Below, piece after piece: positions 1-64,000 of a stretch of 64,000 nt of DNA. Location of the stretch: contig NZ_RKLP01000009.1 of assembly GCF_004011865.1 (NCBI RefSeq), forward strand, positions 1 to 64,000. Reading direction: 5' to 3'. The position numbers were made by a program, and so were the translations under genes. Under the pieces are notes generated by a model, which worked only from the letters and a program-made list of their open reading frames with translations, had not been told where the DNA came from and ran no database searches. Numbering within the stretch: position 1 is the first letter of the stretch; each line of letters opens with the position of its first letter. The DNA is from Prescottella agglutinans (lineage in GTDB: Bacteria; Actinomycetota; Actinomycetes; Mycobacteriales; Mycobacteriaceae).

Positions 1-196
1 CCGGGACCCGCTCGAGGGCCATGACCGCGACGGCGCCGGCGTCCTCGGCGATCTTCGCCTGCTCGGCGGTGACCACGTCCATGATGACGCCGCCCTTGAG
101 CATCTCGGCCATGCCCCGCTTCACGCGCGCGGTGCCGACCTGGGCGAGCGAAGCGACGGGGGACGATCCGGTGGGCGTGGTGTCGGCGGTGCTCAC
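1..196 (-). CDS. pdxS: Pyridoxal 5'-phosphate synthase subunit PdxS (partial)
   Basis: Only the first 65 codons are in the window; the gene runs off the left edge. The translation begins with a variable Ser/Thr/Pro-rich leader and then reads [16 protein letters not shown] followed by [19 protein letters not shown], the very conserved N-terminus of the PdxS/SNZ family. PdxS makes PLP from ribose 5-phosphate, glyceraldehyde 3-phosphate and ammonia supplied by PdxT. The family's active-site Asp (in the IMDV motif) is visible; the Schiff-base lysines lie beyond the edge or close to it. The start is a GTG at 196 preceded by a purine-rich GAAGGAAGAACC-type stretch. No pdxT is seen in this window. 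Confidence 0.93.
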
Positions 197-243
197 TGCA
201 GGTTCTTCCTTCGTTGTACGGGGGTGGGGGAGTGATGCGGGTG

Positions 244-834
244 CTAGTCGGTCGGTGCGGCCATGCCGTCGAGGAAGACGGTGATGCAGTCCTTCGACAG
301 CTCGCTGATCGTGTAAGGGTCGTCCGGCTTGCGCCAGTAGACGGTGAACCACACCGAATCCCGGAGGAAGCGGTGGAACACCTTGGAAGGGACGTCCTTT
401 CGGAGGACGCCGGAGTCCTTGCCGGCCTCGATGGCGTCGAGCCAGATCGTCTGGATCTCGTCCGCGATCGTGCGGGCCTCGGTGAAGTCGCGCAGGCCAC
501 GCAGGTTGGGGAACTCGGCGTGATAGACCTTGGTCGCGTCGGGGCGCGCCGCGCCTGTTGCGAGTGAGACGTCGACGATCGCCTTCAGCCGGGCGCGGGG
601 CTCGAGCTGCTCGAGTGTCATCGCGCGATAGTTCGCGAGGAGATCCGAGAGGAACACCGTGACCAGTTCGTTGACGATGGCGCCCTTCGACCGGAAGTAG
701 TGGTAGAGCGCGCCGGCGTTGAGGCCGACCTCGTCGCCGATCTCCCGCATCGACGTCCCCGCGATGCCGCGCGCTGCGAACAGGGTGGCCGCGGCGTCGA
801 GGATCTCGGACTTCCTGTCGTGGGGTTCCGCCAC
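244..834 (-). CDS. TetR-family repressor, KstR2-like
   Basis: A 196-residue TetR regulator. Residues about 8-55 form the helix-turn-helix ([15 protein letters not shown], then [15 protein letters not shown]). The C-terminal ligand domain, with [21 protein letters not shown] near the end, resembles mycobacterial KstR2, which binds a CoA-thioester ligand; the ligand here is unknown. I chose the GTG at 834 because GGAAGGGA lies just upstream. The reading frame also opens at GTG 858, but that codon falls inside the operator-like palindrome at 851-866. The palindrome sits at the predicted transcription start of this gene, and a 14/16 match occurs upstream of the DegT-family gene at 1028-1043, so autoregulation and control of that neighbour are both likely. 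Confidence 0.85.
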
Positions 835-850
835 CTCAGTCCCTTCCAAT

Positions 851-866
851 TTGAACACTCATTCAA
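851..866 (-). promoter_or_regulatory. TetR operator candidate, site 1
   Basis: On the minus strand this reads TTGAATGAGTGTTCAA, an imperfect palindrome with TTGAA/TTCAA arms. It overlaps the predicted transcription start of the TetR gene and differs at only 2 of 16 positions from the copy at 1028-1043. The position over +1 is that expected for a self-repressing TetR protein. Confidence 0.7.
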
Positions 867-994
867 CGACATTAACCGCGAACGCGGCATCGCGTCAAAG
901 CGGCACCGCGCCGACCTCGGGGAGGTCGCCGAACCTGCTTGTCGGCGTACGGGTTCGGTGATGCGCGCCGCGGCGGCCCTGTCCCGGCCCCGTC

Positions 995-1023
995 TTGACG
1001 GCCCGGATTCCTCGACCTATATT
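995..1023 (+). promoter_or_regulatory. Promoter of the DegT-family gene
   Basis: TTGACG, a 17-bp spacer and TATATT, close to the sigma70 consensus and optimally spaced. The predicted start near 1030 lies inside the operator candidate at 1028-1043. Confidence 0.7.
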
Positions 1024-1027
1024 CGCC

Positions 1028-1043
1028 TTGAATGAACGTTCAA
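1028..1043 (+). promoter_or_regulatory. TetR operator candidate, site 2
   Basis: TTGAATGAACGTTCAA, containing the perfect 10-bp palindrome TGAACGTTCA. It is placed at the predicted transcription start of the DegT-family gene, so a bound repressor would block initiation. It pairs with the copy at 851-866. Confidence 0.72.
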
Positions 1044-1229
1044 TACGAGTTTATTCCGGTATGGGGGTGGCGCCGCTGGCTGATGCGGCCCCGCGACTGC
1101 TGTGACGTGGTGCCCGCACGAATGTGACGCCTGCCCATGCTCTTTCCGCCCGGTTCGTGGCGCGAGGCCCCTCGGTCCGCCTGCGAACCGCCGCCGCGGA
1201 CACCTTCCCGAAATCGACGAGGAGATCCA

Positions 1230-2453
1230 ATGACCAGGGTTGTCTACGCCCGCAGTGTTCACGACGAGCGCGAGATCGAGGCCTGCCTCGAGGTACTGCG
1301 CGGTGGTCCGTTCGCCCTGAAGATCGGCAAGAACGTCGCCGAGATGGAGCGCCGGGTCGCCGACCTGTACGGCAAGAAGCTGGGCCTGATGTGCAACTCG
1401 GGCTCGTCCGCGCTCTACCTCGCGCTCGAACTGCTCGACCTGCCCAAGGGGTCCGAGGTCATCACGTCGCCGCTCACGTTCTCGACGGACGTGTCGCCGA
1501 TCGTCCGTGGCGGGTGGGTCCCGGTGTTCGTCGACGTCGAGCCCGACACCTACAACGTCGACGCGTCCAAGATCGAGGAGCTGATCACCGACAAGACCAA
1601 GGCGATCCTGGTTCCGAACCTCGCCGGCAACGCGCCCGACTGGGACGTCATCCGTGAGATCGCCGACCGGCACGACCTCAGGGTGATCGAGGACTCGTGC
1701 GACTGCATCGGAACGACGCTGCGCGGCACCAAGACCGGGTCCCGCTCGGACATCACGGTCACGAGCTTCGCGATGTCGCACATCATCACGGCCGCCGGCA
1801 ACGGCGGCATGGTGTGCCTCGACGACGAGAAGCTGCGCGACAAGGGCCTGATGCTGCGCCGCTGGGGCCGTCGCTCCGAGCCGCACCTCTTCGGATCCGA
1901 GCAGGCGCGGACCGGGCGCGTCTTCCGTGAGGATCTGGACGGCATCGCCTACGACAACGACTTCATCTTCGACGTCCTGCCGTGGAACTTCGAGCCGTCC
2001 GAGCTGGGTTCGGCCTTCGGGCTGGTGCAGCTGAGCAAGCTCGAAGTCAACTACAAGCGCCGTCACGAGATCTTCGACGCGTTCAGCGCGGCCTTCGGCG
2101 CCTACCCGGAGCTGTTCCGTCTGCCCAAGCCGTTGGACGGTTTCTACACTGCGTGGCTGTGCTACCCGGTGACGATCCGTGAGGACGCCGGCTTCGAGCG
2201 TTCGGATCTGCAGGAATCGCTCGAGGGGGCGGGTATCGACACCCGCACGGTGTGGAGCGGCAACGTCACGCGCCATCCGATGATGCGGGGCGTCGAGTAC
2301 CGCATTCCCGAGGGGGGCCTGCCCAACGCCGACGAGGTCTTCGAGCGCGGCATGTCGCTCGGCATGAGCCACGGCATGAGCGACGAGGAACTCGATCACG
2401 TCGTCGCGAGCATCCACGCGTTCGCCTCCAAGTTCGCGACCTCGAAGCGGTAG
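1230..2453 (+). CDS. DegT/DnrJ/EryC1-family PLP protein, His-for-Lys type
   Basis: A 407-residue fold-type I PLP protein of the sugar aminotransferase family. The cofactor-pocket segments NSGSSALYLAL (about 56-66) and the Asp of VIEDSCD (about 155) are present. In ordinary family members a Lys follows the SF motif and forms the Schiff base. Here the motif reads SFAMSHIITAAGNGG, placing His184 at the Lys position. The same swap defines the PMP-dependent 3-dehydratases E1/RfbH and ColD, so a deoxysugar-type dehydratase or related reaction is more likely than simple transamination. The start at 1230 has GAGGAGA upstream; the open frame to 1137 is non-coding. The gene stands alone between the TetR-controlled promoter and the terminator at 2469-2500. 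No sugar-nucleotide genes lie next to it, so the substrate is unknown. Confidence 0.85.
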   Translation: MTRVVYARSVHDEREIEACLEVLRGGPFALKIGKNVAEMERRVADLYGKKLGLMCNSGSSALYLALELLDLPKGSEVITSPLTFSTDVSPIVRGGWVPVFVDVEPDTYNVDASKIEELITDKTKAILVPNLAGNAPDWDVIREIADRHDLRVIEDSCDCIGTTLRGTKTGSRSDITVTSFAMSHIITAAGNGGMVCLDDEKLRDKGLMLRRWGRRSEPHLFGSEQARTGRVFREDLDGIAYDNDFIFDVLPWNFEPSELGSAFGLVQLSKLEVNYKRRHEIFDAFSAAFGAYPELFRLPKPLDGFYTAWLCYPVTIREDAGFERSDLQESLEGAGIDTRTVWSGNVTRHPMMRGVEYRIPEGGLPNADEVFERGMSLGMSHGMSDEELDHVVASIHAFASKFATSKR

Positions 2454-2468
2454 CGCTCCACACTGCGC

Positions 2469-2500
2469 ACGAGCCCCCGGCCTCCCGGTCGGGGGCTCGT
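2469..2500 (+). terminator. Intrinsic terminator
   Basis: Perfect 11-bp stem ACGAGCCCCCG / CGGGGGCTCGT with a 10-nt loop, 15 nt after the DegT-family stop codon. It is followed by only a short T run, as is common in high-GC actinobacteria. It separates this transcript from the operon starting at 2649. Confidence 0.8.
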
Positions 2501-2531
2501 GGCGTTTCGGGCGCCGCACCCCGCCTCTTCG

Positions 2532-2622
2532 TGAAACCCGGTTCTATGCGAACTCGCGCGTCCGTCTTGACATGCCCTTGATCCGCGCTACCCTCGAACC
2601 AATCGCATAGAACACGGTTTCA
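2532..2622 (+). promoter_or_regulatory. Promoter flanked by inverted 20-bp operator repeats
   Basis: The promoter is TTGACA (2567-2572), a 16-bp spacer and TACCCT (2589-2594). On each side lies one copy of a 20-bp element, inverted relative to the other (2532-2551 and 2603-2622, 18/20 identical). Each contains an imperfect palindrome: TGAAACCCGGTTCTA upstream and TAGAACACGGTTTCA over the predicted +1. The AAC-N3-GTT core resembles operators of KstR-type TetR repressors, whose published consensus uses a 2-nt gap. The TetR protein encoded at the end of this operon (8514) is the natural candidate binder. Confidence 0.72.
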
Positions 2623-2648
2623 ATAAGTCGTCGATCAGGAGTGCCGTA

Positions 2649-3884
2649 GTGACGAACGAAACGCCATACATCCTCATCTCTGCCGACAGCCATGCCGGCG
2701 CCGATCACGCCACCTACCGCGAGTACCTCGATTCCGAGTGGCGCGAGGAGTTCGACGCCTGGCGCGGCAAGTACAAGAACCCCTACCGCGACCTGGTTGA
2801 CGACGGCCGAACCCGCAACTGGGACAACGAGCGTCGCATGCGTGAGACGCAAGGAGACGGCACCGTCGGTGAGGTGCTCTTCCCGAACACGGTGCCGCCG
2901 TTCTTCCCGAGCGCCGCCGTGCTCGCCGGTCCTCCCCGCGCCGAGGACTTCGCGAAGCGCCTGGCCGGCATCCGCGCCCACAACCGCTGGCTCAAGGATT
3001 TCTGCGACGACGCTCCCGCGCAGCGTGCCGGCGTCGCGCAGATCTTCCTCAACGACGTCGACGAGGCCGTCGCGGACGTGAAGTGGATCAAGGAAAATGG
3101 ACTGCGCGGCGGCATCCTGCTCCCCAACCTTGCGCCGGACGTCAAGTGGGTCAAGCCGCTGTACGACCCCGAGTACGACCGCCTGTGGGAGGTCTGCGAG
3201 GACCTCGGCGTGCCGGTCAACAGCCACGCCGGCACCGGGCTACCCGACTACGGCCGCTACAAGACCTCCTCGATGCTCTACATCAACGAGGTGGGCTTCT
3301 ACTCGATGCGCCCGCTCGTACAGATGATCCTCTCGGGTGTGTTCGAGCGGTTCCCCAAGCTCAAGTTCGCCGTCTCCGAGCAGGGCTGCGCGTGGGCGCC
3401 GGACCTGATGCGCCAACTCGACACCGTCGACCTGCGGGTCAAGCGCACCGGCCGGATCGGTGAGCTGTTCTACAGCGAGGACGAGCAGTTGCCGCTGCGT
3501 CCGAGCGAGTACTTCCGCCGCAACGTGTGGGTCGGCGCGACGATGCCGTCCGCGCAGGACATGGCCTCGCGGGACACGCTCGGCGAGGGCAAGTTCATGT
3601 GGGGCAGCGACTACCCGCACAACGAGGGCACGTACCCGTTCACCCGCGAGTGCATCCGCCAGGTCATGCACGACGTCGAGGAGGCGGAGCTGCGGAAGCT
3701 GTTCGCCGAGAACGCGGCCGAACTGTACGACTTCGACCTCGATGCGCTGGCACCGCTCGCCGCGAAGTACGGCCCCACGCCGTCCGAGGTCGCGCGGCCG
3801 CTCACCGAGCTGCCCGAGAACCCCAACGATGTGCTGCTGAGGGAGTCGTTCGCCAAGCAACTCGAAGCCGAGTTGAGCGCGTGA
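2649..3884 (+). CDS. Amidohydrolase family 2 protein
   Basis: A 411-residue TIM-barrel metal-dependent hydrolase of the Amidohydrolase_2 (PF04909, decarboxylase-like) superfamily. An N-terminal strand carries SADSHAG, containing a metal-binding His. NSHAGTGLPDYG supplies the central His, and MWGSDYPHNEG holds the late catalytic Asp (about residue 321) followed by Pro-His, the family hallmark. Relatives decarboxylate or hydrolyse aromatic and cyclic ring-cleavage products; the substrate here is unknown. The GTG start at 2649 has AGGAG 8 nt upstream. It is the first gene of a tight operon, and the next start overlaps its stop (GTGA). Confidence 0.85.
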   Translation: MTNETPYILISADSHAGADHATYREYLDSEWREEFDAWRGKYKNPYRDLVDDGRTRNWDNERRMRETQGDGTVGEVLFPNTVPPFFPSAAVLAGPPRAEDFAKRLAGIRAHNRWLKDFCDDAPAQRAGVAQIFLNDVDEAVADVKWIKENGLRGGILLPNLAPDVKWVKPLYDPEYDRLWEVCEDLGVPVNSHAGTGLPDYGRYKTSSMLYINEVGFYSMRPLVQMILSGVFERFPKLKFAVSEQGCAWAPDLMRQLDTVDLRVKRTGRIGELFYSEDEQLPLRPSEYFRRNVWVGATMPSAQDMASRDTLGEGKFMWGSDYPHNEGTYPFTRECIRQVMHDVEEAELRKLFAENAAELYDFDLDALAPLAAKYGPTPSEVARPLTELPENPNDVLLRESFAKQLEAELSA

Positions 3885-4741
3885 CGCGGCGGTTCGAAGG
3901 TCGTCGGGCGATCGTCACCGGTGCCAGCCGCGGCATCGGAGCGGCGATCGCCCAGCGGCTCGCCGCCGACGGGGCCGCGGTCGCGATCGTCGCGCGCACG
4001 GTCGACGAACCGGACCGCGGGTTCGAGGGCACCCTCGCCTCGACCGCCGACCTGATCCGCGCGGGCGGAGGCACGGTCGCGATCGTCCCGGCCGCCTTGG
4101 AGGATCCGGAGTCCCGGGCCCGGATCGTGCCGGCGGCCGAGGAGGCGCTGGGCGGCCCGATCGACATCCTCGTCAACAACGCGGCGGCGGCGATGTTCCA
4201 GCCGCTGCGGAGCTACCCGGCCAAGCGCGCGCACCTGACGTTCGAGGTGAACGTGCACGCGCCGCTCGATCTCGCGCAGCGCGTGATTCCGGGGATGCGC
4301 GAGCGGGGCGAGGGCTGGATCGTCAACATCACCAGCGGCACCGCGCGCATCCGCCCGGTCGATCCGCTGCCCGACGGCGAGACCGATCTGGACGCCGACA
4401 TCCACGGCACCGCCCTCTACGGCATGAGCAAGGCCGCGCAGGACCGGATGACGGCCGGCCTGGCCGCCGAACTGAACGGCACCGGAGTCCGGGTCAACGC
4501 GGTGCGCCCGCGGTCGGCGGTCGCGACCGCCGGCGCGATGTCGGTGGCGTCGAACATGGTCGGCTCCCAGTGGTTCGTACCGGAGAAGCTCGAGGAAATG
4601 GTCGAGGCGGTGACGTGGCTGTGCGGCGCCGCACCGCACTACACCGGCAACATCGAGGCGAGCCTGGACATCCTCGAACGTGAAAGGCTCACGGTCCGGG
4701 ATCTTCACGGCAGTCCTCTCGCGAAGGAGCAGAACGCATGA
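3881..4741 (+). CDS. Short-chain dehydrogenase/reductase
   Basis: A 286-residue classical SDR. TGASRGIG (13-20) binds the dinucleotide, VNNAA stabilises the central sheet, Ser152 follows VNIT, and the catalytic YxxxK is Tyr180/Lys184 in YGMSK. Arg17 in the glycine motif and the nearby Arg suggest NADP(H), though this is not decisive. The GTG start overlaps the preceding stop codon, giving translational coupling, and the gene overlaps the next start by 4 nt (ATGA). A roughly 25-residue insertion (PVDPLPDGETDLDADIHG) sits before the active-site Tyr, as in a subset of acyl-CoA-related SDRs. It probably oxidises or reduces a hydroxyl/keto intermediate of the same pathway. Confidence 0.87.
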   Translation: MTRRFEGRRAIVTGASRGIGAAIAQRLAADGAAVAIVARTVDEPDRGFEGTLASTADLIRAGGGTVAIVPAALEDPESRARIVPAAEEALGGPIDILVNNAAAAMFQPLRSYPAKRAHLTFEVNVHAPLDLAQRVIPGMRERGEGWIVNITSGTARIRPVDPLPDGETDLDADIHGTALYGMSKAAQDRMTAGLAAELNGTGVRVNAVRPRSAVATAGAMSVASNMVGSQWFVPEKLEEMVEAVTWLCGAAPHYTGNIEASLDILERERLTVRDLHGSPLAKEQNA

Positions 4742-5604
4742 CGCCCTACGACGGCATCCCCATCGTCGACACGCACATCGGTTTCCGGGAGGCCGGGTAC
4801 GACGAGTACGCGTTCATCACGCGACAGACGAAGGACCGCGAGAGCCGCGACGAATTCAGCATGCCGGCGCAGTACATGTTCAAGGGCGTGCCAGACGATC
4901 TCGCCACCGACGATCCGATCTCGGTGACGTTGCACGAGATGGACAAGCACGGCATCGAGATCGGCATGGTCAGCATGGCCAAGGAATCGGGGCAGCGCGC
5001 GGTCCGCATGTTCCCGGACCGGTTCGTCCCGCAGGGTTCGGCGGTCGACCCCAACGACATCATGGGCACGCTGAACCGGATGACCTGCGAGTACGAGGAA
5101 TTCGGGATCGTCTCGGTGAGTTCGTTTGCCGCGGGAACGTTCCCGCAGGTCGCGCTCAACGCCCCGCAGATGTATCCGATCTACGCGAAGTGCGTCGAAC
5201 TCGACATCCCGATCTTCGCGTGTGCGGGAATCGCGGGACCTCGGCTCAAGTCGGCGGTGCAGCACGTCGAACTGATCGACGACGTGATGTTCGATTTCCC
5301 AGATCTGGTATTCGTCACGCGGCACGGCTGCGAACCGTGGGAGGATCTCGCCGTCAAACTAATGATCAAATGGCCCAACCTGTACTACTCGACCTCCGCG
5401 TTCGCGCCCAAGCACTATCCGAAGGCGATCGTCGACTACGCGAACACTCGCGGCGCCGACAAGATCATCTACGCCGGGTACTTCCCCGCGGGGTTGACCC
5501 TGGACCGCATCTTCGGTGACATGCCGGACGTGCCGTTCAAGGACGAGGTGTGGCCCAAGTTCCTGCACGAGAACGCCCGCAAGGTGCTCAAACTGAAAGG
5601 TTGA
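4738..5604 (+). CDS. Amidohydrolase-like protein with degenerate metal site
   Basis: A 288-residue protein with the Amidohydrolase_2 fold and the family's opening PIVDTHIGF. The usual DxHxH metal motif reads DTHIG, so the second His is missing. The late G-S-D-Y-P motif that normally carries the catalytic Asp reads YAGYFPAG. HGCEPW in the middle resembles the conserved HG(G)xPW segment of the decarboxylase group. Substrate binding seems preserved while metal chemistry may be lost, so it could be a lyase-like or partner subunit to the intact paralogue at 2649. It is coupled to the upstream SDR by an ATGA overlap. Confidence 0.8.
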   Translation: MTPYDGIPIVDTHIGFREAGYDEYAFITRQTKDRESRDEFSMPAQYMFKGVPDDLATDDPISVTLHEMDKHGIEIGMVSMAKESGQRAVRMFPDRFVPQGSAVDPNDIMGTLNRMTCEYEEFGIVSVSSFAAGTFPQVALNAPQMYPIYAKCVELDIPIFACAGIAGPRLKSAVQHVELIDDVMFDFPDLVFVTRHGCEPWEDLAVKLMIKWPNLYYSTSAFAPKHYPKAIVDYANTRGADKIIYAGYFPAGLTLDRIFGDMPDVPFKDEVWPKFLHENARKVLKLKG

Positions 5605-5610
5605 TCGGAC

Positions 5611-7812
5611 ATGCCGATCGGTATCGGAGCAGATCACGACGCACTCGCCGACTCGCTGGCGCGGTTCGCCGCCAGGGAGACACCCGTCGAACGCACCCGC
5701 GGACAGTTCGCGGAACTCGCGCGCGGCGATCGACCCGTCTTCTGGGAACAATTGGTGAGCATGGGGATTCCGTCGCTGCACCTCGCCGAGGAGTACGACG
5801 GGGCGGGCGCGGGCCTGCTCGAACTCGCGGTGGCGCTGGAACAGTCCGGGTACGGGCTCGTTCCGGGCCCGCTGCTGCCGACGGTCACCGCGAGCGCGGT
5901 GATCCAGTCCCACGGCACCGACGCGGCGCGGAAGGCGTTGCTCCCGCGCCTGGCCGGCGGTGCCACCGGAGCGGTGGCCCTCGGGACGGGGACCGTCACC
6001 GTCGACGGTGACGGCGACGAGGTGGTCGCCACCGGAGAGACCGTGCCGGTCCTCGGAGCCGTGGGCGCCGACATCCTGGTCCTGGCCGGCCAGTGCGGTG
6101 AGCGGCCGGTGTGGTTCGCCGTGTCGGCGAGCGACGTCGGTGTCGAGACCGTCGCCGAGGAGGGCGTCGACCTCACTCGGGATATCGGACGGGTGCGTCT
6201 GTCCGACACGCGGATCCCTGCCGAGAACGTCCTGGGGGCGGGTGCGGACGAGGTCGCGGCGCTCGCCGCGGTGCTGCAGTGCGCGGAGGCCGTCGGCGTC
6301 GCGCGGTGGGCGCAGGAGACCGGTCTCGCGTACGCGAAGATCCGCGAGCAGTTCGGGCGTCCCATCGGTTCGTTCCAGGCGATCAAGCACAAGTGCGCGC
6401 AGCTGTTCATCCGGGTCGAGGTGATGACCAGTTCCGTGTGGGATGCCGCGCTGGCCGCGGACAGCGGTGACCGGCGGCAGTCGGCGCTCGCGGCGGCCCG
6501 GGCGGCGACGGCGGTGCGCCGCGAGGCGGTCGACGTGGTGCTCGAGGCGCTCACGTTGCTCGGCGGTATCGGCAACACGTGGGAGCACGACATCCACCTG
6601 TACTGGCGGCGCGTGGTGAGCCTGCTCGCGCTCGGCGGTTCGCCGGACACGTGGGCCCGCCGTGCCGGCGAGCTGGCGCTGACCACCGAACGGGAATCGG
6701 TGCTGGGTGTCCCGGACCGTCCGGAGTTCCGTGCCGGGGTGGCGGCGTCCATCGCCGAGGCCGCGGCGCTCGACGATGTGGCCGCACGGGTGCTGCTCGC
6801 CGATCGCGGGCTGGTCGCGCCGCACTACCCGGCCCCCTACGGCCTGGGGGCCGACACCGCCGCGCAGCTGATCATCGCCGAGGAGTTCGAGCGCGCCGGG
6901 ATTCCCCAGCCCAGCACGGTCATCGGTGAGTGGTCGCTGCCGTCGATCCTCCAGTACGGCACCGAGGAGCAGATGGACCGTCTCGTCGCGCCCACGCTGC
7001 GCGGGGAGATCGTCTGGTGCCAGCTGTTCTCCGAGCCCGGCGCGGGATCCGATCTCGCGTCGCTGACGACGTTCGCCACCAAGGTCGACGGCGGCTGGCG
7101 TATCGACGGCAACAAGGTGTGGAACTCCAAGGCCTACGAGGCACACTGGGGCATCTGCCTCGCGCGGACCGACCGCGACGTCCCCAAGCACCGCGGGATC
7201 AGCTTCTTCCTCGTCGACATGTCGGCGCCGGGCGTCGAGGTCAGGCCGCTGCGGGAGGCCAACGGCGACAGCATGTTCAACGAGGTCGCGCTCGACGGCG
7301 TCTTCGTGCCGGACGCCGACCTGGTGGGTGCGCCGGGGGAGGGCTGGAAGGTGGCCCGCACGACGCTCGCGAACGAGCGGGTCGCGATGGGCAATACCCC
7401 TGTGGCGGGCGGGTATCGCTTCGACCCGGTGGAGGTGGCGCGGTCCCTGGACCCGGACTCCAGGTACGACGCGCTGCCGGCGCTCGGCCGGATCACCTCG
7501 ACCACTGGCGCCCTCGACGCACTCGCGCACCGCGGCGTCCTCAAGCGATTGTCGGGGCTGAACCCGGGCGTCGAGGCGAGTGCGCTGAAAGCCGCGTCCG
7601 CGCAGCACATCACCGACGCCACCGCACAGGTGCTCGAATGGTTCGGGCCGGAGGCGGCCGTGGGTAGCCTCGGCGCCGACGTCACCGGCGGTGGGCGCGC
7701 GGCCAAGGCATACCTGGCGACGCCGAAGCTGCTGATCGGCGGCGGCACGCTCGAGATCCAGCTCAACGTCATCTCGGAGCAGATCCTCGGGCTGCCGCGG
7801 GAACCGCGATGA
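5611..7812 (+). CDS. Fused double acyl-CoA dehydrogenase, FadE34-like
   Basis: 733 residues holding two acyl-CoA dehydrogenase units in one chain. The first (about 1-370) has EQFGRPIGSFQAIKHKCA and LGGIGNTWEHDIHLYWRR, the flavin/active-site end of the domain. The second (about 380-733) has the FAD/substrate loop SEPGAGSDLASL and ends with GGGTLEIQLNVISEQILGLPRE. This length and layout match mycobacterial FadE34 (ChsE3), a single-chain version of the alpha2beta2 dehydrogenases that act on steroid side-chain CoA thioesters. In this pattern only one half usually binds FAD productively. It starts 6 nt after the previous stop. By family it desaturates a bulky acyl-CoA, but the substrate is not proven. 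Confidence 0.86.
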   Translation: MPIGIGADHDALADSLARFAARETPVERTRGQFAELARGDRPVFWEQLVSMGIPSLHLAEEYDGAGAGLLELAVALEQSGYGLVPGPLLPTVTASAVIQSHGTDAARKALLPRLAGGATGAVALGTGTVTVDGDGDEVVATGETVPVLGAVGADILVLAGQCGERPVWFAVSASDVGVETVAEEGVDLTRDIGRVRLSDTRIPAENVLGAGADEVAALAAVLQCAEAVGVARWAQETGLAYAKIREQFGRPIGSFQAIKHKCAQLFIRVEVMTSSVWDAALAADSGDRRQSALAAARAATAVRREAVDVVLEALTLLGGIGNTWEHDIHLYWRRVVSLLALGGSPDTWARRAGELALTTERESVLGVPDRPEFRAGVAASIAEAAALDDVAARVLLADRGLVAPHYPAPYGLGADTAAQLIIAEEFERAGIPQPSTVIGEWSLPSILQYGTEEQMDRLVAPTLRGEIVWCQLFSEPGAGSDLASLTTFATKVDGGWRIDGNKVWNSKAYEAHWGICLARTDRDVPKHRGISFFLVDMSAPGVEVRPLREANGDSMFNEVALDGVFVPDADLVGAPGEGWKVARTTLANERVAMGNTPVAGGYRFDPVEVARSLDPDSRYDALPALGRITSTTGALDALAHRGVLKRLSGLNPGVEASALKAASAQHITDATAQVLEWFGPEAAVGSLGADVTGGGRAAKAYLATPKLLIGGGTLEIQLNVISEQILGLPREPR

Positions 7813-8497
7813 CCGGTCGACTCCTGGGCGGTCGCACCGACTCGTCGCGCTCGCGGTCGAACGGTTCGGTCGGCTCGACATCCTGGTCAACAACGCCGGC
7901 ATCATTCGGGATCGCATGGTGTTCAACATGTCCGCCGACGAATGGGACGACGTGCTGCGAGTCAATCTGCGCAGCACGTTCCTCACGACGCGCGCCGCGA
8001 CCGACCACTGGCGGCGCCGCGCGAAGGAGGCGGGGGAGCCGGTCTACGCGCGCATCGTCAACACATCCTCGGAGGCGTATGCCTCGGGTCCGCCGGGCGC
8101 CGCCAACTACGCCGCGTCCAAAGCAGGCGTCGTCGCCCTCACCATGTCGACTGCGCGCGGATGCGCGGCGTTCGGTGTGCGGGCCAACGCCATCTGCCCC
8201 CGTGCCCGGACGGCCATGACCAGTGACGTGTTCGGACCGGGGCCGACGGCGGGGGAGGACCCGCTGTCCGTCGAACACGTTGCGCCGCTCGTCGTCTATC
8301 TCGCGTCGCCCGCCGCGGAGTCGGTCACCGGGCGGGTCCTGGTGGCGTACGGGGACCGGATCGACGTGATGTCGGCGCCCACCGTGGAGGCGAGTCTGAG
8401 GTCGGCGTCGCGGTGGAGCCAGGACGAACTGCACGATGTCCTCGGCGCGTATCTCGTGCCGTCGTCCCCGGAGCCGGAGTCGGCGGTGGCTCGTTGA
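7809..8497 (+). pseudogene. SDR gene with internal deletion and frameshift
   Basis: The original start is still visible: ATG at 7809 overlaps the dehydrogenase stop (ATGA) and reads MTGRLLGGRT, a normal SDR N-terminus. The frame then loses the Rossmann strand and glycine motif. About 20 bases later the SDR body resumes in another frame with RLVALAVERFGRLDILVNN. It continues intact through NYAASK (catalytic Tyr/Lys) to the stop at 8497. Roughly 60-70 codons, including TGxxxGxG, are missing. A shortened product could start at ATG 7916 but would lack the dinucleotide site. Either the gene is dead or there is an assembly error here. Confidence 0.78.
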
Positions 8498-8513
8498 CGA
8501 TTAGGCTGCCTGC

Positions 8514-9134
8514 GTGACCGAATCCGTGGCCGTGCCGATGAGCCCCGACGACATGACCGACGCGCAGCGCGCGCGTCGGCGGCACCTTCTCGACACCGTG
8601 ATCGGGATGCTCGCCGAGACGAGCCCCGACCGGATGCAGATGCGCGAGGTCTCGGAGCGGTCCGGTGTGGCCCTCGGGACGCTCTACCGGTACTTCCCCG
8701 CGAAGCAGCATCTCCTCGCCGCCGCGATGGTCGCCTGGAACGACATTCTCGCCGAACGGCTCGAGGAGGAGAAGGCCACGGGGGGACGTGGGCGGGCGCA
8801 CGATTCGGTCCTCGAACGGGTTGTCGACCTGTACACGCGACAGATGAAGGCGTTTCGACGGGGCCCCAACTTCGCGCGCCTCGAGGTGGAACTGCAGACC
8901 TCCGACGATCCGTACGTCCGGGACACGCTCGACGAACGATCGGCCGTCAACCGGAAGGCGTTGTTCGAACTTATGGAAGGCGTGCCCGCCGAGCGGGCAC
9001 GCCTCGCATCGCTGTCGATCGGCAGCACGATGCTCAACTCGCTCGTCCTGTGGACGACCGGGAGGATCGGATTCCCCGAGGCGCTGCGCAACGTCCAGGA
9101 CGTGAGCCGACTGGTTCTCGGGGACTACGCGTAA
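8514..9134 (+). CDS. TetR-family repressor, KstR-like
   Basis: A 206-residue TetR regulator. The HTH spans about residues 19-62: RRRHLLDTVIGMLAE, MQMREVSERSGVALGTLYRYFPAKQHLL. The wording of this region (QMR.V..R..VA.GTLYRYFP.K.HLL) closely follows mycobacterial KstR. The C-terminal domain probably binds an acyl-CoA intermediate. It begins 16 nt after the broken SDR gene, so it is likely co-transcribed. The most plausible target is the double-repeat promoter at 2532-2622, giving a negative feedback loop. The GTG start lacks a strong Shine-Dalgarno sequence, consistent with coupled translation. It converges on the next gene with a 3-nt gap. Confidence 0.84.
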   Translation: MTESVAVPMSPDDMTDAQRARRRHLLDTVIGMLAETSPDRMQMREVSERSGVALGTLYRYFPAKQHLLAAAMVAWNDILAERLEEEKATGGRGRAHDSVLERVVDLYTRQMKAFRRGPNFARLEVELQTSDDPYVRDTLDERSAVNRKALFELMEGVPAERARLASLSIGSTMLNSLVLWTTGRIGFPEALRNVQDVSRLVLGDYA

Positions 9135-9137
9135 CCG

Positions 9138-9824
9138 TCAGAGACCCAGCGGGATCGCGGCACCCGAGATCGGGGTCGAGTCGTCCGAGAGCAGGAACGC
9201 GATCACCTTGGCGATGTCGGCCGGGGCGACCCAGTTGGCTCGATCCGAGTTCGGCATCGCCGCACGGTTCGCCGGTGTGTCGATCACGCCGGGCAGCAGG
9301 GCATTCGACCGGATGTGGTCCGCCTTGTACTCCACCGCGATCGACTCCGCGAGCGCGAGGACGGCGGCCTTGGACGTGCTGTAGGCCGTCCCGCCCGGGA
9401 ACGGCTTCAGGGCGGCGCCGGACGACATCGACACGACCGAGCCGCCACCGTTCGCGACGAGGTGCGGCAGTCCCTCGCGCAGAACCGCATACGTGGTCCG
9501 CACGTTGAGATCCAACTGGCGGTCGATGGCCTCCGCGTCGGCCTGGTGGGTGCGCGGACCGGACTCGAAACCGCCGACCAGATTGACCAGTGCGGTCAGC
9601 GGCGCGCCGGAATCTCCGGCGGCCACAGCGACGGCCGCGGAAAGCTCGGCCGGAACTGACACGTTGCACCGGACCAGTTCGAGCCGGTCGTGCTCGTCGA
9701 GTCGCGACGCCTCGGACGGGGTGATGAACGGGACGACGACCCGCCAGCCCAGGGACAGCAGATGGTTCGTGACGTGGACACCGAGGGCGCCCGTGCCACC
9801 GGTCACGAATGCGGTTCCTGCCAT
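9138..9824 (-). CDS. Short-chain dehydrogenase/reductase
   Basis: A 228-residue SDR with TGGTGALG near the N-terminus, LVNLVGGF at the sheet-stabilising position (where NNAG is usual), SMSSGA before the active site, and Tyr/Lys in YSTSK. The C-terminus ISGAAIPLGL resembles SDRs whose tail closes the substrate cleft. AGGAGA (minus strand) lies just before the ATG at 9824. It is oriented against the catabolic operon and separated from it by 3 nt. No pathway partner is adjacent, so its substrate is unknown. Confidence 0.85.
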   Translation of the reverse strand: MAGTAFVTGGTGALGVHVTNHLLSLGWRVVVPFITPSEASRLDEHDRLELVRCNVSVPAELSAAVAVAAGDSGAPLTALVNLVGGFESGPRTHQADAEAIDRQLDLNVRTTYAVLREGLPHLVANGGGSVVSMSSGAALKPFPGGTAYSTSKAAVLALAESIAVEYKADHIRSNALLPGVIDTPANRAAMPNSDRANWVAPADIAKVIAFLLSDDSTPISGAAIPLGL

Positions 9825-10104
9825 GGGAATCTCCTTTGCCGGTTCGGCTCAGCGGTTGTCGGACGTGACCCGATCGTCGTACCGGAAAGTCGACGAAACT
9901 CGTCGAATCGGAATGCCACCGTGGCCGACGCAAAGCTCTGGTCATGATTGCAGCAAAACGCATGTGCCGCAACCGGTCCGAACCCCACTCGCCGTGTCGA
10001 GCGGTAGGCATCGGACCGGCCGCGCTTCGTCCCGCGCGCGAATTCGTCTCCCGCGCGCGCAATCGTGCGCGCGTGGGGTCGATTCGCGCGCGGGACGAAC
10101 GTGG
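9825..10104. other. Intergenic region with upstream region of the SDR gene
   Basis: 280 bp without a credible gene. The right half (10026-10099) is an exceptionally long nested hairpin described separately. The left part is the presumed promoter region of the minus-strand SDR; I see no consensus promoter in it. Confidence 0.5.
10026..10099 (-). terminator. Long nested hairpin, terminator-like
   Basis: An 18-bp perfect inverted repeat, TTCGTCCCGCGCGCGAAT (10026-10043) and its complement (10082-10099), encloses a second CG-rich hairpin (CGCGCGCA ATCG TGCGCGCG around 10054-10073). It lies just downstream of the minus-strand Excalibur remnant. It could terminate that transcript, but its size and alternating CG runs are unusual. 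Confidence 0.6.
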
Positions 10105-10230
10105 CTACTCGCAGGCGATTCCGTCGTTGTCACGATCGAGGTGAGGTGCGTATCCGGCCTGGCCGCGGTGGATCGGGGTCACGCCGGCATTGCGCGTCCG
10201 ATGACACGTCAGCCGTGGCCACGACAACAC
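10105..10230 (-). pseudogene. Excalibur-domain fragment
   Basis: The last 27 codons, AGVTPIHRGQAGYAPHLDRD then NDGIACE, are a textbook Excalibur domain (extracellular calcium-binding, DxDxDGxxCE core). Upstream the frame is arginine- and proline-rich and unlike a protein. A different frame (APVP... then GIVGNGTEAALSAGLTTDMAGVVVATADVSS) looks like the mature region of a secreted protein. The simplest reading is a small secreted Excalibur protein whose N-terminal part was frameshifted and which lost its signal peptide. The given start (GTG 10230) is only the nearest possible one. Confidence 0.5.
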
Positions 10231-10351
10231 CAGCCATGTCGGTGGTGAGACCGGCGGAGAGTGCCGCCTCGGTCCCATTCCCGACGATTCCTGTCGAGTC
10301 GTCGGTACCGGCGCAGGCTGCAGTCCCAGCACCTGCTGACCGCAGCGGACG

Positions 10352-11497
10352 CTACTGGTCGTCGAAGTCGTCGAATAACGACGGCTGGATGGGTTCCTCG
10401 ACCGGCGCCGGCTGCGCAGGCCGGATGTCCGACGCACTGTCCCGGTCGGGGTCGATCTTCTCCGGCGTGGTCTCCGCCGGTGGCGGCGGCGCATCGGGCG
10501 CGTCGCCGATGGTGACGGGAGGTGCGGGCGGGAAGTGCAGCTGCCCCCCGAAGTGGGTCGCGAACTCGGCGTCCACCCCGCTGAGGAAGTCGCCGAGGTG
10601 CTCGACCATGTCGGCGAGGTGCTGCGGGACGAAGGGGTCGGCGAGCATGTCGATCATGACGCGCAGCCGATCCTCGTAGAGGCCGAATCGCAGGTACGGC
10701 CAGCGCCGGTTGAGGTCGGTGATCAACTCGGACGCCCGGGTCCGGCCGCTGATGTCGCGCACCAGGGGCGCCCACAACTGCACCTCGGGGGTGCTCTCGT
10801 TCGCGATCACGAGCGCGAGGGCGGAGCCGAACCGCAGGACGATGTCGCCGTCGGAGTCCCGTTCCGGAATCTGGCCGTACATGTCGGTCAGGGTCAGCGC
10901 GATCACCTCGCGGAGGTGATCGGTGTCGCGCGGCCTGATCGCGACGTGCCGGTCGAGCGCGATCGTCGGCGGCGCTCCCGCTCCGGTCTGGGCGGGGTCG
11001 GCGTCGCCGTCGGCTCCGAGATGGTGGAGCGCCAGGAAGGCGGGGTGCGGGACGTTCCACGTGTCCCGGAACACGGACACCGTCATCGCCGCGAGTTGGT
11101 CCGCCCACCGGGGTGCCTTCTCGACGACGAGCGTGGGCTCGTCCTCGCCGAACTCCTCGAACAGGGGCGGCTCGACGACGACCGGCGGCGGGGTCCAGCC
11201 CTGCTCGAGCAGGCGTGTGCGGTCGGCGTCGGACAGCCGTCGGCGCGGGGGCAGGTGCAGGTCGGCCGGAATCTCGCAGCGGACGAGCGGGCCGGTGGGG
11301 CCGGCGACGATCTGGCACTGCACGAACGGCACGCGACCGTCGGCCTCGTCGGTCTCGCACGTCGTCTCGAGGACCAGTTGATCGTCCGCGGAGATCGCCG
11401 CGATCTTGTCGGCGAGACGCGCCCGGTAGGAGCCCCAGGCGTCTTCGATCGATCCGTCGAAGTCGCCGCTGGCGAACCTGCTCGAGAACTCGGACAC
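10352..11497 (-). CDS. YbjN/TY-Chap-like domain protein, function unknown
   Basis: A 381-residue soluble acidic protein with no signal peptide or membrane segment. Two alpha/beta segments (about 15-175 and 190-330) resemble the YbjN and T3SS-chaperone-like (TY-Chap) fold by their mixed pattern and segments such as VIALTLTDMYGQIP and LITDLNRRWPYLRFGLYEDRLRV; this assignment is from memory of the family and moderate only. The C-terminal 60 residues are a Pro/Asp-rich tail ending QPSLFDDFDDQ, whose QPSLF resembles the bacterial sliding-clamp-binding pentapeptide. The GTG at 11497 is preceded 7 nt upstream by TACCGT, suggesting a leaderless mRNA. It is divergent from the mycolyltransferase gene. 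Confidence 0.7.
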   Translation of the reverse strand: MSEFSSRFASGDFDGSIEDAWGSYRARLADKIAAISADDQLVLETTCETDEADGRVPFVQCQIVAGPTGPLVRCEIPADLHLPPRRRLSDADRTRLLEQGWTPPPVVVEPPLFEEFGEDEPTLVVEKAPRWADQLAAMTVSVFRDTWNVPHPAFLALHHLGADGDADPAQTGAGAPPTIALDRHVAIRPRDTDHLREVIALTLTDMYGQIPERDSDGDIVLRFGSALALVIANESTPEVQLWAPLVRDISGRTRASELITDLNRRWPYLRFGLYEDRLRVMIDMLADPFVPQHLADMVEHLGDFLSGVDAEFATHFGGQLHFPPAPPVTIGDAPDAPPPPAETTPEKIDPDRDSASDIRPAQPAPVEEPIQPSLFDDFDDQ

Positions 11498-11642
11498 GAC
11501 ATATACGGTATCGCGCCGGTGAAGGAGGGCCGGAACAGTGGGTCTGCGTTCCCGCGGAGACGGCAGGTTCGGGGCGAATGTCTGGTTTGTGAGGGACGTC
11601 GCCTAGGGTCGGGTCTCGAGATTCGAGACCGGGAGGTACTGG

Positions 11643-12815
11643 GTGCAGGCGATACGCGAGGAGGGTCGGGGGAAGGTCGGCGGGCGCGGCCCCCGGCGTG
11701 GCCGCGGCCGGGGCGTGGCCGTGATCGGCGCGGCAGCGACGGCTCTCGTCCTCGCGGCGGGGACGGCGTCGGCCGGCCCGGGCAGTCTCGGGAGCGTGGG
11801 CGCCGGCAGCACCGGCAGCCTTGGGAGTGTGGGCGCCGGCAGCACCGGCACCGGCAGCGTCGGGTCGGGCTCGTCGGTGCCGCCGGGGCTGCAGGAGGAC
11901 CCGGGGCCGGTGCCTCCCACCCGTGACGACATCGTGACCCCGGCGATCGTCGGCGAGCGCGTGGTGTCCGAGCAGTTGGTCCAGTACACGGTCGCGTCAC
12001 CGGCACTGCGCCGCGAGGTGACCGTGCAGGTGCTGCTGCCGGCGGACCGTTCCGCGCCGCGGCCCACGCTCTACATGCTCGACGGTGTGAGCGCGCGCAA
12101 CAACAAGAGCGGCTGGATCTCCCGAGGCGGCGCCCCCGAGTTCTTCGCGGACAAGGACGTCAATGTCGTGCTCCCCAACGGTGGCCGGGGCAGCATGTAC
12201 GCCGACTGGGACCAGGACGATCCGAAGCTGGGACTGAACAGGTGGGAGACGTTCCTCACGGAGGAGTTGCCGCCGCTCGTCGACGCGAAGCTGAACACCA
12301 ACGGCGTCAACGCGATTGCGGGCATCTCGATGGGCGCGCAGTCGGCGATGATGCTCACCCACCGGCACCCGGATCTGTACCAGGGTGTGGCGGGGATGAG
12401 CGGGTGCTACTCGACGAGTGATCCGCTGGGGAGGCTCATCGTCCAGACCACCGTGACGTCGCAGGGCGGTGACCCGGCGAACATGTGGACCGACCCGGAG
12501 GGCCCGGAGTGGGTCGCGCACGACAGTGTCCGCAACGCGGAACGGTTGCGCGGCAAGCCGATCTACCTGTCGGTGTCGAACGGTCTGCCCGGGCAGTTCG
12601 AGGAGGGCTCGGACGACACCCGACGCCTGGTGCTCGGTGGGACGATCGAGGCGGGCTCGAACGTGTGCACCCGGATCTTCGAGTCGCGTCTGCGTCAGCT
12701 GGACATCCCGGTGACCGTGGACTACGAGGGGGCGGGCGTCCACGACTGGGAGTACTGGCAGATCCAGCTGCCCAAGGCGTGGCCGACGCTCGAACGGGCC
12801 CTGGGGCTCGCCTGA
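11643..12815 (+). CDS. Secreted mycolyltransferase (antigen 85 family)
   Basis: A 390-residue alpha/beta hydrolase that transfers mycolic acids to trehalose or arabinogalactan outside the membrane. The N-terminus is Arg-rich, then hydrophobic, with a signal-peptidase site ASA/G near residue 44. The nucleophile is Ser229 in GISMGAQ and the catalytic His is His367 in GVHDWEYW. LYMLDGVSARNNKSGWISRG is the typical oxyanion/substrate segment. Between signal peptide and domain is a Gly/Ser-rich linker made of a duplicated GSLGSVGAGST unit, a 33-nt tandem repeat at about 11780-11850. The GTG start has GGGAGG upstream. It marks the host as a mycolate producer. Confidence 0.9.
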   Translation: MQAIREEGRGKVGGRGPRRGRGRGVAVIGAAATALVLAAGTASAGPGSLGSVGAGSTGSLGSVGAGSTGTGSVGSGSSVPPGLQEDPGPVPPTRDDIVTPAIVGERVVSEQLVQYTVASPALRREVTVQVLLPADRSAPRPTLYMLDGVSARNNKSGWISRGGAPEFFADKDVNVVLPNGGRGSMYADWDQDDPKLGLNRWETFLTEELPPLVDAKLNTNGVNAIAGISMGAQSAMMLTHRHPDLYQGVAGMSGCYSTSDPLGRLIVQTTVTSQGGDPANMWTDPEGPEWVAHDSVRNAERLRGKPIYLSVSNGLPGQFEEGSDDTRRLVLGGTIEAGSNVCTRIFESRLRQLDIPVTVDYEGAGVHDWEYWQIQLPKAWPTLERALGLA

Positions 12816-12818
12816 CGA

Positions 12819-12959
12819 TCAGGAGGTGACGGCCTGGACCGACAGCTGGTTCAGGCCGGCACCGGTTCCGCGCAAGCCCTTGGTCGGGTAGGGCACGAAG
12901 ATCGACCCGGTGTCGTTGGGCGGGTTGACGCGCAGTCCCGGTCGACACGAGATCGTCAC
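12819..12959 (-). CDS. Small ORF or gene remnant, 46 residues
   Basis: A short frame starting GTG 12959 and reading VTISCRPGLRVNPPNDTG, SIFVPYPTKGLRGTG, AGLNQLSVQAVTS. Composition and codon usage look protein-like rather than like a shadow, and there is one Cys. It has no recognisable domain and no signal peptide. It could be the surviving 3' end of a larger secreted protein gene, or a genuine small protein. It converges on the mycolyltransferase with a 3-nt gap. Confidence 0.4.
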   Translation of the reverse strand: MTISCRPGLRVNPPNDTGSIFVPYPTKGLRGTGAGLNQLSVQAVTS

Positions 12960-12995
12960 GCCACGTAGCCCGCACGTAACACCGTCCCACCTAGC

Positions 12996-13013
12996 GTATA
13001 CGGCGAGGTATAC
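12996..13013 (+). promoter_or_regulatory. GntR operator candidate (paired GTATAC)
   Basis: Two GTATAC hexamers separated by 6 bp, each itself palindromic, lie 46 bp before the allophanate hydrolase start. FCD-type GntR regulators bind short palindromes of this kind, and the gene two positions downstream (14823) encodes one. Confidence 0.55.
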
Positions 13014-13058
13014 ACGGTTGGGCCGTTGTCCGCGGTCCATGCGAGAAAGCGGTCGACG

Positions 13059-14780
13059 ATGACGACGACACTCGACATACCCACCCCGACCGACAGCGTG
13101 CGTGCGGCCCTCGCTCGGATCGCCGCGTCCGGTCGCCCGGAGGTCTGGATCTGCCTGCGTGCCGAGGCCGACGTGCTCGCCGACGCGGCCGACGTCGAGG
13201 CGAGACTCGCCGCGGGCGAGGTGCTGCCGCTCGCCGGAACGGTGTTCGCGGTCAAGGACAACATCGACGTCGACGGGCTGCCGACCACGGCGGCCTGTCC
13301 GGAGTTCGCCTACGTGCCCGAGATGTCCGCGCCGGCGGTGACGCGTCTGCTCGACGCCGGTGCCGTGCTGGTCGGCAAGACCAATCTCGACCAGTTCGCC
13401 ACGGGGCTGGTCGGTACCCGCAGTCCGTACGGAATCGTCCGTGCGGCAGGGCATCCGGAGCGGGTGTCCGGCGGCTCCAGTTCCGGGTCCGGTGTCGCGG
13501 TCGGACTGGGACTGGTGGATTTCGCGCTCGGTACCGACACCGCCGGCTCGGGCCGGGTGCCGGCGGCGTTCAACGGCGTCGTCGGAATCAAGCCCACCGT
13601 CGGCCTGGTGCCCACCCGCGGGGTGGTGCCGGCGTGTGCCGACTACGACTGTGTCACGGTCATGGCGCCGAGCGTGGACCTCGCGGCACGCGTGATGTCG
13701 ATCATGGTCGGCCCCGACGCCGCCGACCCGCGCAGCCGGGTGTGGCCGCCGGACGTGACGCTGTCCGCCCCGACCCGCCCCCGGGTCGGTATCCCGCTCG
13801 GGGCGCAGCTGGAGGTGCTCTCGGCCGGCTACCGGGACGCCTTCGCGGCGGCCGTCGTCAGGGCGGAGATGGCCGGCATGGACGTGGTGTCCGTCGACAT
13901 CGCTCCGCTGCTGGAGGCCGCGCGGCTGCTGTACGACGGCGCGCTCGTCGCCGAGCGGTTCGCGGCCGTCGGCGAGTTCGTCGTCGCGCATCCGGACGCC
14001 GCGCTCGACCCGACCGTTGCCGCCATCGTCCGGGCCGCCGCCGAGAAGCCGGCGCACGAATTCGTCCAGGACACAGGCACTCTCGTGTCCGCCAAGCACT
14101 ACGCTGCCAACCTGTTCGCGGAGGTGGACGCGCTTCTGCTGCCCACGACGACCGAGCATCCACTCGTCTCCGACGTGGTCGCCGACCCGGTGGAGATCAA
14201 CCGTCGTCTGGGCACGTTCACGAACTTCTGCAACCTGCTCGACATGGCCTCCGTCGCTGTGCCCGCCGCGGGCGCGGCCGGTGAGTCGTTCGGGGTCATG
14301 ACCGTGACCCCGGCGTTCGATGACCAGGTCGCGCTCGACGTCGCGGCCCGGGTGGCGGGGAGCGAGACCGCCGTCCTGGCTCCCGGCGCCGGGGTGCTGC
14401 TCGCGGTGTTCGGGGCGCACCTGCGTGGTCAGCCGCTGCACCACCAGCTGGAGACGCTGGGCGCGCGGTTCGAGCGGGCGGTGTCGACCACGGACGACTA
14501 CCTCATGGTGCGCCTGGACTCGACGCCGCCCAAGCCGGGCCTGGTGCACGTGCCGGGTGGCGGGGGACGATCCCTGCCGGGGGAGTTGTACCGCATCTCG
14601 CCGGCCGGCCTCGGTACCTTCCTGGCCGCGCTACCGGAGCCGATGGCGCTCACCGCCATGACCCTGGCCGACGGCACCGCCGCGGTCGGGTTCACCTGCA
14701 CCCCGGCGGCGGCGGCATCCGGAGTCGACATCACCGAATTCGGCGGCTGGCGTTCGTTTCTCGCCGGGGCGAACGCGTGA
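13059..14780 (+). CDS. atzF: Allophanate hydrolase
   Basis: A 573-residue amidase-signature enzyme that splits allophanate (urea-1-carboxylate) to ammonia and CO2. The catalytic Lys is Lys66 in VKDNID, the cis-Ser lies in GGSSSGSG (about 138-145) and the nucleophile is Ser164 in GTDTAGSGR. The last 130 residues form the AtzF C-terminal domain (APGAGVLLAVFGAHLRGQPL, LVHVPGGGG, TEFGGWRSFL). ATG 13059 is preferred to TTG 13026 because family homology begins there. No urea carboxylase, biuret hydrolase or cyanuric acid hydrolase gene is adjacent, so the allophanate source must be encoded elsewhere. The GntR gene follows after 42 nt, presumably in one transcript. Confidence 0.9.
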   Translation: MTTTLDIPTPTDSVRAALARIAASGRPEVWICLRAEADVLADAADVEARLAAGEVLPLAGTVFAVKDNIDVDGLPTTAACPEFAYVPEMSAPAVTRLLDAGAVLVGKTNLDQFATGLVGTRSPYGIVRAAGHPERVSGGSSSGSGVAVGLGLVDFALGTDTAGSGRVPAAFNGVVGIKPTVGLVPTRGVVPACADYDCVTVMAPSVDLAARVMSIMVGPDAADPRSRVWPPDVTLSAPTRPRVGIPLGAQLEVLSAGYRDAFAAAVVRAEMAGMDVVSVDIAPLLEAARLLYDGALVAERFAAVGEFVVAHPDAALDPTVAAIVRAAAEKPAHEFVQDTGTLVSAKHYAANLFAEVDALLLPTTTEHPLVSDVVADPVEINRRLGTFTNFCNLLDMASVAVPAAGAAGESFGVMTVTPAFDDQVALDVAARVAGSETAVLAPGAGVLLAVFGAHLRGQPLHHQLETLGARFERAVSTTDDYLMVRLDSTPPKPGLVHVPGGGGRSLPGELYRISPAGLGTFLAALPEPMALTAMTLADGTAAVGFTCTPAAAASGVDITEFGGWRSFLAGANA

Positions 14781-14822
14781 CATGACCCACGGCACGCCAC
14801 GCCCGGGGAAGGAGACCACGAG

Positions 14823-15521
14823 ATGACCACCGCCGGTGAAGGATCCGGTGTCGGGCTGGGGGAGAAGGTCTACCTGGAGCTGCGGGAGCGGATCATGAGC
14901 GGGCAGGTCCCAGCGCACGCGAGGCTGGTGGAGGGGCGGCTGTGCGAGGCGCTGGGCGTGTCGCGGACTCCGCTGCGGGAGGCCCTGGTCCGGTTGCACT
15001 CGGATGGCATCGTCACCCGCCGCGAGGACGGGTACTACCCGATGTTCCCGGACCTGGACAGTATCCGGGATCTGTACGAGCTGCGGATCACTCTGGAGTT
15101 GCGCGGTATCGCGCGGCACGTGGAGAACCCCGCGCTGGGGTTCGATCGGACACTGCTCGAATCGGTGCGGTTGCGGTGGCTCGATCTGAAGTCCGATCCG
15201 CCGCTGCCGTCGCCCGACATCGTCCAGTTGGACCAGCAGTTCCACCTGGACCTGTCGACTGCGGCCGGAAATCCCGCCCTGACGCGTGCGCTGGCGACCG
15301 TCAACAGTCAGATCCGCCTCGTCCGGATGTACGACTACCAGACACCCGAGCGCGTGGAGGCGACCGTGATCGAGCACCTCGCGATCGTCGAGCAGGTGCT
15401 CGACGGTGAACTCGCGGGTGCACTCGCGGCGTTGCACGCGCACGTCGGCGAGTCGCTGGAGGTCGTCGAGCAGCGGGCGGTGCAGGCGCTCACGGCGCAC
15501 GCTCTGCGCGGGCGCCGCTGA
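14823..15521 (+). CDS. GntR-family regulator, FCD subfamily
   Basis: A 232-residue regulator. The winged HTH (about 14-75) reads VYLELRERIMSGQVPAHARLVEGRLCEALGVSRTPLREAL..L. The all-helical FCD domain follows, with likely metal ligands in LDQQFHLDL (Asp/His), EHLAIV and ALHAHV. AAGGAGA precedes the ATG. It lies in the same orientation just after atzF, so control of allophanate hydrolase through the GTATAC pair at 12996-13013 is the obvious hypothesis. The effector is unknown. Confidence 0.88.
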   Translation: MTTAGEGSGVGLGEKVYLELRERIMSGQVPAHARLVEGRLCEALGVSRTPLREALVRLHSDGIVTRREDGYYPMFPDLDSIRDLYELRITLELRGIARHVENPALGFDRTLLESVRLRWLDLKSDPPLPSPDIVQLDQQFHLDLSTAAGNPALTRALATVNSQIRLVRMYDYQTPERVEATVIEHLAIVEQVLDGELAGALAALHAHVGESLEVVEQRAVQALTAHALRGRR

Positions 15522-15543
15522 CCCGTCGCGGACCCCGGAACGG

Positions 15544-15594
15544 TCGAGCCGCCTCCGTTCACGTGACGGATGTCACGGAGCGGAGGCGGCTCGA
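15544..15594. terminator. Bidirectional terminator
   Basis: A 14-bp perfect stem, TCGAGCCGCCTCCG (15544-15557) with CGGAGGCGGCTCGA (15581-15594), plus an inner GTGAC/GTCAC stem. It lies between the converging GntR gene and the small minus-strand gene at 15616 and can serve both. Confidence 0.8.
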
Positions 15595-15615
15595 TGCGTC
15601 CGGGTGTGTGACCGG

Positions 15616-15888
15616 CTACACCGACTCGGCAGCACCGAGGCGGGTGAGCATGCGGTCGAAGGCCGGGCCGTCGGCGCCCAGGTCGTCGTAACGCGACGCG
15701 GTCGTGTCGGAGCCGATCGACTCCGCCGCCCCCAGGCTCCGGGCCAGGTCGCTGCGTCGGCGCACGGCGGCCAGGATCAGCGCGTCCAGGTCGACGATCT
15801 CCTGCTCGAGTCGGTCGAGCGTGGCTGCATCGGCATCCCGGGACGATCCGGCGGCGTGGACGGCGAACGATTCGGTCTGAACGGTCAC
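15616..15888 (-). CDS. Chorismate mutase-like AroQ-family protein
   Basis: A 90-residue helical protein. Residues about 23-45 (TLDRLEQEIVDLDALILAAVRRRSDLARSLG) match helix 1 of AroQ chorismate mutases, and SRYDDLGADGPAFDRMLTRLG matches the C-terminal helix of the short actinobacterial enzyme (Rv0948c type). Several of the Arg/Lys residues that hold the substrate are present, but I cannot confirm all of them. The actinobacterial enzyme is weak alone and is activated by DAHP synthase, which is not in this window. The GTG start has GAGGAGA upstream. It is divergent from the MarR gene. Confidence 0.72.
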   Translation of the reverse strand: MTVQTESFAVHAAGSSRDADAATLDRLEQEIVDLDALILAAVRRRSDLARSLGAAESIGSDTTASRYDDLGADGPAFDRMLTRLGAAESV

Positions 15889-16008
15889 ATCGTCTCCTCG
15901 AGTCTCGGGCGGCGACGCCGCGGTTGCGACGCCGTCGCATGGTTAGTCGCAGCAGCGGGCTACACGTTACTTCCGGTACGCGAAACGCGCCGATTTCGTC
16001 CGGCGGCG

Positions 16009-16027
16009 TATAGTTGCACTGTGCAAC
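16009..16027 (+). promoter_or_regulatory. Promoter and MarR operator over the start codon
   Basis: GTTGCACTGTGCAAC (16013-16027) is a perfect 7-1-7 palindrome covering both the TATAGT -10 hexamer (16009-16014) and the GTG start at 16021. The -10-to-start distance of 6 nt implies a leaderless mRNA. A MarR protein bound here would block its own transcription. Confidence 0.75.
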
Positions 16028-16500
16028 ACGAACAAGCGGTCGACCAGGTGGCGGCGGTGCACGCCGAGTTGGTCCAGTTGGCGCGCGAGTTGGTCGCCGG
16101 AGGTCGCGACGCCCAGGGCGGGCCGTCGTTCGCCCAGCATTCGGTGCTCTCGTTCGTCGCGCGGAACCCGGGGTGCCGGGCCACCGACATCTCCGACGCG
16201 TTCGGAGTCAACCGGTCGACCGTTTCCCGACAGCTGCGGGGGTGCCTCGAGGCCGGCTGGGTGCGCTCCGAGCCGGGCTCGGTGCGGACCGGATACCCGC
16301 TGCGGCTGACCGCGGAGGGCGCGGCGGTGCTCGCGGACGCGGACCGGATGCGGTTCGACGAGGTCCGTGCCCGGGTGCGTGGCTGGTCGCCCGCCGAGAT
16401 CGCTCAGTTCGCTCGCACGCTCCGGCGGTTCCGTGACGCATCGGTTCCGGCGGACGAACACGACGCCACAGTTCGAGTTGGAGATGACGCACATGCGTGA
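16021..16500 (+). CDS. MarR-family regulator
   Basis: A 159-residue winged-helix regulator. The recognition region is CRATDISDAFGVNRSTVSRQLRGCLEAGWVRSEPG and the wing continues RTGYPLRLTAEGAAVL. Helices at both ends form the dimer. There is no ribosome-binding site; the GTG lies 6 nt after a -10 element, so translation is probably leaderless. Its stop overlaps the next gene's start by 8 nt, coupling it to the acyl-CoA ligase. Given its place next to the NRPS gene it may also control that cluster. Confidence 0.87.
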   Translation: MQHEQAVDQVAAVHAELVQLARELVAGGRDAQGGPSFAQHSVLSFVARNPGCRATDISDAFGVNRSTVSRQLRGCLEAGWVRSEPGSVRTGYPLRLTAEGAAVLADADRMRFDEVRARVRGWSPAEIAQFARTLRRFRDASVPADEHDATVRVGDDAHA

Positions 16501-18286
16501 GTACGGCACCCCCGCCCGCTTCACCGTCGCCGAGGACGACGCGATCGTCCACACCGTGTTCGCGCACGCGCGCCGCAGTCCCGACCTGGTGCTGTTCTCG
16601 CGGCCGCGTGGCGGCGCGTGGGTGGACGTCACCGCGACAGAGTTCGCGGACCTGGTGACCGGCGTCGCGAAGGGGCTCGTCGCGGCGGGGGTGCAGCCCG
16701 GAGATCGCGTCGCGCTGCTCTCGGCCACCAGGTTCGAGTGGTCGCTTTTCGACTTCGCGATCTGGGCGGCCGGGGCCGCCTCGGTGCCCATCTACGACTC
16801 CTCGTCGCCCGAGCAGATCCAATGGATCATGGAGGACTCCGGGGCGAAGATCGCCATCGTCGAGACCGCCACGCACGCGGCGGGATTCGACGGTGTGGGC
16901 CCGCAGCTCTCGCGGCTGCTGCAGATCGAGGACCGGGCCGTCGAGAAGCTCGTCGCGGAGGGCGCCGGGGTCGACGACGACGTGATCCGGGAACGGCTGT
17001 CCGGGATCCGGGTCGACGATCTGGCCTCGCTGGTCTACACGTCCGGTACGACCGGACGGCCCAAGGGCTGCATCCTCACGCATCGGAACTTCCTGTCCGA
17101 GGTCCGCGGAATCCTCTCCGCGTCGGTCGGTGAGGTGGCCCGCCCGGGTCACCGGATGCTGACGTTCCTGCCGCTCGCGCACGTGCTGGCTCGTGCGGTT
17201 TCGCTCGCGATGTTCGAGGCCGGTGGGACACAGGCGCACTGGTCGAACTTCGGCACGGTGGCCGCGCAGTTCCAGCGGTTCCGCCCCCACGTGATCCTCG
17301 GTGTACCGCGCGTGTTCGAGAAGGTGCGCGACAGCGCCGCGCACTCGGCGGAGAAGGGCGGCCGAATCCCGCAGGCCGTCTTCGCGTTCGCCGAGGCCAC
17401 CGCGGTCGCCTACAGCGAGGCACTCGACGCGGGTGGTCCGTCGTTGCGGTTGAAGCTGTACCACGCCGTCGCGGACCGCCTCGTCTACAAGAAGTTGCGC
17501 GCCGCGATCGGCAACGAGTGCTGGTGGGCGATCTCCGGTGGCGGCGCGCTCATGCCGCGACTCGGGCACTTCTTCCGCGGCGCAGGCATCCCCATCTACG
17601 AGGGCTACGGACTGACGGAATCGACTGCCGCCCACTGCGTCAACATTCCCGGGCAGACGAAGATCGGGTCGGTCGGTCGGCCCATGGGGGGCAACGGCGT
17701 CAGGATCGCCGAGGACGGCGAGATCGAACTGCGCGGTGGCGTCGTCTTCGGCGGCTACTGGAACAACGAGAATGCCACTGCCGCAACACTTCACGACGGT
17801 TGGCTCCGGACCGGTGACCTCGGTGAACTGGACGACGACGGATACCTGACGATTACGGGTCGCAAGAAGGACCTGCTCGTCACCGCCGGCGGCAAGAACG
17901 TCTCGCCGGGTCCGCTCGAGGACCGGTTGCGCTCACACGTCCTGATCTCGCAGGCGGTGGTGGTCGGCGACGGTCGACCGTTCATCGGGGCGTTGCTCAC
18001 CCTCGATGCCGAGCCTTTCGAGAACTGGAAGGCGGCGAACGGCAAGCCCGCGTCGGCCACCGTGGCCGACCTCGCCGTCGACCCCGATCTCCGCGCCGCT
18101 CTGCAGACCGTGATCGACGACGCGAACTCGACGGTGTCCCATGCCGAGGCGATCAAGCGCTTCGAGATCCTGCCCATCGATCTCACCGAGGAGGCGGGCG
18201 AGCTCACCGCGACGCTGAAGATCAAGCGGAACGTGGTGTCCGAACACTTCGCGGACCAGATCGAGTCGATCTACCGCGGGCGCTGA
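16493..18286 (+). CDS. Long-chain acyl-CoA ligase, FadD15-like
   Basis: A 597-residue ANL-superfamily enzyme that activates fatty acids with ATP and CoA. Motifs in order: YTSGTTGRPKG (P-loop), FLPLAHVLAR, GYGLTES, and TGDLGELDDDGYLTITGRKKDLLVTAGGKN with the adenylation-dependent hinge and lysine region. Length and wording follow M. tuberculosis FadD15 almost throughout, including the MREY-type start and the ending SDIEAIY/DQIESIY. ATG 16493 is supported by TTGGAG upstream; ATG 16484 is an alternative. It may supply acyl-CoA generally, or an acyl cap for the NRPS downstream. A stem-loop at 18293-18322 ends the transcript. Confidence 0.88.
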   Translation: MREYGTPARFTVAEDDAIVHTVFAHARRSPDLVLFSRPRGGAWVDVTATEFADLVTGVAKGLVAAGVQPGDRVALLSATRFEWSLFDFAIWAAGAASVPIYDSSSPEQIQWIMEDSGAKIAIVETATHAAGFDGVGPQLSRLLQIEDRAVEKLVAEGAGVDDDVIRERLSGIRVDDLASLVYTSGTTGRPKGCILTHRNFLSEVRGILSASVGEVARPGHRMLTFLPLAHVLARAVSLAMFEAGGTQAHWSNFGTVAAQFQRFRPHVILGVPRVFEKVRDSAAHSAEKGGRIPQAVFAFAEATAVAYSEALDAGGPSLRLKLYHAVADRLVYKKLRAAIGNECWWAISGGGALMPRLGHFFRGAGIPIYEGYGLTESTAAHCVNIPGQTKIGSVGRPMGGNGVRIAEDGEIELRGGVVFGGYWNNENATAATLHDGWLRTGDLGELDDDGYLTITGRKKDLLVTAGGKNVSPGPLEDRLRSHVLISQAVVVGDGRPFIGALLTLDAEPFENWKAANGKPASATVADLAVDPDLRAALQTVIDDANSTVSHAEAIKRFEILPIDLTEEAGELTATLKIKRNVVSEHFADQIESIYRGR

Positions 18287-18292
18287 ACCTGC

Positions 18293-18322
18293 CCGGACCT
18301 GGTCGGATCCGACCATGTCCGG
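18293..18322 (+). terminator. Palindromic terminator after the acyl-CoA ligase
   Basis: A 16-bp perfect palindrome TGGTCGGATCCGACCA (18300-18315), extended by CCGGAC/GTCCGG arms with one mismatch. It lies 7 nt after the ligase stop codon. It has no T tract, but stem strength and position support termination. Confidence 0.6.
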
Positions 18323-18581
18323 CGCGTCCCGACACCGTCCGGGCCGGGTTCGACCACGGCCCCTGAACTACGCATAACGCGCATTTCACCCAGTCCGAGC
18401 ATTCGCGCTGAGTGGACGCTCCCGACGCGATACTCTCACGTCCGGCATTGGAGAACTTCCGCTCTTCGGTCGCTTGTTTGTGCTCTCTGAGGTTGGACGT
18501 GAAGGGTCGTTTTGCGTGGGGTCGGAAGGAATTTCTGCGAACTCGGTTTTCGCGGAATCGGGTGGAACTAATATCGGATCC
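18323..18581 (+). promoter_or_regulatory. NRPS upstream region with -10 element
   Basis: No gene is evident apart from the continuing NRPS frame. TAATAT at 18569-18574 lies 7 nt before the GTG at 18582, matching the spacing for leaderless transcription. No consensus -35 is visible at the right distance, so an activator may be needed. A second weak -10 (TACTCT, 18431-18436) is possible. Confidence 0.5.
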
Positions 18582-21500
18582 GTGACCGGAGCCGCGGCTT
18601 CGGCCACCGGTGTCACCGCCTCCGACGGCGAAGTGCTACCACTGTCCGCGGCGCAACGTGGAATCTGGTTCGCGCAGCACCTGATCGAGAACGTTCCGAT
18701 CGCGATCGCGCAGTACGTCGAGATCGTCGGCGACCTCGACGTCCACGCGCTCTCCGACGCCTGCGCGGCCGCCGCCCGCGAGTTGGGCACCGGCATGTTG
18801 CGGATCGTCGAGATCGACGGTGAGCCGTACCAGGCGATCGACTACGCGGTGAGCGATCGGACGACGCACCTCGATTTCCGCGCCGAGTCCGATCCTGTTG
18901 CGGCAGCGCAGGCGTGGATGCGGCGCGAGTACAGCACCCCCCGGAACCTGCTGGCGGACAGGCTCGTGGAGTCGGCCACACTGCGGATCGGCGAGTCGCA
19001 CTACTACTGGTACGCCAGGATCCACCACATCGCCCTCGACGGCTTCGGCGCCATGACGTTCGTGAACCGGACCGCGGAACAGTACACCGCCGCAGTCACG
19101 GGCGCGGCACTTCCCGACTGGAAGGCCTACGGCCTCCGCGAAATCAGCGAAGACGAGGCGCGATACCGGACGTCGTCGCGGTTCGAGACGGACCGTCGGT
19201 ACTGGGGTGAGCGCACCCGGGACCTGCCGCACCCGATCAGTCTGGCCGGCCGCTCCGCGGACGTCGGACCGCACTCCCAGCGGGCGACGGGCCCGCTGCC
19301 CGCGGACGTGGAATCCGCGATGCGTCGGATGGTCGCCGAAGCCGACGGAATCACGTTCGCGGCGATCGTGGTCGCCGCGGTCGGGGCATTCCTGTCCCGG
19401 CTGACCGGCGAGGACGACGTGGTCCTGAGTCTGCCCGTGTCGGCTCGGACCACCGCGAAACTGCGCCGCTCGGGTGGAATGGTCTCCAACGTCGTGCCGA
19501 TCCGCCTCGACACCGGCGGAGGCGTCACCTGTGCGGAGCTGGCCCGCCGCGTCCAGGTGGAACTGACCGGCGTCCTGCGGCATCAGCGGTACCGGCACGA
19601 AGACATCAGGCGTGACGCCGGCGTGGGCGGTGGCCGCCGAGGATTCTTCGGTCCCGCCGTCAACATCATGATGTTCCACGGCGAGATCCGCCTGGGGCAC
19701 GACATCGGCACGTTGCACGTCCTCACCACCGGCCCCGTCGAGGACCTCGCGGTGAACATCTACCCCGCGCTCGAGGGCGAGGGAGCGCACGTCGACTTCG
19801 AGGCGAATCCCAATCTCTACACCCCCGAGGAACTGCGTGCCCACCACGCGCGATTCCTCGAGTTCCTCGCGGCCTTCGCCGAGTCGGCGGACACGGCGGT
19901 GGCCGACCTCGACGTGATGCACGCCGACGAGCGGGCCGAGCTGGTGCCGCTCCGCGGTCCGGCCGCCTGCCCGCCGCAGCTGCTGCCCGACCTGCTGCGG
20001 CGCGGTGCCGAGATCCATCCCGACAACGTCGCGATCTCGTCGGACACCGGCGATCTCACCTATCGCGACCTCGATGCGACGTCGAATCGATTGGCGCGGT
20101 TGCTCATCGATCGTGGTGCCGGCCCGGAGACTTTCGTCGCCATCAGCATGCCGCGCTCGACGGACGCGCTGATCGCGGTGTGGGCCGTGGCCAAGACCGG
20201 TGCGGCCTTCGTGCCGATCGATCCCGGGCTGCCGACCGACCGCATCGTCCACATGCTCACCGATTCGCGGTCCGCCATCGGCCTCACGTGTGTCTCGGAA
20301 CGACCGGGACTGCCCGACGGTGCCGACTGGGTCGTCGTGGACGACGACGCGACCCGCGCTGCCGCGGAACGCTTTTCGCAGGATGCTGTCACGGATGCGG
20401 ATCGGATCGCGCCCGTCGGAATCGCGAACTCCGCCTACATGATCTACACCTCGGGCTCGACGGGACTCCCGAAGGGCGTCCTGGTGACTCACGAGGGGCT
20501 GTCCGCGTTCGCCTCCGGTGCGCGGTCGGAACTGAACATCGGCCCGCAGTCCCGAGTGCTGCGGTTCTCGTCGGCGAGTTTCGACGCATCGGTGTTCGAG
20601 ATGCTCCAGGCCTTCAGCTCCGGAGCGGCGATGGTCGTGGCACCGCCCGGCGTCTACGGTGGCCTGGACCTCGTGGATCTGCTTCGTCGGCAGCGTGTTT
20701 CGCACATCATCTCGGCACCCACCCTGATGAACACCGTCGATCCGCGGGGCCTGACCGATCTCGAGGCCGTCGTCGTCGGCGGCGACGTGTGCACGCCGGA
20801 CCTCGTCGAGCGATTCGGTGACGTGTGCCGGTTCACCAACAGCTACGGTCCCACCGAGACGACGATCGTCATCACCGCCGGCGATCCGCTCGCTCCCGGC
20901 GACCCGATCACGATCGGTCGTCCGATCCAGGGCGCCGGAGCACTCGTCCTGGACCGCAAGCTGCGTCCGGTCCCCGTCGGTGTCGTGGGCGAGCTGTATC
21001 TCACCGGACCCGGCCTGGCCCGGGGGTACCACCGCCGCGGCGCGCTCACGGCCGACCGGTTCGTCGCGGATCCCTTCGGCGAACCCGGAACCCGTATGTA
21101 CCGCACCGGAGACGAGGTGCGGTGGACGGCCACCAACGAACTCGAGTACGTGGGCCGGTCCGACTTCCAGGTCAAGATTCGCGGTTTCCGAATCGAACTG
21201 GGGGAGATCGACGCGGCACTGCTCGAGCAGGACGGCGTGAACTTCGCGGCGACGGTCGCCCACGAGCGCGCGGCCGGTCCGGTGCTCGTCTCCTACGTCC
21301 GGATGGACGCCGCCGCGGAGTTCGACGCGGCCGCCGTCGTCGCGGGTGTGGCGCGAATCGTGCCGTCGCACATGGTGCCGGCCGCCGTGGTGCGCCTCGA
21401 CCACGTTCCCGTCACTCCCGCGGGAAAGTTGGACCGTCGCGCGCTGCCGGTGCCCGAGTTCGGCGGCGACGCCGAGGAGTACCGCGCACCGTCGACGCCG

Positions 21501-24500
21501 GTGGAACAGGCCATCGCCGACATCGTCGCCGAGGTGCTCGGCCTCGACCGCGTCGGCGTGCACGACTCGCTGTTCGCGCTGGGCGGCGACAGCATCGTGG
21601 CGATGCAATTGGTGTCCCGGGCGCGCGCCGCCGGGATCGGATTCACCGCGCGGGAAGTGTTCGAGCACAAGACCGTGGCCGAGATCGCACGGGTGTCCGT
21701 GCCGATCGACAGCGTGCCGCAGGACCTGCTGGAAGAGCTTCCGGGCGGCGGCATCGGACCGGTTCCGCTGACACCGGTCATGTACGAGATGACGGCCCGC
21801 GGGCCGTTCGACGACTTCCACCAGTCGGTGCTTCTCACGGCGCCGGGCGAACTCGACGACCGGCGCCTGACGGACACCGTGCGCGCGGTCGTGGACCGCC
21901 ACGACATGCTGCGCAGCCGTCTCGACACGGACCCGCAGGGGGAGTCGACGCTCACCGTCGCGGCCTCCGGCACCGTCGACCCGTCTCACCTCGTCACCCG
22001 GGTCGCGGTGACGAGCGCGCCGGGCACCCGGGCCTTCGATTCCGCAGTGCTCGACGAATGTGACCGTGCCGCACAACGTCTCGATCCCCGAGCCGGGGTG
22101 ATGCTGCAGGTGGTGTGGCTCGACGCCGGCGACTTCGGCGGCAGGCTGCTCGTCGTGGCACACCACCTCGTCGTCGACGGGGTCTCGTGGCGCGTCCTCG
22201 TGCCGGACTTCGTGGTCGCGTGGATGCAGGTCTGTGCGGACGGTGCGGTCGAGCTTCCCGCGGTGGGTACCTCGTTCCGGCGCTGGGCCCACGGTCTGCG
22301 GGACGCGGGGGTCGAAGGCGCCTACAGCGACGAACTCGACCGATGGCGCGAGATCCTCACCGGCCCCGACCGCCTCGTCGGTGCCCGGCCGCTCGACCCG
22401 CGCATCGACACCGTAGCCACGACGGCGCGCGTCCACGTCGAACTCGGTGCAGCGGTGACGGATACAGTGCTCGGACGGCTTCCCGACGTGTTCGGGTGCG
22501 GCGCCGCCGACGGACTCCTCGCGGCTCTGACGATGGCGGTCGTGCACTGGCGCCACGAGCACGGCTTCCCCGAACGGTCGGTCCTGCTCACCCTCGAAGG
22601 GCACGGGCGCGAGGAGGACGCGGTTCCGGGCGCGGACCTGGCCCGCACGGTGGGCTGGTTCACCAGCACGTTCCCGGTGCGGCTGGCGCTTCCCGACGTG
22701 GATCTCGGCGACGCCTTCGCGGGCGGACCGGACGCCGGCGCGGTGATCAAGGCGGTCAAGGAGCAGACGCTCGCCGTGCCCAGCCGCGGCATGGGTTTCG
22801 GTGTGCTGCGGCACCTCGATCCGCGCACCCGCACCGAACTCGCCGACCAGCCTCGCCCGCAGATCAGCTTCAACTACCTGGGCCGGTTGGGCGTCGGGCA
22901 GTCGATGGACGCGACGACCGGTTGGCTGCCGGACCCGGCGGCCCCGGACCTCGTCGCCCGCAGCGGGTCCGCGATGGCAGTGGCCGCCGCCGTCGACATC
23001 AACGCGATGGTGACCGACGGCCCCCACGGTCCGCGCCTGACGGCGACGTTCGCTTATCCGACGGCGGTTCTCGGCGATGCGGACGTGGCCGAGCTGGCAG
23101 ACCTGTGGCGCCGCGCCCTCGAGGGCCTGGCGGCGCACGCCGACCTACCCGGTGCCGGCGGGCTCACGCCGTCCGACGTCCCGTTGGTCACGGTGTCCCA
23201 GACCGAGATCGACCGGTGGGAGCACCGCTACCCGGCGGTACGCGACGTGTGGTCGCTCTCGCCGTTGCAGGCGGGACTGCTGTTCCATGCGCGTCTGGTC
23301 GCGGACGGGGTGGACGTGTACACCGCGCAACTGCGGATGGACCTGGTCGGCCGGGTCGACTCGGCCCGCCTGCGGGCGGCGCTCGATGCTGTGGTCGAGC
23401 GGCATGCGAACCTGCGTACCGCGTTCGTCTACGACGACTCCGGTACACCCGCCCAGCTGGTGCTCGAGCACGGCGAGGTTCCCTGGAACGAGATCGACCT
23501 CCGACAGACGACGGGCGCAGACCGCGACCGCGAGCTGTCCCGGATCCTCGACGAGGATCGGGTGACCCGATTCGAACTCGACCGTCCGCCGCTGGTGCGG
23601 GCGACGCTGGTCCGACTCGCCGACGACGGGTACGCGTTCGCGGTGACCAACCATCACATCGTTCTCGATGGCTGGTCGATGCCGCTGCTGGTGCGCGAAC
23701 TGCTGGTCCGCTACGCGGCCGGCGAGGCGGCCACCGTGCCGGAACCGCGGCCGTACCGCGACTTCCTGCAGTGGCTCGCGGCGCGGGACGGGGAGCGGTC
23801 CCGGCAGGCGTGGCGCACCGCGCTCGACGGGCTCACCGAAGCCACCCTGCTCGGCGGCGCAACCGCGGAGGGGGTCGCGGACGACGCCCCGATCGAGGTC
23901 GACGTCCCGGCGGCGCCGTCGCTGATCGACACGATCACCGACCTCGCCCACACTCTCGGCGTCACGGTCAACACGGTGGTCCAGGCGGCGTGGGGAATCC
24001 TTCTGTCCCGCAGCACGTCCCGATCCGATGTCGTGTTCGGTGCCACCGTCTCGGGGCGACCCCCGCAGCTGGCAGGAGTCGAGGAGACGCTCGGGTTGTT
24101 CATCAACACGATTCCGGTGCGCCTGCGCACCGACCCGGCAGAGTCGATCGGGGCGATGCTGTCCCGGCTGCAGGGTGAGCAGGCCGAGTTGCTCGACCAC
24201 CACCACGTCGGGCTCGCCGAGATCCAGGCGATCGCGGGGATCGGCAACCTGTTCGACACGCTGACGGTGTTCGAGTCGTACCCGATCGAGCGGGCCGGAC
24301 TCGACGAGGACACCGACATCGCCGGGATGCGGGTGCGCGGTCTGCAGGGCCTCGACGCCACGCACTACCCGATCACGCTGATGACGCTGCCGGACATGCG
24401 CATGACCCTGCGGTACCGGCCGTCGTCGTTCACGGCGGCCGAGGCGACCACCCTGGCCGCGAGGCTCGTGCAGATCCTGGGCGCGATCGTCGCCGACCCG

Positions 24501-27500
24501 TCGATGCCCGTGGGCGACATCGACGCCCTGACCGCGGACGAGCGGGCCACTGTCGTCGAGTCCTGGAACGCGACTCGGCATCCGGTGCCCACGACGACCC
24601 TGGTCGAGTTGTTCGGTGCCCAGGTCGCACGCACCCCGGACGCGCCGGCGGTCTCCTTCGGGGACGTCACGCTGTCCTATGCGGATTTCGATGCGCGGGT
24701 GAACCGTCTGGCCCGGTACCTCGCCGCGGCCGGCGTCGGCCCGGAGACGTCGGTGGGCATCGCGATGCCGCGTTCGATCGACCTGCTCGTCTCGATCCAC
24801 GCGGTGGTCGCCGCCGGCGGCGCGTACGTGCCGATCGATCCGACGCAGCCGGAGGAACGCGTCGGGTACGTGATTTTCCAGGCGGAACCCGTTCTGGTCC
24901 TGACGGATTCGACGACCGCGGGGGTGCTTCCGGCCGCCGCGCCGGTGATCGCCGTCGACACCCTCGTGCTCGACCACCTCGATTCGGCACCGCTGACCGC
25001 GGAGGAACGGGGTGGGCTGCGCGCCCGGAACACCGCGTACGTGATCTTCACGTCCGGCTCGACCGGCCGGCCCAAGGGCGTCGCGGTCCCGCACGGCGGC
25101 ATCGTGAACCGGTTGCTGTGGATGCAGGACGAGTACCCGCTGGACGGGTCGGACGTGGTGCTCCAGAAGACCCCGGTCACCTTCGACGTGTCGGTGTGGG
25201 AACTGTTCTGGCCGTTGCAGGTCGGCGCCCACCTGGTGATCGCCGAGCCCGACGGGCACCGTGATCCGCAGTACCTCGAGCGGGTGGTGCGCGACCACGG
25301 GGTCACGACGATGCACTTCGTCCCGTCGATGCTCGACGCGTTCCTCGCGGGCGCGAACCCGGCGCGATGCGCGTCGCTGCGCCGAGTCTTCACCAGCGGC
25401 GAAGCGTTGCAGGCCAACACCGTCCGGCGCGTGCACGAGAGCACCGCGGTGGAACTGCACAACCTGTACGGGCCCACCGAGGCGTCCGTGGACGTCACCT
25501 ACCACCGGACCCGGCCCGACGCGACGTCGGTGCCGATCGGCGCGCCGGTGTGGAACACCGCTCTCTACGTTCTCGACTCGCGTCTGCGTCCGGTCCCGGT
25601 GGGTGTCGACGGCGAGCTGTACCTCGCCGGCGCCCAACTGGCGCGTGGCTACGTCGGCCGGCCGGACCTGAGCGCCGACCGCTTCGTGGCCTCGCCGTAC
25701 GGCGAGGCCGGTAGCCGCATGTACCGGACCGGCGACGTGGTGCGCTGGACCCCGGGCGGGGAGCTGGAGTACATCGGCCGCAGCGACTTCCAGGTGAAGC
25801 TGCGCGGACAGCGCATCGAACTCGGCGAGATCGAGGCGGCGCTGCTCGCGCAGCCCGGTGTCGCGCAGGCCGTCGTGGTGCTGCTCGTCCACGAGATCGC
25901 GGGGGAGTACCTCGCCGGGTACGTCGTGCCGCACGAGGGCGCGGGCGTGCGCGAGGCCGACCTGCTCGACGCCGCCGCGGCCGTCCTGCCCCGGTACATG
26001 GTGCCGTCCACCGTGGTCGTGCTCGACGCGCTGCCGGTGACGGCGAACGGCAAGCTCGATCGCCGGGCCCTGCCCGTCCCCGAGTTCGCGAGCACGTCCG
26101 AGTACCTCGCCCCCGGCACCCCGACCGAGTACACGCTCGTCGCGGTGTTCGGGGAGGTCCTCGGGCGCGAGACGCCGATCGGCGTCTCCGACAACTTCTT
26201 CGACCTCGGCGGCAACTCGCTGGTGGCCACCCGGCTGCTGGCGCGGGTCAATGCGGAGTTCGGGGTGCAACTCGGCGTGCGGGAGCTGTTCGACGCCCCC
26301 ACCGTTACGGGGCTTGCGGCGGCGGTCGACGCGTCCCGGGCGGGCGGTCCCGTTCCGGCGCTCGAGGCGGGGCCGCGCCCCGCGCGGATCCCGTTGTCCC
26401 CGGCACAGTCCCGCATGTGGTTCCTCAACCGGTTCGACCCCGGATCCCCCGCGTACAACGTGGCGGTGGCCCTGCGGATGACCGGTGCGCTCGACCGTGA
26501 GGCGCTCGCCTCGGCGGTCGCCGACATCCTCGACCGGCACGAGTCGCTGCGCACGGTGTACCCCGACTCGGTGGACGGTCCGCACCAGCGGATCCTGCCG
26601 ACGGGTGAGGCGCTCGACGAGCTGGCCCTCGACGAGTTGGGGCTCGGCGAGCCGGTCGGGACCGACCTCGCCGACCGGATCCGTGAGGCCGTGTCCTCGG
26701 GGTTCGACGTCACCGCGGAGCTCCCGATCGAGGTGACGCTGCTGCGGGAGAACGCGGACAGTCACGTGCTGGTCGTGGTGGTGCACCACATCAGCATCGA
26801 CGGGTGGTCGATGGACGTGCTCGCCGCCGACCTGGTGCAGGCGTACTCGGCGCGGGTCCGCGGCGAGGCGCCGGCGTGGGAGCCGCTGTCGGTGCAGTAC
26901 GCCGACTACGCGTTGTGGAAGCGCCGGGTGCTCGGCGCGGAGGACGATCCGGAGGCGATGGCGGCTCGGCAGATCTCCTACTGGTCCGCCGAACTGGCCG
27001 GTGCGCCCGAGGTGCTCGAGCTGCCCGCCGACCGGATCCGGCCCGCGACCCCGAGCCACCTCGGCGGCAAGGTCGACACGGCGATCGGCTCGGATGTCTA
27101 CGACGCGGTGTGCGCCCTCGCCCGCGCCGCCCACGCCACACCGTTCATGGTGCTGCATGCGGCGCTCTCGGTGCTCCTCGCGCGGCTCGGAGGCGTCGAC
27201 GACGTCTCGATCGGCACTCCGGTCGCCGGCCGTGGCGAGCGGGAACTGGACGACGTGGTGGGCATGTTCGTCAACACCCTCGTGCTGCGCACCGAGATCG
27301 ACCCGTCGACGTCGTTCGCCGACCTGGTCGGCCAGGTTCGGGGCACCGACCTGGCCGCGTATGCACACGCGGACGTGCCGTTCGAGCAACTGGTCGAGGT
27401 GATCAGTCCGGCGCGCTCGACCGCGCATCACCCGCTGTTCCAGGTGGTCCTCGCGTTCGAGGGCCCCAAGCCGCAGTCGATCTCGCTTCCCGACGTCGAG

Positions 27501-30500
27501 ATCTCCTCGGAGGAACTCGATTTCGGGATTGCCAAGTTCGACCTCCAGGTCGAGGTCGCCGAACGCGTGGACGCCGACGGTGCCGCTGCCGGGGCACGGG
27601 TGACCTTCACCTACGCGTGCGACCTGTTCGACGCGTCGACCGCCAGGGGATTCGCGGATCGGTTCGTGCGACTACTCGCGGCCGCGGTCGCGGACCCCGG
27701 CGTCGCGGTCGGCGACATCGAACTGCTCGACGCCACGGAGCGAGCGGCGCGGCTGTCCGCGGCGGCGGACCCGGTACCGGCGCGGCTGCTACCGGACCTG
27801 CTCGCCGATTCCGCCGCCGACCGCACCGCGATCGCCCTGATCGACGGTGACCGGGCGGTGAGCTACGGCGAACTCGACGAGCGCTCGAACCGGTGGGCGC
27901 GGACGCTGATCGATCGGGGCGTCGGACCCGAGTCGTTCGTCGCGCTCGCACTGACGCGTTCGATCGAATCGGTGTGCGCGGTGTGGGCGGTCGCCAAGAC
28001 CGGTGCGGCCTTCCTGCCGGTCGACCCCACCTATCCCGCCGAGCGAATCGCGCACATGCTCACCGACTCCGGTGTACGCGTGGGCATCACCGTCGGCGAA
28101 CACCTGGCCGTGCTGCCCGACACGGTGGCGTGGACGGTCCTCGACGGCGACGACACGACCGCCGAGGACGGGCCGTCCGGCCACTGCTCGGCGCCGATCG
28201 CCGACACCGACCGGCTGCGGCCGCTGCGCCCCGAGCATCCGGCGTACATGATCTACACGTCCGGTTCCACCGGTGTGCCCAAGGGCGTGGTGGTCACGCA
28301 CTCCGGACTGGCTGCCTTCGTCGCCGAACAGCAGCGCCACTACCGGGTCGATTCCTCTTCGCGGGTGCTGCATTTCGCGTCCCCGAGCTTCGACGCCTCG
28401 ATCCTCGAGCTGCTCATGGCGGTGGGGGGCGCGGCGACGACCGTCGTGGTCCCGGTCGGCGTGTACGGCGGCGAGGAACTCGCGCAGGTCCTCCGCACGC
28501 AGCGGGTCACCCACGCGTTCGTGACGCCCGGTGCGCTGGCGACCGTCGAACCGGCGGGGCTCGAGCACGTCCGGGTGGTCGTCGTCGGTGGTGACGCGTG
28601 CGACGCTGCGCTGGTGCGCCGGTGGGCGCCCGGACGAGCGATGTTCAACGCGTACGGGCCCACCGAGTCGACGATCATGGCCACCCATCACGGCCCGATG
28701 GCTCCGGGCGAGACCGTGTCGATCGGAGCACCCGTCCGCGGTACCGGCGTCCGGGTCCTCGACCGGCGGCTGCACCCGGTCCCGGTCGGGGTCGCGGGAG
28801 AGTTGTACGTGACGGGGCAGGGGCTCGCGCGGGGCTACCACGATCGTGCGGCGCTCACGGCCGAGCGGTTCGTCGCCGATCCGTACGCGTCCGACGGCCG
28901 CCGGATGTACCGCACCGGCGATCTGGTGCGCTGGACGGCGAACGGTGAGCCCGAGTACTCGCTCGAATACCTGGGCCGCACCGACTTCCAGGTCAAGGTG
29001 CGCGGACACCGGATCGAGCTGCGCGAGGTCGACGCGGTCCTGGCGTCGCATCCGGCCGTCGACGTCGCCGTCACGGTCGGGCACCGCGGCGGTGGCGCCG
29101 ACGCGCTGGTCTCGTACGTCGTGCCGGCGGCCGGGCAGGCCGTCGACCCGCGGGACGTCGTCGTCCATGCGCGTGGCCTGCTCCCCGAGTACATGGTGCC
29201 GTCCGTCGTCACGGTGGTCGACGCCCTCCCGCTCACGCCGTCGGGCAAGGTGGACACGCGGGCGCTGCCCGAACCGGTGTTCCCGACCCGGGAGTTCGTC
29301 CAGCCGCGCACCCGGACCGAGGCGGTCGTCGCCGACGTGTTCGCGGACGTCCTCGGCATCGTCGGCGTCGGAGCCGAGGACGACTTCTTCGACCTCGGCG
29401 GCAACTCGCTCAGCGCGACCCGTGTCGTCGCCCGGGTGAACGAACTGCGCCGCACCAGGATCGGCGTCCGGGAACTGTTCGATGCGTCCACCGTCGCCGC
29501 CCTGTCGGTGCGGGTGGACCGGGCCGGGCTCGAGGACGATCGTCCCGCGCTGACGGCTGGCCCCCGACCGGCGGAGCTGCCGCTCTCGCTGGCGCAGCAG
29601 CGCATGTGGTTCCTCAACCAGTTCGACCCGGCGTCACCGGCGTACAACATCCCGCTCGTGGTGCGACTGACCGGACGCCTCGACGTCCCCGCGCTGCGGG
29701 CCGCGATCGGCGACGTGCTCGGCCGCCACGAGTCGCTGCGCACCGTCTTCCCGCAGTCGGAGGACGGGCCGCACCAGGTGATCGTGCCGGCGGACCGGGT
29801 CCCGCTCGACCTCGACCCGGTCACCGTGCCGGGAGAGGCCGCGCTGCAGGCCGCGGTCGCCGCGGTCGTCGCCGGCGGGTTCGACGTCACCGCCGCCGTC
29901 CCGGTGCGTGGACGGCTGCTGCGGGTCGCGGACGACGACGTCGTGCTCGTCCTCGTCGTGCACCACATCAGCGCCGACGGCGTGTCGACGCTGCCGCTCG
30001 CCCGGGACGTGATGACCGCGTACACCCGGCGCGTGCGCGGCGAGGAGCCCGACTGGGCGCCCCTCGCGGTGCAGTACGCGGACTTCGCGCTGTGGCAGCG
30101 GCGGGTGCTGGGCGACGAGGCCGATCCGCGGTCGCTCGCCGCGCAGCAACTCGGCTACTGGCAGGAGCGGCTCGACGGAGCGCCGGCGGTGCTCGAACTG
30201 CCGCTGGACCGTCCACGACCGCCGGTGGCGTCGTATCGTGCCGCGCGCGTGGACTTCACGATCGACCCGGACGTCACCCGGCGTCTCGAGGCGCTCGCCG
30301 CGGAACACACCGCGACGCTGTTCATGGTGCTGCACGCGGGACTGGCGGCGGTGCTCGCACGGCTCGGTGCCACGTCCGACGTGTCGGTGGGGACCCCAGT
30401 CGCCGGGCGCGGGGAACGCGCGCTCGACGACCTGGTGGGCATGTTCGTCAACACGCTCGTCCTCCGCACCGAGGTCGATCCGGCGGAGTCGTGGGACCGG

Positions 30501-33500
30501 CTGCTGCGGCGGGTCCGCTCGGTGGATCTCGCGGCCTTCGCCCAGTCCGACGTGCCGTTCGAGCGCGTCGTGGAGGTGGTCGATCCGCCTCGGTCGCAGG
30601 CGTACTCGCCGCTGTTCCAGGTCGCGTTGTCGTTGCAGAACCACGGGGAGGCCGTCCTCGAGCTTCCCGGCGTGACCGCCACCGTCGTCGACCCGGGCGC
30701 CGACGTCGCCAAGTTCGACCTCGAGTTCACGCTCCGGGGCTCCGGTTCCGCGGGACTCCTCGGCTCGCTCACCTACGCGACCGACCTGTTCGACCCGGAG
30801 ACCGCGGCCGCCATCGCGGACAAGCTGGTGCGCGCGCTCGCACAGGTCGCCACCGATCCGGCCCTGCCGGTCGGCGACCTCGACCTGCTCGACGACCACG
30901 ACCGGGCCCTGGTGTCCCGGGCCCCGGTGCCGTCACCCGTCGCCCCGCGGACGATGGCCGAGATCCTCACCGCCGGTGCGGCGTCGGATCCGGGCGCGGT
31001 GGCGATCCGCGGCGACGGCGTCGCCCTCACCTACGCCGAACTCGACGCACGGTCGAACCGCCTGGCGCGGGTGCTCCTCGACCGGGGGGTCGGCCGCGAG
31101 GGATTCGTCGCGCTGTCGTTCCCGCGGTCCGTGGATTCGATCGTCGCGATGTGGGCGGTCGTGAAGACCGGCGCCGCGTTCGTGCCCGTCGACCCCGCAC
31201 ACCCCGCGGACCGGATCCGGCACATGCTCACCGACTCCGGCGCGGACGTCGGGCTCACGACCGCGGCCGTCGTCGACCGACTGCCGGACTCGACGCGGTG
31301 GTTGGTGCTCGACTCCGACGACCTCGAGCGCGACTGCGCGCGACGCCCGGATTCCGCCGTCACCGACCGGGACCGCGGCGGGCCGATCCTGCTCACCAAC
31401 GCCGCCTACATGATCTACACGTCCGGGTCCACCGGACTGCCCAAGGGCGTGGTCGTCGAGCACACCGGCCTGGCGTCCTTCTGTGCCGACGCCCGCACCG
31501 AACTGGTGCTGTCGCGGCGCTCCCGGGTGCTGCGGTTCTCGTCGTCGAGCTTCGACGCGTCGGTGTTCGAGATGCTCGCCGGCTTCAGCGTGGGCGCCAC
31601 CCTCGTGGTGGTCCCGCCCGCGGTGATCGGCGGTCACGAACTCGCCGAGCTGATCCGGGACCAGCAGGTGACCCACATCCTCACCGCGCCGGCGGCGCTG
31701 GGCACGGTCGACACCGACGGCCTGGACTCCCTCGAGACGGTGATCGTCGGTGGCGACGTGTGCCCGCCGGAGCTCGTCGAGCGGTTCGCGCCCGGACGCC
31801 GGTTCTTCAACAGCTACGGTCCCACCGAGACCACGATCATCATCACGATGACCGAGCCGCTGTCGGTGGGCGAGCGGATCACGATCGGCACCCCGATCGC
31901 GGGCGCCCGCGCGACGATCCTCGACTCGCGGCTGCGCCCGGTGCCCGTCGGCGTGATCGGCGAGCTGTACCTGTCGGGTCCCGGCGTCGCCCGCGGCTAC
32001 CACAAGCGTGCGGGGCTGACGGCGTCCCGGTTCGTGGCCGACCCGTACGGCGGCGGCCGCATGTACCGCACGGGCGATCTCGTCCGGCGCACACGTGACG
32101 GGCTGCTCGACTTCGTCGGCCGTATCGACTCGCAGGTCCAGCTGCGGGGCCTGCGCATCGAACTCGGCGAGATCGAGGCGGCGCTCGTGGGCTGCCCGGA
32201 CGTCGCGCAGTCGGTGGTGGTGCTGCACAGCGACACCCGCACCGGCGATCATCTCGTCGGTTACGTGGTGCCCGAGCGGGAGGCGGTCCTCGACCCGGAG
32301 GACCTGCGCGAGCGGGTCGGTTCGTCCCTGCCGGCGTACATGGTGCCGACCCAGGTCGTCGTGCTCGACCGATTGCCGGTGACGGCGGGCGGCAAGCTCG
32401 ACCGCCGGGCGCTCCCGGTTCCCGAGTTCGTCTCGACCCGGGAGTTCCGGGCCGCGTCGAATCCGCTGGAGGAGAAGGTGGTCGGCGTGTTCGCCGAACT
32501 GCTCGGGCTGGAGCAGGTGTCGGTGGACGACAGCTTCTTCGACCTGGGCGGCAATTCGCTGCTCGCGACGCGACTCATCGCCCGCGTCAACGCCGTACTC
32601 GGCACCGCGCTGGGCATCCGCGAACTGTTCGAGTACCCCACCGCGGCGGCGCTCGCCGCGCGGGCCGAGTCGGCCCGGACCGACTCCGGGCCGGAACTGG
32701 GCACGCTCGAGCGGCCGGAGCGGATCCCGCTCTCGCCGGCGCAGCAGCGCATGTGGTTCCTCAACCGGTTCGATCCCACGTCGGGTGCCGAGAACATCCC
32801 GATGGCGTTGCGGCTGTCCGGGGCGCTCGACGTCGACGCGCTGCACGCCGCGATCGCCGCGACCGTCGACCGGCACGAGGCGCTGCGCACGGTGTACCCG
32901 GACTCGCCGAGCGGCCCGCACCAGGTGATCGTGACAGCGGCGCACGTGGTTCCGTCGCTCGATCCGGTGGCGGTCGACGAGCACGAGATCCTGCCGATGG
33001 TCGTCGGCCTGGCGGGCACGGGATTCGACGTCACCGCCGAGGCCCCGCTGCGGGTGGCACTCCTGCGGGTCGGGCCCGACGAACACGTGCTCGTGCTGGT
33101 CGTGCACCACATCTCGGCGGACGGGTTCTCGGTGGCCCCGCTCGCCCGGGACGTCATGGTCGCGTACGCCGCGTTCCGCCAGGGCCTCGAACCGTCGTGG
33201 GCGCCGCTGTCCGTCCAGTACGCCGACTACAGCCTGTGGCAGCGGGCGGTGCTCGGCGACGAGGACGACGGCGGGTCCGTCGCCGCCCGTCAGATCGCCT
33301 ACTGGTCGGACACCCTCGCGGACCTGCCCGATCAGCTGGACCTGCCGACCGACCGGCCGCGTCCGGCCGTGCAGACGTTCCGCGGGCAGACGCACGCGTT
33401 CACCCTGGACGCGTCGCTGCACCGGGCGCTGCTCGCGCTCGCACGCAGGCAGGGCGCCACACTGTTCATGGTCGTGCACGCGGCGTTCGCGGCCCTGCTG

Positions 33501-36500
33501 AGCAGGCTCAGCGGAGCCGGCGACATCACGATCGGCACCCCGATCGCGGGTCGCGGTGAACAGGCACTCGACGGTCTGGTCGGCATGTTCGTCAACACCC
33601 TCGCGCTGCGGACCGACGTGCGCGCCGACGCCACGTTCGCGGATCTGTTGGACCGGGTGCGCGGCACCGACCTGACGGCGTTCGCCCACGCGGACGTGCC
33701 GTTCGAGCGGATCGTCGAGGTCCTCGATCCGGAGCGCTCCACCGCGCGCCACCCGCTGTTCCAGGTGGCGCTGTCGCTGCAGAACCTCGGCCGCACCCGG
33801 TTCGAACTCCCCGGTCTCGACATCGACGTCGTCGACGCGGGATTCGAGCCCGCGAAGTTCGATCTGCACCTCACGCTCGTCGATCATCGTCACGACGACG
33901 GCGAGCCGGCCGACATCGCAGCATCGTTCACCTACGCCGCGGATCTGTTCGACGGGGCGACCGTCGCGCGGTTCGCGAACCGGTTCGAGCGGCTGCTGCG
34001 TGCCGTCGTCGCCGACCGCCGCGCGGTGATCGGCGACATCGACCTGCAGGGCGAGGCGGAGCGGCGTGCGGTCCTGGTCGAGTGGAACGCGACCCGGCAC
34101 GAGGTGCCGAGCGCCACGTTGGCCGATCTGTTCGCGGAGCGGGTGCGTGCCACCCCGGACACGGTGGCAGTGGTCGTCGAGGAACAAGAACTCACCTACG
34201 CCGAGTTCGACGGTCTCGCGAATCGTCTCGCCCGGGAGCTGATCTCGCGGGGTGTCGGGCCCGAGACCCGGGTCGCCCTCGCGATCCGGCGGTCGCTCGA
34301 ACTACTGGTGGCGATGTACGCGGTCGCCAAGGCGGGCGGCGCGTACGTCCCGATCGACCCGGATCATCCCGCCGAGCGGACCGAGTACGTTCTCGAATCC
34401 GCCTCGCCGGTGGTCGTTCTCACCTCCAGCGGCGAGACGGTCCCGGTTCCGGAGGGCGCCGAGCGGCTGGACGTCGACACCGTCGACCTCGGCGGGCGGC
34501 GGTCCGATCCGATCACCGACGCCGAACGATGCGCCCCGCTGCGCGCGGAGAACACGGCGTACGTGATCTACACGTCGGGCTCGACGGGCCGCCCCAAGGG
34601 CGTCGCGGTTTCACACGCGGCGATCGTCAACCAGTTGCTCTGGAAGCAGGCGCAGTTCGGACTCGACGGCACCGACGCGGTGCTGCTGCGGACGGCGGCG
34701 ACGTTCGACCTCTCGGTGTGGGAGTTCTGGTGGGCACTGACCGCCGGCGCCCGACTGGTGGTCGCGAAGGCCGGGGGCGAGCAGGACCCGGCGTACCTGG
34801 AGCGGCTGATCCGCGACCACCGGGTCACCACGGTGCATTTCGTGCCGTCGCTGCTGACCGCGTTCCTCGCGTCGGTGGGCGACGAACCGCTCGACGCGTT
34901 GCGCCGCGTGATCTGCATCGGCGAGGCGCTGCCCGCCGAGGTGGTCCGCAGGTTCGCCGCGGTGAGCGACGCCCCGGTGTTCAACCTGTACGGGCCGACC
35001 GAGGCCGCGGTGAGCGTCACCCATCACGCGTGCGGACCCGACGACGGCCCGTCCGTCCCGATCGGTGTGCCCGAGTGGAACACCCGCGTGTACGTGCTCG
35101 ACGCCCGTCTGCAGCCGGTGCCGATCGGGGTCCCCGGCGAGCTGTATCTCGCGGGTGCCCAGCTCGCACGCGGGTACGTGGGACGGACCGACCTGACGTC
35201 CGACCGGTTCGTGGCCGACCCGTTCGGCGCCGCCGGCACCCGCATGTACCGCACCGGCGACCTGGTTCGCTGGGTGCCGCGGGAGTCGGGCGCCGTCCTG
35301 GACTACCTGGGCCGCACCGATTTCCAGGTGAAGCTGCGGGGCTTCCGGATCGAGCTCGGGGAGATCGAGACGGCACTGTCCGCGCACCTCGATGTCGATC
35401 GGTCGGTCGTGACGGTGCACCGGGCGCCCGGTGGTGCCGAACACCTCGTCGGCTACGCGGTGCCGCGGCCCGGCACCTCGCCCGACGTCACCGCGCTGCT
35501 CGCGTTCGTCGCCGAACGCGTGCCCAGCTACATGGTGCCGACGACGGTCGTGCTGCTCGACGAGCTTCCGCTCGGTGTCACCGGCAAGCTCGACCGCCGG
35601 GCGCTGCCGACACCGGAGTTCGCGAGCAGCAGCGGTTTCCGTGAGCCGGTCACCGCCACCGAGGAGATCGTCGCGGGCATCTTCGCCGACCTGACCGGCG
35701 GTGCCCGGGTGGGCGCCGACGACAGCTTCTTCGAGGTCGGCGGCAACTCGCTGTCGGCGACCCGGGCGACGGCGCGGATCAACGAGGCGTTCGGGACCGC
35801 GCTGACGGTCCGCGAGTTCTTCGAGGTGCCGACGGTGTCGGCCCTGGCGTCGCGAGTGGATGCGCACGCCGGGCTCGACCGTCCGAGGCTGACGCAGTCG
35901 CAGCGGCCGGCACGGCTTCCGTTGGCGCCGGCGCAGGAGCGGATCTGGTTCGACAACCAGCGCACCCGGGGCGGTGAGTGGAACATCCCGTTCGCGCTGC
36001 GGTTGCGCGGCGCGATCGACGTCGAGGTGCTGCGTGCCGCGGCCGGCGACGTCGTCGCGCGGCACGAATCGCTGCGGACCGTGTACCCGGCCACCACGGA
36101 CGGTCCGGTGCAGGTGATCGTGCCCGCGGCGGACGCGATTCCGCAGGTGGAGGCCGTCGAGACGGATCCGGTGTCCCTCGAGGCCGAGCTGAATGCGTTC
36201 CTGTGGGCCGACTTCGACGTCGCCACCCAGTTGCCGATGCGGATGCGGCTGTTCCGGATCGGACCGGACGATCATGTGCTCGCGGTGGTGGTGCACCACA
36301 TCTCGGCCGACGGCTTCAGCGTCGGGCCGCTCACCCGCGACGTCGTGGTGGCGTACGCGGCGCGTGCGGTCGGCGTCGCACCGCAGTGGGATCCGCTGCC
36401 CGTGCAGTTCGCCGACTACGCGGTGTGGAAGCACACACTGCTCGGCGAGTTCGACGATCCGGCGAGCGAGGCACACCGCCAGATGGACTACTGGGCCCGC

Positions 36501-37256
36501 ACGCTCGCGGAGCGGCCCGAGTTCCTGGACTTCCCGACCGATCGGCCCCGCCCCGCGGTGCGTCCGACGGCCGGGGCGGCCGTGCCGGTCCACCTCGACG
36601 CCGACACCCACGCGGCCCTCGTCGCGCTGGCCCGCGAGTGCGGGGCCAGCCTGTTCATGGTGCTGCAGGCGGCGTTCGCGTTGTGCGTCAGTCGGTTCGC
36701 GAACGAGAAGGACGTCACGGTCGCCACGTCGATCGCGGGCCGCGGCGAGCCCGAACTCGACGACCTGATCGGCAACTTCTCCGACGACGTCCTGATGCGG
36801 GTGGTCGTCGACGAAGGGGATTCGGTCGCGGACCTCGTCGCCGCCGTTCGCGCGGCGGCGCTGGGTGCGTACGCGCACCCGGACGTGTCGAACCCGCGAC
36901 TCGAGCGGGCGCTCGGCCTCGACCCGGGCGCGCCGTACAACCCGCTGTTCCAGGTCACGCTGATCCTGCAGCGGGCCGTGGACGGGCTGGCGGCGGAGTT
37001 CCCGGGGCTGTCGATCGAACAGCATCCGGTGCCGACGACCGTCGCCAAGCACGAACTCGAGTTCAGCCTGAACGACCGCTACGACTCGCTCGGCGTGCCG
37101 ATGGGAGTCACGGGTGGTTTGCTGTACCAGACGGCGCTGTTCGACGAGTCGACCGCGCAGGGCTTCGTGGATCGGTTCGTGTCGGTGCTGCGAACGATGG
37201 CGGCCGATGCGTCCCGCTCCGATCGTGACAACCGACGATGCGAGGAGTGTAGGTGA
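18582..37256 (+). CDS. Non-ribosomal peptide synthetase, five modules plus terminal C domain
   Basis: A giant NRPS of 6224 residues with order C-A-T-E, C-A-T, C-A-T, C-A-T, C-A-T, C. All six condensation domains keep HHxxxDG (HHIALDG, HHIVLDG, HHISIDG, then HHISADG three times). All five adenylation domains keep YTSGSTG/FTSGSTG and the terminal GK lysine. All carriers keep GGxS. The first C domain resembles the EntF starter C domain, so an acyl or aryl cap is expected. The A2 pocket reads DVWHFSLVDK, the classic serine code. The chain ends in a C domain with no thioesterase or reductase. No MbtH-like gene is seen nearby. I chose GTG 18582 because homology starts there and TAATAT lies 7 nt upstream; the frame is open to TTG 18474. 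A GT2 gene overlaps its stop. Confidence 0.93.
18636..23190 (+). other. NRPS module 1: C(starter)-A-T-E
   Basis: C1 18636-19960 (HHIALDG at 19023; EntF-like HQRY.HE and [10 protein letters not shown] segments). A1 about 19980-21450, pocket read by eye as D-A-F-I-V-G-S-I-V-K, no confident substrate. T1 has LGGDSI, the GGDS form common before E domains. E1 about 21760-23170 has [31 protein letters not shown] and NYLGR, all E-domain signatures. The first residue should therefore be delivered as the D-epimer. Confidence 0.85.
23240..26345 (+). other. NRPS module 2: C-A-T, serine
   Basis: C2 about 23250-24590 (HHIVLDGWS near 23652), of the type expected to accept a D-residue donor after E1. A2 about 24600-26085 has pocket residues D-V-W-H-F-S-L-V-D-K, taken from [24 protein letters not shown] and [11 protein letters not shown]. 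This is the canonical serine code. T2 carries LGGNSL near 26207. Confidence 0.87.
26390..29520 (+). other. NRPS module 3: C-A-T
   Basis: C3 has HHISIDGWS. The A3 pocket reads by eye D-A-L-F-V-G-A-I-M-K, probably a hydrophobic residue, low confidence. A3 has a short insertion ([12 protein letters not shown]) before the A8 core. T3 has LGGNSL near 29395. There is no epimerase. Confidence 0.8.
29575..32665 (+). other. NRPS module 4: C-A-T
   Basis: C4 has HHISADGVS. The A4 pocket reads D-A-F-L-I-G-S-I-I-K, close to A1 (D-A-F-I-V-G-S-I-V-K), so both may load similar hydrophobic residues. In A4 the usual DFQVKLRG core reads DSQVQLRG, losing a conserved Lys; the A10 Lys is intact. T4 has LGGNSL near 32548. 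Confidence 0.8.
32725..35870 (+). other. NRPS module 5: C-A-T
   Basis: C5 has HHISADGFS. The A5 pocket reads D-L-W-H-I-I-L-V-S-K. This shares W, H and L with serine-type pockets but has Ile in place of Phe and Ser, so the substrate is uncertain. T5 carries VGGNSL near 35738. Confidence 0.8.
35920..37220 (+). other. NRPS terminal condensation domain
   Basis: C6 keeps HHISADGFS, but the segment reading GMFVNTL in C3-C5 is GNFSDDVL here. Its entry motif is [12 protein letters not shown] rather than SPAQxRMWFLN. No A, T, TE or reductase domain follows. It may release the peptide by cyclisation or onto an external amine or hydroxyl, or hand it to a separate protein. Confidence 0.8.
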
Positions 37257-38173
37257 CCGACCGGGAGCGCACGCTGGCGAAGAAGACGTTCGGACCACCG
37301 ACAGAGGTTTCGGTGGTCGTCGCCGCGTACAACGCGCTCCCGGAGATCGACGCCCAACTCGAGGCGCTCGCGCGCCAGGACTACGACGGCGAGTTCGAGG
37401 TCGTCGTGAGCGACAACCAGGGCAGTGCGGCGCTGCGAAGCCACGTCGAACAGCACCCGCTGCGCGACCGTCTCGGGCTGCGGTGGGTGGATTCGAGTGC
37501 CGTTGCAGGGACGTCGCACGCGCGCAACGTCGGCACCCGGGCCGCGCGGTACGACTTCGTCGCCTACTGCGACCAGGACGACGCCGTCTACCCGGGATGG
37601 CTCACCGCGTTGACCGTCACCGCCAAGGATCACGGCATCGTCGGTGGACTCCTCGAACGGGACACCCTCAACGACCCCGTGATCGCGCAGTGGCGGGCGC
37701 TCCCGCCACCGGACAAGCTGCCGCTGATGGCGCACTTCCTGCCGAGCACGTTCGGCTGCAACCTGGGCATCTGGCGTTCGGTGTTCGACGAGATCGGTGG
37801 ATGGGACGACACGTACCCGACCGCGGGCGGCGACGTCGACTTCTGCTGGCGTGCCCAGTTGCGCGGGTACGACCTCGGCTACAACCCGGAAGCCCTTGTC
37901 GCATACCGCTACCGGACCACCCGCCGGGAAATGTTCGATCAGGCGGTCGAATACAACATGGCGGAGGCTCGGCTGGCGAAGCAGTACGCGGCCCAGGGTG
38001 CCCGCGGAACCAATCCGCTGATCCTGTTCGGCTACCTCGGGTGGCTGTTGCTCCGGCTGCCGGCCTTGCCGTGGAACTGGCCGGCCGGGCGCCGGGGCCA
38101 GTGGTACTGGGTGGCCGGCGCCGTCACGGGCCGGATCCGGGGCAGCATCGAGCAGCGCCACCTGTACCTGTAG
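37253..38173 (+). CDS. GT2 glycosyltransferase 1, coupled to the NRPS
   Basis: A 306-residue GT-A fold glycosyltransferase. [10 protein letters not shown] opens the nucleotide-binding domain, VVSDNQG follows, the metal-binding acidic motif is YCDQDD, and the acceptor-site acidic motif is GGDVDFCWR. The C-terminal third has a hydrophobic stretch ([19 protein letters not shown]) that could associate with the membrane, and the protein ends EQRHLYL. The GTG start overlaps the NRPS stop (GTGA), so the two are translated together. This is the strongest evidence that sugar transfer belongs to the peptide pathway. It has no signal peptide, so it acts in the cytoplasm or at the inner membrane face. 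Sugar donor unknown. Confidence 0.88.
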
Positions 38174-38176
38174 TCG

Positions 38177-39064
38177 TCACACGTAGAGGACCCGGTGCCG
38201 GATGCTGCCGCGGATGCGACCGGCGAACCCGGCGAGGTAGCAGATCCACGTTCCGGTCGGCAGCTTGGTGACGGACTGGGGGAGTAGCGGATTCCGGAGC
38301 ACCAGCAGCACCGGCATGGCCAGGGCGAGCAGCGGATTCCGGCGCCGGTGGCCGCGGTCGCGGTAGCGCACGTAGGTGTCGACGTCCGACTGGGCCCACG
38401 CGTACTGCTGACGCCACAGCGCGGGGTAGGAACTCTTCACGCGGTAGGCCATCATCGCCTCGGGTTCGTGGCCCAACGTGAGACCCGCGAGTTGGATCCG
38501 CAGGCAGTAGTCGACGTCCTCGCCGCCGCGGAGGCAGTCGACGTCCCACGGCCCGACCTTGTCGATCGTGCTGCGCCACATCGCCAGATTGCAGCTGCCG
38601 GCGACCGGGAACAGGCCCGGAACCTCGGTGCGGGCCTCGGGCGCATTGACCGGTGTCCATTCGGCGGCGCGTGGGGAGTTGAGGGTGGTCGTCTCCACGG
38701 GTCCGCTGACGGCGTCGAAATCGGCGGCACGGGCGACGAGACGTCGGAGCCATTGCGGGTGGGCCTGGTCGTCGGCGTCGCAGAACGCGATGAAGTCACC
38801 GCGGGCGGCCTCGACCCCGACGTTGCGCGCGTGCGCGGCACCGGGCGCCGCTCCGGCGTCCACGCGGCGCAGCCGCAGCCGCTCGGCCAGAGGATGGTCG
38901 GACAGGTGTCGGGCCAGTCCGTCCGTCGATCCGTTGTCGGCGACGATCACCTCGAACTCGCCCGGGTAGTCCTGTGCCGCCAACGCAGTGAGCTGCACGT
39001 CGACGACCGGGGTCGCGTTCACGGCGGGAACGACCACCGAGACGAGAACAGGCGTGCGTGACAT
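38177..39064 (-). CDS. GT2 glycosyltransferase 2
   Basis: A 295-residue paralogue of the other three GT2 proteins here. LVSVVVPAVN, VIVADNGSTDGL, FCDADD (metal site) and GGEDVDYCLR (acceptor/catalytic acidic motif) are intact. A hydrophobic segment (LLALAMPVLLVLRNPLL) precedes the tail, which ends IRHRVLYV. It is the last gene of a three-gene minus-strand set and converges on the NRPS-coupled GT2 gene with only 3 nt between stop codons. A transcription clash or read-through control is possible. The start at 39064 lies 16 nt after the preceding stop. Confidence 0.87.
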   Translation of the reverse strand: MSRTPVLVSVVVPAVNATPVVDVQLTALAAQDYPGEFEVIVADNGSTDGLARHLSDHPLAERLRLRRVDAGAAPGAAHARNVGVEAARGDFIAFCDADDQAHPQWLRRLVARAADFDAVSGPVETTTLNSPRAAEWTPVNAPEARTEVPGLFPVAGSCNLAMWRSTIDKVGPWDVDCLRGGEDVDYCLRIQLAGLTLGHEPEAMMAYRVKSSYPALWRQQYAWAQSDVDTYVRYRDRGHRRRNPLLALAMPVLLVLRNPLLPQSVTKLPTGTWICYLAGFAGRIRGSIRHRVLYV

Positions 39065-39080
39065 GAGACCTCCTGGTTGT

Positions 39081-39983
39081 CTACACGTAGAAGACGTTGA
39101 ACTCGCGACTGCCGGCGACCCGTCCCGTGAGGGCGCTCACATGCCAGAGCCATTGTCCGCGTGGCAGTCTCGTCAGCGTGGTCGGGAGCAGCGGATTGCG
39201 TATGACGATGAGGACGAGCATGAGGACGAGGTATGCAACGGGGCGCCCCGACATGCACGTCGCGCGGTGGTCCCGGTACAACTGCACCTCGCCGCGGCCG
39301 TACGCGAACGACTGACGCCAGAGCGAACGGAGGTCGTCGCGGAGCCGGTAGTCCACCACTGCGCGTGGTTCCCAGCCCAGCGAGTAGCCCCGCAACTGCA
39401 GGCGCCAACTGAACTCCATGTCCTCGAGCGCGTACACGTATGTGGTGTCCCACCCGCCGATCTCGTCGAACACCTCGCGCCAGATGCCCATGTTCCCGCC
39501 TCCGCCCCACGGGAACCGGGCATTCGCCGATTTGGGCTGGGCGGTCACGTCCGAGAGCGGGCGCCAGGCCACAGCACGCTCACTCGACAGTGGGCGGCCG
39601 TCGAGGCCGCCGGCCACCGCGTCGAATCGCATTGCGGCGGCAGCCAGGTGGCGCAGCCAGTCCGGGCGGACGCGGTCGTCGGCGTCGCAGAACGCAACGA
39701 ATTCGCCTGCGGAACGGGCGACGCCGACGTTCCGGGCGTGACTGACGCCTGGCGCGTCCGACGCATCCACGCACGACAACCGCAGCCTGTCTCGGAGCGG
39801 GTGGTGCCGCAGGAACTGCTCGAGGCCGTCGGTCGATCCGTTGTCCGCGACCACGACCTCGAAGGCGCCGTCGTAGTCCTGCTGTGCGAGCGCGGTCAAC
39901 TGGACGTCGATGATTCCCTTGACGTCGAGGGCCGCGATCACAATCGAGATCAGTGCGGGGGCCGGCCGCGTCGCATCAGACAT
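39081..39983 (-). CDS. GT2 glycosyltransferase 3
   Basis: A 300-residue GT2 enzyme with LISIVIAALD, VVVADNGSTDGL, FCDADD and the acidic motif ALEDMEFSWR. The hydrophobic segment YLVLMLVLIVIRNPLL comes before the tail, which ends EFNVFYV. Its ATG overlaps the stop of the upstream GT2 gene by 8 nt (ATGTCTGA), so translation is coupled. It differs from its neighbours in a glycine-rich segment (PWGGGGNMGIW) where the others read GCN or GSCN, perhaps reflecting another acceptor. Confidence 0.87.
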   Translation of the reverse strand: MSDATRPAPALISIVIAALDVKGIIDVQLTALAQQDYDGAFEVVVADNGSTDGLEQFLRHHPLRDRLRLSCVDASDAPGVSHARNVGVARSAGEFVAFCDADDRVRPDWLRHLAAAAMRFDAVAGGLDGRPLSSERAVAWRPLSDVTAQPKSANARFPWGGGGNMGIWREVFDEIGGWDTTYVYALEDMEFSWRLQLRGYSLGWEPRAVVDYRLRDDLRSLWRQSFAYGRGEVQLYRDHRATCMSGRPVAYLVLMLVLIVIRNPLLPTTLTRLPRGQWLWHVSALTGRVAGSREFNVFYV

Positions 39984-40857
39984 AGAAGACCCGGTGCTTC
40001 CACGCGGTGCGGAGCCTGCTGCTCAGGAATCCGGCTTCGGAGACCCACAGTCCCCGCGGGGCACGCGCGACGAACCGCGGTACGAGCGGATTGAACAGCA
40101 CCAGTCCCAACAGGGACAGTCCGAACGCGTACATCGACCGACGCGTGTGCCCGTATTCACGGAAGGCGAGATGGAGCAGAACCGAGTTTCGGCCGTAACG
40201 ATTCGACTGGTCCCAGACGCCACGGTAGGTGTCGCGGAATCTGTACGCTACCAATGCATCCGGGGTATGACCCAAGGTCAGCCCGGCAAGCTGCAGTCGC
40301 CACGATGTCGCGACGTCGTCGGCGCCTCCGGTGAAGGTCTCGTCGAATCCTCCGATCTTCTCTAGGCTCGAACGCCAGGCCCCGAAGTTGCAGCCGATCG
40401 CGTACGGCAGGAATTCGTCGGCGCCGAACCGCTCGTGTCCCTGTGGCAGGACCCGCCACGATGCGACTTCTGCGGAGTTCAGTGTCGTGGTGTCGACCGC
40501 GCCACCGACCGCGTCGTAGTCGTCCGAGGCGCGCACGAGTTCGGTTAACCAGTCGGAGTGCACGCGGTCGTCGCCGTCGCAGAAGGCGAGGAAGTCGCCC
40601 TGTGCGGCGGCGATGCCCACATTGCGCGCGTATGCCATGCCGGTGCCTCCGGCGCTGTCGACGCAGCGGAGCCCCAGCCGGTCGGTGAGGGGATGGTTGG
40701 CAAGGTGCTCGGCGAGTCCGTCGGTGGAACCGTTGTCGCTGACGATGGTTTCGAACTCGCCCGCGTAGTCCTGTGCGGCGAGAGCCTCCAACTGTCCGTC
40801 TATCAGTTCGACTGTGTTGCGTGCGGGAATGATCACCGACACGAGGCGGGCTGGCAC
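39976..40857 (-). CDS. GT2 glycosyltransferase 4
   Basis: 293 residues; first gene of the minus-strand GT2 set. Motifs are LVSVIIPARN, TIVSDNGSTDGL, FCDGDD and GGADDVATSWR. The hydrophobic stretch FGLSLLGLVLFNPLV is followed by a tail ending KHRVFYV. The start is taken as GTG 40857, where homology to the paralogues begins. The frame is open to 41007 but the extra residues are Pro/Ser-rich. TACGAT lies 6 nt upstream of the GTG, so the mRNA is probably leaderless. The palindrome GCAATCGTATTGC overlaps that -10 and may be an operator. Confidence 0.87.
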   Translation of the reverse strand: MPARLVSVIIPARNTVELIDGQLEALAAQDYAGEFETIVSDNGSTDGLAEHLANHPLTDRLGLRCVDSAGGTGMAYARNVGIAAAQGDFLAFCDGDDRVHSDWLTELVRASDDYDAVGGAVDTTTLNSAEVASWRVLPQGHERFGADEFLPYAIGCNFGAWRSSLEKIGGFDETFTGGADDVATSWRLQLAGLTLGHTPDALVAYRFRDTYRGVWDQSNRYGRNSVLLHLAFREYGHTRRSMYAFGLSLLGLVLFNPLVPRFVARAPRGLWVSEAGFLSSRLRTAWKHRVFYV

Positions 40858-40860
40858 CGC

Positions 40861-40873
40861 GCAATCGTATTGC
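40861..40873 (-). promoter_or_regulatory. Promoter and operator candidate of the GT2 set
   Basis: GCAATCGTATTGC, a 5-3-5 palindrome containing the minus-strand -10 TACGAT (40869-40864), which lies 6 nt before GTG 40857. The upstream 90 bp also contains a hairpin (TGCGACA/TGTCGCA, 40897-40934, with inner TGGAC/GTCCA) that may end the sirtuin transcript. Confidence 0.55.
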
Positions 40874-40963
40874 AAACGTGCGTGCTTCGGGCGGAATGCG
40901 ACAATGCTGGAATTGGACGGTTGTCCATGTCGCAGCGTGGTTTTGGGCGGCGGCGGTGCGTGC

Positions 40964-41728
40964 TCAGCGCCCGCCGCCGAGCGCGGCGACGAGGGCGGGC
41001 AGTCCAACGGCCGCGGTGGTGCGCCAGTAGTGATGGACCAGTGCGCTCAGGTCCGTCGCTTCCGGGTTGATCTCGACCACCGTGGCACCCGACTCGACCG
41101 CACGCAGCGGCAGCCCCGCAGCCGGATACACCACCGCGGACGTGCCGACGACCACCATCAGGTCGCAGGCGTCGACGGCGTCGGCGGCCCGCGTCCAGGC
41201 CTCCTCGGGCAGCGGCTCACCGAACCACACCGCGCCCGGACGCACGTCGCCACCGCAACTCGCACACGTCGGCGGTGTCACCGGGCCGCCGGGTTCGACG
41301 TCGAGACCGCCGTCCGACGGGTACGGCGCCGCGCAGACGCTGCAGCGTGGGGTGAAGAGGCTGCCGTGCAGGTGGGCCGCGACCTCGCTGCCGGCCCGTT
41401 CGTGCAGATCGTCGACGTTCTGGGTCACGAGCGTCAGCGGCACCTGCTGCGCCCACGTCGCCAGTGCCCGGTGGCCGGCGTTCGGTTGCACACGCCGGAC
41501 CAGCCCCGTCCGCCACTGGTACCACGCCCACACCAGGGCCCGGTTGCTCTCCCACGCCTGCGGTGTCGCGAGTTCGGCGGGGTCGTAGCGTTCCCACAGC
41601 CCGGTCTGTGCGTCTCGGAACGTCGGAACCCCGCTCTCGGCGGACATTCCGGCCCCGCTGAACACCACCACACGGCGTGCGGCGCGGGCCGCCTCGACGA
41701 GAGCCGGATCTACTGCGAACTGGTCCAT
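40964..41728 (-). CDS. cobB: NAD-dependent protein deacylase (sirtuin)
   Basis: A 254-residue sirtuin that removes acyl groups from lysine using NAD+. Motifs: GAGMSAESGVPTFR (NAD loop), TQNVDDLHERAG, catalytic His in HLHGSLF, two CxxC pairs (CSVC, CASC) for structural zinc, PGAVWFGE and GTSAVVYPA. In the acyl pocket AWYQWR has Tyr and Arg three apart, the class III (SIRT5/CobB) pattern associated with succinyl or malonyl substrates. The start ATG 41728 gives the usual family N-terminus. It is upstream of and parallel to the GT2 set but separated by 106 bp with its own promoter features. Confidence 0.9.
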   Translation of the reverse strand: MDQFAVDPALVEAARAARRVVVFSGAGMSAESGVPTFRDAQTGLWERYDPAELATPQAWESNRALVWAWYQWRTGLVRRVQPNAGHRALATWAQQVPLTLVTQNVDDLHERAGSEVAAHLHGSLFTPRCSVCAAPYPSDGGLDVEPGGPVTPPTCASCGGDVRPGAVWFGEPLPEEAWTRAADAVDACDLMVVVGTSAVVYPAAGLPLRAVESGATVVEINPEATDLSALVHHYWRTTAAVGLPALVAALGGGR

Positions 41729-41830
41729 GTCGTCGATTGTGCGCGGGGGGCTTCCGGTGGGCCGCACCCGCGTGGGCCCGGTGGCCCCGATCGGGTTGAA
41801 TTGACACATGCCAACGTGTGCGCGGATCCG

Positions 41831-42703
41831 ATGACCGGCGAACTGCTGCCGCACCCCGGCACGGGGGAGTCGTTCCCGTCCCCGGTGCCGCCGGGGACCG
41901 GGTGGCCCGGCGATCCCGCGACGGCGGAGACGCCCGTCGCGCGCTCCGCGCAGGACGTCGTCGACGGGGCAGCGGCGGCGGCGAACCTGGCCGAACTCGA
42001 CGCCCGGATCAGCGTGTGCCGTGCCTGCCCCCGGCTGGTGGACTGGCGTGAGCAGGCCGCGGACGTCAAGCGCCGCTCGTTCGCCGATCAGCCCTACTGG
42101 GGCCGGCCGCTCGTGGGATTCGGCGACATCCTGCCCAAGCTCCTGATCATGGGTCTGGCGCCGGCCGCCAACGGCGGCAACCGAACGGGCCGGATGTTCA
42201 CCGGCGATCAGGCCGGCGACTGGCTGTTCCGCTCGCTGCACCGCGCGGGCATCGCGAACAAGCCGACCGCCGAGTACGCCGGGGACGGGCAGAAACTGTT
42301 CGGCGCGCGGATGATCTCGGCGGTCCGATGTGCCCCGCCGGACAACAAGCCGAGTACCGGAGAGCGGGACTGCTGCGCGGGCTGGCTGGATGCCGAGCTC
42401 GCCGACCTGCTGCCGTGGGTGGGCGCCGTCATCGCCCTCGGGTCGTTCGGCTGGGACGCCACACTGAATGCCGTTCGCCGGCTGGGGGGCTCCGTGCCCA
42501 TGCCGAAGCCCAAGTTCGGGCACGGCGAGGTCGCCGTCCTCCACACCGCGGCGGGACGACCGATCAGCGTGATCGGCTGCTACCACCCGAGTCAGCAGAA
42601 CACATTCACCGGCAAGCTGACCGAGGAGATGCTCGACGACGTCGTCGCCCGCGGAAAGGACCTCGCCGGGCTCGGGTGGGGGTGCGGCGGCTCGGGGCGC
42701 TGA
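41831..42703 (+). CDS. Uracil-DNA glycosylase family 5 (UdgB)
   Basis: A 290-residue DNA-repair enzyme excising uracil and other deaminated bases. The Fe-S cysteines appear in CRACPRL, RCAPPDNKP and GCYHPS. The active-site motif is GLAPAANGGNRTGRMFTGDQAG, in which Ala takes the place of the catalytic Asp/Asn of other families, as in UdgB. GCYHPSQQNTFTG is the DNA-intercalating motif. The first 50 residues are Pro/Gly-rich and probably disordered. TTGACA at 41801 may be its -35. It is divergent from the sirtuin gene. Confidence 0.9.
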   Translation: MTGELLPHPGTGESFPSPVPPGTGWPGDPATAETPVARSAQDVVDGAAAAANLAELDARISVCRACPRLVDWREQAADVKRRSFADQPYWGRPLVGFGDILPKLLIMGLAPAANGGNRTGRMFTGDQAGDWLFRSLHRAGIANKPTAEYAGDGQKLFGARMISAVRCAPPDNKPSTGERDCCAGWLDAELADLLPWVGAVIALGSFGWDATLNAVRRLGGSVPMPKPKFGHGEVAVLHTAAGRPISVIGCYHPSQQNTFTGKLTEEMLDDVVARGKDLAGLGWGCGGSGR

Positions 42704-42814
42704 CCGCCGGGCACATCGACGTCCGGACCGTCTGCTGAGTGGGACGGACGCTTGAGAACCCACCACCGACCGTGCCTACCATCACACCCACGTCTACTGC
42801 CGTTGGAGGTGTGC

Positions 42815-43333
42815 ATGAGCCGCGAGGTCCCTGAACCCGCTGTCCAGATGGGCTATGTCGTGGCGGACCTCGATGCCGCCATCGACCATTGGGTGACCCG
42901 CGCCGGGGTCGGACCGTGGACCGTGTTCCGTGGTGTCACGCTGACCGGACGCTACGCGGGCGGCGACACCGTGGTGACCATGGACGTCGCGATGGGCTAC
43001 ACCGGCGAACTCCAGATCGAGCTCATGCAGATCACCTCGTCGACCCCGTCGCCGTACACGGACGCCGCCGGTGAGCCGCTCGTCGGACCCCACCACATCG
43101 CCTGGATCGCAGACGATCTCGACGAAGCCCTCGCCGCCGCACGCAGCCGGGGGCTCGAGGAACTGTTCGTCGCCGAGGGCCCCGGCACCCGGGTCGCGTA
43201 CGTGCACTCGCCCGCCCAGCCGGGTGTCGTGTTCGAGTACATCCAGAGCGCCGGCATGCGCGCGATGCTCGAGTACGGCATCGAACAGGCCCGCACCTGG
43301 GACGGATCCGATCCCGTCCGCCCGATCGCCTGA
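42815..43333 (+). CDS. VOC (glyoxalase-like) family protein
   Basis: A 172-residue protein with two beta-alpha-beta-beta-beta units of the vicinal oxygen chelate fold, most like Glyoxalase_4 / methylmalonyl-CoA epimerase relatives. The first unit begins QMGYVVADLDAAIDHWV and the second begins GPHHIAWIADDLDEAL. Candidate metal ligands are the His in DHWV, His in HHIAW and Glu in VFEYIQ. GGAGGTG lies just before ATG 42815. It is followed after 88 nt by a KstD-like dehydrogenase in the same direction, so both may act on a ring-containing substrate. The reaction is unknown. Confidence 0.83.
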   Translation: MSREVPEPAVQMGYVVADLDAAIDHWVTRAGVGPWTVFRGVTLTGRYAGGDTVVTMDVAMGYTGELQIELMQITSSTPSPYTDAAGEPLVGPHHIAWIADDLDEALAAARSRGLEELFVAEGPGTRVAYVHSPAQPGVVFEYIQSAGMRAMLEYGIEQARTWDGSDPVRPIA

Positions 43334-43421
43334 TCGCGGCGAACCCCTGAGACAACAAGTCCCACTGTCCTCCTCGACGAGGTGGAGCACCCAATCCGGC
43401 GTGGCCGGGAAAGGCTGAACG

Positions 43422-44960
43422 ATGGTCAACTGGAACGAAGAATGTGACGTATTGGTGGCCGGGTCGGGCGCCGGTGGCGTCACCGGCGCGTACACCGCGG
43501 CCCGCGAGGGCCTCGACGTGATCCTGGTGGAGGCGACGGACAAGTTCGGTGGCACCACCGCCTACTCCGGTGGCGGCGGCTTCTGGTTCCCGTGCAACCC
43601 GGTGCTGCAGCGTGCCGGCGTCGACGACACGATCGAGGACGCGCTCGAGTACTACCACGCGGTCGTCGGTGACCGGACCCCGCGCGAACTGCAGGACACC
43701 TACGTCCGCGGCGGCGGCCCGCTGATCGAGTACCTCGAGCAGGACGAGAACCTCGAGTTCGCCACCTACCCGTGGCCCGACTACTACGGCAAGGCGCCCA
43801 AGGCCCGCAACGACGGCCAGCGTCACACCATCCCCAGCCCGCTGCCGATCTCCGAGGTCGGCGACCTGCACAAGCTGGTTCGTGGCCCGCTCGACTTCGA
43901 CCGTCTCGGCGCGGAGCTTCCCGACGTGCTGATCGGTGGCCGCGCCCTGATCGGCCGCTTCCTCAAGGCGATCGGGAACTACCCCAACGCCAAGCTGAAC
44001 CTCAACACCCCGCTCGTCGAACTGGTCGTCGAGGACGGCGCCGTCGCCGGTGCGATCGTCGAGCGTGACGGCGAGCAGGTTGCGATCCGCGCCCGCAAGG
44101 GCGTCATCCTCGCGGCCGGTGGCTTCGAGGGCAACGACGAGCTGCGCCAGAAGTACGGCGTCCCGGGAGTCGCCCGCGACACGATGGGACCGTGGGGCAA
44201 CATCGGCCAGGCGCACCAGGCCGGTATCGCCGTCGGCGCCGACACCGACCTGATGGGCGAGGCCTGGTGGTCGCCCGGCCTGACGCATCCGGACGGACGC
44301 TCGGCGTTCGCGCTGTGCTTCACCGGCGGCATCTTCGTCAACAACGACGGCAAGCGCTTCGTCAACGAGTACGCGCCCTACGACCGTCTCGGCCGCGACA
44401 TCATCGCGGGCATGGAGGACGGCTCGGTCACGCTGCCGTACTGGATGATCTACGACGACCGCGCGGGCGAGCGGCCCCCGGTGGCCGCGTCGAACGTCTC
44501 GATGGTCGAGACGGAGAAGTACGTCGACGCCGGTCTGTGGCACACCGCGGACACGCTCGAGGAGCTGGCCGCGAAGATCGGTGTCCCGGCCGACAACCTG
44601 CTGGCGACCGTCGAGCGCTTCAACGCGATGGCAGCCAACGACGTCGACGAGGACTTCGGTCGCGGCGAGGAGGCGTACGACCGCGCGTTCACCGGTGGCG
44701 GCCCGGCCCTCATCCCGATCGAGCAGGGTCCGTTCCACGCCGCCGCGTTCGGTATCTCCGATCTCGGCACCAAGGGCGGCCTGCGTACCGACACCGCGGC
44801 GCGAGTGCTCGACACCTCGGGCAACCCGATCCCGGGTCTGTACGCGGCCGGCAACACGATGGCGGCTCCGAGCGGCACCACCTACCCGGGTGGCGGCAAC
44901 CCGATCGGCACCAGCATGCTGTTCAGCCACATCGCTGCGCTGAACATCGCCGGCAAGTAA
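43422..44960 (+). CDS. 3-ketosteroid delta-1-dehydrogenase-like flavoprotein
   Basis: A 512-residue FAD-dependent enzyme of the KstD / fumarate reductase fold. The FAD site is VLVAGSGAGGVTGA (about 10-23) with FGGTTAYSGGG, a second nucleotide segment is ILAAGGFEGN, and the C-terminal active-site strand is TYPGGGNPIGTSMLF. The Tyr-x-Gly-Gly-Gly of this strand corresponds to the catalytic Tyr/Gly of Rhodococcus KstD. Length matches KstD (about 510 residues). By family it would introduce a double bond next to a ring ketone. The exact substrate may be a non-steroid cyclic ketone. A strong terminator follows at 44977. Confidence 0.84.
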   Translation: MVNWNEECDVLVAGSGAGGVTGAYTAAREGLDVILVEATDKFGGTTAYSGGGGFWFPCNPVLQRAGVDDTIEDALEYYHAVVGDRTPRELQDTYVRGGGPLIEYLEQDENLEFATYPWPDYYGKAPKARNDGQRHTIPSPLPISEVGDLHKLVRGPLDFDRLGAELPDVLIGGRALIGRFLKAIGNYPNAKLNLNTPLVELVVEDGAVAGAIVERDGEQVAIRARKGVILAAGGFEGNDELRQKYGVPGVARDTMGPWGNIGQAHQAGIAVGADTDLMGEAWWSPGLTHPDGRSAFALCFTGGIFVNNDGKRFVNEYAPYDRLGRDIIAGMEDGSVTLPYWMIYDDRAGERPPVAASNVSMVETEKYVDAGLWHTADTLEELAAKIGVPADNLLATVERFNAMAANDVDEDFGRGEEAYDRAFTGGGPALIPIEQGPFHAAAFGISDLGTKGGLRTDTAARVLDTSGNPIPGLYAAGNTMAAPSGTTYPGGGNPIGTSMLFSHIAALNIAGK

Positions 44961-44976
44961 GCGGTCCCGCACTGCT

Positions 44977-45010
44977 GCGCCCCGCCGCCCGAGTCCGGGC
45001 GGCGGGGCGC
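44977..45010 (+). terminator. Intrinsic terminator
   Basis: A 15-bp perfect stem, GCGCCCCGCCGCCCG with its complement, and a 4-nt loop (AGTC), 16 nt after the KstD-like stop codon. No T tract. One of the strongest hairpins in the window. Confidence 0.85.
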
Positions 45011-45096
45011 TGTGCGTGGTCGGCCCGGTGGTGGCATGCGGGTGGGCACTGCCGACTTGCGCCCGCGTCCCGACCGCGCCTGCTAACTTGAACAAC

Positions 45097-45687
45097 ATGA
45101 TCCGAAACGTCCGGTTTGTTCCGGTGGTGCTCCTGCTCGCTGCCGCGGTCACCGCCTGCGGTTCGTCCGACGACGCCGACGCGCCCGCTCCGGACGTCAC
45201 CGCCGACGCGGTCGCGGTCGCCGACGAGGATGCGGCGAGCGCCTCCGGCGCGGAGGTGTTGGCGCGGTTCTCGAGCTGTGACGACGTCGCGCCGGCCGTC
45301 GCGCAGTACATCGCGGGACTGCAGGAGGGCGAGTCCAACGCGGTCGACGAGTACGGCGTGATCTGCAACTGGGACACCCCGGACGGCGCGACCGACCTCA
45401 GCGAGGTCCGCGGTGTCGAGGTGCTCATCGAGCCGGGAACGGGCGAGGTCCCGACGGTGCAGGACCTCGAGGCCGGAAAGCTAGTGGTCCTGCCGGACGC
45501 CGACCTCGAGCGGATCGGCGGCGTCGCCTACACGCTGCCGGTGACGACCGCGGTCGCCGGGGTGATCGTCACCAGGGTCGAGACGCCCGACGTCAGCGTG
45601 TCGATCACCGGCGGGCAGTGGGCCGACATGCCGTCGCTGGACGGGCCGGCCGCCGTGTCCGCCGCCAAGGTGTTGATCGGCGCGTAG
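45097..45687 (+). CDS. Secreted lipoprotein, DUF3558-like
   Basis: 196 residues. The signal peptide ends in the lipobox VTAC (lipidated Cys about residue 20), followed by an acidic Asp/Ala linker. The mature part, with CDDVAPAVAQYIAGL and GVICNWDTP, has paired cysteines as in actinobacterial DUF3558-type lipoproteins; that assignment is tentative. TAACTT ends 7 nt before the ATG, so the mRNA is probably leaderless. It converges on the protease gene with 2 nt between stops. Function unknown. Confidence 0.72.
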   Translation: MIRNVRFVPVVLLLAAAVTACGSSDDADAPAPDVTADAVAVADEDAASASGAEVLARFSSCDDVAPAVAQYIAGLQEGESNAVDEYGVICNWDTPDGATDLSEVRGVEVLIEPGTGEVPTVQDLEAGKLVVLPDADLERIGGVAYTLPVTTAVAGVIVTRVETPDVSVSITGGQWADMPSLDGPAAVSAAKVLIGA

Positions 45688-45689
45688 GG

Positions 45690-46385
45690 CTAGTTGTTCG
45701 TGACCGCGAAGCCCTTGCCGACCGGGTTGGGCTGCGCGTCGATGCTGTCGAGGACCGCGGCGATGTCGACGAACTCGAACGGCCCCCGGGTCATGCCCAC
45801 CAGCTGGGAACCGTTGACGAACGCCGGGCCGCCGGAGTCGCCGCCGTTGGCGGTGGCGAACGAGTTGATCCGGAGTGCGGGCTGCCCGTAGATCGGCCCG
45901 CAGGTGAGGCCCGTCCGCACCCCGGCCTTGCACAGCATGCCGTCGGGGTGGGCCGGTCCGATGCTGTCGATCCGGGCCTCCGGGCCGTTCGAGGAGAGGA
46001 CCGCGTCCGGATTCAGTTCGATCACGACGTAGTCGATGCGCGGGTCGCGGTAGGCGATGGTTCCGATCGGATCGCCGGTCCCGGACGGCCCGAAGCGGTA
46101 CACCGTCGCTCCGTCGGGGAACTCGGTCGCTCCGCCCGCGGCGGCGGACACGCAGTGTCCCGCAGAGATCGCGATCTTGTTGCCGAGTGCGTCGGTGCCG
46201 ACGGCGCCGAGGGTGCAGTACTCCTGGTTCTGCATCGGGTTCGACGGGCCGGCATCCGGCTTCGCCGTCCAGCCGATGCCGTTGGAGACCGTTCCGGTTG
46301 CCGCCGAAGCGGCCGGGGTGATCGCCAGCGCCGGCGCGAGAGCCGCGAAAGCGGCGAGGGCGGTGAGTAGAACGCGTTTCGTCAT
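45690..46385 (-). CDS. Secreted chymotrypsin-like serine protease
   Basis: A 231-residue S1-family protein. The signal peptide (MTKRVLLTALAAFAALAPALA...AASA) is followed directly by the catalytic domain, without a long pro-region. The triad is His in SAGHC, Asp in RIDYVVIEL and Ser in NGGDSGGPA. Four Cys could form two disulfides (YCTLG/GHC and LCKAG/LTCGP). ATG 46385 is chosen because AGGAAG precedes it and a signal peptide starts there; the frame is open to 46481. Likely an extracellular or envelope protease of unknown target. Confidence 0.87.
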   Translation of the reverse strand: MTKRVLLTALAAFAALAPALAITPAASAATGTVSNGIGWTAKPDAGPSNPMQNQEYCTLGAVGTDALGNKIAISAGHCVSAAAGGATEFPDGATVYRFGPSGTGDPIGTIAYRDPRIDYVVIELNPDAVLSSNGPEARIDSIGPAHPDGMLCKAGVRTGLTCGPIYGQPALRINSFATANGGDSGGPAFVNGSQLVGMTRGPFEFVDIAAVLDSIDAQPNPVGKGFAVTNN

Positions 46386-46616
46386 CGTGAACTTCCTGGC
46401 GGGTGGCGAACACCCGGGAGACGGAGCGGAGATCGGAGCGAGGTCCGACCGGTGGCCGAGTCGCCGTTTCCGGCGCGCCATAACAGAAGGGTAACGAGGA
46501 TGTCTCGATCCGTCGAGGGTTGATTCGAAGTTCGTCTCGATTGCGCATGAACCGACCAGTTCCCTTGGTCGGTAGGCGATTTCGCGGATGGAGAGGGGAG
46601 ACCGTCCGGTACCGGA
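46386..46616. other. Intergenic region between protease and ABC genes
   Basis: 231 bp upstream of the protease and downstream of the thiamine ABC operon. It contains only a weak CTCGA/TCGAG hairpin near 46505 and the short palindrome TCCGGTACCGGA near 46606-46617, overlapping the end of the ATPase gene. No gene or consensus promoter found. Confidence 0.4.
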
Positions 46617-47387
46617 TCAGCCGGCGGTCTCCTGCTCCGCCAGCGCCCGGCGGGACTCCTCGTGCAGGACCTCGATGAGTTCGCCCTCGATGGCAGCGAA
46701 CTCGGGGGACGTGACGACCGAGAGTTCCCGCGGCCGGGGCAGATCCACGACCACCTCCCGGCGCACGGTCGCGGGTCGCGCCGACAGCACGACCACGCGG
46801 TCCGACAGGAACACCGCCTCCCGGACGTCGTGCGTGATCATCAGGACCGTCCAGCGGTACTGCTGCCACACGTCCTGCAGCCAGGTCTGCATCTCGGTCC
46901 GGGTGAGCGAGTCCAGCGCACCGAACGGTTCGTCGAGCAGCAGGACGCTGCGGTCCTGGACGACGGTCCGCAGCAGGGCGGCCCGCTGGCGCATCCCGCC
47001 CGACAGTTGGTGGGGTCGGGCGTCCTCGAAGCCGGCGAGCCCGAACCTCGGGAACAACTCGGCGGCGCGTGCACGGGCCTGCGCCCGGGGCACCCGCTGG
47101 ACCTCGAGTCCGAGGGTGGTGTTGTCGAGGACCGACCGCCACGGGAAGAGCAGATCCTTCTGCGGCATGTGCGCGCAGGTCGGTGCCGAAACGCTGCCCG
47201 AGTCCGGCGCCTCGAGGCCCGCGACGATCCCGAACACGGTGCTCTTGCCGCACCCACTCGGCCCGATCACGGACACGAACTCACCCGGACGGACCGCGAG
47301 GTCGACCCCGTCGAGAACCTGCCGGGTGCCGAACGACTTGCTCACCGCCGACAGTTCGACGACGGACTCGGCGTGGTGGTCAGTCAT
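46617..47387 (-). CDS. thiZ: ABC transporter ATPase, thiamine precursor uptake
   Basis: A 256-residue ATPase of the SsuB/TauB/ThiZ group. Walker A GPSGCGKST, Q-loop MPQKDLLFPWRS, signature LSGGMRQR, Walker B LLLDEPFGALD and switch ITHDVREA are all intact. Its start overlaps the permease stop by 8 nt. The group also transports taurine and sulfonates, but the TPP riboswitch and tenA at the head of the operon identify this as an HMP-type pyrimidine importer. Confidence 0.85.
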   Translation of the reverse strand: MTDHHAESVVELSAVSKSFGTRQVLDGVDLAVRPGEFVSVIGPSGCGKSTVFGIVAGLEAPDSGSVSAPTCAHMPQKDLLFPWRSVLDNTTLGLEVQRVPRAQARARAAELFPRFGLAGFEDARPHQLSGGMRQRAALLRTVVQDRSVLLLDEPFGALDSLTRTEMQTWLQDVWQQYRWTVLMITHDVREAVFLSDRVVVLSARPATVRREVVVDLPRPRELSVVTSPEFAAIEGELIEVLHEESRRALAEQETAG

Positions 47388-48195
47388 GACGCCGCTCCTG
47401 TCGGGGCTGTTGGATCCACGGCGCGACGACCCGTTCGATCGCGAACGTGCACAGGTACAGCGCGACGCTGATCGCGGCGGTCACCACGACCGCGGCCAGC
47501 ACCAGGTCGGTCCGGAACGAGTTCTTCTGGACACTCATGTAGATGCCGAGTCCGGAACTGGCGCCGACGTATTCGGCGAACACCGCGCCCACCACCGCGT
47601 AGGTGATGCCGATCCGCAGCGCAGTGAAGAAGCGGGGGAGCGCGGACGGCAGGCGCACGTACCGGAACTCCTGCCACCGCGACGCGCCCATGCTGCGCAA
47701 CAGGGCGCCGGCCTCCCGATCCGTGGCCGCGAACCCCTCGATCAGGCCGATCGCCATCGGGAAGAAGGTCGCGAGCGCGATCACCAGCACCTTCGGCAGC
47801 AGACCGAACCCGAACCAGATGATCATCAGCGGTGCGATCGCGATGATCGGCAGCGTCTGCGACACCACGAACAGCGGGACGAACGCCCGTCGCAGCCAGG
47901 GGGAGAAGTCGACGGCGATCGCGAGCGCCCACGCGACCACCAGTGACACCGCGAACCCGACGAGCGTCACCTGGAGCGTGGCCCACGCGTGGACCGCGAT
48001 GTCGTCGCGGTGCGCCCACCCCTGCTCGACCACCCGGGCCGGGGACGGCAGCACCTGCGGGCGGATCCCGCTCGCCGCGACGTAGACCTGCCACGCCGCG
48101 ACGAGCGCGATCACCACGATCACCGCCGGGAGCAACCGGCGGACCGGTCCGTGTGTTGCGGGCGCTCCGCGCCTACGGCGCTGCGAGGTACTCAT
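47380..48195 (-). CDS. thiX: ABC transporter permease, thiamine precursor uptake
   Basis: A 271-residue membrane protein with about six transmembrane segments. The coupling-loop EAA motif is EAGALLRSMGASRWQEFRYVRLPSALP, which docks on the ATPase. It belongs to the BPD_transp_1 family of the SsuC/ThiX type. The start overlaps the binding-protein stop by 23 nt, and its end overlaps the ATPase start, so the three are tightly coupled. Confidence 0.86.
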   Translation of the reverse strand: MSTSQRRRRGAPATHGPVRRLLPAVIVVIALVAAWQVYVAASGIRPQVLPSPARVVEQGWAHRDDIAVHAWATLQVTLVGFAVSLVVAWALAIAVDFSPWLRRAFVPLFVVSQTLPIIAIAPLMIIWFGFGLLPKVLVIALATFFPMAIGLIEGFAATDREAGALLRSMGASRWQEFRYVRLPSALPRFFTALRIGITYAVVGAVFAEYVGASSGLGIYMSVQKNSFRTDLVLAAVVVTAAISVALYLCTFAIERVVAPWIQQPRQERRHD

Positions 48196-49192
48196 CGGTG
48201 AAGTACGTCGACCAATCCGGTTCGGCGGTCAGCGGTTTGCCGTCGGGGCCGGCGAGCAGTCCGTGCTCGTACAGGAAGCCCGAGTAGCCCGCCCACTGCT
48301 CGCGCGTCTGGGTTCCGACGCGTCCGGCGGCGTCCTTCATGTAGTCCGCGGACAGCATCCGCTGACTCTCGAACACCAACTCCTCGTCGCTGAACACGCC
48401 CGGGTTCGCGTCGATCAGCGCCTTGGCGCCGCGGTTCGGATCGTCGGCGGCCACCTGGTAGCCGCGCTGCAGCGCCTGGACGAACTTGCGTGCCTGCTCC
48501 GGGTGCTCGGCGAGCCACTTCTCGTTGCCGTTGACGACGATCGCGTACGCGTCGGGGAACCCGAAGTCGGTGTAGTGGAAGTAGCGCATGGGGGTGCCGC
48601 GCCGGGCCGCCTCGATGCCCTCCCACGCGAAGTAGGACACCGTGAAGTCGGCCTGCCCGCCGTACACCGCCTCGTACGCGGAGGTGCCGAGCACCACCGT
48701 CTCGAAATCGCCGGTGCCACCGTCGTTCCGGATGACCTGGCGGAGGATCTCCTTCTCGCCGGGGTCGCCGAAGCCGGCGTACGTCTTGCCGTCCAGGTCC
48801 TTGGGGCTCGCGAGGTCGGCCCGGTCGGCCTTCACCCCGATGCCGGTGGCCCAGTGCTGCAGCGGCGCCAGGACCGAGACGGTCTGCGCCCCCGCGGCAC
48901 GGGAGAACGTGGCGGAATCCTGGAAGCTGGTGCCGAATTCGGCGTTGCCGGCGTCGACGAGCGTGTCCGGCGACGTGTTGTTGTACGGCAGCACTTCGAC
49001 GTCCAGCCCGGCGTCCGCGAAGTAGCCCTCCTGCAGGGCCACGTACAACCCGGTGTGGTTGGTGTTCGGCGTCCAGTCGAGGGCGAAGCGGATCGTGTCC
49101 CCGGAATCGTCGGAACTCGCGCATCCGGTGAGGACACTCAGGGCCGAAGCAACGATCGCGGACGTGGCCAGGACGCGGCGCAGCCGCGACAT
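48173..49192 (-). CDS. thiY: ABC substrate-binding lipoprotein, ThiY-like
   Basis: A 339-residue NMT1/THI5-like binding protein. The signal peptide ends in the lipobox LTGC. The mature start IRFALDWTPNTNHTGLYVALQEGYF and the motif GFGDPGEKEIL are typical of ThiY proteins, which bind formylaminopyrimidine or HMP. ATG 49192 is 5 nt after the tenA stop. The frame is open upstream but only as the shadow of tenA. Confidence 0.87.
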   Translation of the reverse strand: MSRLRRVLATSAIVASALSVLTGCASSDDSGDTIRFALDWTPNTNHTGLYVALQEGYFADAGLDVEVLPYNNTSPDTLVDAGNAEFGTSFQDSATFSRAAGAQTVSVLAPLQHWATGIGVKADRADLASPKDLDGKTYAGFGDPGEKEILRQVIRNDGGTGDFETVVLGTSAYEAVYGGQADFTVSYFAWEGIEAARRGTPMRYFHYTDFGFPDAYAIVVNGNEKWLAEHPEQARKFVQALQRGYQVAADDPNRGAKALIDANPGVFSDEELVFESQRMLSADYMKDAAGRVGTQTREQWAGYSGFLYEHGLLAGPDGKPLTAEPDWSTYFTDEYLAAP

Positions 49193-49197
49193 CGACG

Positions 49198-49926
49198 TCA
49201 CGACGCGGGCCAGGGCTGCGGGTTCAGGGCGGTGTCCCAGAACATGAACTCGTAGCGCGTCGCGACGACGAACGCGCGGACCATCGCGTCGCGCTGCTCG
49301 GCCGTCGCGGCCTCGGCGGCAGCGTCGACGAGCCGTCGGGCCGTTGCCGTGGACTCGTGGAACGCCGGGTCGTCGTACGTGGTGACCCACTGCGCGTAGG
49401 GGTGCGTCGGGTCGGCCGCGAGCACGTCGTGCGCGTCGGCGGCGAGGCGGCGTCCGACCTCGGCGTAGATCCAGAAGCACGGCAGGACGGCCGCGGCCGC
49501 CACCGGGTACGGCTCGGTGGACGCGGTCGCGGTCAGGTACGACACGTACCCCAGGCACGCCTGCGAATGCTCGGGCTCACCCACGCGTTCGGGCAGCACC
49601 CCGCTGCCCAGCAGCCCGTCGTGCAACTCCGTCTCGACGACGGCGGCCGCCGCGGCCGACGTCGCCCAGAACGCCGCTGTCTGCGGGTCCGGCGCCTTGG
49701 TCGCCAGCAGCGCGAGCGCCTTCGCGTACTCGGCGAGGTAGAGCGAGTCCTGCTCGATGTAGGCGCGGAACACGTCGAGCGGCAGAGTGCCGTCACCGAG
49801 GCGGCGCAGGAACTCCATGTCGTCGATCGCCGCGCGCAGGACGGCGCTTCGTTCCCACAGCAGATCGGTGAAGCGTGATCCTGCCGGGGCAGTTTGGACA
49901 GATGTGTCGTGGACAGGCGTCGTCAT
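49198..49926 (-). CDS. tenA: TenA family aminopyrimidine aminohydrolase (thiaminase II)
   Basis: A 242-residue helical protein that converts aminomethyl-pyrimidine from degraded thiamine into HMP. FTDLLWERS near the N-terminus, YIEQDSLYLAEYAKALALLA, the catalytic Cys in LPCFWIYAEVG, and the C-terminal TRYEFMFWD with the active-site Glu are all conserved. It heads the operon tenA-thiY-thiX-thiZ and is preceded by a TPP riboswitch whose last stem ends 5 nt before its ATG, so expression should fall when thiamine pyrophosphate is plentiful. Confidence 0.93.
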   Translation of the reverse strand: MTTPVHDTSVQTAPAGSRFTDLLWERSAVLRAAIDDMEFLRRLGDGTLPLDVFRAYIEQDSLYLAEYAKALALLATKAPDPQTAAFWATSAAAAAVVETELHDGLLGSGVLPERVGEPEHSQACLGYVSYLTATASTEPYPVAAAAVLPCFWIYAEVGRRLAADAHDVLAADPTHPYAQWVTTYDDPAFHESTATARRLVDAAAEAATAEQRDAMVRAFVVATRYEFMFWDTALNPQPWPAS

Positions 49927-49931
49927 CGCCT

Positions 49932-50011
49932 TGACATCCCTTCGTCAGCATTACCTGATGCAGGTTCCCGGGTGTGATCTCAGCCCCGCCCGTGCGGAGC
50001 ACCCCGTGTCA
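49932..50011 (-). ncRNA. TPP riboswitch (THI element)
   Basis: Read on the minus strand the aptamer contains ACACGGGGTGC, GGGCTGAGATCACACCC, GAACCTGCATCAGG and TAATGCTGACGAAGGGA in the order and spacing of the TPP class. The closing stem is TGACA/TGTCA. The 3' strand of this stem runs into the AAGG just before the tenA ATG, so ligand binding could hide the ribosome-binding site. I see no separate terminator, favouring translational control. Confidence 0.95.
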
Positions 50012-50129
50012 GTGAACGAGCCGACCTTAGCACCGCAGGATTGGTACCTTGGCAATCGGCTGTCCGTCGTGCGGGGGACCGACCGACAGACGGCGCCGAC
50101 CACGTGTCGGAGGTGAGGAGGGTCGCGTC

Positions 50130-51716
50130 ATGGAAGCAGTCGAAGTCCTGGAGACGGGGGCGTCACGAGGCCCCGAGACACTCGTCGTCGAGACCTCGCT
50201 CGGCCCGGTCCGTGGATACGGCGGAGGGTTCTCCGGCCAGGTGTTCTCGTGGAAGGGCATCCCGTACGCCGCGCCCCCGACCGGCGACCTGCGCTTCCGA
50301 GCCCCGGTGCCGCCCGCACGGTGGGGCGAGGTGCTCGACGGCGTCGCGTTCGGGGCGATGGCGCCGCAGGGCCACGACACCTCCGTCCCGCTCGATCCGT
50401 CGATGCGCATCGACGAGGACTGCCTGACGATCAACGTGTGGGCCCCGCGCCCCGACGGCACACCTCGGCCGGTCATGGTCTGGATCCACGGTGGCGCGTA
50501 CTGCCTGGGTTCGTCTGCGCAGCAGATCTACGACGGGAGACTGCTCGCCCAGCGGGGCGATGTCGTGCTGGTGACCTTCAACTACCGGCTCGGGGCGCTC
50601 GGCTTCCTGGATCTGTCGTCGTTCTCGACCGCGGACCGCACGTTCGAGTCCAACCTGGGCCTGCGGGACCAGATCGCGGCCCTCGAATGGGTCCGGGACA
50701 ACATCGCGGCGTTCGGCGGTGACCCCGACGAGGTGACGCTGTTCGGTGAGTCGTCCGGCGGCGGGGCGATCACCACGCTCATGACCGTGCCGCGGGCGGA
50801 GGGGCTGTTCCAGCGCGCGATCGCGCAGAGCCCGCCCGCGACGTCGGTGTACGGCGCCGAGCGGGCCGCGACCGTCGCCGGGCGGTACCTCGAGATCCTG
50901 GACGTGCCCGTCGGCCGGATCGCGGACCTCGTCGACATGCCAGCCGAACGTTTGGTGAAGGCCGGTGACATCCTGATCGACGAGGTGCCGACGAGGGTGC
51001 CCGGCACGCTCGCGATGGCCCCGGTCGTCGACCGCGACCTGGTGCCGCACTACCCGGTGGCGGCGTTCCAGAAGGGGTACTCGCACCGCATCCCGCTGAT
51101 CATCGGCTCCAACAAGGACGAGGCGTCGATCTTCAAGTTCATGCGGTCGCCGCTGCTGCCGGTGAGCGCCGAGGCCGTCCAGCAGATGTTCGCCGGGCTC
51201 GCCGAGGACAACCCCGGACTGTCGGCGGTGCGGCTCGCCGAGATCGTCGCCGCGTACCCGGACTCGACGAAAGCCCGAGGGGTGCTCGCGATTTCGCGCG
51301 ATGCGGCGTTCCGGATGCCGGCGCTGTGGGTGGCCGACGCGCACAGCCGACACTCGCCGACGTGGGTGTACCGCTTCGACCACTCCACCCCGCTGCTGAA
51401 GGCGGCCCGCGTCGGAGCCGGGCATGCCACCGAATTGCCTTACGTGTTCGGCAATTTCGGGACCCTCAACCCGGACCCCACATTCTGGCTGGGGGGACGC
51501 AAGAGCGCGTTCGAGGTGTCGGGCCGGGTGCAGCGGCGGTGGCTGGCGTTCGCGCGGCACTCGGTGCCGGCCGCGCTCGACGGCTCCAAGCACTGGGCGC
51601 CGTACACCGAGGGGGAGCGGTCGACGCTCCTGATCGACAACCACGACAGCCTGGTGCCCGACCCCGATCACGCGATGCGCGTCGCCTGGGGCGACGAGGT
51701 GATGGGCTTCAGCTAG
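50130..51716 (+). CDS. Type B carboxylesterase
   Basis: A 528-residue alpha/beta hydrolase of the carboxylesterase B (PF00135) family. The oxyanion-hole segment is WIHGGAYCLGS, the nucleophile is Ser in FGESSGGG, the acid is Glu in GSNKDEAS and the catalytic His is in GAGHATELPYVFG. SIFKFM and similar segments line the acyl pocket. No signal peptide, so it is cytoplasmic. ATG 50130 is well supported by GAGGAGGG. It stands alone, divergent from tenA. Substrate unknown; the family hydrolyses esters of many kinds. Confidence 0.88.
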   Translation: MEAVEVLETGASRGPETLVVETSLGPVRGYGGGFSGQVFSWKGIPYAAPPTGDLRFRAPVPPARWGEVLDGVAFGAMAPQGHDTSVPLDPSMRIDEDCLTINVWAPRPDGTPRPVMVWIHGGAYCLGSSAQQIYDGRLLAQRGDVVLVTFNYRLGALGFLDLSSFSTADRTFESNLGLRDQIAALEWVRDNIAAFGGDPDEVTLFGESSGGGAITTLMTVPRAEGLFQRAIAQSPPATSVYGAERAATVAGRYLEILDVPVGRIADLVDMPAERLVKAGDILIDEVPTRVPGTLAMAPVVDRDLVPHYPVAAFQKGYSHRIPLIIGSNKDEASIFKFMRSPLLPVSAEAVQQMFAGLAEDNPGLSAVRLAEIVAAYPDSTKARGVLAISRDAAFRMPALWVADAHSRHSPTWVYRFDHSTPLLKAARVGAGHATELPYVFGNFGTLNPDPTFWLGGRKSAFEVSGRVQRRWLAFARHSVPAALDGSKHWAPYTEGERSTLLIDNHDSLVPDPDHAMRVAWGDEVMGFS

Positions 51717-51722
51717 GGGCGG

Positions 51723-52070
51723 TCAGGCCTTCTTGACGACGCTCGACTTGAGCTGCATGGGGCCGATTCCGTCTACCTTGCAGTCGATGTCGTGGTCGCC
51801 GACGCCCTGGACCAGCCGGATGTTGCGTACCTTCGTGCCGGCCTTGATGCCGGTCGGGCTGCCCTTGACCTTGAGTGTCTTGACCACGGTGACGGTGTCC
51901 CCGTCGGCGAGGACGTTTCCGACGGAGTCCCTGATGACCCCGTCATCGGAGTCCGCTCCGTGGTCGGAGGGTGCCCATTCGTGCGCACACTCCGGGCAGA
52001 CCAGTAGCGCTCCCATCTCGTAGGTGTACTCGCACGAGCAGTTGGGGCAGGGCGGCAGGGCGTTTTCCAC
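51723..52070 (-). CDS. phnA: PhnA/YjdM-like zinc-ribbon protein
   Basis: A 115-residue protein with an N-terminal zinc ribbon (CPNCSCEYTY, LLVCPECAHEW, two CxxC pairs) and a C-terminal beta-barrel (VIRDSVGNVLADGDTVTVVKTLKVKG...MQLKSSVVKKA). This is the full-length YjdM/PhnA family pattern. Despite the name, the family is not established as a phosphonate enzyme and its role is unknown. TACGCT lies 6 nt upstream of GTG 52070, suggesting a leaderless mRNA. It converges on the esterase with a 6-nt gap. Confidence 0.88.
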   Translation of the reverse strand: MENALPPCPNCSCEYTYEMGALLVCPECAHEWAPSDHGADSDDGVIRDSVGNVLADGDTVTVVKTLKVKGSPTGIKAGTKVRNIRLVQGVGDHDIDCKVDGIGPMQLKSSVVKKA

Positions 52071-52097
52071 GGGGAGAGCGTAGCGGGAGGGGGAGGC

Positions 52098-52394
52098 TCA
52101 GTGCTCGGACGGAGCGACCCCGAGCTTGTCGCACGCCGCCTTGTACAGCGCGACGACCTCGGTGCGGATCGAGGCCCGGTCGGTGACCGGGCCGAGCCAC
52201 GGCACCCGCACCGTGCGCTCGCTGCCGTCGACCTCGGCCACCCACTCGCCGGACTCCCCGTCGAGACCGGTCATCCGGGCACCGGTGGCGGCCGGTTCGG
52301 CGAAAGCCCGCACGATCAGCAGGTTGTCGGCGGCATGGTCGCCGTTCATGTGGCCGGTCACCGCGGCGATCACAGGAGCATCGAAGGAAGTCAC
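52098..52394 (-). CDS. DUF2470 domain protein
   Basis: 98 residues that are almost entirely one DUF2470 domain: VTGHMNGDHAADNLLIVRAFAE, MTGLDGESGEWVAEVDGSE, ALYKAACDKLG. In other proteins the domain forms the C-terminal part of HugZ-like heme utilisation or pyridoxamine-oxidase-like proteins and carries the heme-contact His of HMNxDH. Standing alone it is a small heme- or flavin-related protein of unknown role. TAGGCT lies 7 nt before GTG 52394, again the leaderless spacing. Confidence 0.82.
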   Translation of the reverse strand: MTSFDAPVIAAVTGHMNGDHAADNLLIVRAFAEPAATGARMTGLDGESGEWVAEVDGSERTVRVPWLGPVTDRASIRTEVVALYKAACDKLGVAPSEH

Positions 52395-52433
52395 GACGAC
52401 GAGCCTAGAACCCCGCGCCGAGCAGCTGCGCCG

Positions 52434-52479
52434 CCCGTGCGCCTTTTGCGTGGTCCCAGCTACCAAAAAGGCGCACGGG
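52434..52479. terminator. Bidirectional terminator
   Basis: A 14-bp perfect stem, CCCGTGCGCCTTTT (52434-52447) and AAAAGGCGCACGGG (52466-52479), with an 18-nt loop. The T/A runs at the inner ends are unusual for the window. It lies 11 nt after the ABC-F stop on the minus strand. Confidence 0.8.
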
Positions 52480-52489
52480 TGCGGAGCGC

Positions 52490-54121
<1,632 letters not shown>

Positions 54122-54470
54122 AGTTTTCTCCCAATGGTCAAAGCGGTAATCAAAGAAAATGGACAGAGCGGTTCCACGCCACGGACATTGCTGCGAGTCG
54201 TGAATGACGATCGGGGCAATGCCGAATGGAATCCGAATGGAACGGCCCGATGGTTCGACTCGCGCAGTGGTGGTCGATCCGAAAAGCTGCACGTCAGGAC
54301 CGATCCTGATGTGGATGACGGACACGTCGAACGTCACGGCCACGAAGCTGAGTCCGTGGCGGGAAGCCGGAGCCGAAGCGGCGGAGGAGTCTAGATTCTC
54401 TCGATCCAGATCAAGCCAGCATGCAGCCGCTCACGGGCTTTCTTGGCAGGCTGGGCACGCATGGCAGAGC
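54122..54470 (-). promoter_or_regulatory. Long leader of the ABC-F gene, attenuator candidate
   Basis: About 340 nt between the predicted transcription start and the ABC-F start codon. It contains a 23-codon upstream ORF (54462-54391), several small hairpins (TCAGGA/TCCTGA at 54294-54309; GCCACG/CGTGGC near 54340-54361) and no other gene. Long leaders with short peptides are typical of antibiotic-inducible ABC-F genes, where a stalled ribosome changes leader folding. Confidence 0.55.
54391..54462 (-). CDS. Upstream ORF, 23-residue leader peptide
   Basis: Starts ATG 54462 and reads MRAQPAKKARERLHAGLIWIERI before TAG at 54391. It is rich in Arg and Lys, then hydrophobic. The -10 TAGAGT lies 8 nt before the ATG, so the peptide is translated from the very 5' end of the mRNA. 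It overlaps a 3-codon ORF (MLA) in another frame. Too short for family assignment; significance rests on position. Confidence 0.5.
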   Translation of the reverse strand: MRAQPAKKARERLHAGLIWIERI

Positions 54471-54499
54471 ACTCTAGCGCAGTTCACCGGCACTGCCAA
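54471..54499 (-). promoter_or_regulatory. Promoter of the ABC-F leader
   Basis: On the minus strand TTGGCA (54499-54494), a 17-bp spacer and TAGAGT (54476-54471). Good match and optimal spacing. It lies just past the end of the lipoprotein gene at 54523, so it fires downstream of that operon. Confidence 0.65.
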
Positions 54500-54522
54500 C
54501 CTCACCGGGGCCCTCCACGCGA

Positions 54523-55071
54523 TCACGGTCGTTCGATCACCGCCGGCTGCGAGTCGCCGCGCGAGGCGTTCTCCCGGGGGAAGCAGGGCGACACCCCGGA
54601 CACCGACAGACCGCCGCGGCCGTTGTCGTGCACGTTGATCCGATATCCGTCGGGCAGGGTGGCGACGGTGGTCCGACTGCCGCCCGCGGATCTGTCGGTG
54701 AGCGGCCAGCCCCGCCCGTCCCAGTACGTCGCGATCGTGTCGAACGAGGTGGCCGTCGGCGCACCGGCGGCGTCGACCCAGTAACCGAGGGTCAGGAAGA
54801 CGGGACCCGTTGCGGTGGTGTCGTTGTCGTCGCACGGCGTGACCCCACCGGGCAGCGGCGCACCCGTCGGCGACTGCGGATGTGTCCGGCTCAGCACGGC
54901 ACCCTCGGGCAGCGCGGACAACGTCTCGGTGAAGTATCCGACCAGGTGGTCCGAGGCTGCCGCCTCGGTCAACGTCTCGTTCACGTTCGCCTCCTCCGGT
55001 GAACTGCAGGCTGCGCACAGGGCGACGGCCGCCGCGGCAACGGCCGCACGCACCGTCTTCGGGGCGATCAC
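54523..55071 (-). CDS. Lipoprotein of the EspC-like/DUF1023 operon
   Basis: A 182-residue predicted lipoprotein. The signal peptide (AAVAAAAVALCAAC) ends in a lipobox-like LCAAC with the lipidated Cys near residue 22, followed by SSPEEANVNETL. The mature domain has two Cys (TPCDDND and SPCFPREN) and no recognised family. GTG 55071 overlaps the stop of the DUF1023 hydrolase gene (GTGA), so the two are translated together and probably work together. It might be a partner or immunity-like protein for the hydrolase; that is inference from position only. Confidence 0.75.
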   Translation of the reverse strand: MIAPKTVRAAVAAAAVALCAACSSPEEANVNETLTEAAASDHLVGYFTETLSALPEGAVLSRTHPQSPTGAPLPGGVTPCDDNDTTATGPVFLTLGYWVDAAGAPTATSFDTIATYWDGRGWPLTDRSAGGSRTTVATLPDGYRINVHDNGRGGLSVSGVSPCFPRENASRGDSQPAVIERP

Positions 55072-56783
55072 GGCCGCCCCACCCCGGCGATGATCCGGCC
55101 CATGCCTTCCAGCGCGGGGTTGTTGATGTCCCAGTACTGACTGTGGACCTCCGGATTGGTTCCGAGGACGATGCCGGGCTCACCGGGGTTGCTGTCGAAC
55201 ACCTGGCCTCCGAAGTCCGGGTCGGTGGGATCGAGTCCGTGCACGTGTCGGCCGGCGAGCGTGACGTCGCCGATGTACGGCACCGGATCCCACGTGGCGG
55301 CCGTCGAGTGCACGCGCCGGCCCACCTCGCCGGCGTCCACACCGTCGAGGTGCAGATCGGACACGTGCTCGGCGTTGACGCCGGGGCTGCCGACGAACAC
55401 CAGATCGTCGGCGTCGAGCGAGCCACCGCCCACGGCCGCCGTCCCGATCACGGTGCTGCCGTAGCTGTGGCCGACGACGACCTGGTGCGCGGCCAGGCCG
55501 ACGTGGGCGGCGCGCAGGCCGTCCTGGAAGCGGTCGAGGCGCGGCGCGCCCGCCTCTGCGAACCGGTCGAAGCCCGCCTCGGGGATGGTCTGCGGCGCGT
55601 TGTAGCCGTACCAGGTGACGACCGACGTCGTGGCCGACTGGTCGGCGCGTTGGGCCGCGCCCAGCATGCGGGCCGATCGGTCGACGTCGTTCTCGATGCC
55701 GGTGAGCCTGGACCCGGTACCTGGCACGAAGGTGGCCACGTTGTCCGCGCGGTCGGGGTCGCCGAGCGCGACGGCGGCCCGCCCCTGGTCGTCGACCGAC
55801 AGGAGGTAACGGGGCGGCGTGACGGAGTCGTCGACGGCCCGGCCGACCGCCGCGTACCCGTCGCGGGCGGCGACGGCCTTGTCCCGCTCGCCCGTCCAGA
55901 CGTTGTACTCGGCCCAGGCCTTCCACGCCTTCTCGTCGCGGGAGTTGCCCGGCGGGCGTTCGGGGAGGCCGTCGCCGCGGGCCCAGTCCGGATGTCGGGC
56001 GTCGACGGCATCGACCGCCGCATGCGCGTGGGTCCGCAGGGTCTCCAGGTTCATCCGGTTGTAGCGGTCCTTGTCGACGGCCGGAATGCCGTCGCGGTTG
56101 CCGACCGTGGGGTCGTGCGCGAAGAGCGCGTCCTTCTCCTCGGCGCTCAGCCCCGTCCAGAACTCGTGCAGTCGCGCAGGGTCGTCCGGCAGGTCCGCGC
56201 GCCCGTCGACGATGCTGCGCACCTGCTCGCCGAGAGTCGACTCACGATGTGCCAGAGCGAATTCCGCGAGAACTGCGTTCAAGGAATCCGCGGCGGCGCG
56301 GTCGGCGGCGTCGACGGCGTCGAGGGCGCGGCCGACGTCGCCGGCCAGTTCGCGGGCCCGGATGTCGAGGACCTCCCGTGCCAGGACCGGATTGCCGCCC
56401 ACCATGATGGTCGCGAAGGGGTCGGGTGCGGGAGCGGTGACGGACCCGTCGTCGGCGACGGTGAACCCCTCGGACAAGGCTCCGTCGATCACCGAGAGGG
56501 CGTGTGCCCGAGCGGATTCGATGATCCCGGCGCCGCGTCGCATCGACGACGTGGTCTCCAGCAGGGCCATGGCCACCCGGTTGGCGGCGGAACGCTCGGC
56601 ATCCGCGCGGTCCCACGCGCCGCGCGCGGCGTCGCCGTGCCAGGTGTCGAGCGCGTCGTCCATGCCGCGCACCATCAGATCGGTCTGCGCATCCAGTTCG
56701 TCGGTGGCGCGGGAGAGAGTGTCGGCGGCCGCGTCGAGTGCGCGTGCGTCCCAGGTCCGCAGGACCGTCACCGTGGGACGCAT
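55068..56783 (-). CDS. DUF1023 alpha/beta hydrolase with helical N-terminus
   Basis: 571 residues. The N-terminal third (about 1-200) is long, Ala/Asp-rich and helical (TWDARALDAAADTLSRATDELDAQ, DTWHGDAARGAWDRAD), with the WxG-like turn WHG seen in type VII substrates. The C-terminal part is a DUF1023 (PF06259) alpha/beta hydrolase with nucleophile Ser in VVGHSYGST and late segments DDLVFVGSPGVNAEH and DPVPYIG; the catalytic His is probably in HVHGLDPT. ATG 56783 overlaps the stop of the small EspC-like gene. Likely a type VII-secreted esterase or lipase-like enzyme; substrate unknown. Confidence 0.83.
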   Translation of the reverse strand: MRPTVTVLRTWDARALDAAADTLSRATDELDAQTDLMVRGMDDALDTWHGDAARGAWDRADAERSAANRVAMALLETTSSMRRGAGIIESARAHALSVIDGALSEGFTVADDGSVTAPAPDPFATIMVGGNPVLAREVLDIRARELAGDVGRALDAVDAADRAAADSLNAVLAEFALAHRESTLGEQVRSIVDGRADLPDDPARLHEFWTGLSAEEKDALFAHDPTVGNRDGIPAVDKDRYNRMNLETLRTHAHAAVDAVDARHPDWARGDGLPERPPGNSRDEKAWKAWAEYNVWTGERDKAVAARDGYAAVGRAVDDSVTPPRYLLSVDDQGRAAVALGDPDRADNVATFVPGTGSRLTGIENDVDRSARMLGAAQRADQSATTSVVTWYGYNAPQTIPEAGFDRFAEAGAPRLDRFQDGLRAAHVGLAAHQVVVGHSYGSTVIGTAAVGGGSLDADDLVFVGSPGVNAEHVSDLHLDGVDAGEVGRRVHSTAATWDPVPYIGDVTLAGRHVHGLDPTDPDFGGQVFDSNPGEPGIVLGTNPEVHSQYWDINNPALEGMGRIIAGVGRP

Positions 56784-57088
56784 CAGATGCTGCCTGTCGA
56801 TGCGAACCGATCGGCGTTGGTCGCCTCGGCGTCGTCGTACCAGGCCGTGTTGGAGGCGGCGATCCCGGACATGGCCCGGATCCGCGCGGCGACCGTGCGA
56901 ACCGCATCTGCGACCGACGCGGCCCCCGCGGTGCACACGGCCGCGGTGTCCGAGGAGGGCAGCCCCCCGGTGGCCGTCGTGAATGCCGTGCCCGTGTCGA
57001 TCTGCTCCACGGCCCCCGCGATCGCCTCCAACGACCTCGCGAGCTGTGACAATTCGGCGGTTTCGACCGCCACCCCACCCGATGTCAT
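56783..57088 (-). CDS. EspC-like type VII secretion target protein
   Basis: A 101-residue helical-hairpin protein beginning MTSGGVAVETAELSQLARSLEAIAG and ending with WYDDAEATNADRFASTG. Length, the V.T..L...A..L polar/apolar pattern and the late W match ESX EspC-type secretion targets (PF10824). Such proteins usually dimerise with a partner's helical domain and are exported by a type VII system. The partner here is presumably the N-terminus of the DUF1023 hydrolase, whose start overlaps this stop (TGATG). No ESX core components are in the window. Confidence 0.75.
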   Translation of the reverse strand: MTSGGVAVETAELSQLARSLEAIAGAVEQIDTGTAFTTATGGLPSSDTAAVCTAGAASVADAVRTVAARIRAMSGIAASNTAWYDDAEATNADRFASTGSI

Positions 57089-57147
57089 CAAACGACCCCC
57101 CGTCGTTCCCCACCTGACGCGGCAGCATAGCGCACGGCCGGGGCGAC

Positions 57148-58398
57148 TCACCCGGTCTCGCGCGCCGGCCGATCCGCGTCCAATTCGTGCAGCACGGGCA
57201 GCATGAAACACACGGCCGCGACGGCCACCACCGGGATGGCGAGGGCGAAGAACGTCGCCCGGATACCCACCTGGTCGATGAGCGGTCCGGCGAGCAGGTA
57301 GCCGAGCGGCCCGGCGGCGTACGCGGTGGACGTCATGACGCCGACGACGCGTCCGCGCATGTGCTCGGGACTGCGGGTCTGCATGGCCCAGTTGGCGATC
57401 GGGCCCACAGGCCCGTACACCAGGCCGATCACGACCGCGAGGGCGAGCAGCACCCACAGCGGCGGCAGGAACGCCATGCCGATCATCGACAGGCCCAGCC
57501 CGGTCACCGCGATCAGCATGAGGTTCCGGCGCCGCAGGTACGGGGCGAGCACGCCGTAGGCGAGCGCGCCGACCAGGCCGCCGACGCTCATCGCCATGAG
57601 CACCCAGCCCAACTGGGCGGGCTCGCCGAGGTCGGTGAAGTACTTGGGGAACAGCACCGACTCGATCGGCAGGTACAGCGCCACGATCACCATGTCGACC
57701 AGCGCGAGGGTGCGCAGCAGTCGATCCCGCCACACGAACCGCAGACCCTCGAGCGTGCCCGCCCACATCGACGTCGGGCGGGTCGCGTGGTCCGGACGGC
57801 CGGCGTTCTCGAGTCGCAGGAACGCGATCGTGACGATCGACAGCACGAAGCACACCGCGGTGACCCACAGCGTGCTCTCCGGGCCGACCAACGCGATCAG
57901 CACACCGCCGATGCCCGGGCCGACCAGATAGGCGACGTTGTAGTTGGCCTCGTAGAGGCTGTTGACGCGGTCGAGGCGCCAGCCCGCGGCCCTGGTCGCG
58001 GCCGGCAGCATCGACTCGCGCGCCGAGATCCCCGCCGGGTCGAACGTCGCCCCCAGCGCGGCCAGGATCGCCAGCACCGGCACGGACAGGCCCACGGTCC
58101 CGGCGACGATCGGGATGGCGGCGACCGACAACGCGGACAGTGCGTCCGACACCAGGGAGGTGGGACGCCGCCCGAACCGGTCGACGACCGTGCCCGAGAA
58201 CAGGCTCGCCAGCAGCAGTGGCAGGGTCGCGGCGCCCGCCACGATGGCGGCGTCCGTCGCCCGCCCGGTCTGCTCGAGCACGAGCCACGGCACGGCGACG
58301 ATCACGATGCCGTTGCCCGTCGCCGACAGCAGTGTGGCGAGGTTGAGCAGGATCAGCGGCCCACGGCGTCGAGTAGTGGTCACATCGGGGGCGGTCAC
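57148..58398 (-). CDS. MFS transporter
   Basis: A 416-residue membrane protein with about 12 hydrophobic segments. The loop 2-3 signature is GTVVDRFGRRP (about 68-78), the conserved MFS motif A. Overall wording (LLNLATLLSATGNGIVIVAVPWLVLEQTG at the start, LVGPGIGGVLIALVG in the middle) is that of the MFS_3/enterobactin-exporter-like group of drug and metabolite exporters. Substrate unknown. The GTG start lies at 58398, and the gene is separated from the FtsX operon by a strong terminator. Confidence 0.87.
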   Translation of the reverse strand: MTAPDVTTTRRRGPLILLNLATLLSATGNGIVIVAVPWLVLEQTGRATDAAIVAGAATLPLLLASLFSGTVVDRFGRRPTSLVSDALSALSVAAIPIVAGTVGLSVPVLAILAALGATFDPAGISARESMLPAATRAAGWRLDRVNSLYEANYNVAYLVGPGIGGVLIALVGPESTLWVTAVCFVLSIVTIAFLRLENAGRPDHATRPTSMWAGTLEGLRFVWRDRLLRTLALVDMVIVALYLPIESVLFPKYFTDLGEPAQLGWVLMAMSVGGLVGALAYGVLAPYLRRRNLMLIAVTGLGLSMIGMAFLPPLWVLLALAVVIGLVYGPVGPIANWAMQTRSPEHMRGRVVGVMTSTAYAAGPLGYLLAGPLIDQVGIRATFFALAIPVVAVAAVCFMLPVLHELDADRPARETG

Positions 58399-58495
58399 AG
58401 CGGGGCCTTCGGGTCGATCGGTCGTCGAATCCGAAGCTAGCAGCGCTGCCGGAATCCGCGCGACCGGTTTTTCGGCTGAAGCGCCTGGCTCGATC

Positions 58496-58534
58496 CCGGA
58501 GGATTCCTCCCGGAGGCCGGGAGGAATGCTCCGG
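58496..58534 (-). terminator. Terminator of the FtsX operon
   Basis: An 11-bp perfect stem ATTCCTCCCGG / CCGGGAGGAAT (58503-58513, 58517-58527) with a 3-nt loop, extended by outer CCGGAG/CTCCGG arms. It lies just after the permease stop on the minus strand. Confidence 0.82.
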
Positions 58535-58542
58535 AGTCGGAC

Positions 58543-61050
58543 CTACTCGCGGCTGCCGATCGCCGTCACCGGGTCCTGCCGCATCGCGGCCCGGGTGGGG
58601 ATCGCGATCGCGACCAGCCCCAGCGCCACGGTGACACCGAGGATCAGGACGTAGGCGAGCGGGGAGACGGTCGGGACGGGCCGCCCGGACACCGCGACGG
58701 CGACGCCGGCGAGCGGCGGCAGCGCGATCGCGGACCCGACCACCGCGGCGACGGTCACCACGATCACCGACTCCGCCCGCATCATCCGGCGCACCTGACG
58801 GGTGCTCGCGCCGACCAGCCGCAGCAGCGCGAACTCCCGGCCGCGTTCGGCGGTGGCGAGCACCAGCGTGTTCACCACGGCGACGGCGAGGTAGCCGAGC
58901 AGCACGGCGAGGGCCACGATGCTCACCCACGCCTGCGTCCGGCGCTGCTCCTGGCCGGCGGCGGCGAACTCCGCGCGATCCGAGACGACCACCCCGCCCG
59001 TCGCGGCGATCGCGGCGCGGGCCTCGTCGAGGTGACCGGGTTCCGCGGTGACGAGGAGCATGTCGGTCAGCCCGGTGGTGGTGTGCGCCCGCACCTGCGG
59101 CGCCGGCAACGTCACGTCGCCGAAGCCGAGACCGCGGCCGTACGTGGCGACGACCGTCGGCGTGATCAGCGCGCCGTCCCCGAGGCGGATCGGCACCGTG
59201 TCGCCCACGCGGGCGCCCATGCCGAACGCGGCATCGGTGCTCAGCGCGACGGTGCCGTCCCGCAACCGGCCGAGGTCGCCGTCGCGGACGTCGAGATCGA
59301 GGGTGGACCCGGTCGCGACGGGATCGACGCCCTGGACCGGGTAGGGCTCGGTCGTGGGAGCTTCCCCACTCCCGGTGAACAGTGCCTGGCTGCGGACGAT
59401 CGGATTGGACGCGCGCACAGCGGGATCCGCGGCGACGGACTCGACCAGCGACGGGGCCAGTCCGGCCGGCGCGGTGACGACGAGGTCGGCGGTGATGCCG
59501 CTGCGGGACTGGTCGTCAGCAGCCGCGGCGACGGTGGACTGGGTGAACAACTGCACCGCACCGATCGCGATGGCCAGAGCCAGCGGCGTGATCGCCGCCG
59601 CCAGGCGCCGCGCGCGGGCCCCCGAGTTCGCGGCCGCCAGGACCAGCGCGGGGGACGCACTGCGGCGCAGCGGGCCGCCGAACCTGCGGACGGCACCGGA
59701 CACCAGCATCGGCCCCAGCAGCGCGACCGAGATCACCAGCAGGACAGCCGAACCGCCGGCACCCGCGAGCGCCGCCTGCCCGGGCAGCGCCGCCGGCAGC
59801 AACGCCGCGGCGAGTCCGCCGGCGCCCATGACGAGACCCGCGATCAGGCGCCCGCGGCCGATCGACGCCGGTTCGACGGCGGACTCCCGCAGCGCCTCGG
59901 TCGGGTCGAGACGGGCCGGACGCCGGGCAGCGACGGCGGCGGCGACGCGCGCGGTGCCGACCGCGAGCAGCACCCCGACCAGCGCCGGCAGTGGACCGTA
60001 CGCGAGCGCGAAGTCCGCGGGGAGGACGCCCGCCTCGGTGAACTGCGCGCGCAGCACCTGCGCCAGCGCGTAGCCGGGACCCGCACCGAGTACCGCGGCG
60101 ACTCCCGCCACGAGCAGCACCTCGCTCCCGATGAGCCGGTGGATCTGGCCGGGCGTGGCGCCCATCGCCCGCAGCAGCGCGAACTCGCGCCGCCGCTGCT
60201 GGATCGACAGCGACAGCGTGCTCGCGACCACGAACATCGCGATCAGCACCGCCAGTCCCGCGAACGAACCGCACAGCACGATCAGTTCGCTGCGGGCCGC
60301 ACCGGCGTCGAGGTATTCGACGTCGCCGCGCCCTTCGCCGGTGTAGGTGCGCACGTCGACGCCCGCGAGCGCGTCGCGCGCCCGCACGGCCAGCGACGAC
60401 GCATCGAATCCGCTGTCGGCGAGCAGGCCCACCGTCGCCACCCGATCCCGGTGCGGCCACAGGTCGCGGGCACTGTCGTCGGACAGGAACACCGCCGCGG
60501 GGCGGTCGGTCGGCTCCGCGGTGGGTGCGGCGGCGACACCCACGACCGTGTAGTCGTCTCCGATTCCGCCGTGCCGCAACGTGATCCGATCGCCGGGTGC
60601 GCCCGTGCCGGTCACGACGACCTCGTCGGGGGCGGCGGGTGCGCGGCCGGCGGTGAGGGTGTACGGCGCGAGTGCGGCCGACGCCCAGCCGTGGCCGTCC
60701 AGAAGGCGACCGTCGTCGGTGGTCAGCGGCACGCTGATGTCACCCACCGCGGCCCGGACGCCCGGCACCGCGGACAGTTCGGCCACGGTGGATTCCGGCA
60801 GCAGCGCGCGTTCGACGTACCGCTGGTCGATGTCCTCGCGGACGTCGAGCGACTGGGCGCCGCCGATCACGACGTCGGCGCCCGCGTACCGGTGCGGGGT
60901 GACGCCGCCGCGGATCCCCGATTCGAACAGCACTCCGAGCGCGCAGGTGAGCAGGGCGGCACAGAACACCGCGACGAACACGGCCGCGAAGCCGCCGCGC
61001 CGCTGCCGGATGTTGGCGCGCGCGAGCGGGCGCAGGCGGGACCGGCGCAT
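58543..61050 (-). CDS. FtsX-like ABC transporter permease
   Basis: An 835-residue permease with two FtsX domains. The N-terminal transmembrane helix (GFAAVFVAVFCAALLTCALGVLF) is followed by a large extracellular domain of about 210 residues. A group of membrane helices in the centre (FAGLAVLIAMFVVASTLSL) follows, then a second extracellular domain and C-terminal helices ending with TRAAMRQDPVTAIGSRE. REFALLRAMGATPGQIHRLIGSEVLLVAG and its second copy REFALLRLVGASTRQVRRMMRAESVIVV are the paired FtsX signatures. Such MacB-related systems act as mechanotransmitters or peptide/lipid exporters. GGGGAG precedes ATG 61050; the stop of the ATPase lies 2 nt upstream. Confidence 0.88.
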   Translation of the reverse strand: MRRSRLRPLARANIRQRRGGFAAVFVAVFCAALLTCALGVLFESGIRGGVTPHRYAGADVVIGGAQSLDVREDIDQRYVERALLPESTVAELSAVPGVRAAVGDISVPLTTDDGRLLDGHGWASAALAPYTLTAGRAPAAPDEVVVTGTGAPGDRITLRHGGIGDDYTVVGVAAAPTAEPTDRPAAVFLSDDSARDLWPHRDRVATVGLLADSGFDASSLAVRARDALAGVDVRTYTGEGRGDVEYLDAGAARSELIVLCGSFAGLAVLIAMFVVASTLSLSIQQRRREFALLRAMGATPGQIHRLIGSEVLLVAGVAAVLGAGPGYALAQVLRAQFTEAGVLPADFALAYGPLPALVGVLLAVGTARVAAAVAARRPARLDPTEALRESAVEPASIGRGRLIAGLVMGAGGLAAALLPAALPGQAALAGAGGSAVLLVISVALLGPMLVSGAVRRFGGPLRRSASPALVLAAANSGARARRLAAAITPLALAIAIGAVQLFTQSTVAAAADDQSRSGITADLVVTAPAGLAPSLVESVAADPAVRASNPIVRSQALFTGSGEAPTTEPYPVQGVDPVATGSTLDLDVRDGDLGRLRDGTVALSTDAAFGMGARVGDTVPIRLGDGALITPTVVATYGRGLGFGDVTLPAPQVRAHTTTGLTDMLLVTAEPGHLDEARAAIAATGGVVVSDRAEFAAAGQEQRRTQAWVSIVALAVLLGYLAVAVVNTLVLATAERGREFALLRLVGASTRQVRRMMRAESVIVVTVAAVVGSAIALPPLAGVAVAVSGRPVPTVSPLAYVLILGVTVALGLVAIAIPTRAAMRQDPVTAIGSRE

Positions 61051-61052
61051 GC

Positions 61053-61823
61053 TCACCACTCCCCGAGATGGGTCATGTGGTCGGCGACCGCGGCGGCGGT
61101 GGGGGAGTCCATGCGACCGACCAGGCGACCGTCGGCGAGGAACAGCACCCGGTCGGCGTGCGCGGCCGCCACCGGATCGTGGGTGACCATCACGATCGTC
61201 TGGCCGAGGTCGGTGGTGGTGCGGCGCAGCAGGTCGAGCACCTGACGGCCGGTGCGGCTGTCGAGCGCGCCGGTGGGTTCGTCGGCGAACACCGCGTGCG
61301 GCTGCGTGATGAGGGCCCGGGCGATCGCGACCCGCTGCTGCTGACCGCCGGACATCTCCGCCGGACGCCGGTCCCGCTTGTCGGCCAGGCCGACCGCGTC
61401 GAGCACGTGGTCGAGGTGTGCCCGGTCGGCGGTGCGGCCCGCGAGCAGCAGCGGCAGCGTCACGTTCTGCTCCACGGTCAGGGCGGCCATCAGGTTGTAC
61501 GCCTGGAAGACGAACCCGATGTGGTCGCGCCGGAAGACGGTGCGGGCCTTGGGCTTCAGTGCACTGATCTCGGTGTCGCCGAGCCACACCGAACCCCGCG
61601 ACGGCTGGTCCAGGCCGGCGGCGCAGTGCAGGAACGTGCTCTTGCCGGAGCCGGACGGCCCCATGACCGCGGTGAAGCTGCCGGGCGCGAGGGTGAGGCT
61701 GACGGTGTCGAGGGCGGTGACCTGGGCGCGTCCGGTGCCGTAGGTCCGGCTGACGTCGGCGAGCCGGACGGCGGCCCGCGGTGGGCTCTGCACGAGCGGC
61801 GGTGTGGAAGCGAAGGGGGACAT
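61053..61823 (-). CDS. ABC transporter ATPase of the FtsX system
   Basis: A 256-residue LolD/MacB-type ATPase. Walker [11 protein letters not shown]-loop [17 protein letters not shown], signature MSGGQQQR, Walker [17 protein letters not shown], switch [14 protein letters not shown]. It precedes and pairs with the FtsX permease. ATG 61823 follows TAGCGT by 7 nt, the leaderless spacing; no ribosome-binding site is visible. Its promoter region is shared with the divergent HTH_42 gene and contains one copy of the repeated palindrome (61877-61900), so a regulator of the adjacent two-component system probably controls it. Confidence 0.88.
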
Positions 61824-61876
61824 GAGAGGAACGCTATGGAGCGGCGGGTTCCCGGAACATCCCGCGCGGTACCCGA

Positions 61877-61900
61877 TCGATGGTGTAGCTGGCTGTACCG
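61877..61900. promoter_or_regulatory. Repeated palindromic element, copy 1
   Basis: A 24-bp element with core GGTGTAGCTGGCTGTACC, an imperfect palindrome (GGTGTAGC/GCTGTACC arms). It matches copy 2 at 63157-63180 in 22 of 24 positions and the same orientation. It lies between the divergent FtsX ATPase and HTH_42 genes. Confidence 0.65.
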
Positions 61901-61966
61901 TGCGCGGTGCGGCGGACCCGGCTCCTCCGCACCGCGACACCACACGAGATCCGGAGGCTCGGAAGA

Positions 61967-63169
61967 ATGCGCCAGGTGACCGACAGCGAACGACGTGCGC
62001 GGCTCGCGACTCGGCACGCGCTCGCGCCCGGGTGGTCCGCCGGGTCGCCCGAGGACGCAGCCCGGTCGGTCGTGGCCCTGCACGCCACGGATGCTCCGAC
62101 CGTCTACCTGTCGACCTGGGCGCGGGTCCCGGGTGTCGGCATCGCGGACATCGAGCGCGCGCTCTACGACGACCGCACGCTCGTCAAGCAGCTCGCGATG
62201 AGGCGGACGCTCTTCGCGTTCCCCCGGGACGTCGTCCCGGCCGTGCTGTCGAGTGCCGCCGCGCGTGTCGCCACGACCGAACGCACACGGATGGCCCGCG
62301 ACCTGGAACGCGCCGGCGTGGCCGGTAGCGGGAACGCTTGGCTCGATCGGGCAGGAAACGAGGTCTCGGTGGCGCTGGAGCGGAGCCCCGTCGCGCTGTC
62401 CGCCGCCGCGCTCCGGCGCGCCGTCCCGCTGATCGACGTGACCGTTCCCACCACCGCCGGAGAGACGTGGTCGGCGCCGCAGGTCCTCACGCTTCTCGGC
62501 GCGGAGGGCGCGATCGTCCGCGGCCCGTCCACCGGCCGGTTTCCCACCGCGCGACCACTCTGGGAACTCCCGTCCCGATGGCTCGGTCCATCTGCCGTCG
62601 AACCCGATACGGCCGAGGGATACCGCGAACTCGTCGGACGGTGGTTGCGCGCGTTCGGACCCGGCACCGAGGACGACCTCGTCTGGTGGCTCGGCGCGAC
62701 GAAGACCGTGGTGCGCCGCGCGCTGCGTGAACTCGACGCCGTCGAGGTCACTCTCGACGGGACTTCATCCGGTTGGCTGCTGCCGGACGACCTCGACGTG
62801 GTGGAGCGCACCGCACCCTGGACTGCGCTCCTGCCGCCGCTCGATCCGACGGTCATGGGCTGGAAGGACCGCGACTTCTACCTCGGACCGCACCGCGGCC
62901 AGCTCTTCGACACCCGGGGGAACGCCGGCACCACCGCCTGGGTCGACGGCCGAATCGTCGGCTGTTGGCACCAGGACCCGGACGCGGTCGTCAGGGTTCA
63001 CCTGCTGGAACCGATCTCGGATGAGGCGCGAGACTCCCTGAACGATCACGCGGCGCGTCTCACCGCGTGGCTCGACGGATCCAGGAACCCGACCGGATAC
63101 CGCTCACCGGCCATGCGGGTGCAGGAGCACCAGTGGCAGACGACTCGAGGTGGCCGTTCGATGGTGTAG
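61967..63169 (+). CDS. HTH_42 winged-helix protein, AlkZ superfamily
   Basis: A 400-residue protein of the HTH_42 (PF06224) family, three winged helices in tandem plus a beta-barrel. ALHATDAPTVYLSTWARVPG (about 35-54) occupies the place of the AlkZ catalytic QxQ/QxD motif, with His in place of the first Gln. WELPSRWLGP, DDLVWWLGATKTVVRRAL and TGYRSPAMRVQEHQW are other family blocks. Members include DNA glycosylases that unhook alkylated or cross-linked bases, some guarding producers of DNA-damaging natural products; activity here is uncertain because the motif is altered. GGAGG precedes ATG 61967. Its stop codon lies inside copy 2 of the repeat. Confidence 0.78.
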   Translation: MRQVTDSERRARLATRHALAPGWSAGSPEDAARSVVALHATDAPTVYLSTWARVPGVGIADIERALYDDRTLVKQLAMRRTLFAFPRDVVPAVLSSAAARVATTERTRMARDLERAGVAGSGNAWLDRAGNEVSVALERSPVALSAAALRRAVPLIDVTVPTTAGETWSAPQVLTLLGAEGAIVRGPSTGRFPTARPLWELPSRWLGPSAVEPDTAEGYRELVGRWLRAFGPGTEDDLVWWLGATKTVVRRALRELDAVEVTLDGTSSGWLLPDDLDVVERTAPWTALLPPLDPTVMGWKDRDFYLGPHRGQLFDTRGNAGTTAWVDGRIVGCWHQDPDAVVRVHLLEPISDEARDSLNDHAARLTAWLDGSRNPTGYRSPAMRVQEHQWQTTRGGRSMV

Positions 63170-63180
63170 CCAGCTGTACC
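63157..63180. promoter_or_regulatory. Repeated palindromic element, copy 2
   Basis: Core GGTGTAGCCAGCTGTACC, 22/24 identical to the element at 61877-61900. It overlaps the end of the HTH_42 gene and lies 34 bp before the histidine kinase start. A response regulator binding both sites would couple the ABC transporter, the HTH_42 gene and the kinase. Confidence 0.65.
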
Positions 63181-63213
63181 GACATCGGGTGGACGGTGCG
63201 GCATGCTGGACCG

Positions 63214-64000
63214 ATGACGTGGACCGAACGCCTGAAGGTGAGATGGGGCGCCGTCCGCTACCTCGCGGTGGAGGCCGCTGCCGCGCTGGTCTCGATGTGC
63301 TTCCTGGTCGCCGGCCTGGTGATCGCGGCGACGCTCATCCTGATCGTCGGCTGGCTTGCCGTGCCGCCGTACCTGCGGGCGCTGCGCTGGTGGGCGGGCC
63401 TGGCGCGGGAGCGTGCCGGGCGGTACACCGGAACCGTGGTGGGGGAGCGCTACCCGCAGATCCCGGACCGGCCGGGCTTCGACGACCTCCGCCGGCTGCT
63501 CACCGCACCGTCCACCCGACGCGACTTCGCGTGGGTCTCGATCCACTCGATCGCTGCCCTCACCGCGGGTCTGCTCGCGGTCGGGCTGCCACTGGCCGCG
63601 CTCAATTCGCTTGCGATCCCGTTCTACTGGTGGGCGCTGCCGGCCGATCAGCCGGTGAGCAGCATCTATCCGGTCACGTCGTGGTGGGGCGCCGCGCCGA
63701 TGCCGTTGGTCGCCGTCGCCTACGCGGTGCTGGGGTGGTGGGCGATCCCGGCGATGGCGCGTGGTGTGGCGGGTCTTGCGTCGCGGCTGCTCGCACCGCG
63801 GCGGGAAACCGAACTCTCCGAACGGGTCACGGCCCTCACCGCGAGCCGCGCCGCGGCCCTCGACGCGCATGCCGCCGAGTTGCGCCGGATCGAACGCGAT
63901 CTGCACGACGGCGCCCAGAACCGCCTGGTGGCCGTCGTGATGATGCTGGGGCTGGCCGAGCGGTCGCTGCGCGTCGCGCCCGAACAGGCTCTGCCGCAAC
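63214..64000 (+). CDS. NarL-type sensor histidine kinase (partial)
   Basis: The first 262 codons of a kinase that runs off the right edge. The N-terminal half has two pairs of hydrophobic segments (about 15-50, with VSMCFLVAGLVIAATLILIVGWLAV; about 105-190), a membrane input domain of the putative-sensor type. The HisKA_3 dimerisation box follows: LRRIERDLHDGAQNRLVAVVMMLGLAE, with the phosphorylated His in DLHDG. The ATPase domain would lie beyond the window, probably followed by a LuxR-type response regulator. ATG 63214 gives the family N-terminus. Confidence 0.87.
   Translation, partial: MTWTERLKVRWGAVRYLAVEAAAALVSMCFLVAGLVIAATLILIVGWLAVPPYLRALRWWAGLARERAGRYTGTVVGERYPQIPDRPGFDDLRRLLTAPSTRRDFAWVSIHSIAALTAGLLAVGLPLAALNSLAIPFYWWALPADQPVSSIYPVTSWWGAAPMPLVAVAYAVLGWWAIPAMARGVAGLASRLLAPRRETELSERVTALTASRAAALDAHAAELRRIERDLHDGAQNRLVAVVMMLGLAERSLRVAPEQALPQ

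Follow-up and report, generated by a model that had tools for sequence, protein, structure and literature searches.

Mycobacterial glycopeptidolipid clusters carry GT1 glycosyltransferases, methyltransferases, MbtH, and acyl and transport genes, and the lipopeptide CDA is released from its synthetases by a thioesterase (TE) and is not glycosylated. Lipopeptide nonribosomal peptide synthetase (NRPS) families of Rhodococcus are numerous and mostly without a known product, according to the part of the published survey covered here (Ceniceros et al., 2017; PMC5550956). Here, we describe a locus of Prescottella agglutinans in which a TE-less NRPS is joined to four GT2 glycosyltransferase genes, and which is a promising candidate for a glycosylated lipopeptide family that has probably not been described; no description of an NRPS-GT2 unit was among the matches listed in open-licence literature.

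The window (the whole stretch analysed, 64,000 nucleotides) is contig C22 of the source genome (G000; 5.43 Mb, 22 contigs). Pfam and motif scans, with E-values from 1e-11 (MarR) to 5e-259 that leave chance no part in the matches, recovered every gene reported in a first-pass annotation of the same DNA, namely a MarR gene, an acyl-CoA ligase, an NRPS, a GT2 gene overlapping its stop and three GT2 genes facing it. The features are:

16021..16500 (plausible start 16021), plus strand: MarR-type regulator, flanking, outside the unit; winged-helix match in frame 15406-16500
16487..18286 (likely start 16487; ORF 16367-18286), plus strand: acyl-CoA ligase, flanking, outside the unit; AMP-binding, closest NCBIfam model FadD11, below cut-off
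18287..40963 (about), unstranded: co-inherited unit of the NRPS and four GT2 genes, from blastn against empty sites
18474..37256, plus strand: NRPS of at most 6260 aa, exact start unsure; Cs-A-T-E, four C-A-T, Cterm, no TE
18624..19913, plus strand: starter C domain (Cs), probably for an acyl or aryl donor, from PDB and NCBIfam matches
21684..22973, plus strand: epimerization (E) domain of module 1, predicted to turn residue 1 to D; separate clade in the C/E tree, TIGR01720 match below cut-off
24564..26093, plus strand: adenylation (A) domain of module 2, alignment-extracted code DVWHFSLVD, presumably for Ser
35757..37166, plus strand: terminal condensation domain (Cterm; the stretch searched), HHISADG intact, motif GNFSDD, dN/dS 0.15-0.26
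37253..38173, plus strand: GT2 "a", overlapping the NRPS stop by 4 nt; from sequence, with a structure model (pLDDT 91.3) giving GT-A type matches
38177..39064, minus strand: GT2 "b", from sequence and GT2 tree
39081..39983, minus strand: GT2 "c", from sequence and GT2 tree
39976..40857 (about), minus strand: GT2 "d", from sequence and GT2 tree
40964..41750 (5' end approximate), minus strand: sir2-type gene, right-hand flank, seen at empty sites too

GT2 genes b, c and d are tightly packed, with 3 bp separating the end of their array from that of GT2 a.

The extent of the unit comes from comparison within the genus. The NRPS and GT2 arrangement adjoins the same ligase also in G007, G008, G009 and G012. 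Of 14 Prescottella genomes, 11 carry the ligase at no less than 81% identity, regardless of whether the NRPS is present; such GT2 genes occur in five of the 14, and the NRPS was seen in the same five. With a Cterm profile, for which four candidates were scored in each genome, the best matches of the five carriers are at 2e-180 or lower and those of the remaining nine at 1e-135 to 3e-149, no better than expected for ordinary C domains. The empty site was read directly in six genomes (G001, G004, G005, G006, G010 and G013), where the ligase abuts sir2 and where MarR, ligase, sir2 and an FAD gene are kept, without the NRPS or any of the GT2s. By blastn, the flanks of these sites align up to 18286-18289 and again from 40954-40985, the gap between them being at most 33 bp in five genomes and 1.2 kb in G005. 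G002, G003 and G011 yielded only 58%-identical ligase paralogues, so their site is left out of the empty-site count. No Prescottella genome read has the NRPS without the GT2s or the GT2s without the NRPS. On a tree of the flanking proteins (ligase, sir2, FAD and glyoxalase; 11 rows, FAD missing in one and glyoxalase in three), carriers (five) and non-carriers (six) interleave, so that on this tree the block appears to have been gained or lost as a whole repeatedly; exchange of the block together with its flanks would give the same picture.

The empty-site comparison ties the NRPS and GT2 genes together and removes MarR and ligase from the pathway, and it supports a pathway unit of the NRPS and four GT2s with MarR and ligase as flanking genes. 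The first-pass annotation had placed both of the latter in the pathway, which their retention at sites lacking the NRPS and GT2s rules out; its treatment of NRPS and GT2 genes as one pathway unit is borne out by the presence and absence of the block and by a junction conserved across genera. Inheritance of the glycosyltransferases with the NRPS is evident from the block comparison, the flanking-gene tree and the pairing of GT2 genes with Cterm given below. A dedicated acyl-activating enzyme, which is not an obligatory feature of such a pathway, is lacking, the neighbouring ligase being a flanking gene. Comparison of this kind shows how one can decide, with no recourse to chemistry, which genes belong to a natural-product cluster.

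Relatives occur well beyond the genus. GT2 matches at E <= 1e-50 are present in 74 of 401 sampled Mycobacteriaceae genomes, in 14 of 31 genera. A scan with a five-row GT2 alignment gave 310 confirmed loci, of which the best 80 were kept and checked for NRPS domains in a fetched stretch of up to 10 kb on each side; among these 80, 17 have NRPS-type domains, 16 of them in Rhodococcus sensu lato, Gordonia or Antrihabitans and the last in Actinoplanes, with a single 36% A-domain match. Each of the 22 genomes with the top GT2 matches (E <= 3e-124) has this GT2 immediately next to a Cterm match, as coordinates show for 18 and DNA reading for four (the Cterm match of G218 is partial). Sixteen weaker, hand-picked GT2 loci divide into seven with an NRPS C domain in a 20-kb stretch and nine without. 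The finding that had been named as fatal to a joint pathway, GT2 genes regularly occurring without the NRPS, thus does not hold for the closest GT2s and holds in part for distant ones. Since related clusters are found in several genera, the locus is less singular than first believed.

Fourteen clusters were compared, eight of the window's type and six of an exporter type. The first group consists of the window, G007, G009, G012, Antrihabitans stalactiti (G079), G113, R. maanshanensis (G100; six modules) and G063 (nine modules); module 1 of these NRPSs includes an E domain, the fetched regions show no A-T-TE protein, and a DrrA-like exporter occurs in G063 alone, next to another NRPS (the remaining ABC matches of G063 are about 30% identical). 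The second group consists of R. globerulus (G211), G104, G245, G021, G334 and G267, with a divergent DrrA-like ATPase and permease, an upstream GT2 in five of six (not G104) and a separate A-T-TE protein in four (G021, G211, G104 and G245), none being seen in the fetched regions of G334 and G267. An exporter was also sought for the window, and Pfam finds neither exporter nor sugar-biosynthesis gene among the unit's five genes, which counts against the cassette proposed below; the DrrA-like gene of G000 most similar to that of the exporter type is at C9:48757. That gene lies a few kb from another NRPS locus.

Within the NRPS, Pfam and motif scans detect seven condensation-type, five AMP-binding and five PP-binding stretches, in the order Cs-A-T-E / C-A-T / C-A-T / C-A-T / C-A-T / Cterm, and a domain scan detects no TE at the end of the line. 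The five modules reported earlier therefore stand, with the extra terminal C domain and the missing thioesterase having been overlooked, so that the acyl/aryl-X1-Ser-X3-X4-X5 chain proposed at that stage is a minimal chain only. The nine-position codes extracted by alignment are DAFIVGSIV, DVWHFSLVD, DALFVGAIM, DAFLIGSII and DLWHIILVS for modules 1 to 5. All five are identical in the window, G007, G009 and G012, bar one I/V difference in module 3 of G012, and close variants recur in other genera. The module-2 code agrees at these nine positions with the one first reported, and from published codes we take it to specify Ser.

The starter C domain, a feature expected of a glycosylated NRPS lipopeptide pathway, matches 7c1k (8e-70) and CDA peptide synthetase I (1e-58) best among PDB entries, followed by ObiF1 and EntF (both 8e-52); the EntF likeness described at first is real, and is surpassed by these two. 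Its top NCBIfam models are MxcG and EntF, both below cut-off. As MxcG and EntF take dihydroxybenzoate, these models favour an aryl-capped, siderophore-like product instead of a lipopeptide. We consider such a product improbable, given that the unit holds no aryl carrier or dihydroxybenzoate genes and that the starter domains of 7c1k and CDA synthetase I are, we presume, lipo-initiating. Because aryl genes are absent from the unit, we lean to an acyl over an aryl starter group.

The most unusual part of the pathway is its conserved terminal C domain without a TE. A tree of the 98 C and E domains of the 14 clusters, built by a quick method without bootstrap, unites every one of the 14 Cterm domains in a single clade (SH-aLRT 100, stem 0.6). 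Each has HHxxxDG intact and the motif GN[FL][SA][DE]D, a position at which the internal C domains that could be matched mostly read G[ML]F[VI]xT (13 internal domains were unmatched). Prescottella comparisons give Cterm dN/dS values of 0.15, 0.21 and 0.26, inside the 0.13-0.35 spanned by the other domains, which rules out a relic. Its structure model is poor (pLDDT 48.8), and no reading rests on it. A terminal C domain with its catalytic motif intact and no TE is the arrangement of a C-domain-released NRPS; a TE-released line would show a TE at its end or an A-T-TE elsewhere, and neither was found in G000.

Alternatively, Cterm could be half of a split module that condenses the chain with a residue on a separate A-T or A-T-TE protein, the product then being at least a hexamer and released by the TE. 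The A-T-TE gene found in the same cluster in R. globerulus, G104, G245 and G021, whose Cterm domains belong to the same clade, means that Cterm could serve a module in trans. A near-full-length homologue is present in G021, but none stands alone in G000, G007, G008, G009 or G012, where the best matches are 31-36% identical to parts of larger NRPSs, and none was seen, as noted, near two of the exporter-type clusters. TE-bearing frames of G000 measure 1648-8959 aa or 224-553 aa, too long or too short for a stand-alone A-T-TE; with the genome in 22 contigs, a gene at a contig edge could escape, and one TE frame (G000:C4:450) is near an edge. In all four A-T-TE proteins read, the A domain is without the FDxS aspartate and the YGPTE motif, so the protein does not appear to be an ordinary amino-acid module even where present, and an ordinary alpha-amino-acid acceptor is disfavoured. 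A split module is thus possible, though we think it doubtful. Because no near-full-length A-T-TE was found in the five Prescottella genomes and the A domain of such proteins is atypical, we favour, with moderate confidence, release of the chain by Cterm itself.

In 13 of the 14 clusters, the gene right after Cterm is a GT2 on the same strand, the GT2s of G100 only facing the NRPS, so that the NRPS-GT2 order whose conservation had been proposed as a check is kept across genera. The overlap of GT2 a with the NRPS stop, correctly noted at the outset, recurs as a 4-nt overlap in 11 of these 13; the nearest start in G079 is 10 nt back, and none was found nearby in G021. An alternative start 3-18 nt past the NRPS stop is possible in G007, G009, G012 and four others. 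The junction suggests translational coupling of GT2 a with the NRPS. In a GT2 tree of 51 rows, 10 of the 13 adjacent GT2s form one clade and those of G007, G009 and G012 belong to another, while GT2 c and d each fall in supported groups of their own. Different clades of adjacent GT2, together with unchanged A codes, indicate that the same slot carries different transferases over one peptide code and that GT2 genes have been swapped between species. DxDD is present in 42 of 43 cluster GT2s, the exception being one facing GT2 of G007, and a late aspartate (D194) in all 15 aligned. A hexapeptide-repeat (acetyltransferase-like) gene akin to that of G007 sits in the GT2 array of three of the 14 clusters.

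A fold search with the model of GT2 a returned generic GT-A/GT2 matches, with no clue to donor or acceptor. Family and fold are generic for these enzymes, which resemble polysaccharide-type GT2s in both sequence and fold. They might accordingly act on a cell-envelope glycan and share only locus and regulation with the NRPS, as the nine of 16 picked loci that lack an NRPS C domain within roughly 10 kb would also allow. Presence and absence of the whole block, the stop/start overlap and the pairing of the adjacent GT2 in 22 of 22 genomes argue against this, and make it unlikely in our judgement; transfer of sugar to the NRPS product is the reading that we prefer.

Where the product goes may be hinted at by a further gene. 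A Cmt1/Ag85-type mycolyltransferase is encoded in seven of the 14 cluster regions (G021, G063, G100, G113, G245, G267 and G334), whereas the fetched parts of the remaining seven show none; the window's unit is without one. The R. trifolii copy has Cmt1 as its best PDB match (5e-70), and across 24 genomes the six matches closest to it (itself included) are exactly the cluster-linked ones, that of G113 being weaker. These 24 genomes have 5-11 mycolyltransferase matches each, for which we estimate a chance match in a region of about 40 kb in some 6% of clusters. Such linkage hints at an outer-membrane product. A mycolyltransferase-type gene of the window (11643-12812; best PDB matches PS1 and Cmt1) was rejected as a unit member: it lies outside the insert, and G010, an empty-site genome, has a similar match about 7 kb from the ligase (G010:C8:203863). 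As a speculative extension, which we hold to be unlikely, the clusters might encode an outer-membrane glycolipopeptide family of mycolic-acid bacteria, with a conserved TE-less-NRPS core, a new type of Cterm and an exchangeable GT2 array varying like the sugars of surface antigens, mycoloylated in some lineages by the cluster-linked Ag85/Cmt1-type enzyme.

The best explanation of the locus, with a probability of about 0.6, is a self-contained cassette for a glycosylated lipopeptide, made by the NRPS and GT2s and released by Cterm. As we infer it, from acyl start and Cterm release to glycosylation of this peptide and the site and kind of its sugar, the pathway would begin with the starter C domain attaching an acyl, or less probably an aryl, group to residue 1; module 1 would epimerize this residue, and four further modules would add Ser and three other residues. 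Cterm would then pass the chain from the last carrier to a nucleophile, which could be a small amine, a sugar, or a hydroxyl or amine of the chain itself. GT2 a, its translation presumably coupled to that of the NRPS, may add the first sugar, which GT2 b, c and d may extend or branch. If this is right, the genes are named for an undescribed class of sugar-decorated lipopeptides over several Mycobacteriaceae genera, the class is linked to a distinct Cterm clade with testable release chemistry, and sugar transferases are exchanged at the species level on an unchanged peptide core.

Among known systems, the mycobacterial glycopeptidolipid clusters offer the same general idea of an acylated peptide with sugars in a mycolic-acid bacterium. 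The window's unit lacks their GT1, methyltransferase, MbtH, acyl and transport genes, and PKS and MmpL genes as well; its four glycosyltransferases are all GT2, and the two MbtH genes of G000 are on other contigs (C2 and C20 only). Pfam thereby confirms the first-pass statement that GT1, methyltransferase and MbtH are missing from the unit, homology is ruled out on gene content, and a pathway of the glycopeptidolipid type is very improbable. CDA-type lipopeptide synthetases share the starter C domain, but CDA is TE-released and unglycosylated, whereas the unit is TE-less with four GT2s. The best NCBIfam model of all four GT2s is MftF, the mycofactocin GT2 glycosyltransferase, yet their 95-112 bits against a curated cut-off of 280 place none of them in that family. 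With the rhodococcal lipopeptide families the window has in common a rhodococcal NRPS with a starter C domain; no match of its NRPS to one of these families was found, and the part of the survey covered here names no NRPS-GT2 unit, its sole mention of a glycosyltransferase concerning a saccharide cluster (PMC5550956). The clusters like those of R. globerulus and Rhodococcoides trifolii differ from the window in their divergent DrrA/B-like exporter, mostly an upstream GT2, often an A-T-TE, and no E domain found, and they share with it the Cterm clade, the adjacent GT2 clade and the Ser code.

A tree built from the flanking genes shows carriers of the block at window positions 18287-40963, comprising the NRPS and four GT2 genes, interleaved with non-carriers, whose empty sites (stretches L127-L132, from six genomes of the same genus) retain the flanking MarR, acyl-CoA ligase and sir2 genes. 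Based on this interleaving of presence and absence, the whole block appears to have been lost or exchanged repeatedly, at one site. The locus is also present in P. defluvii SampleD3_15 (G008:C1:4596000-4622000), with several frames interrupted; as this genome is 79% complete, the interruptions are perhaps assembly errors.

Two further window genes lie outside the block:

15616-15888, chorismate-mutase-like ORF, 90 aa (NCBIfam match, under cut-off)
10355-11497, protein with TY-Chap chaperone domains (Pfam)

The short ORF adjoins the MarR gene and is also found in 4 of the 6 empty-site genomes. Pfam's entry for TY-Chap domains speaks of chaperones of type III secretion or of the YbjN peptide-binding kind, and the host here is an actinobacterium.

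Another very large NRPS locus is found in the same genome as the window (G000:C9:3507-49824). Its frames measure 6928, 5661 and 1962 aa, and an ABC gene of DrrA-like type follows after a few kb. In one compared genome (G063:C1:636000-695999), a nine-module window-type cluster has an exporter and the first part of another starter-C NRPS as neighbours.

Genes in the clusters of relatives, located on stretches of their DNA (L numbers), include:

L027:6484-9054, stand-alone A-T-TE (adenylation-carrier-thioesterase) protein
L011:11971-12576, hexapeptide-repeat, acetyltransferase-like gene
L023:13989-14564, the same, R. maanshanensis copy
L039:8095-9075, Ag85/Cmt1-type mycolyltransferase gene

In the A domain of the A-T-TE protein the aspartate of FDxS is absent and the YGPTE motif is replaced by WSGSSE; R. 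globerulus has three TE frames in the size range 850-860 aa. Hexapeptide-repeat genes are part of the GT2 array in three clusters (G007, R. maanshanensis and G063), with Pfam applied to the G007 copy only. Ag85/Cmt1-type genes are present in 7 of the 14 NRPS-GT2 cluster regions (G021, G063, G100, G113, G245, G267 and G334), which suggests a mycomembrane product.
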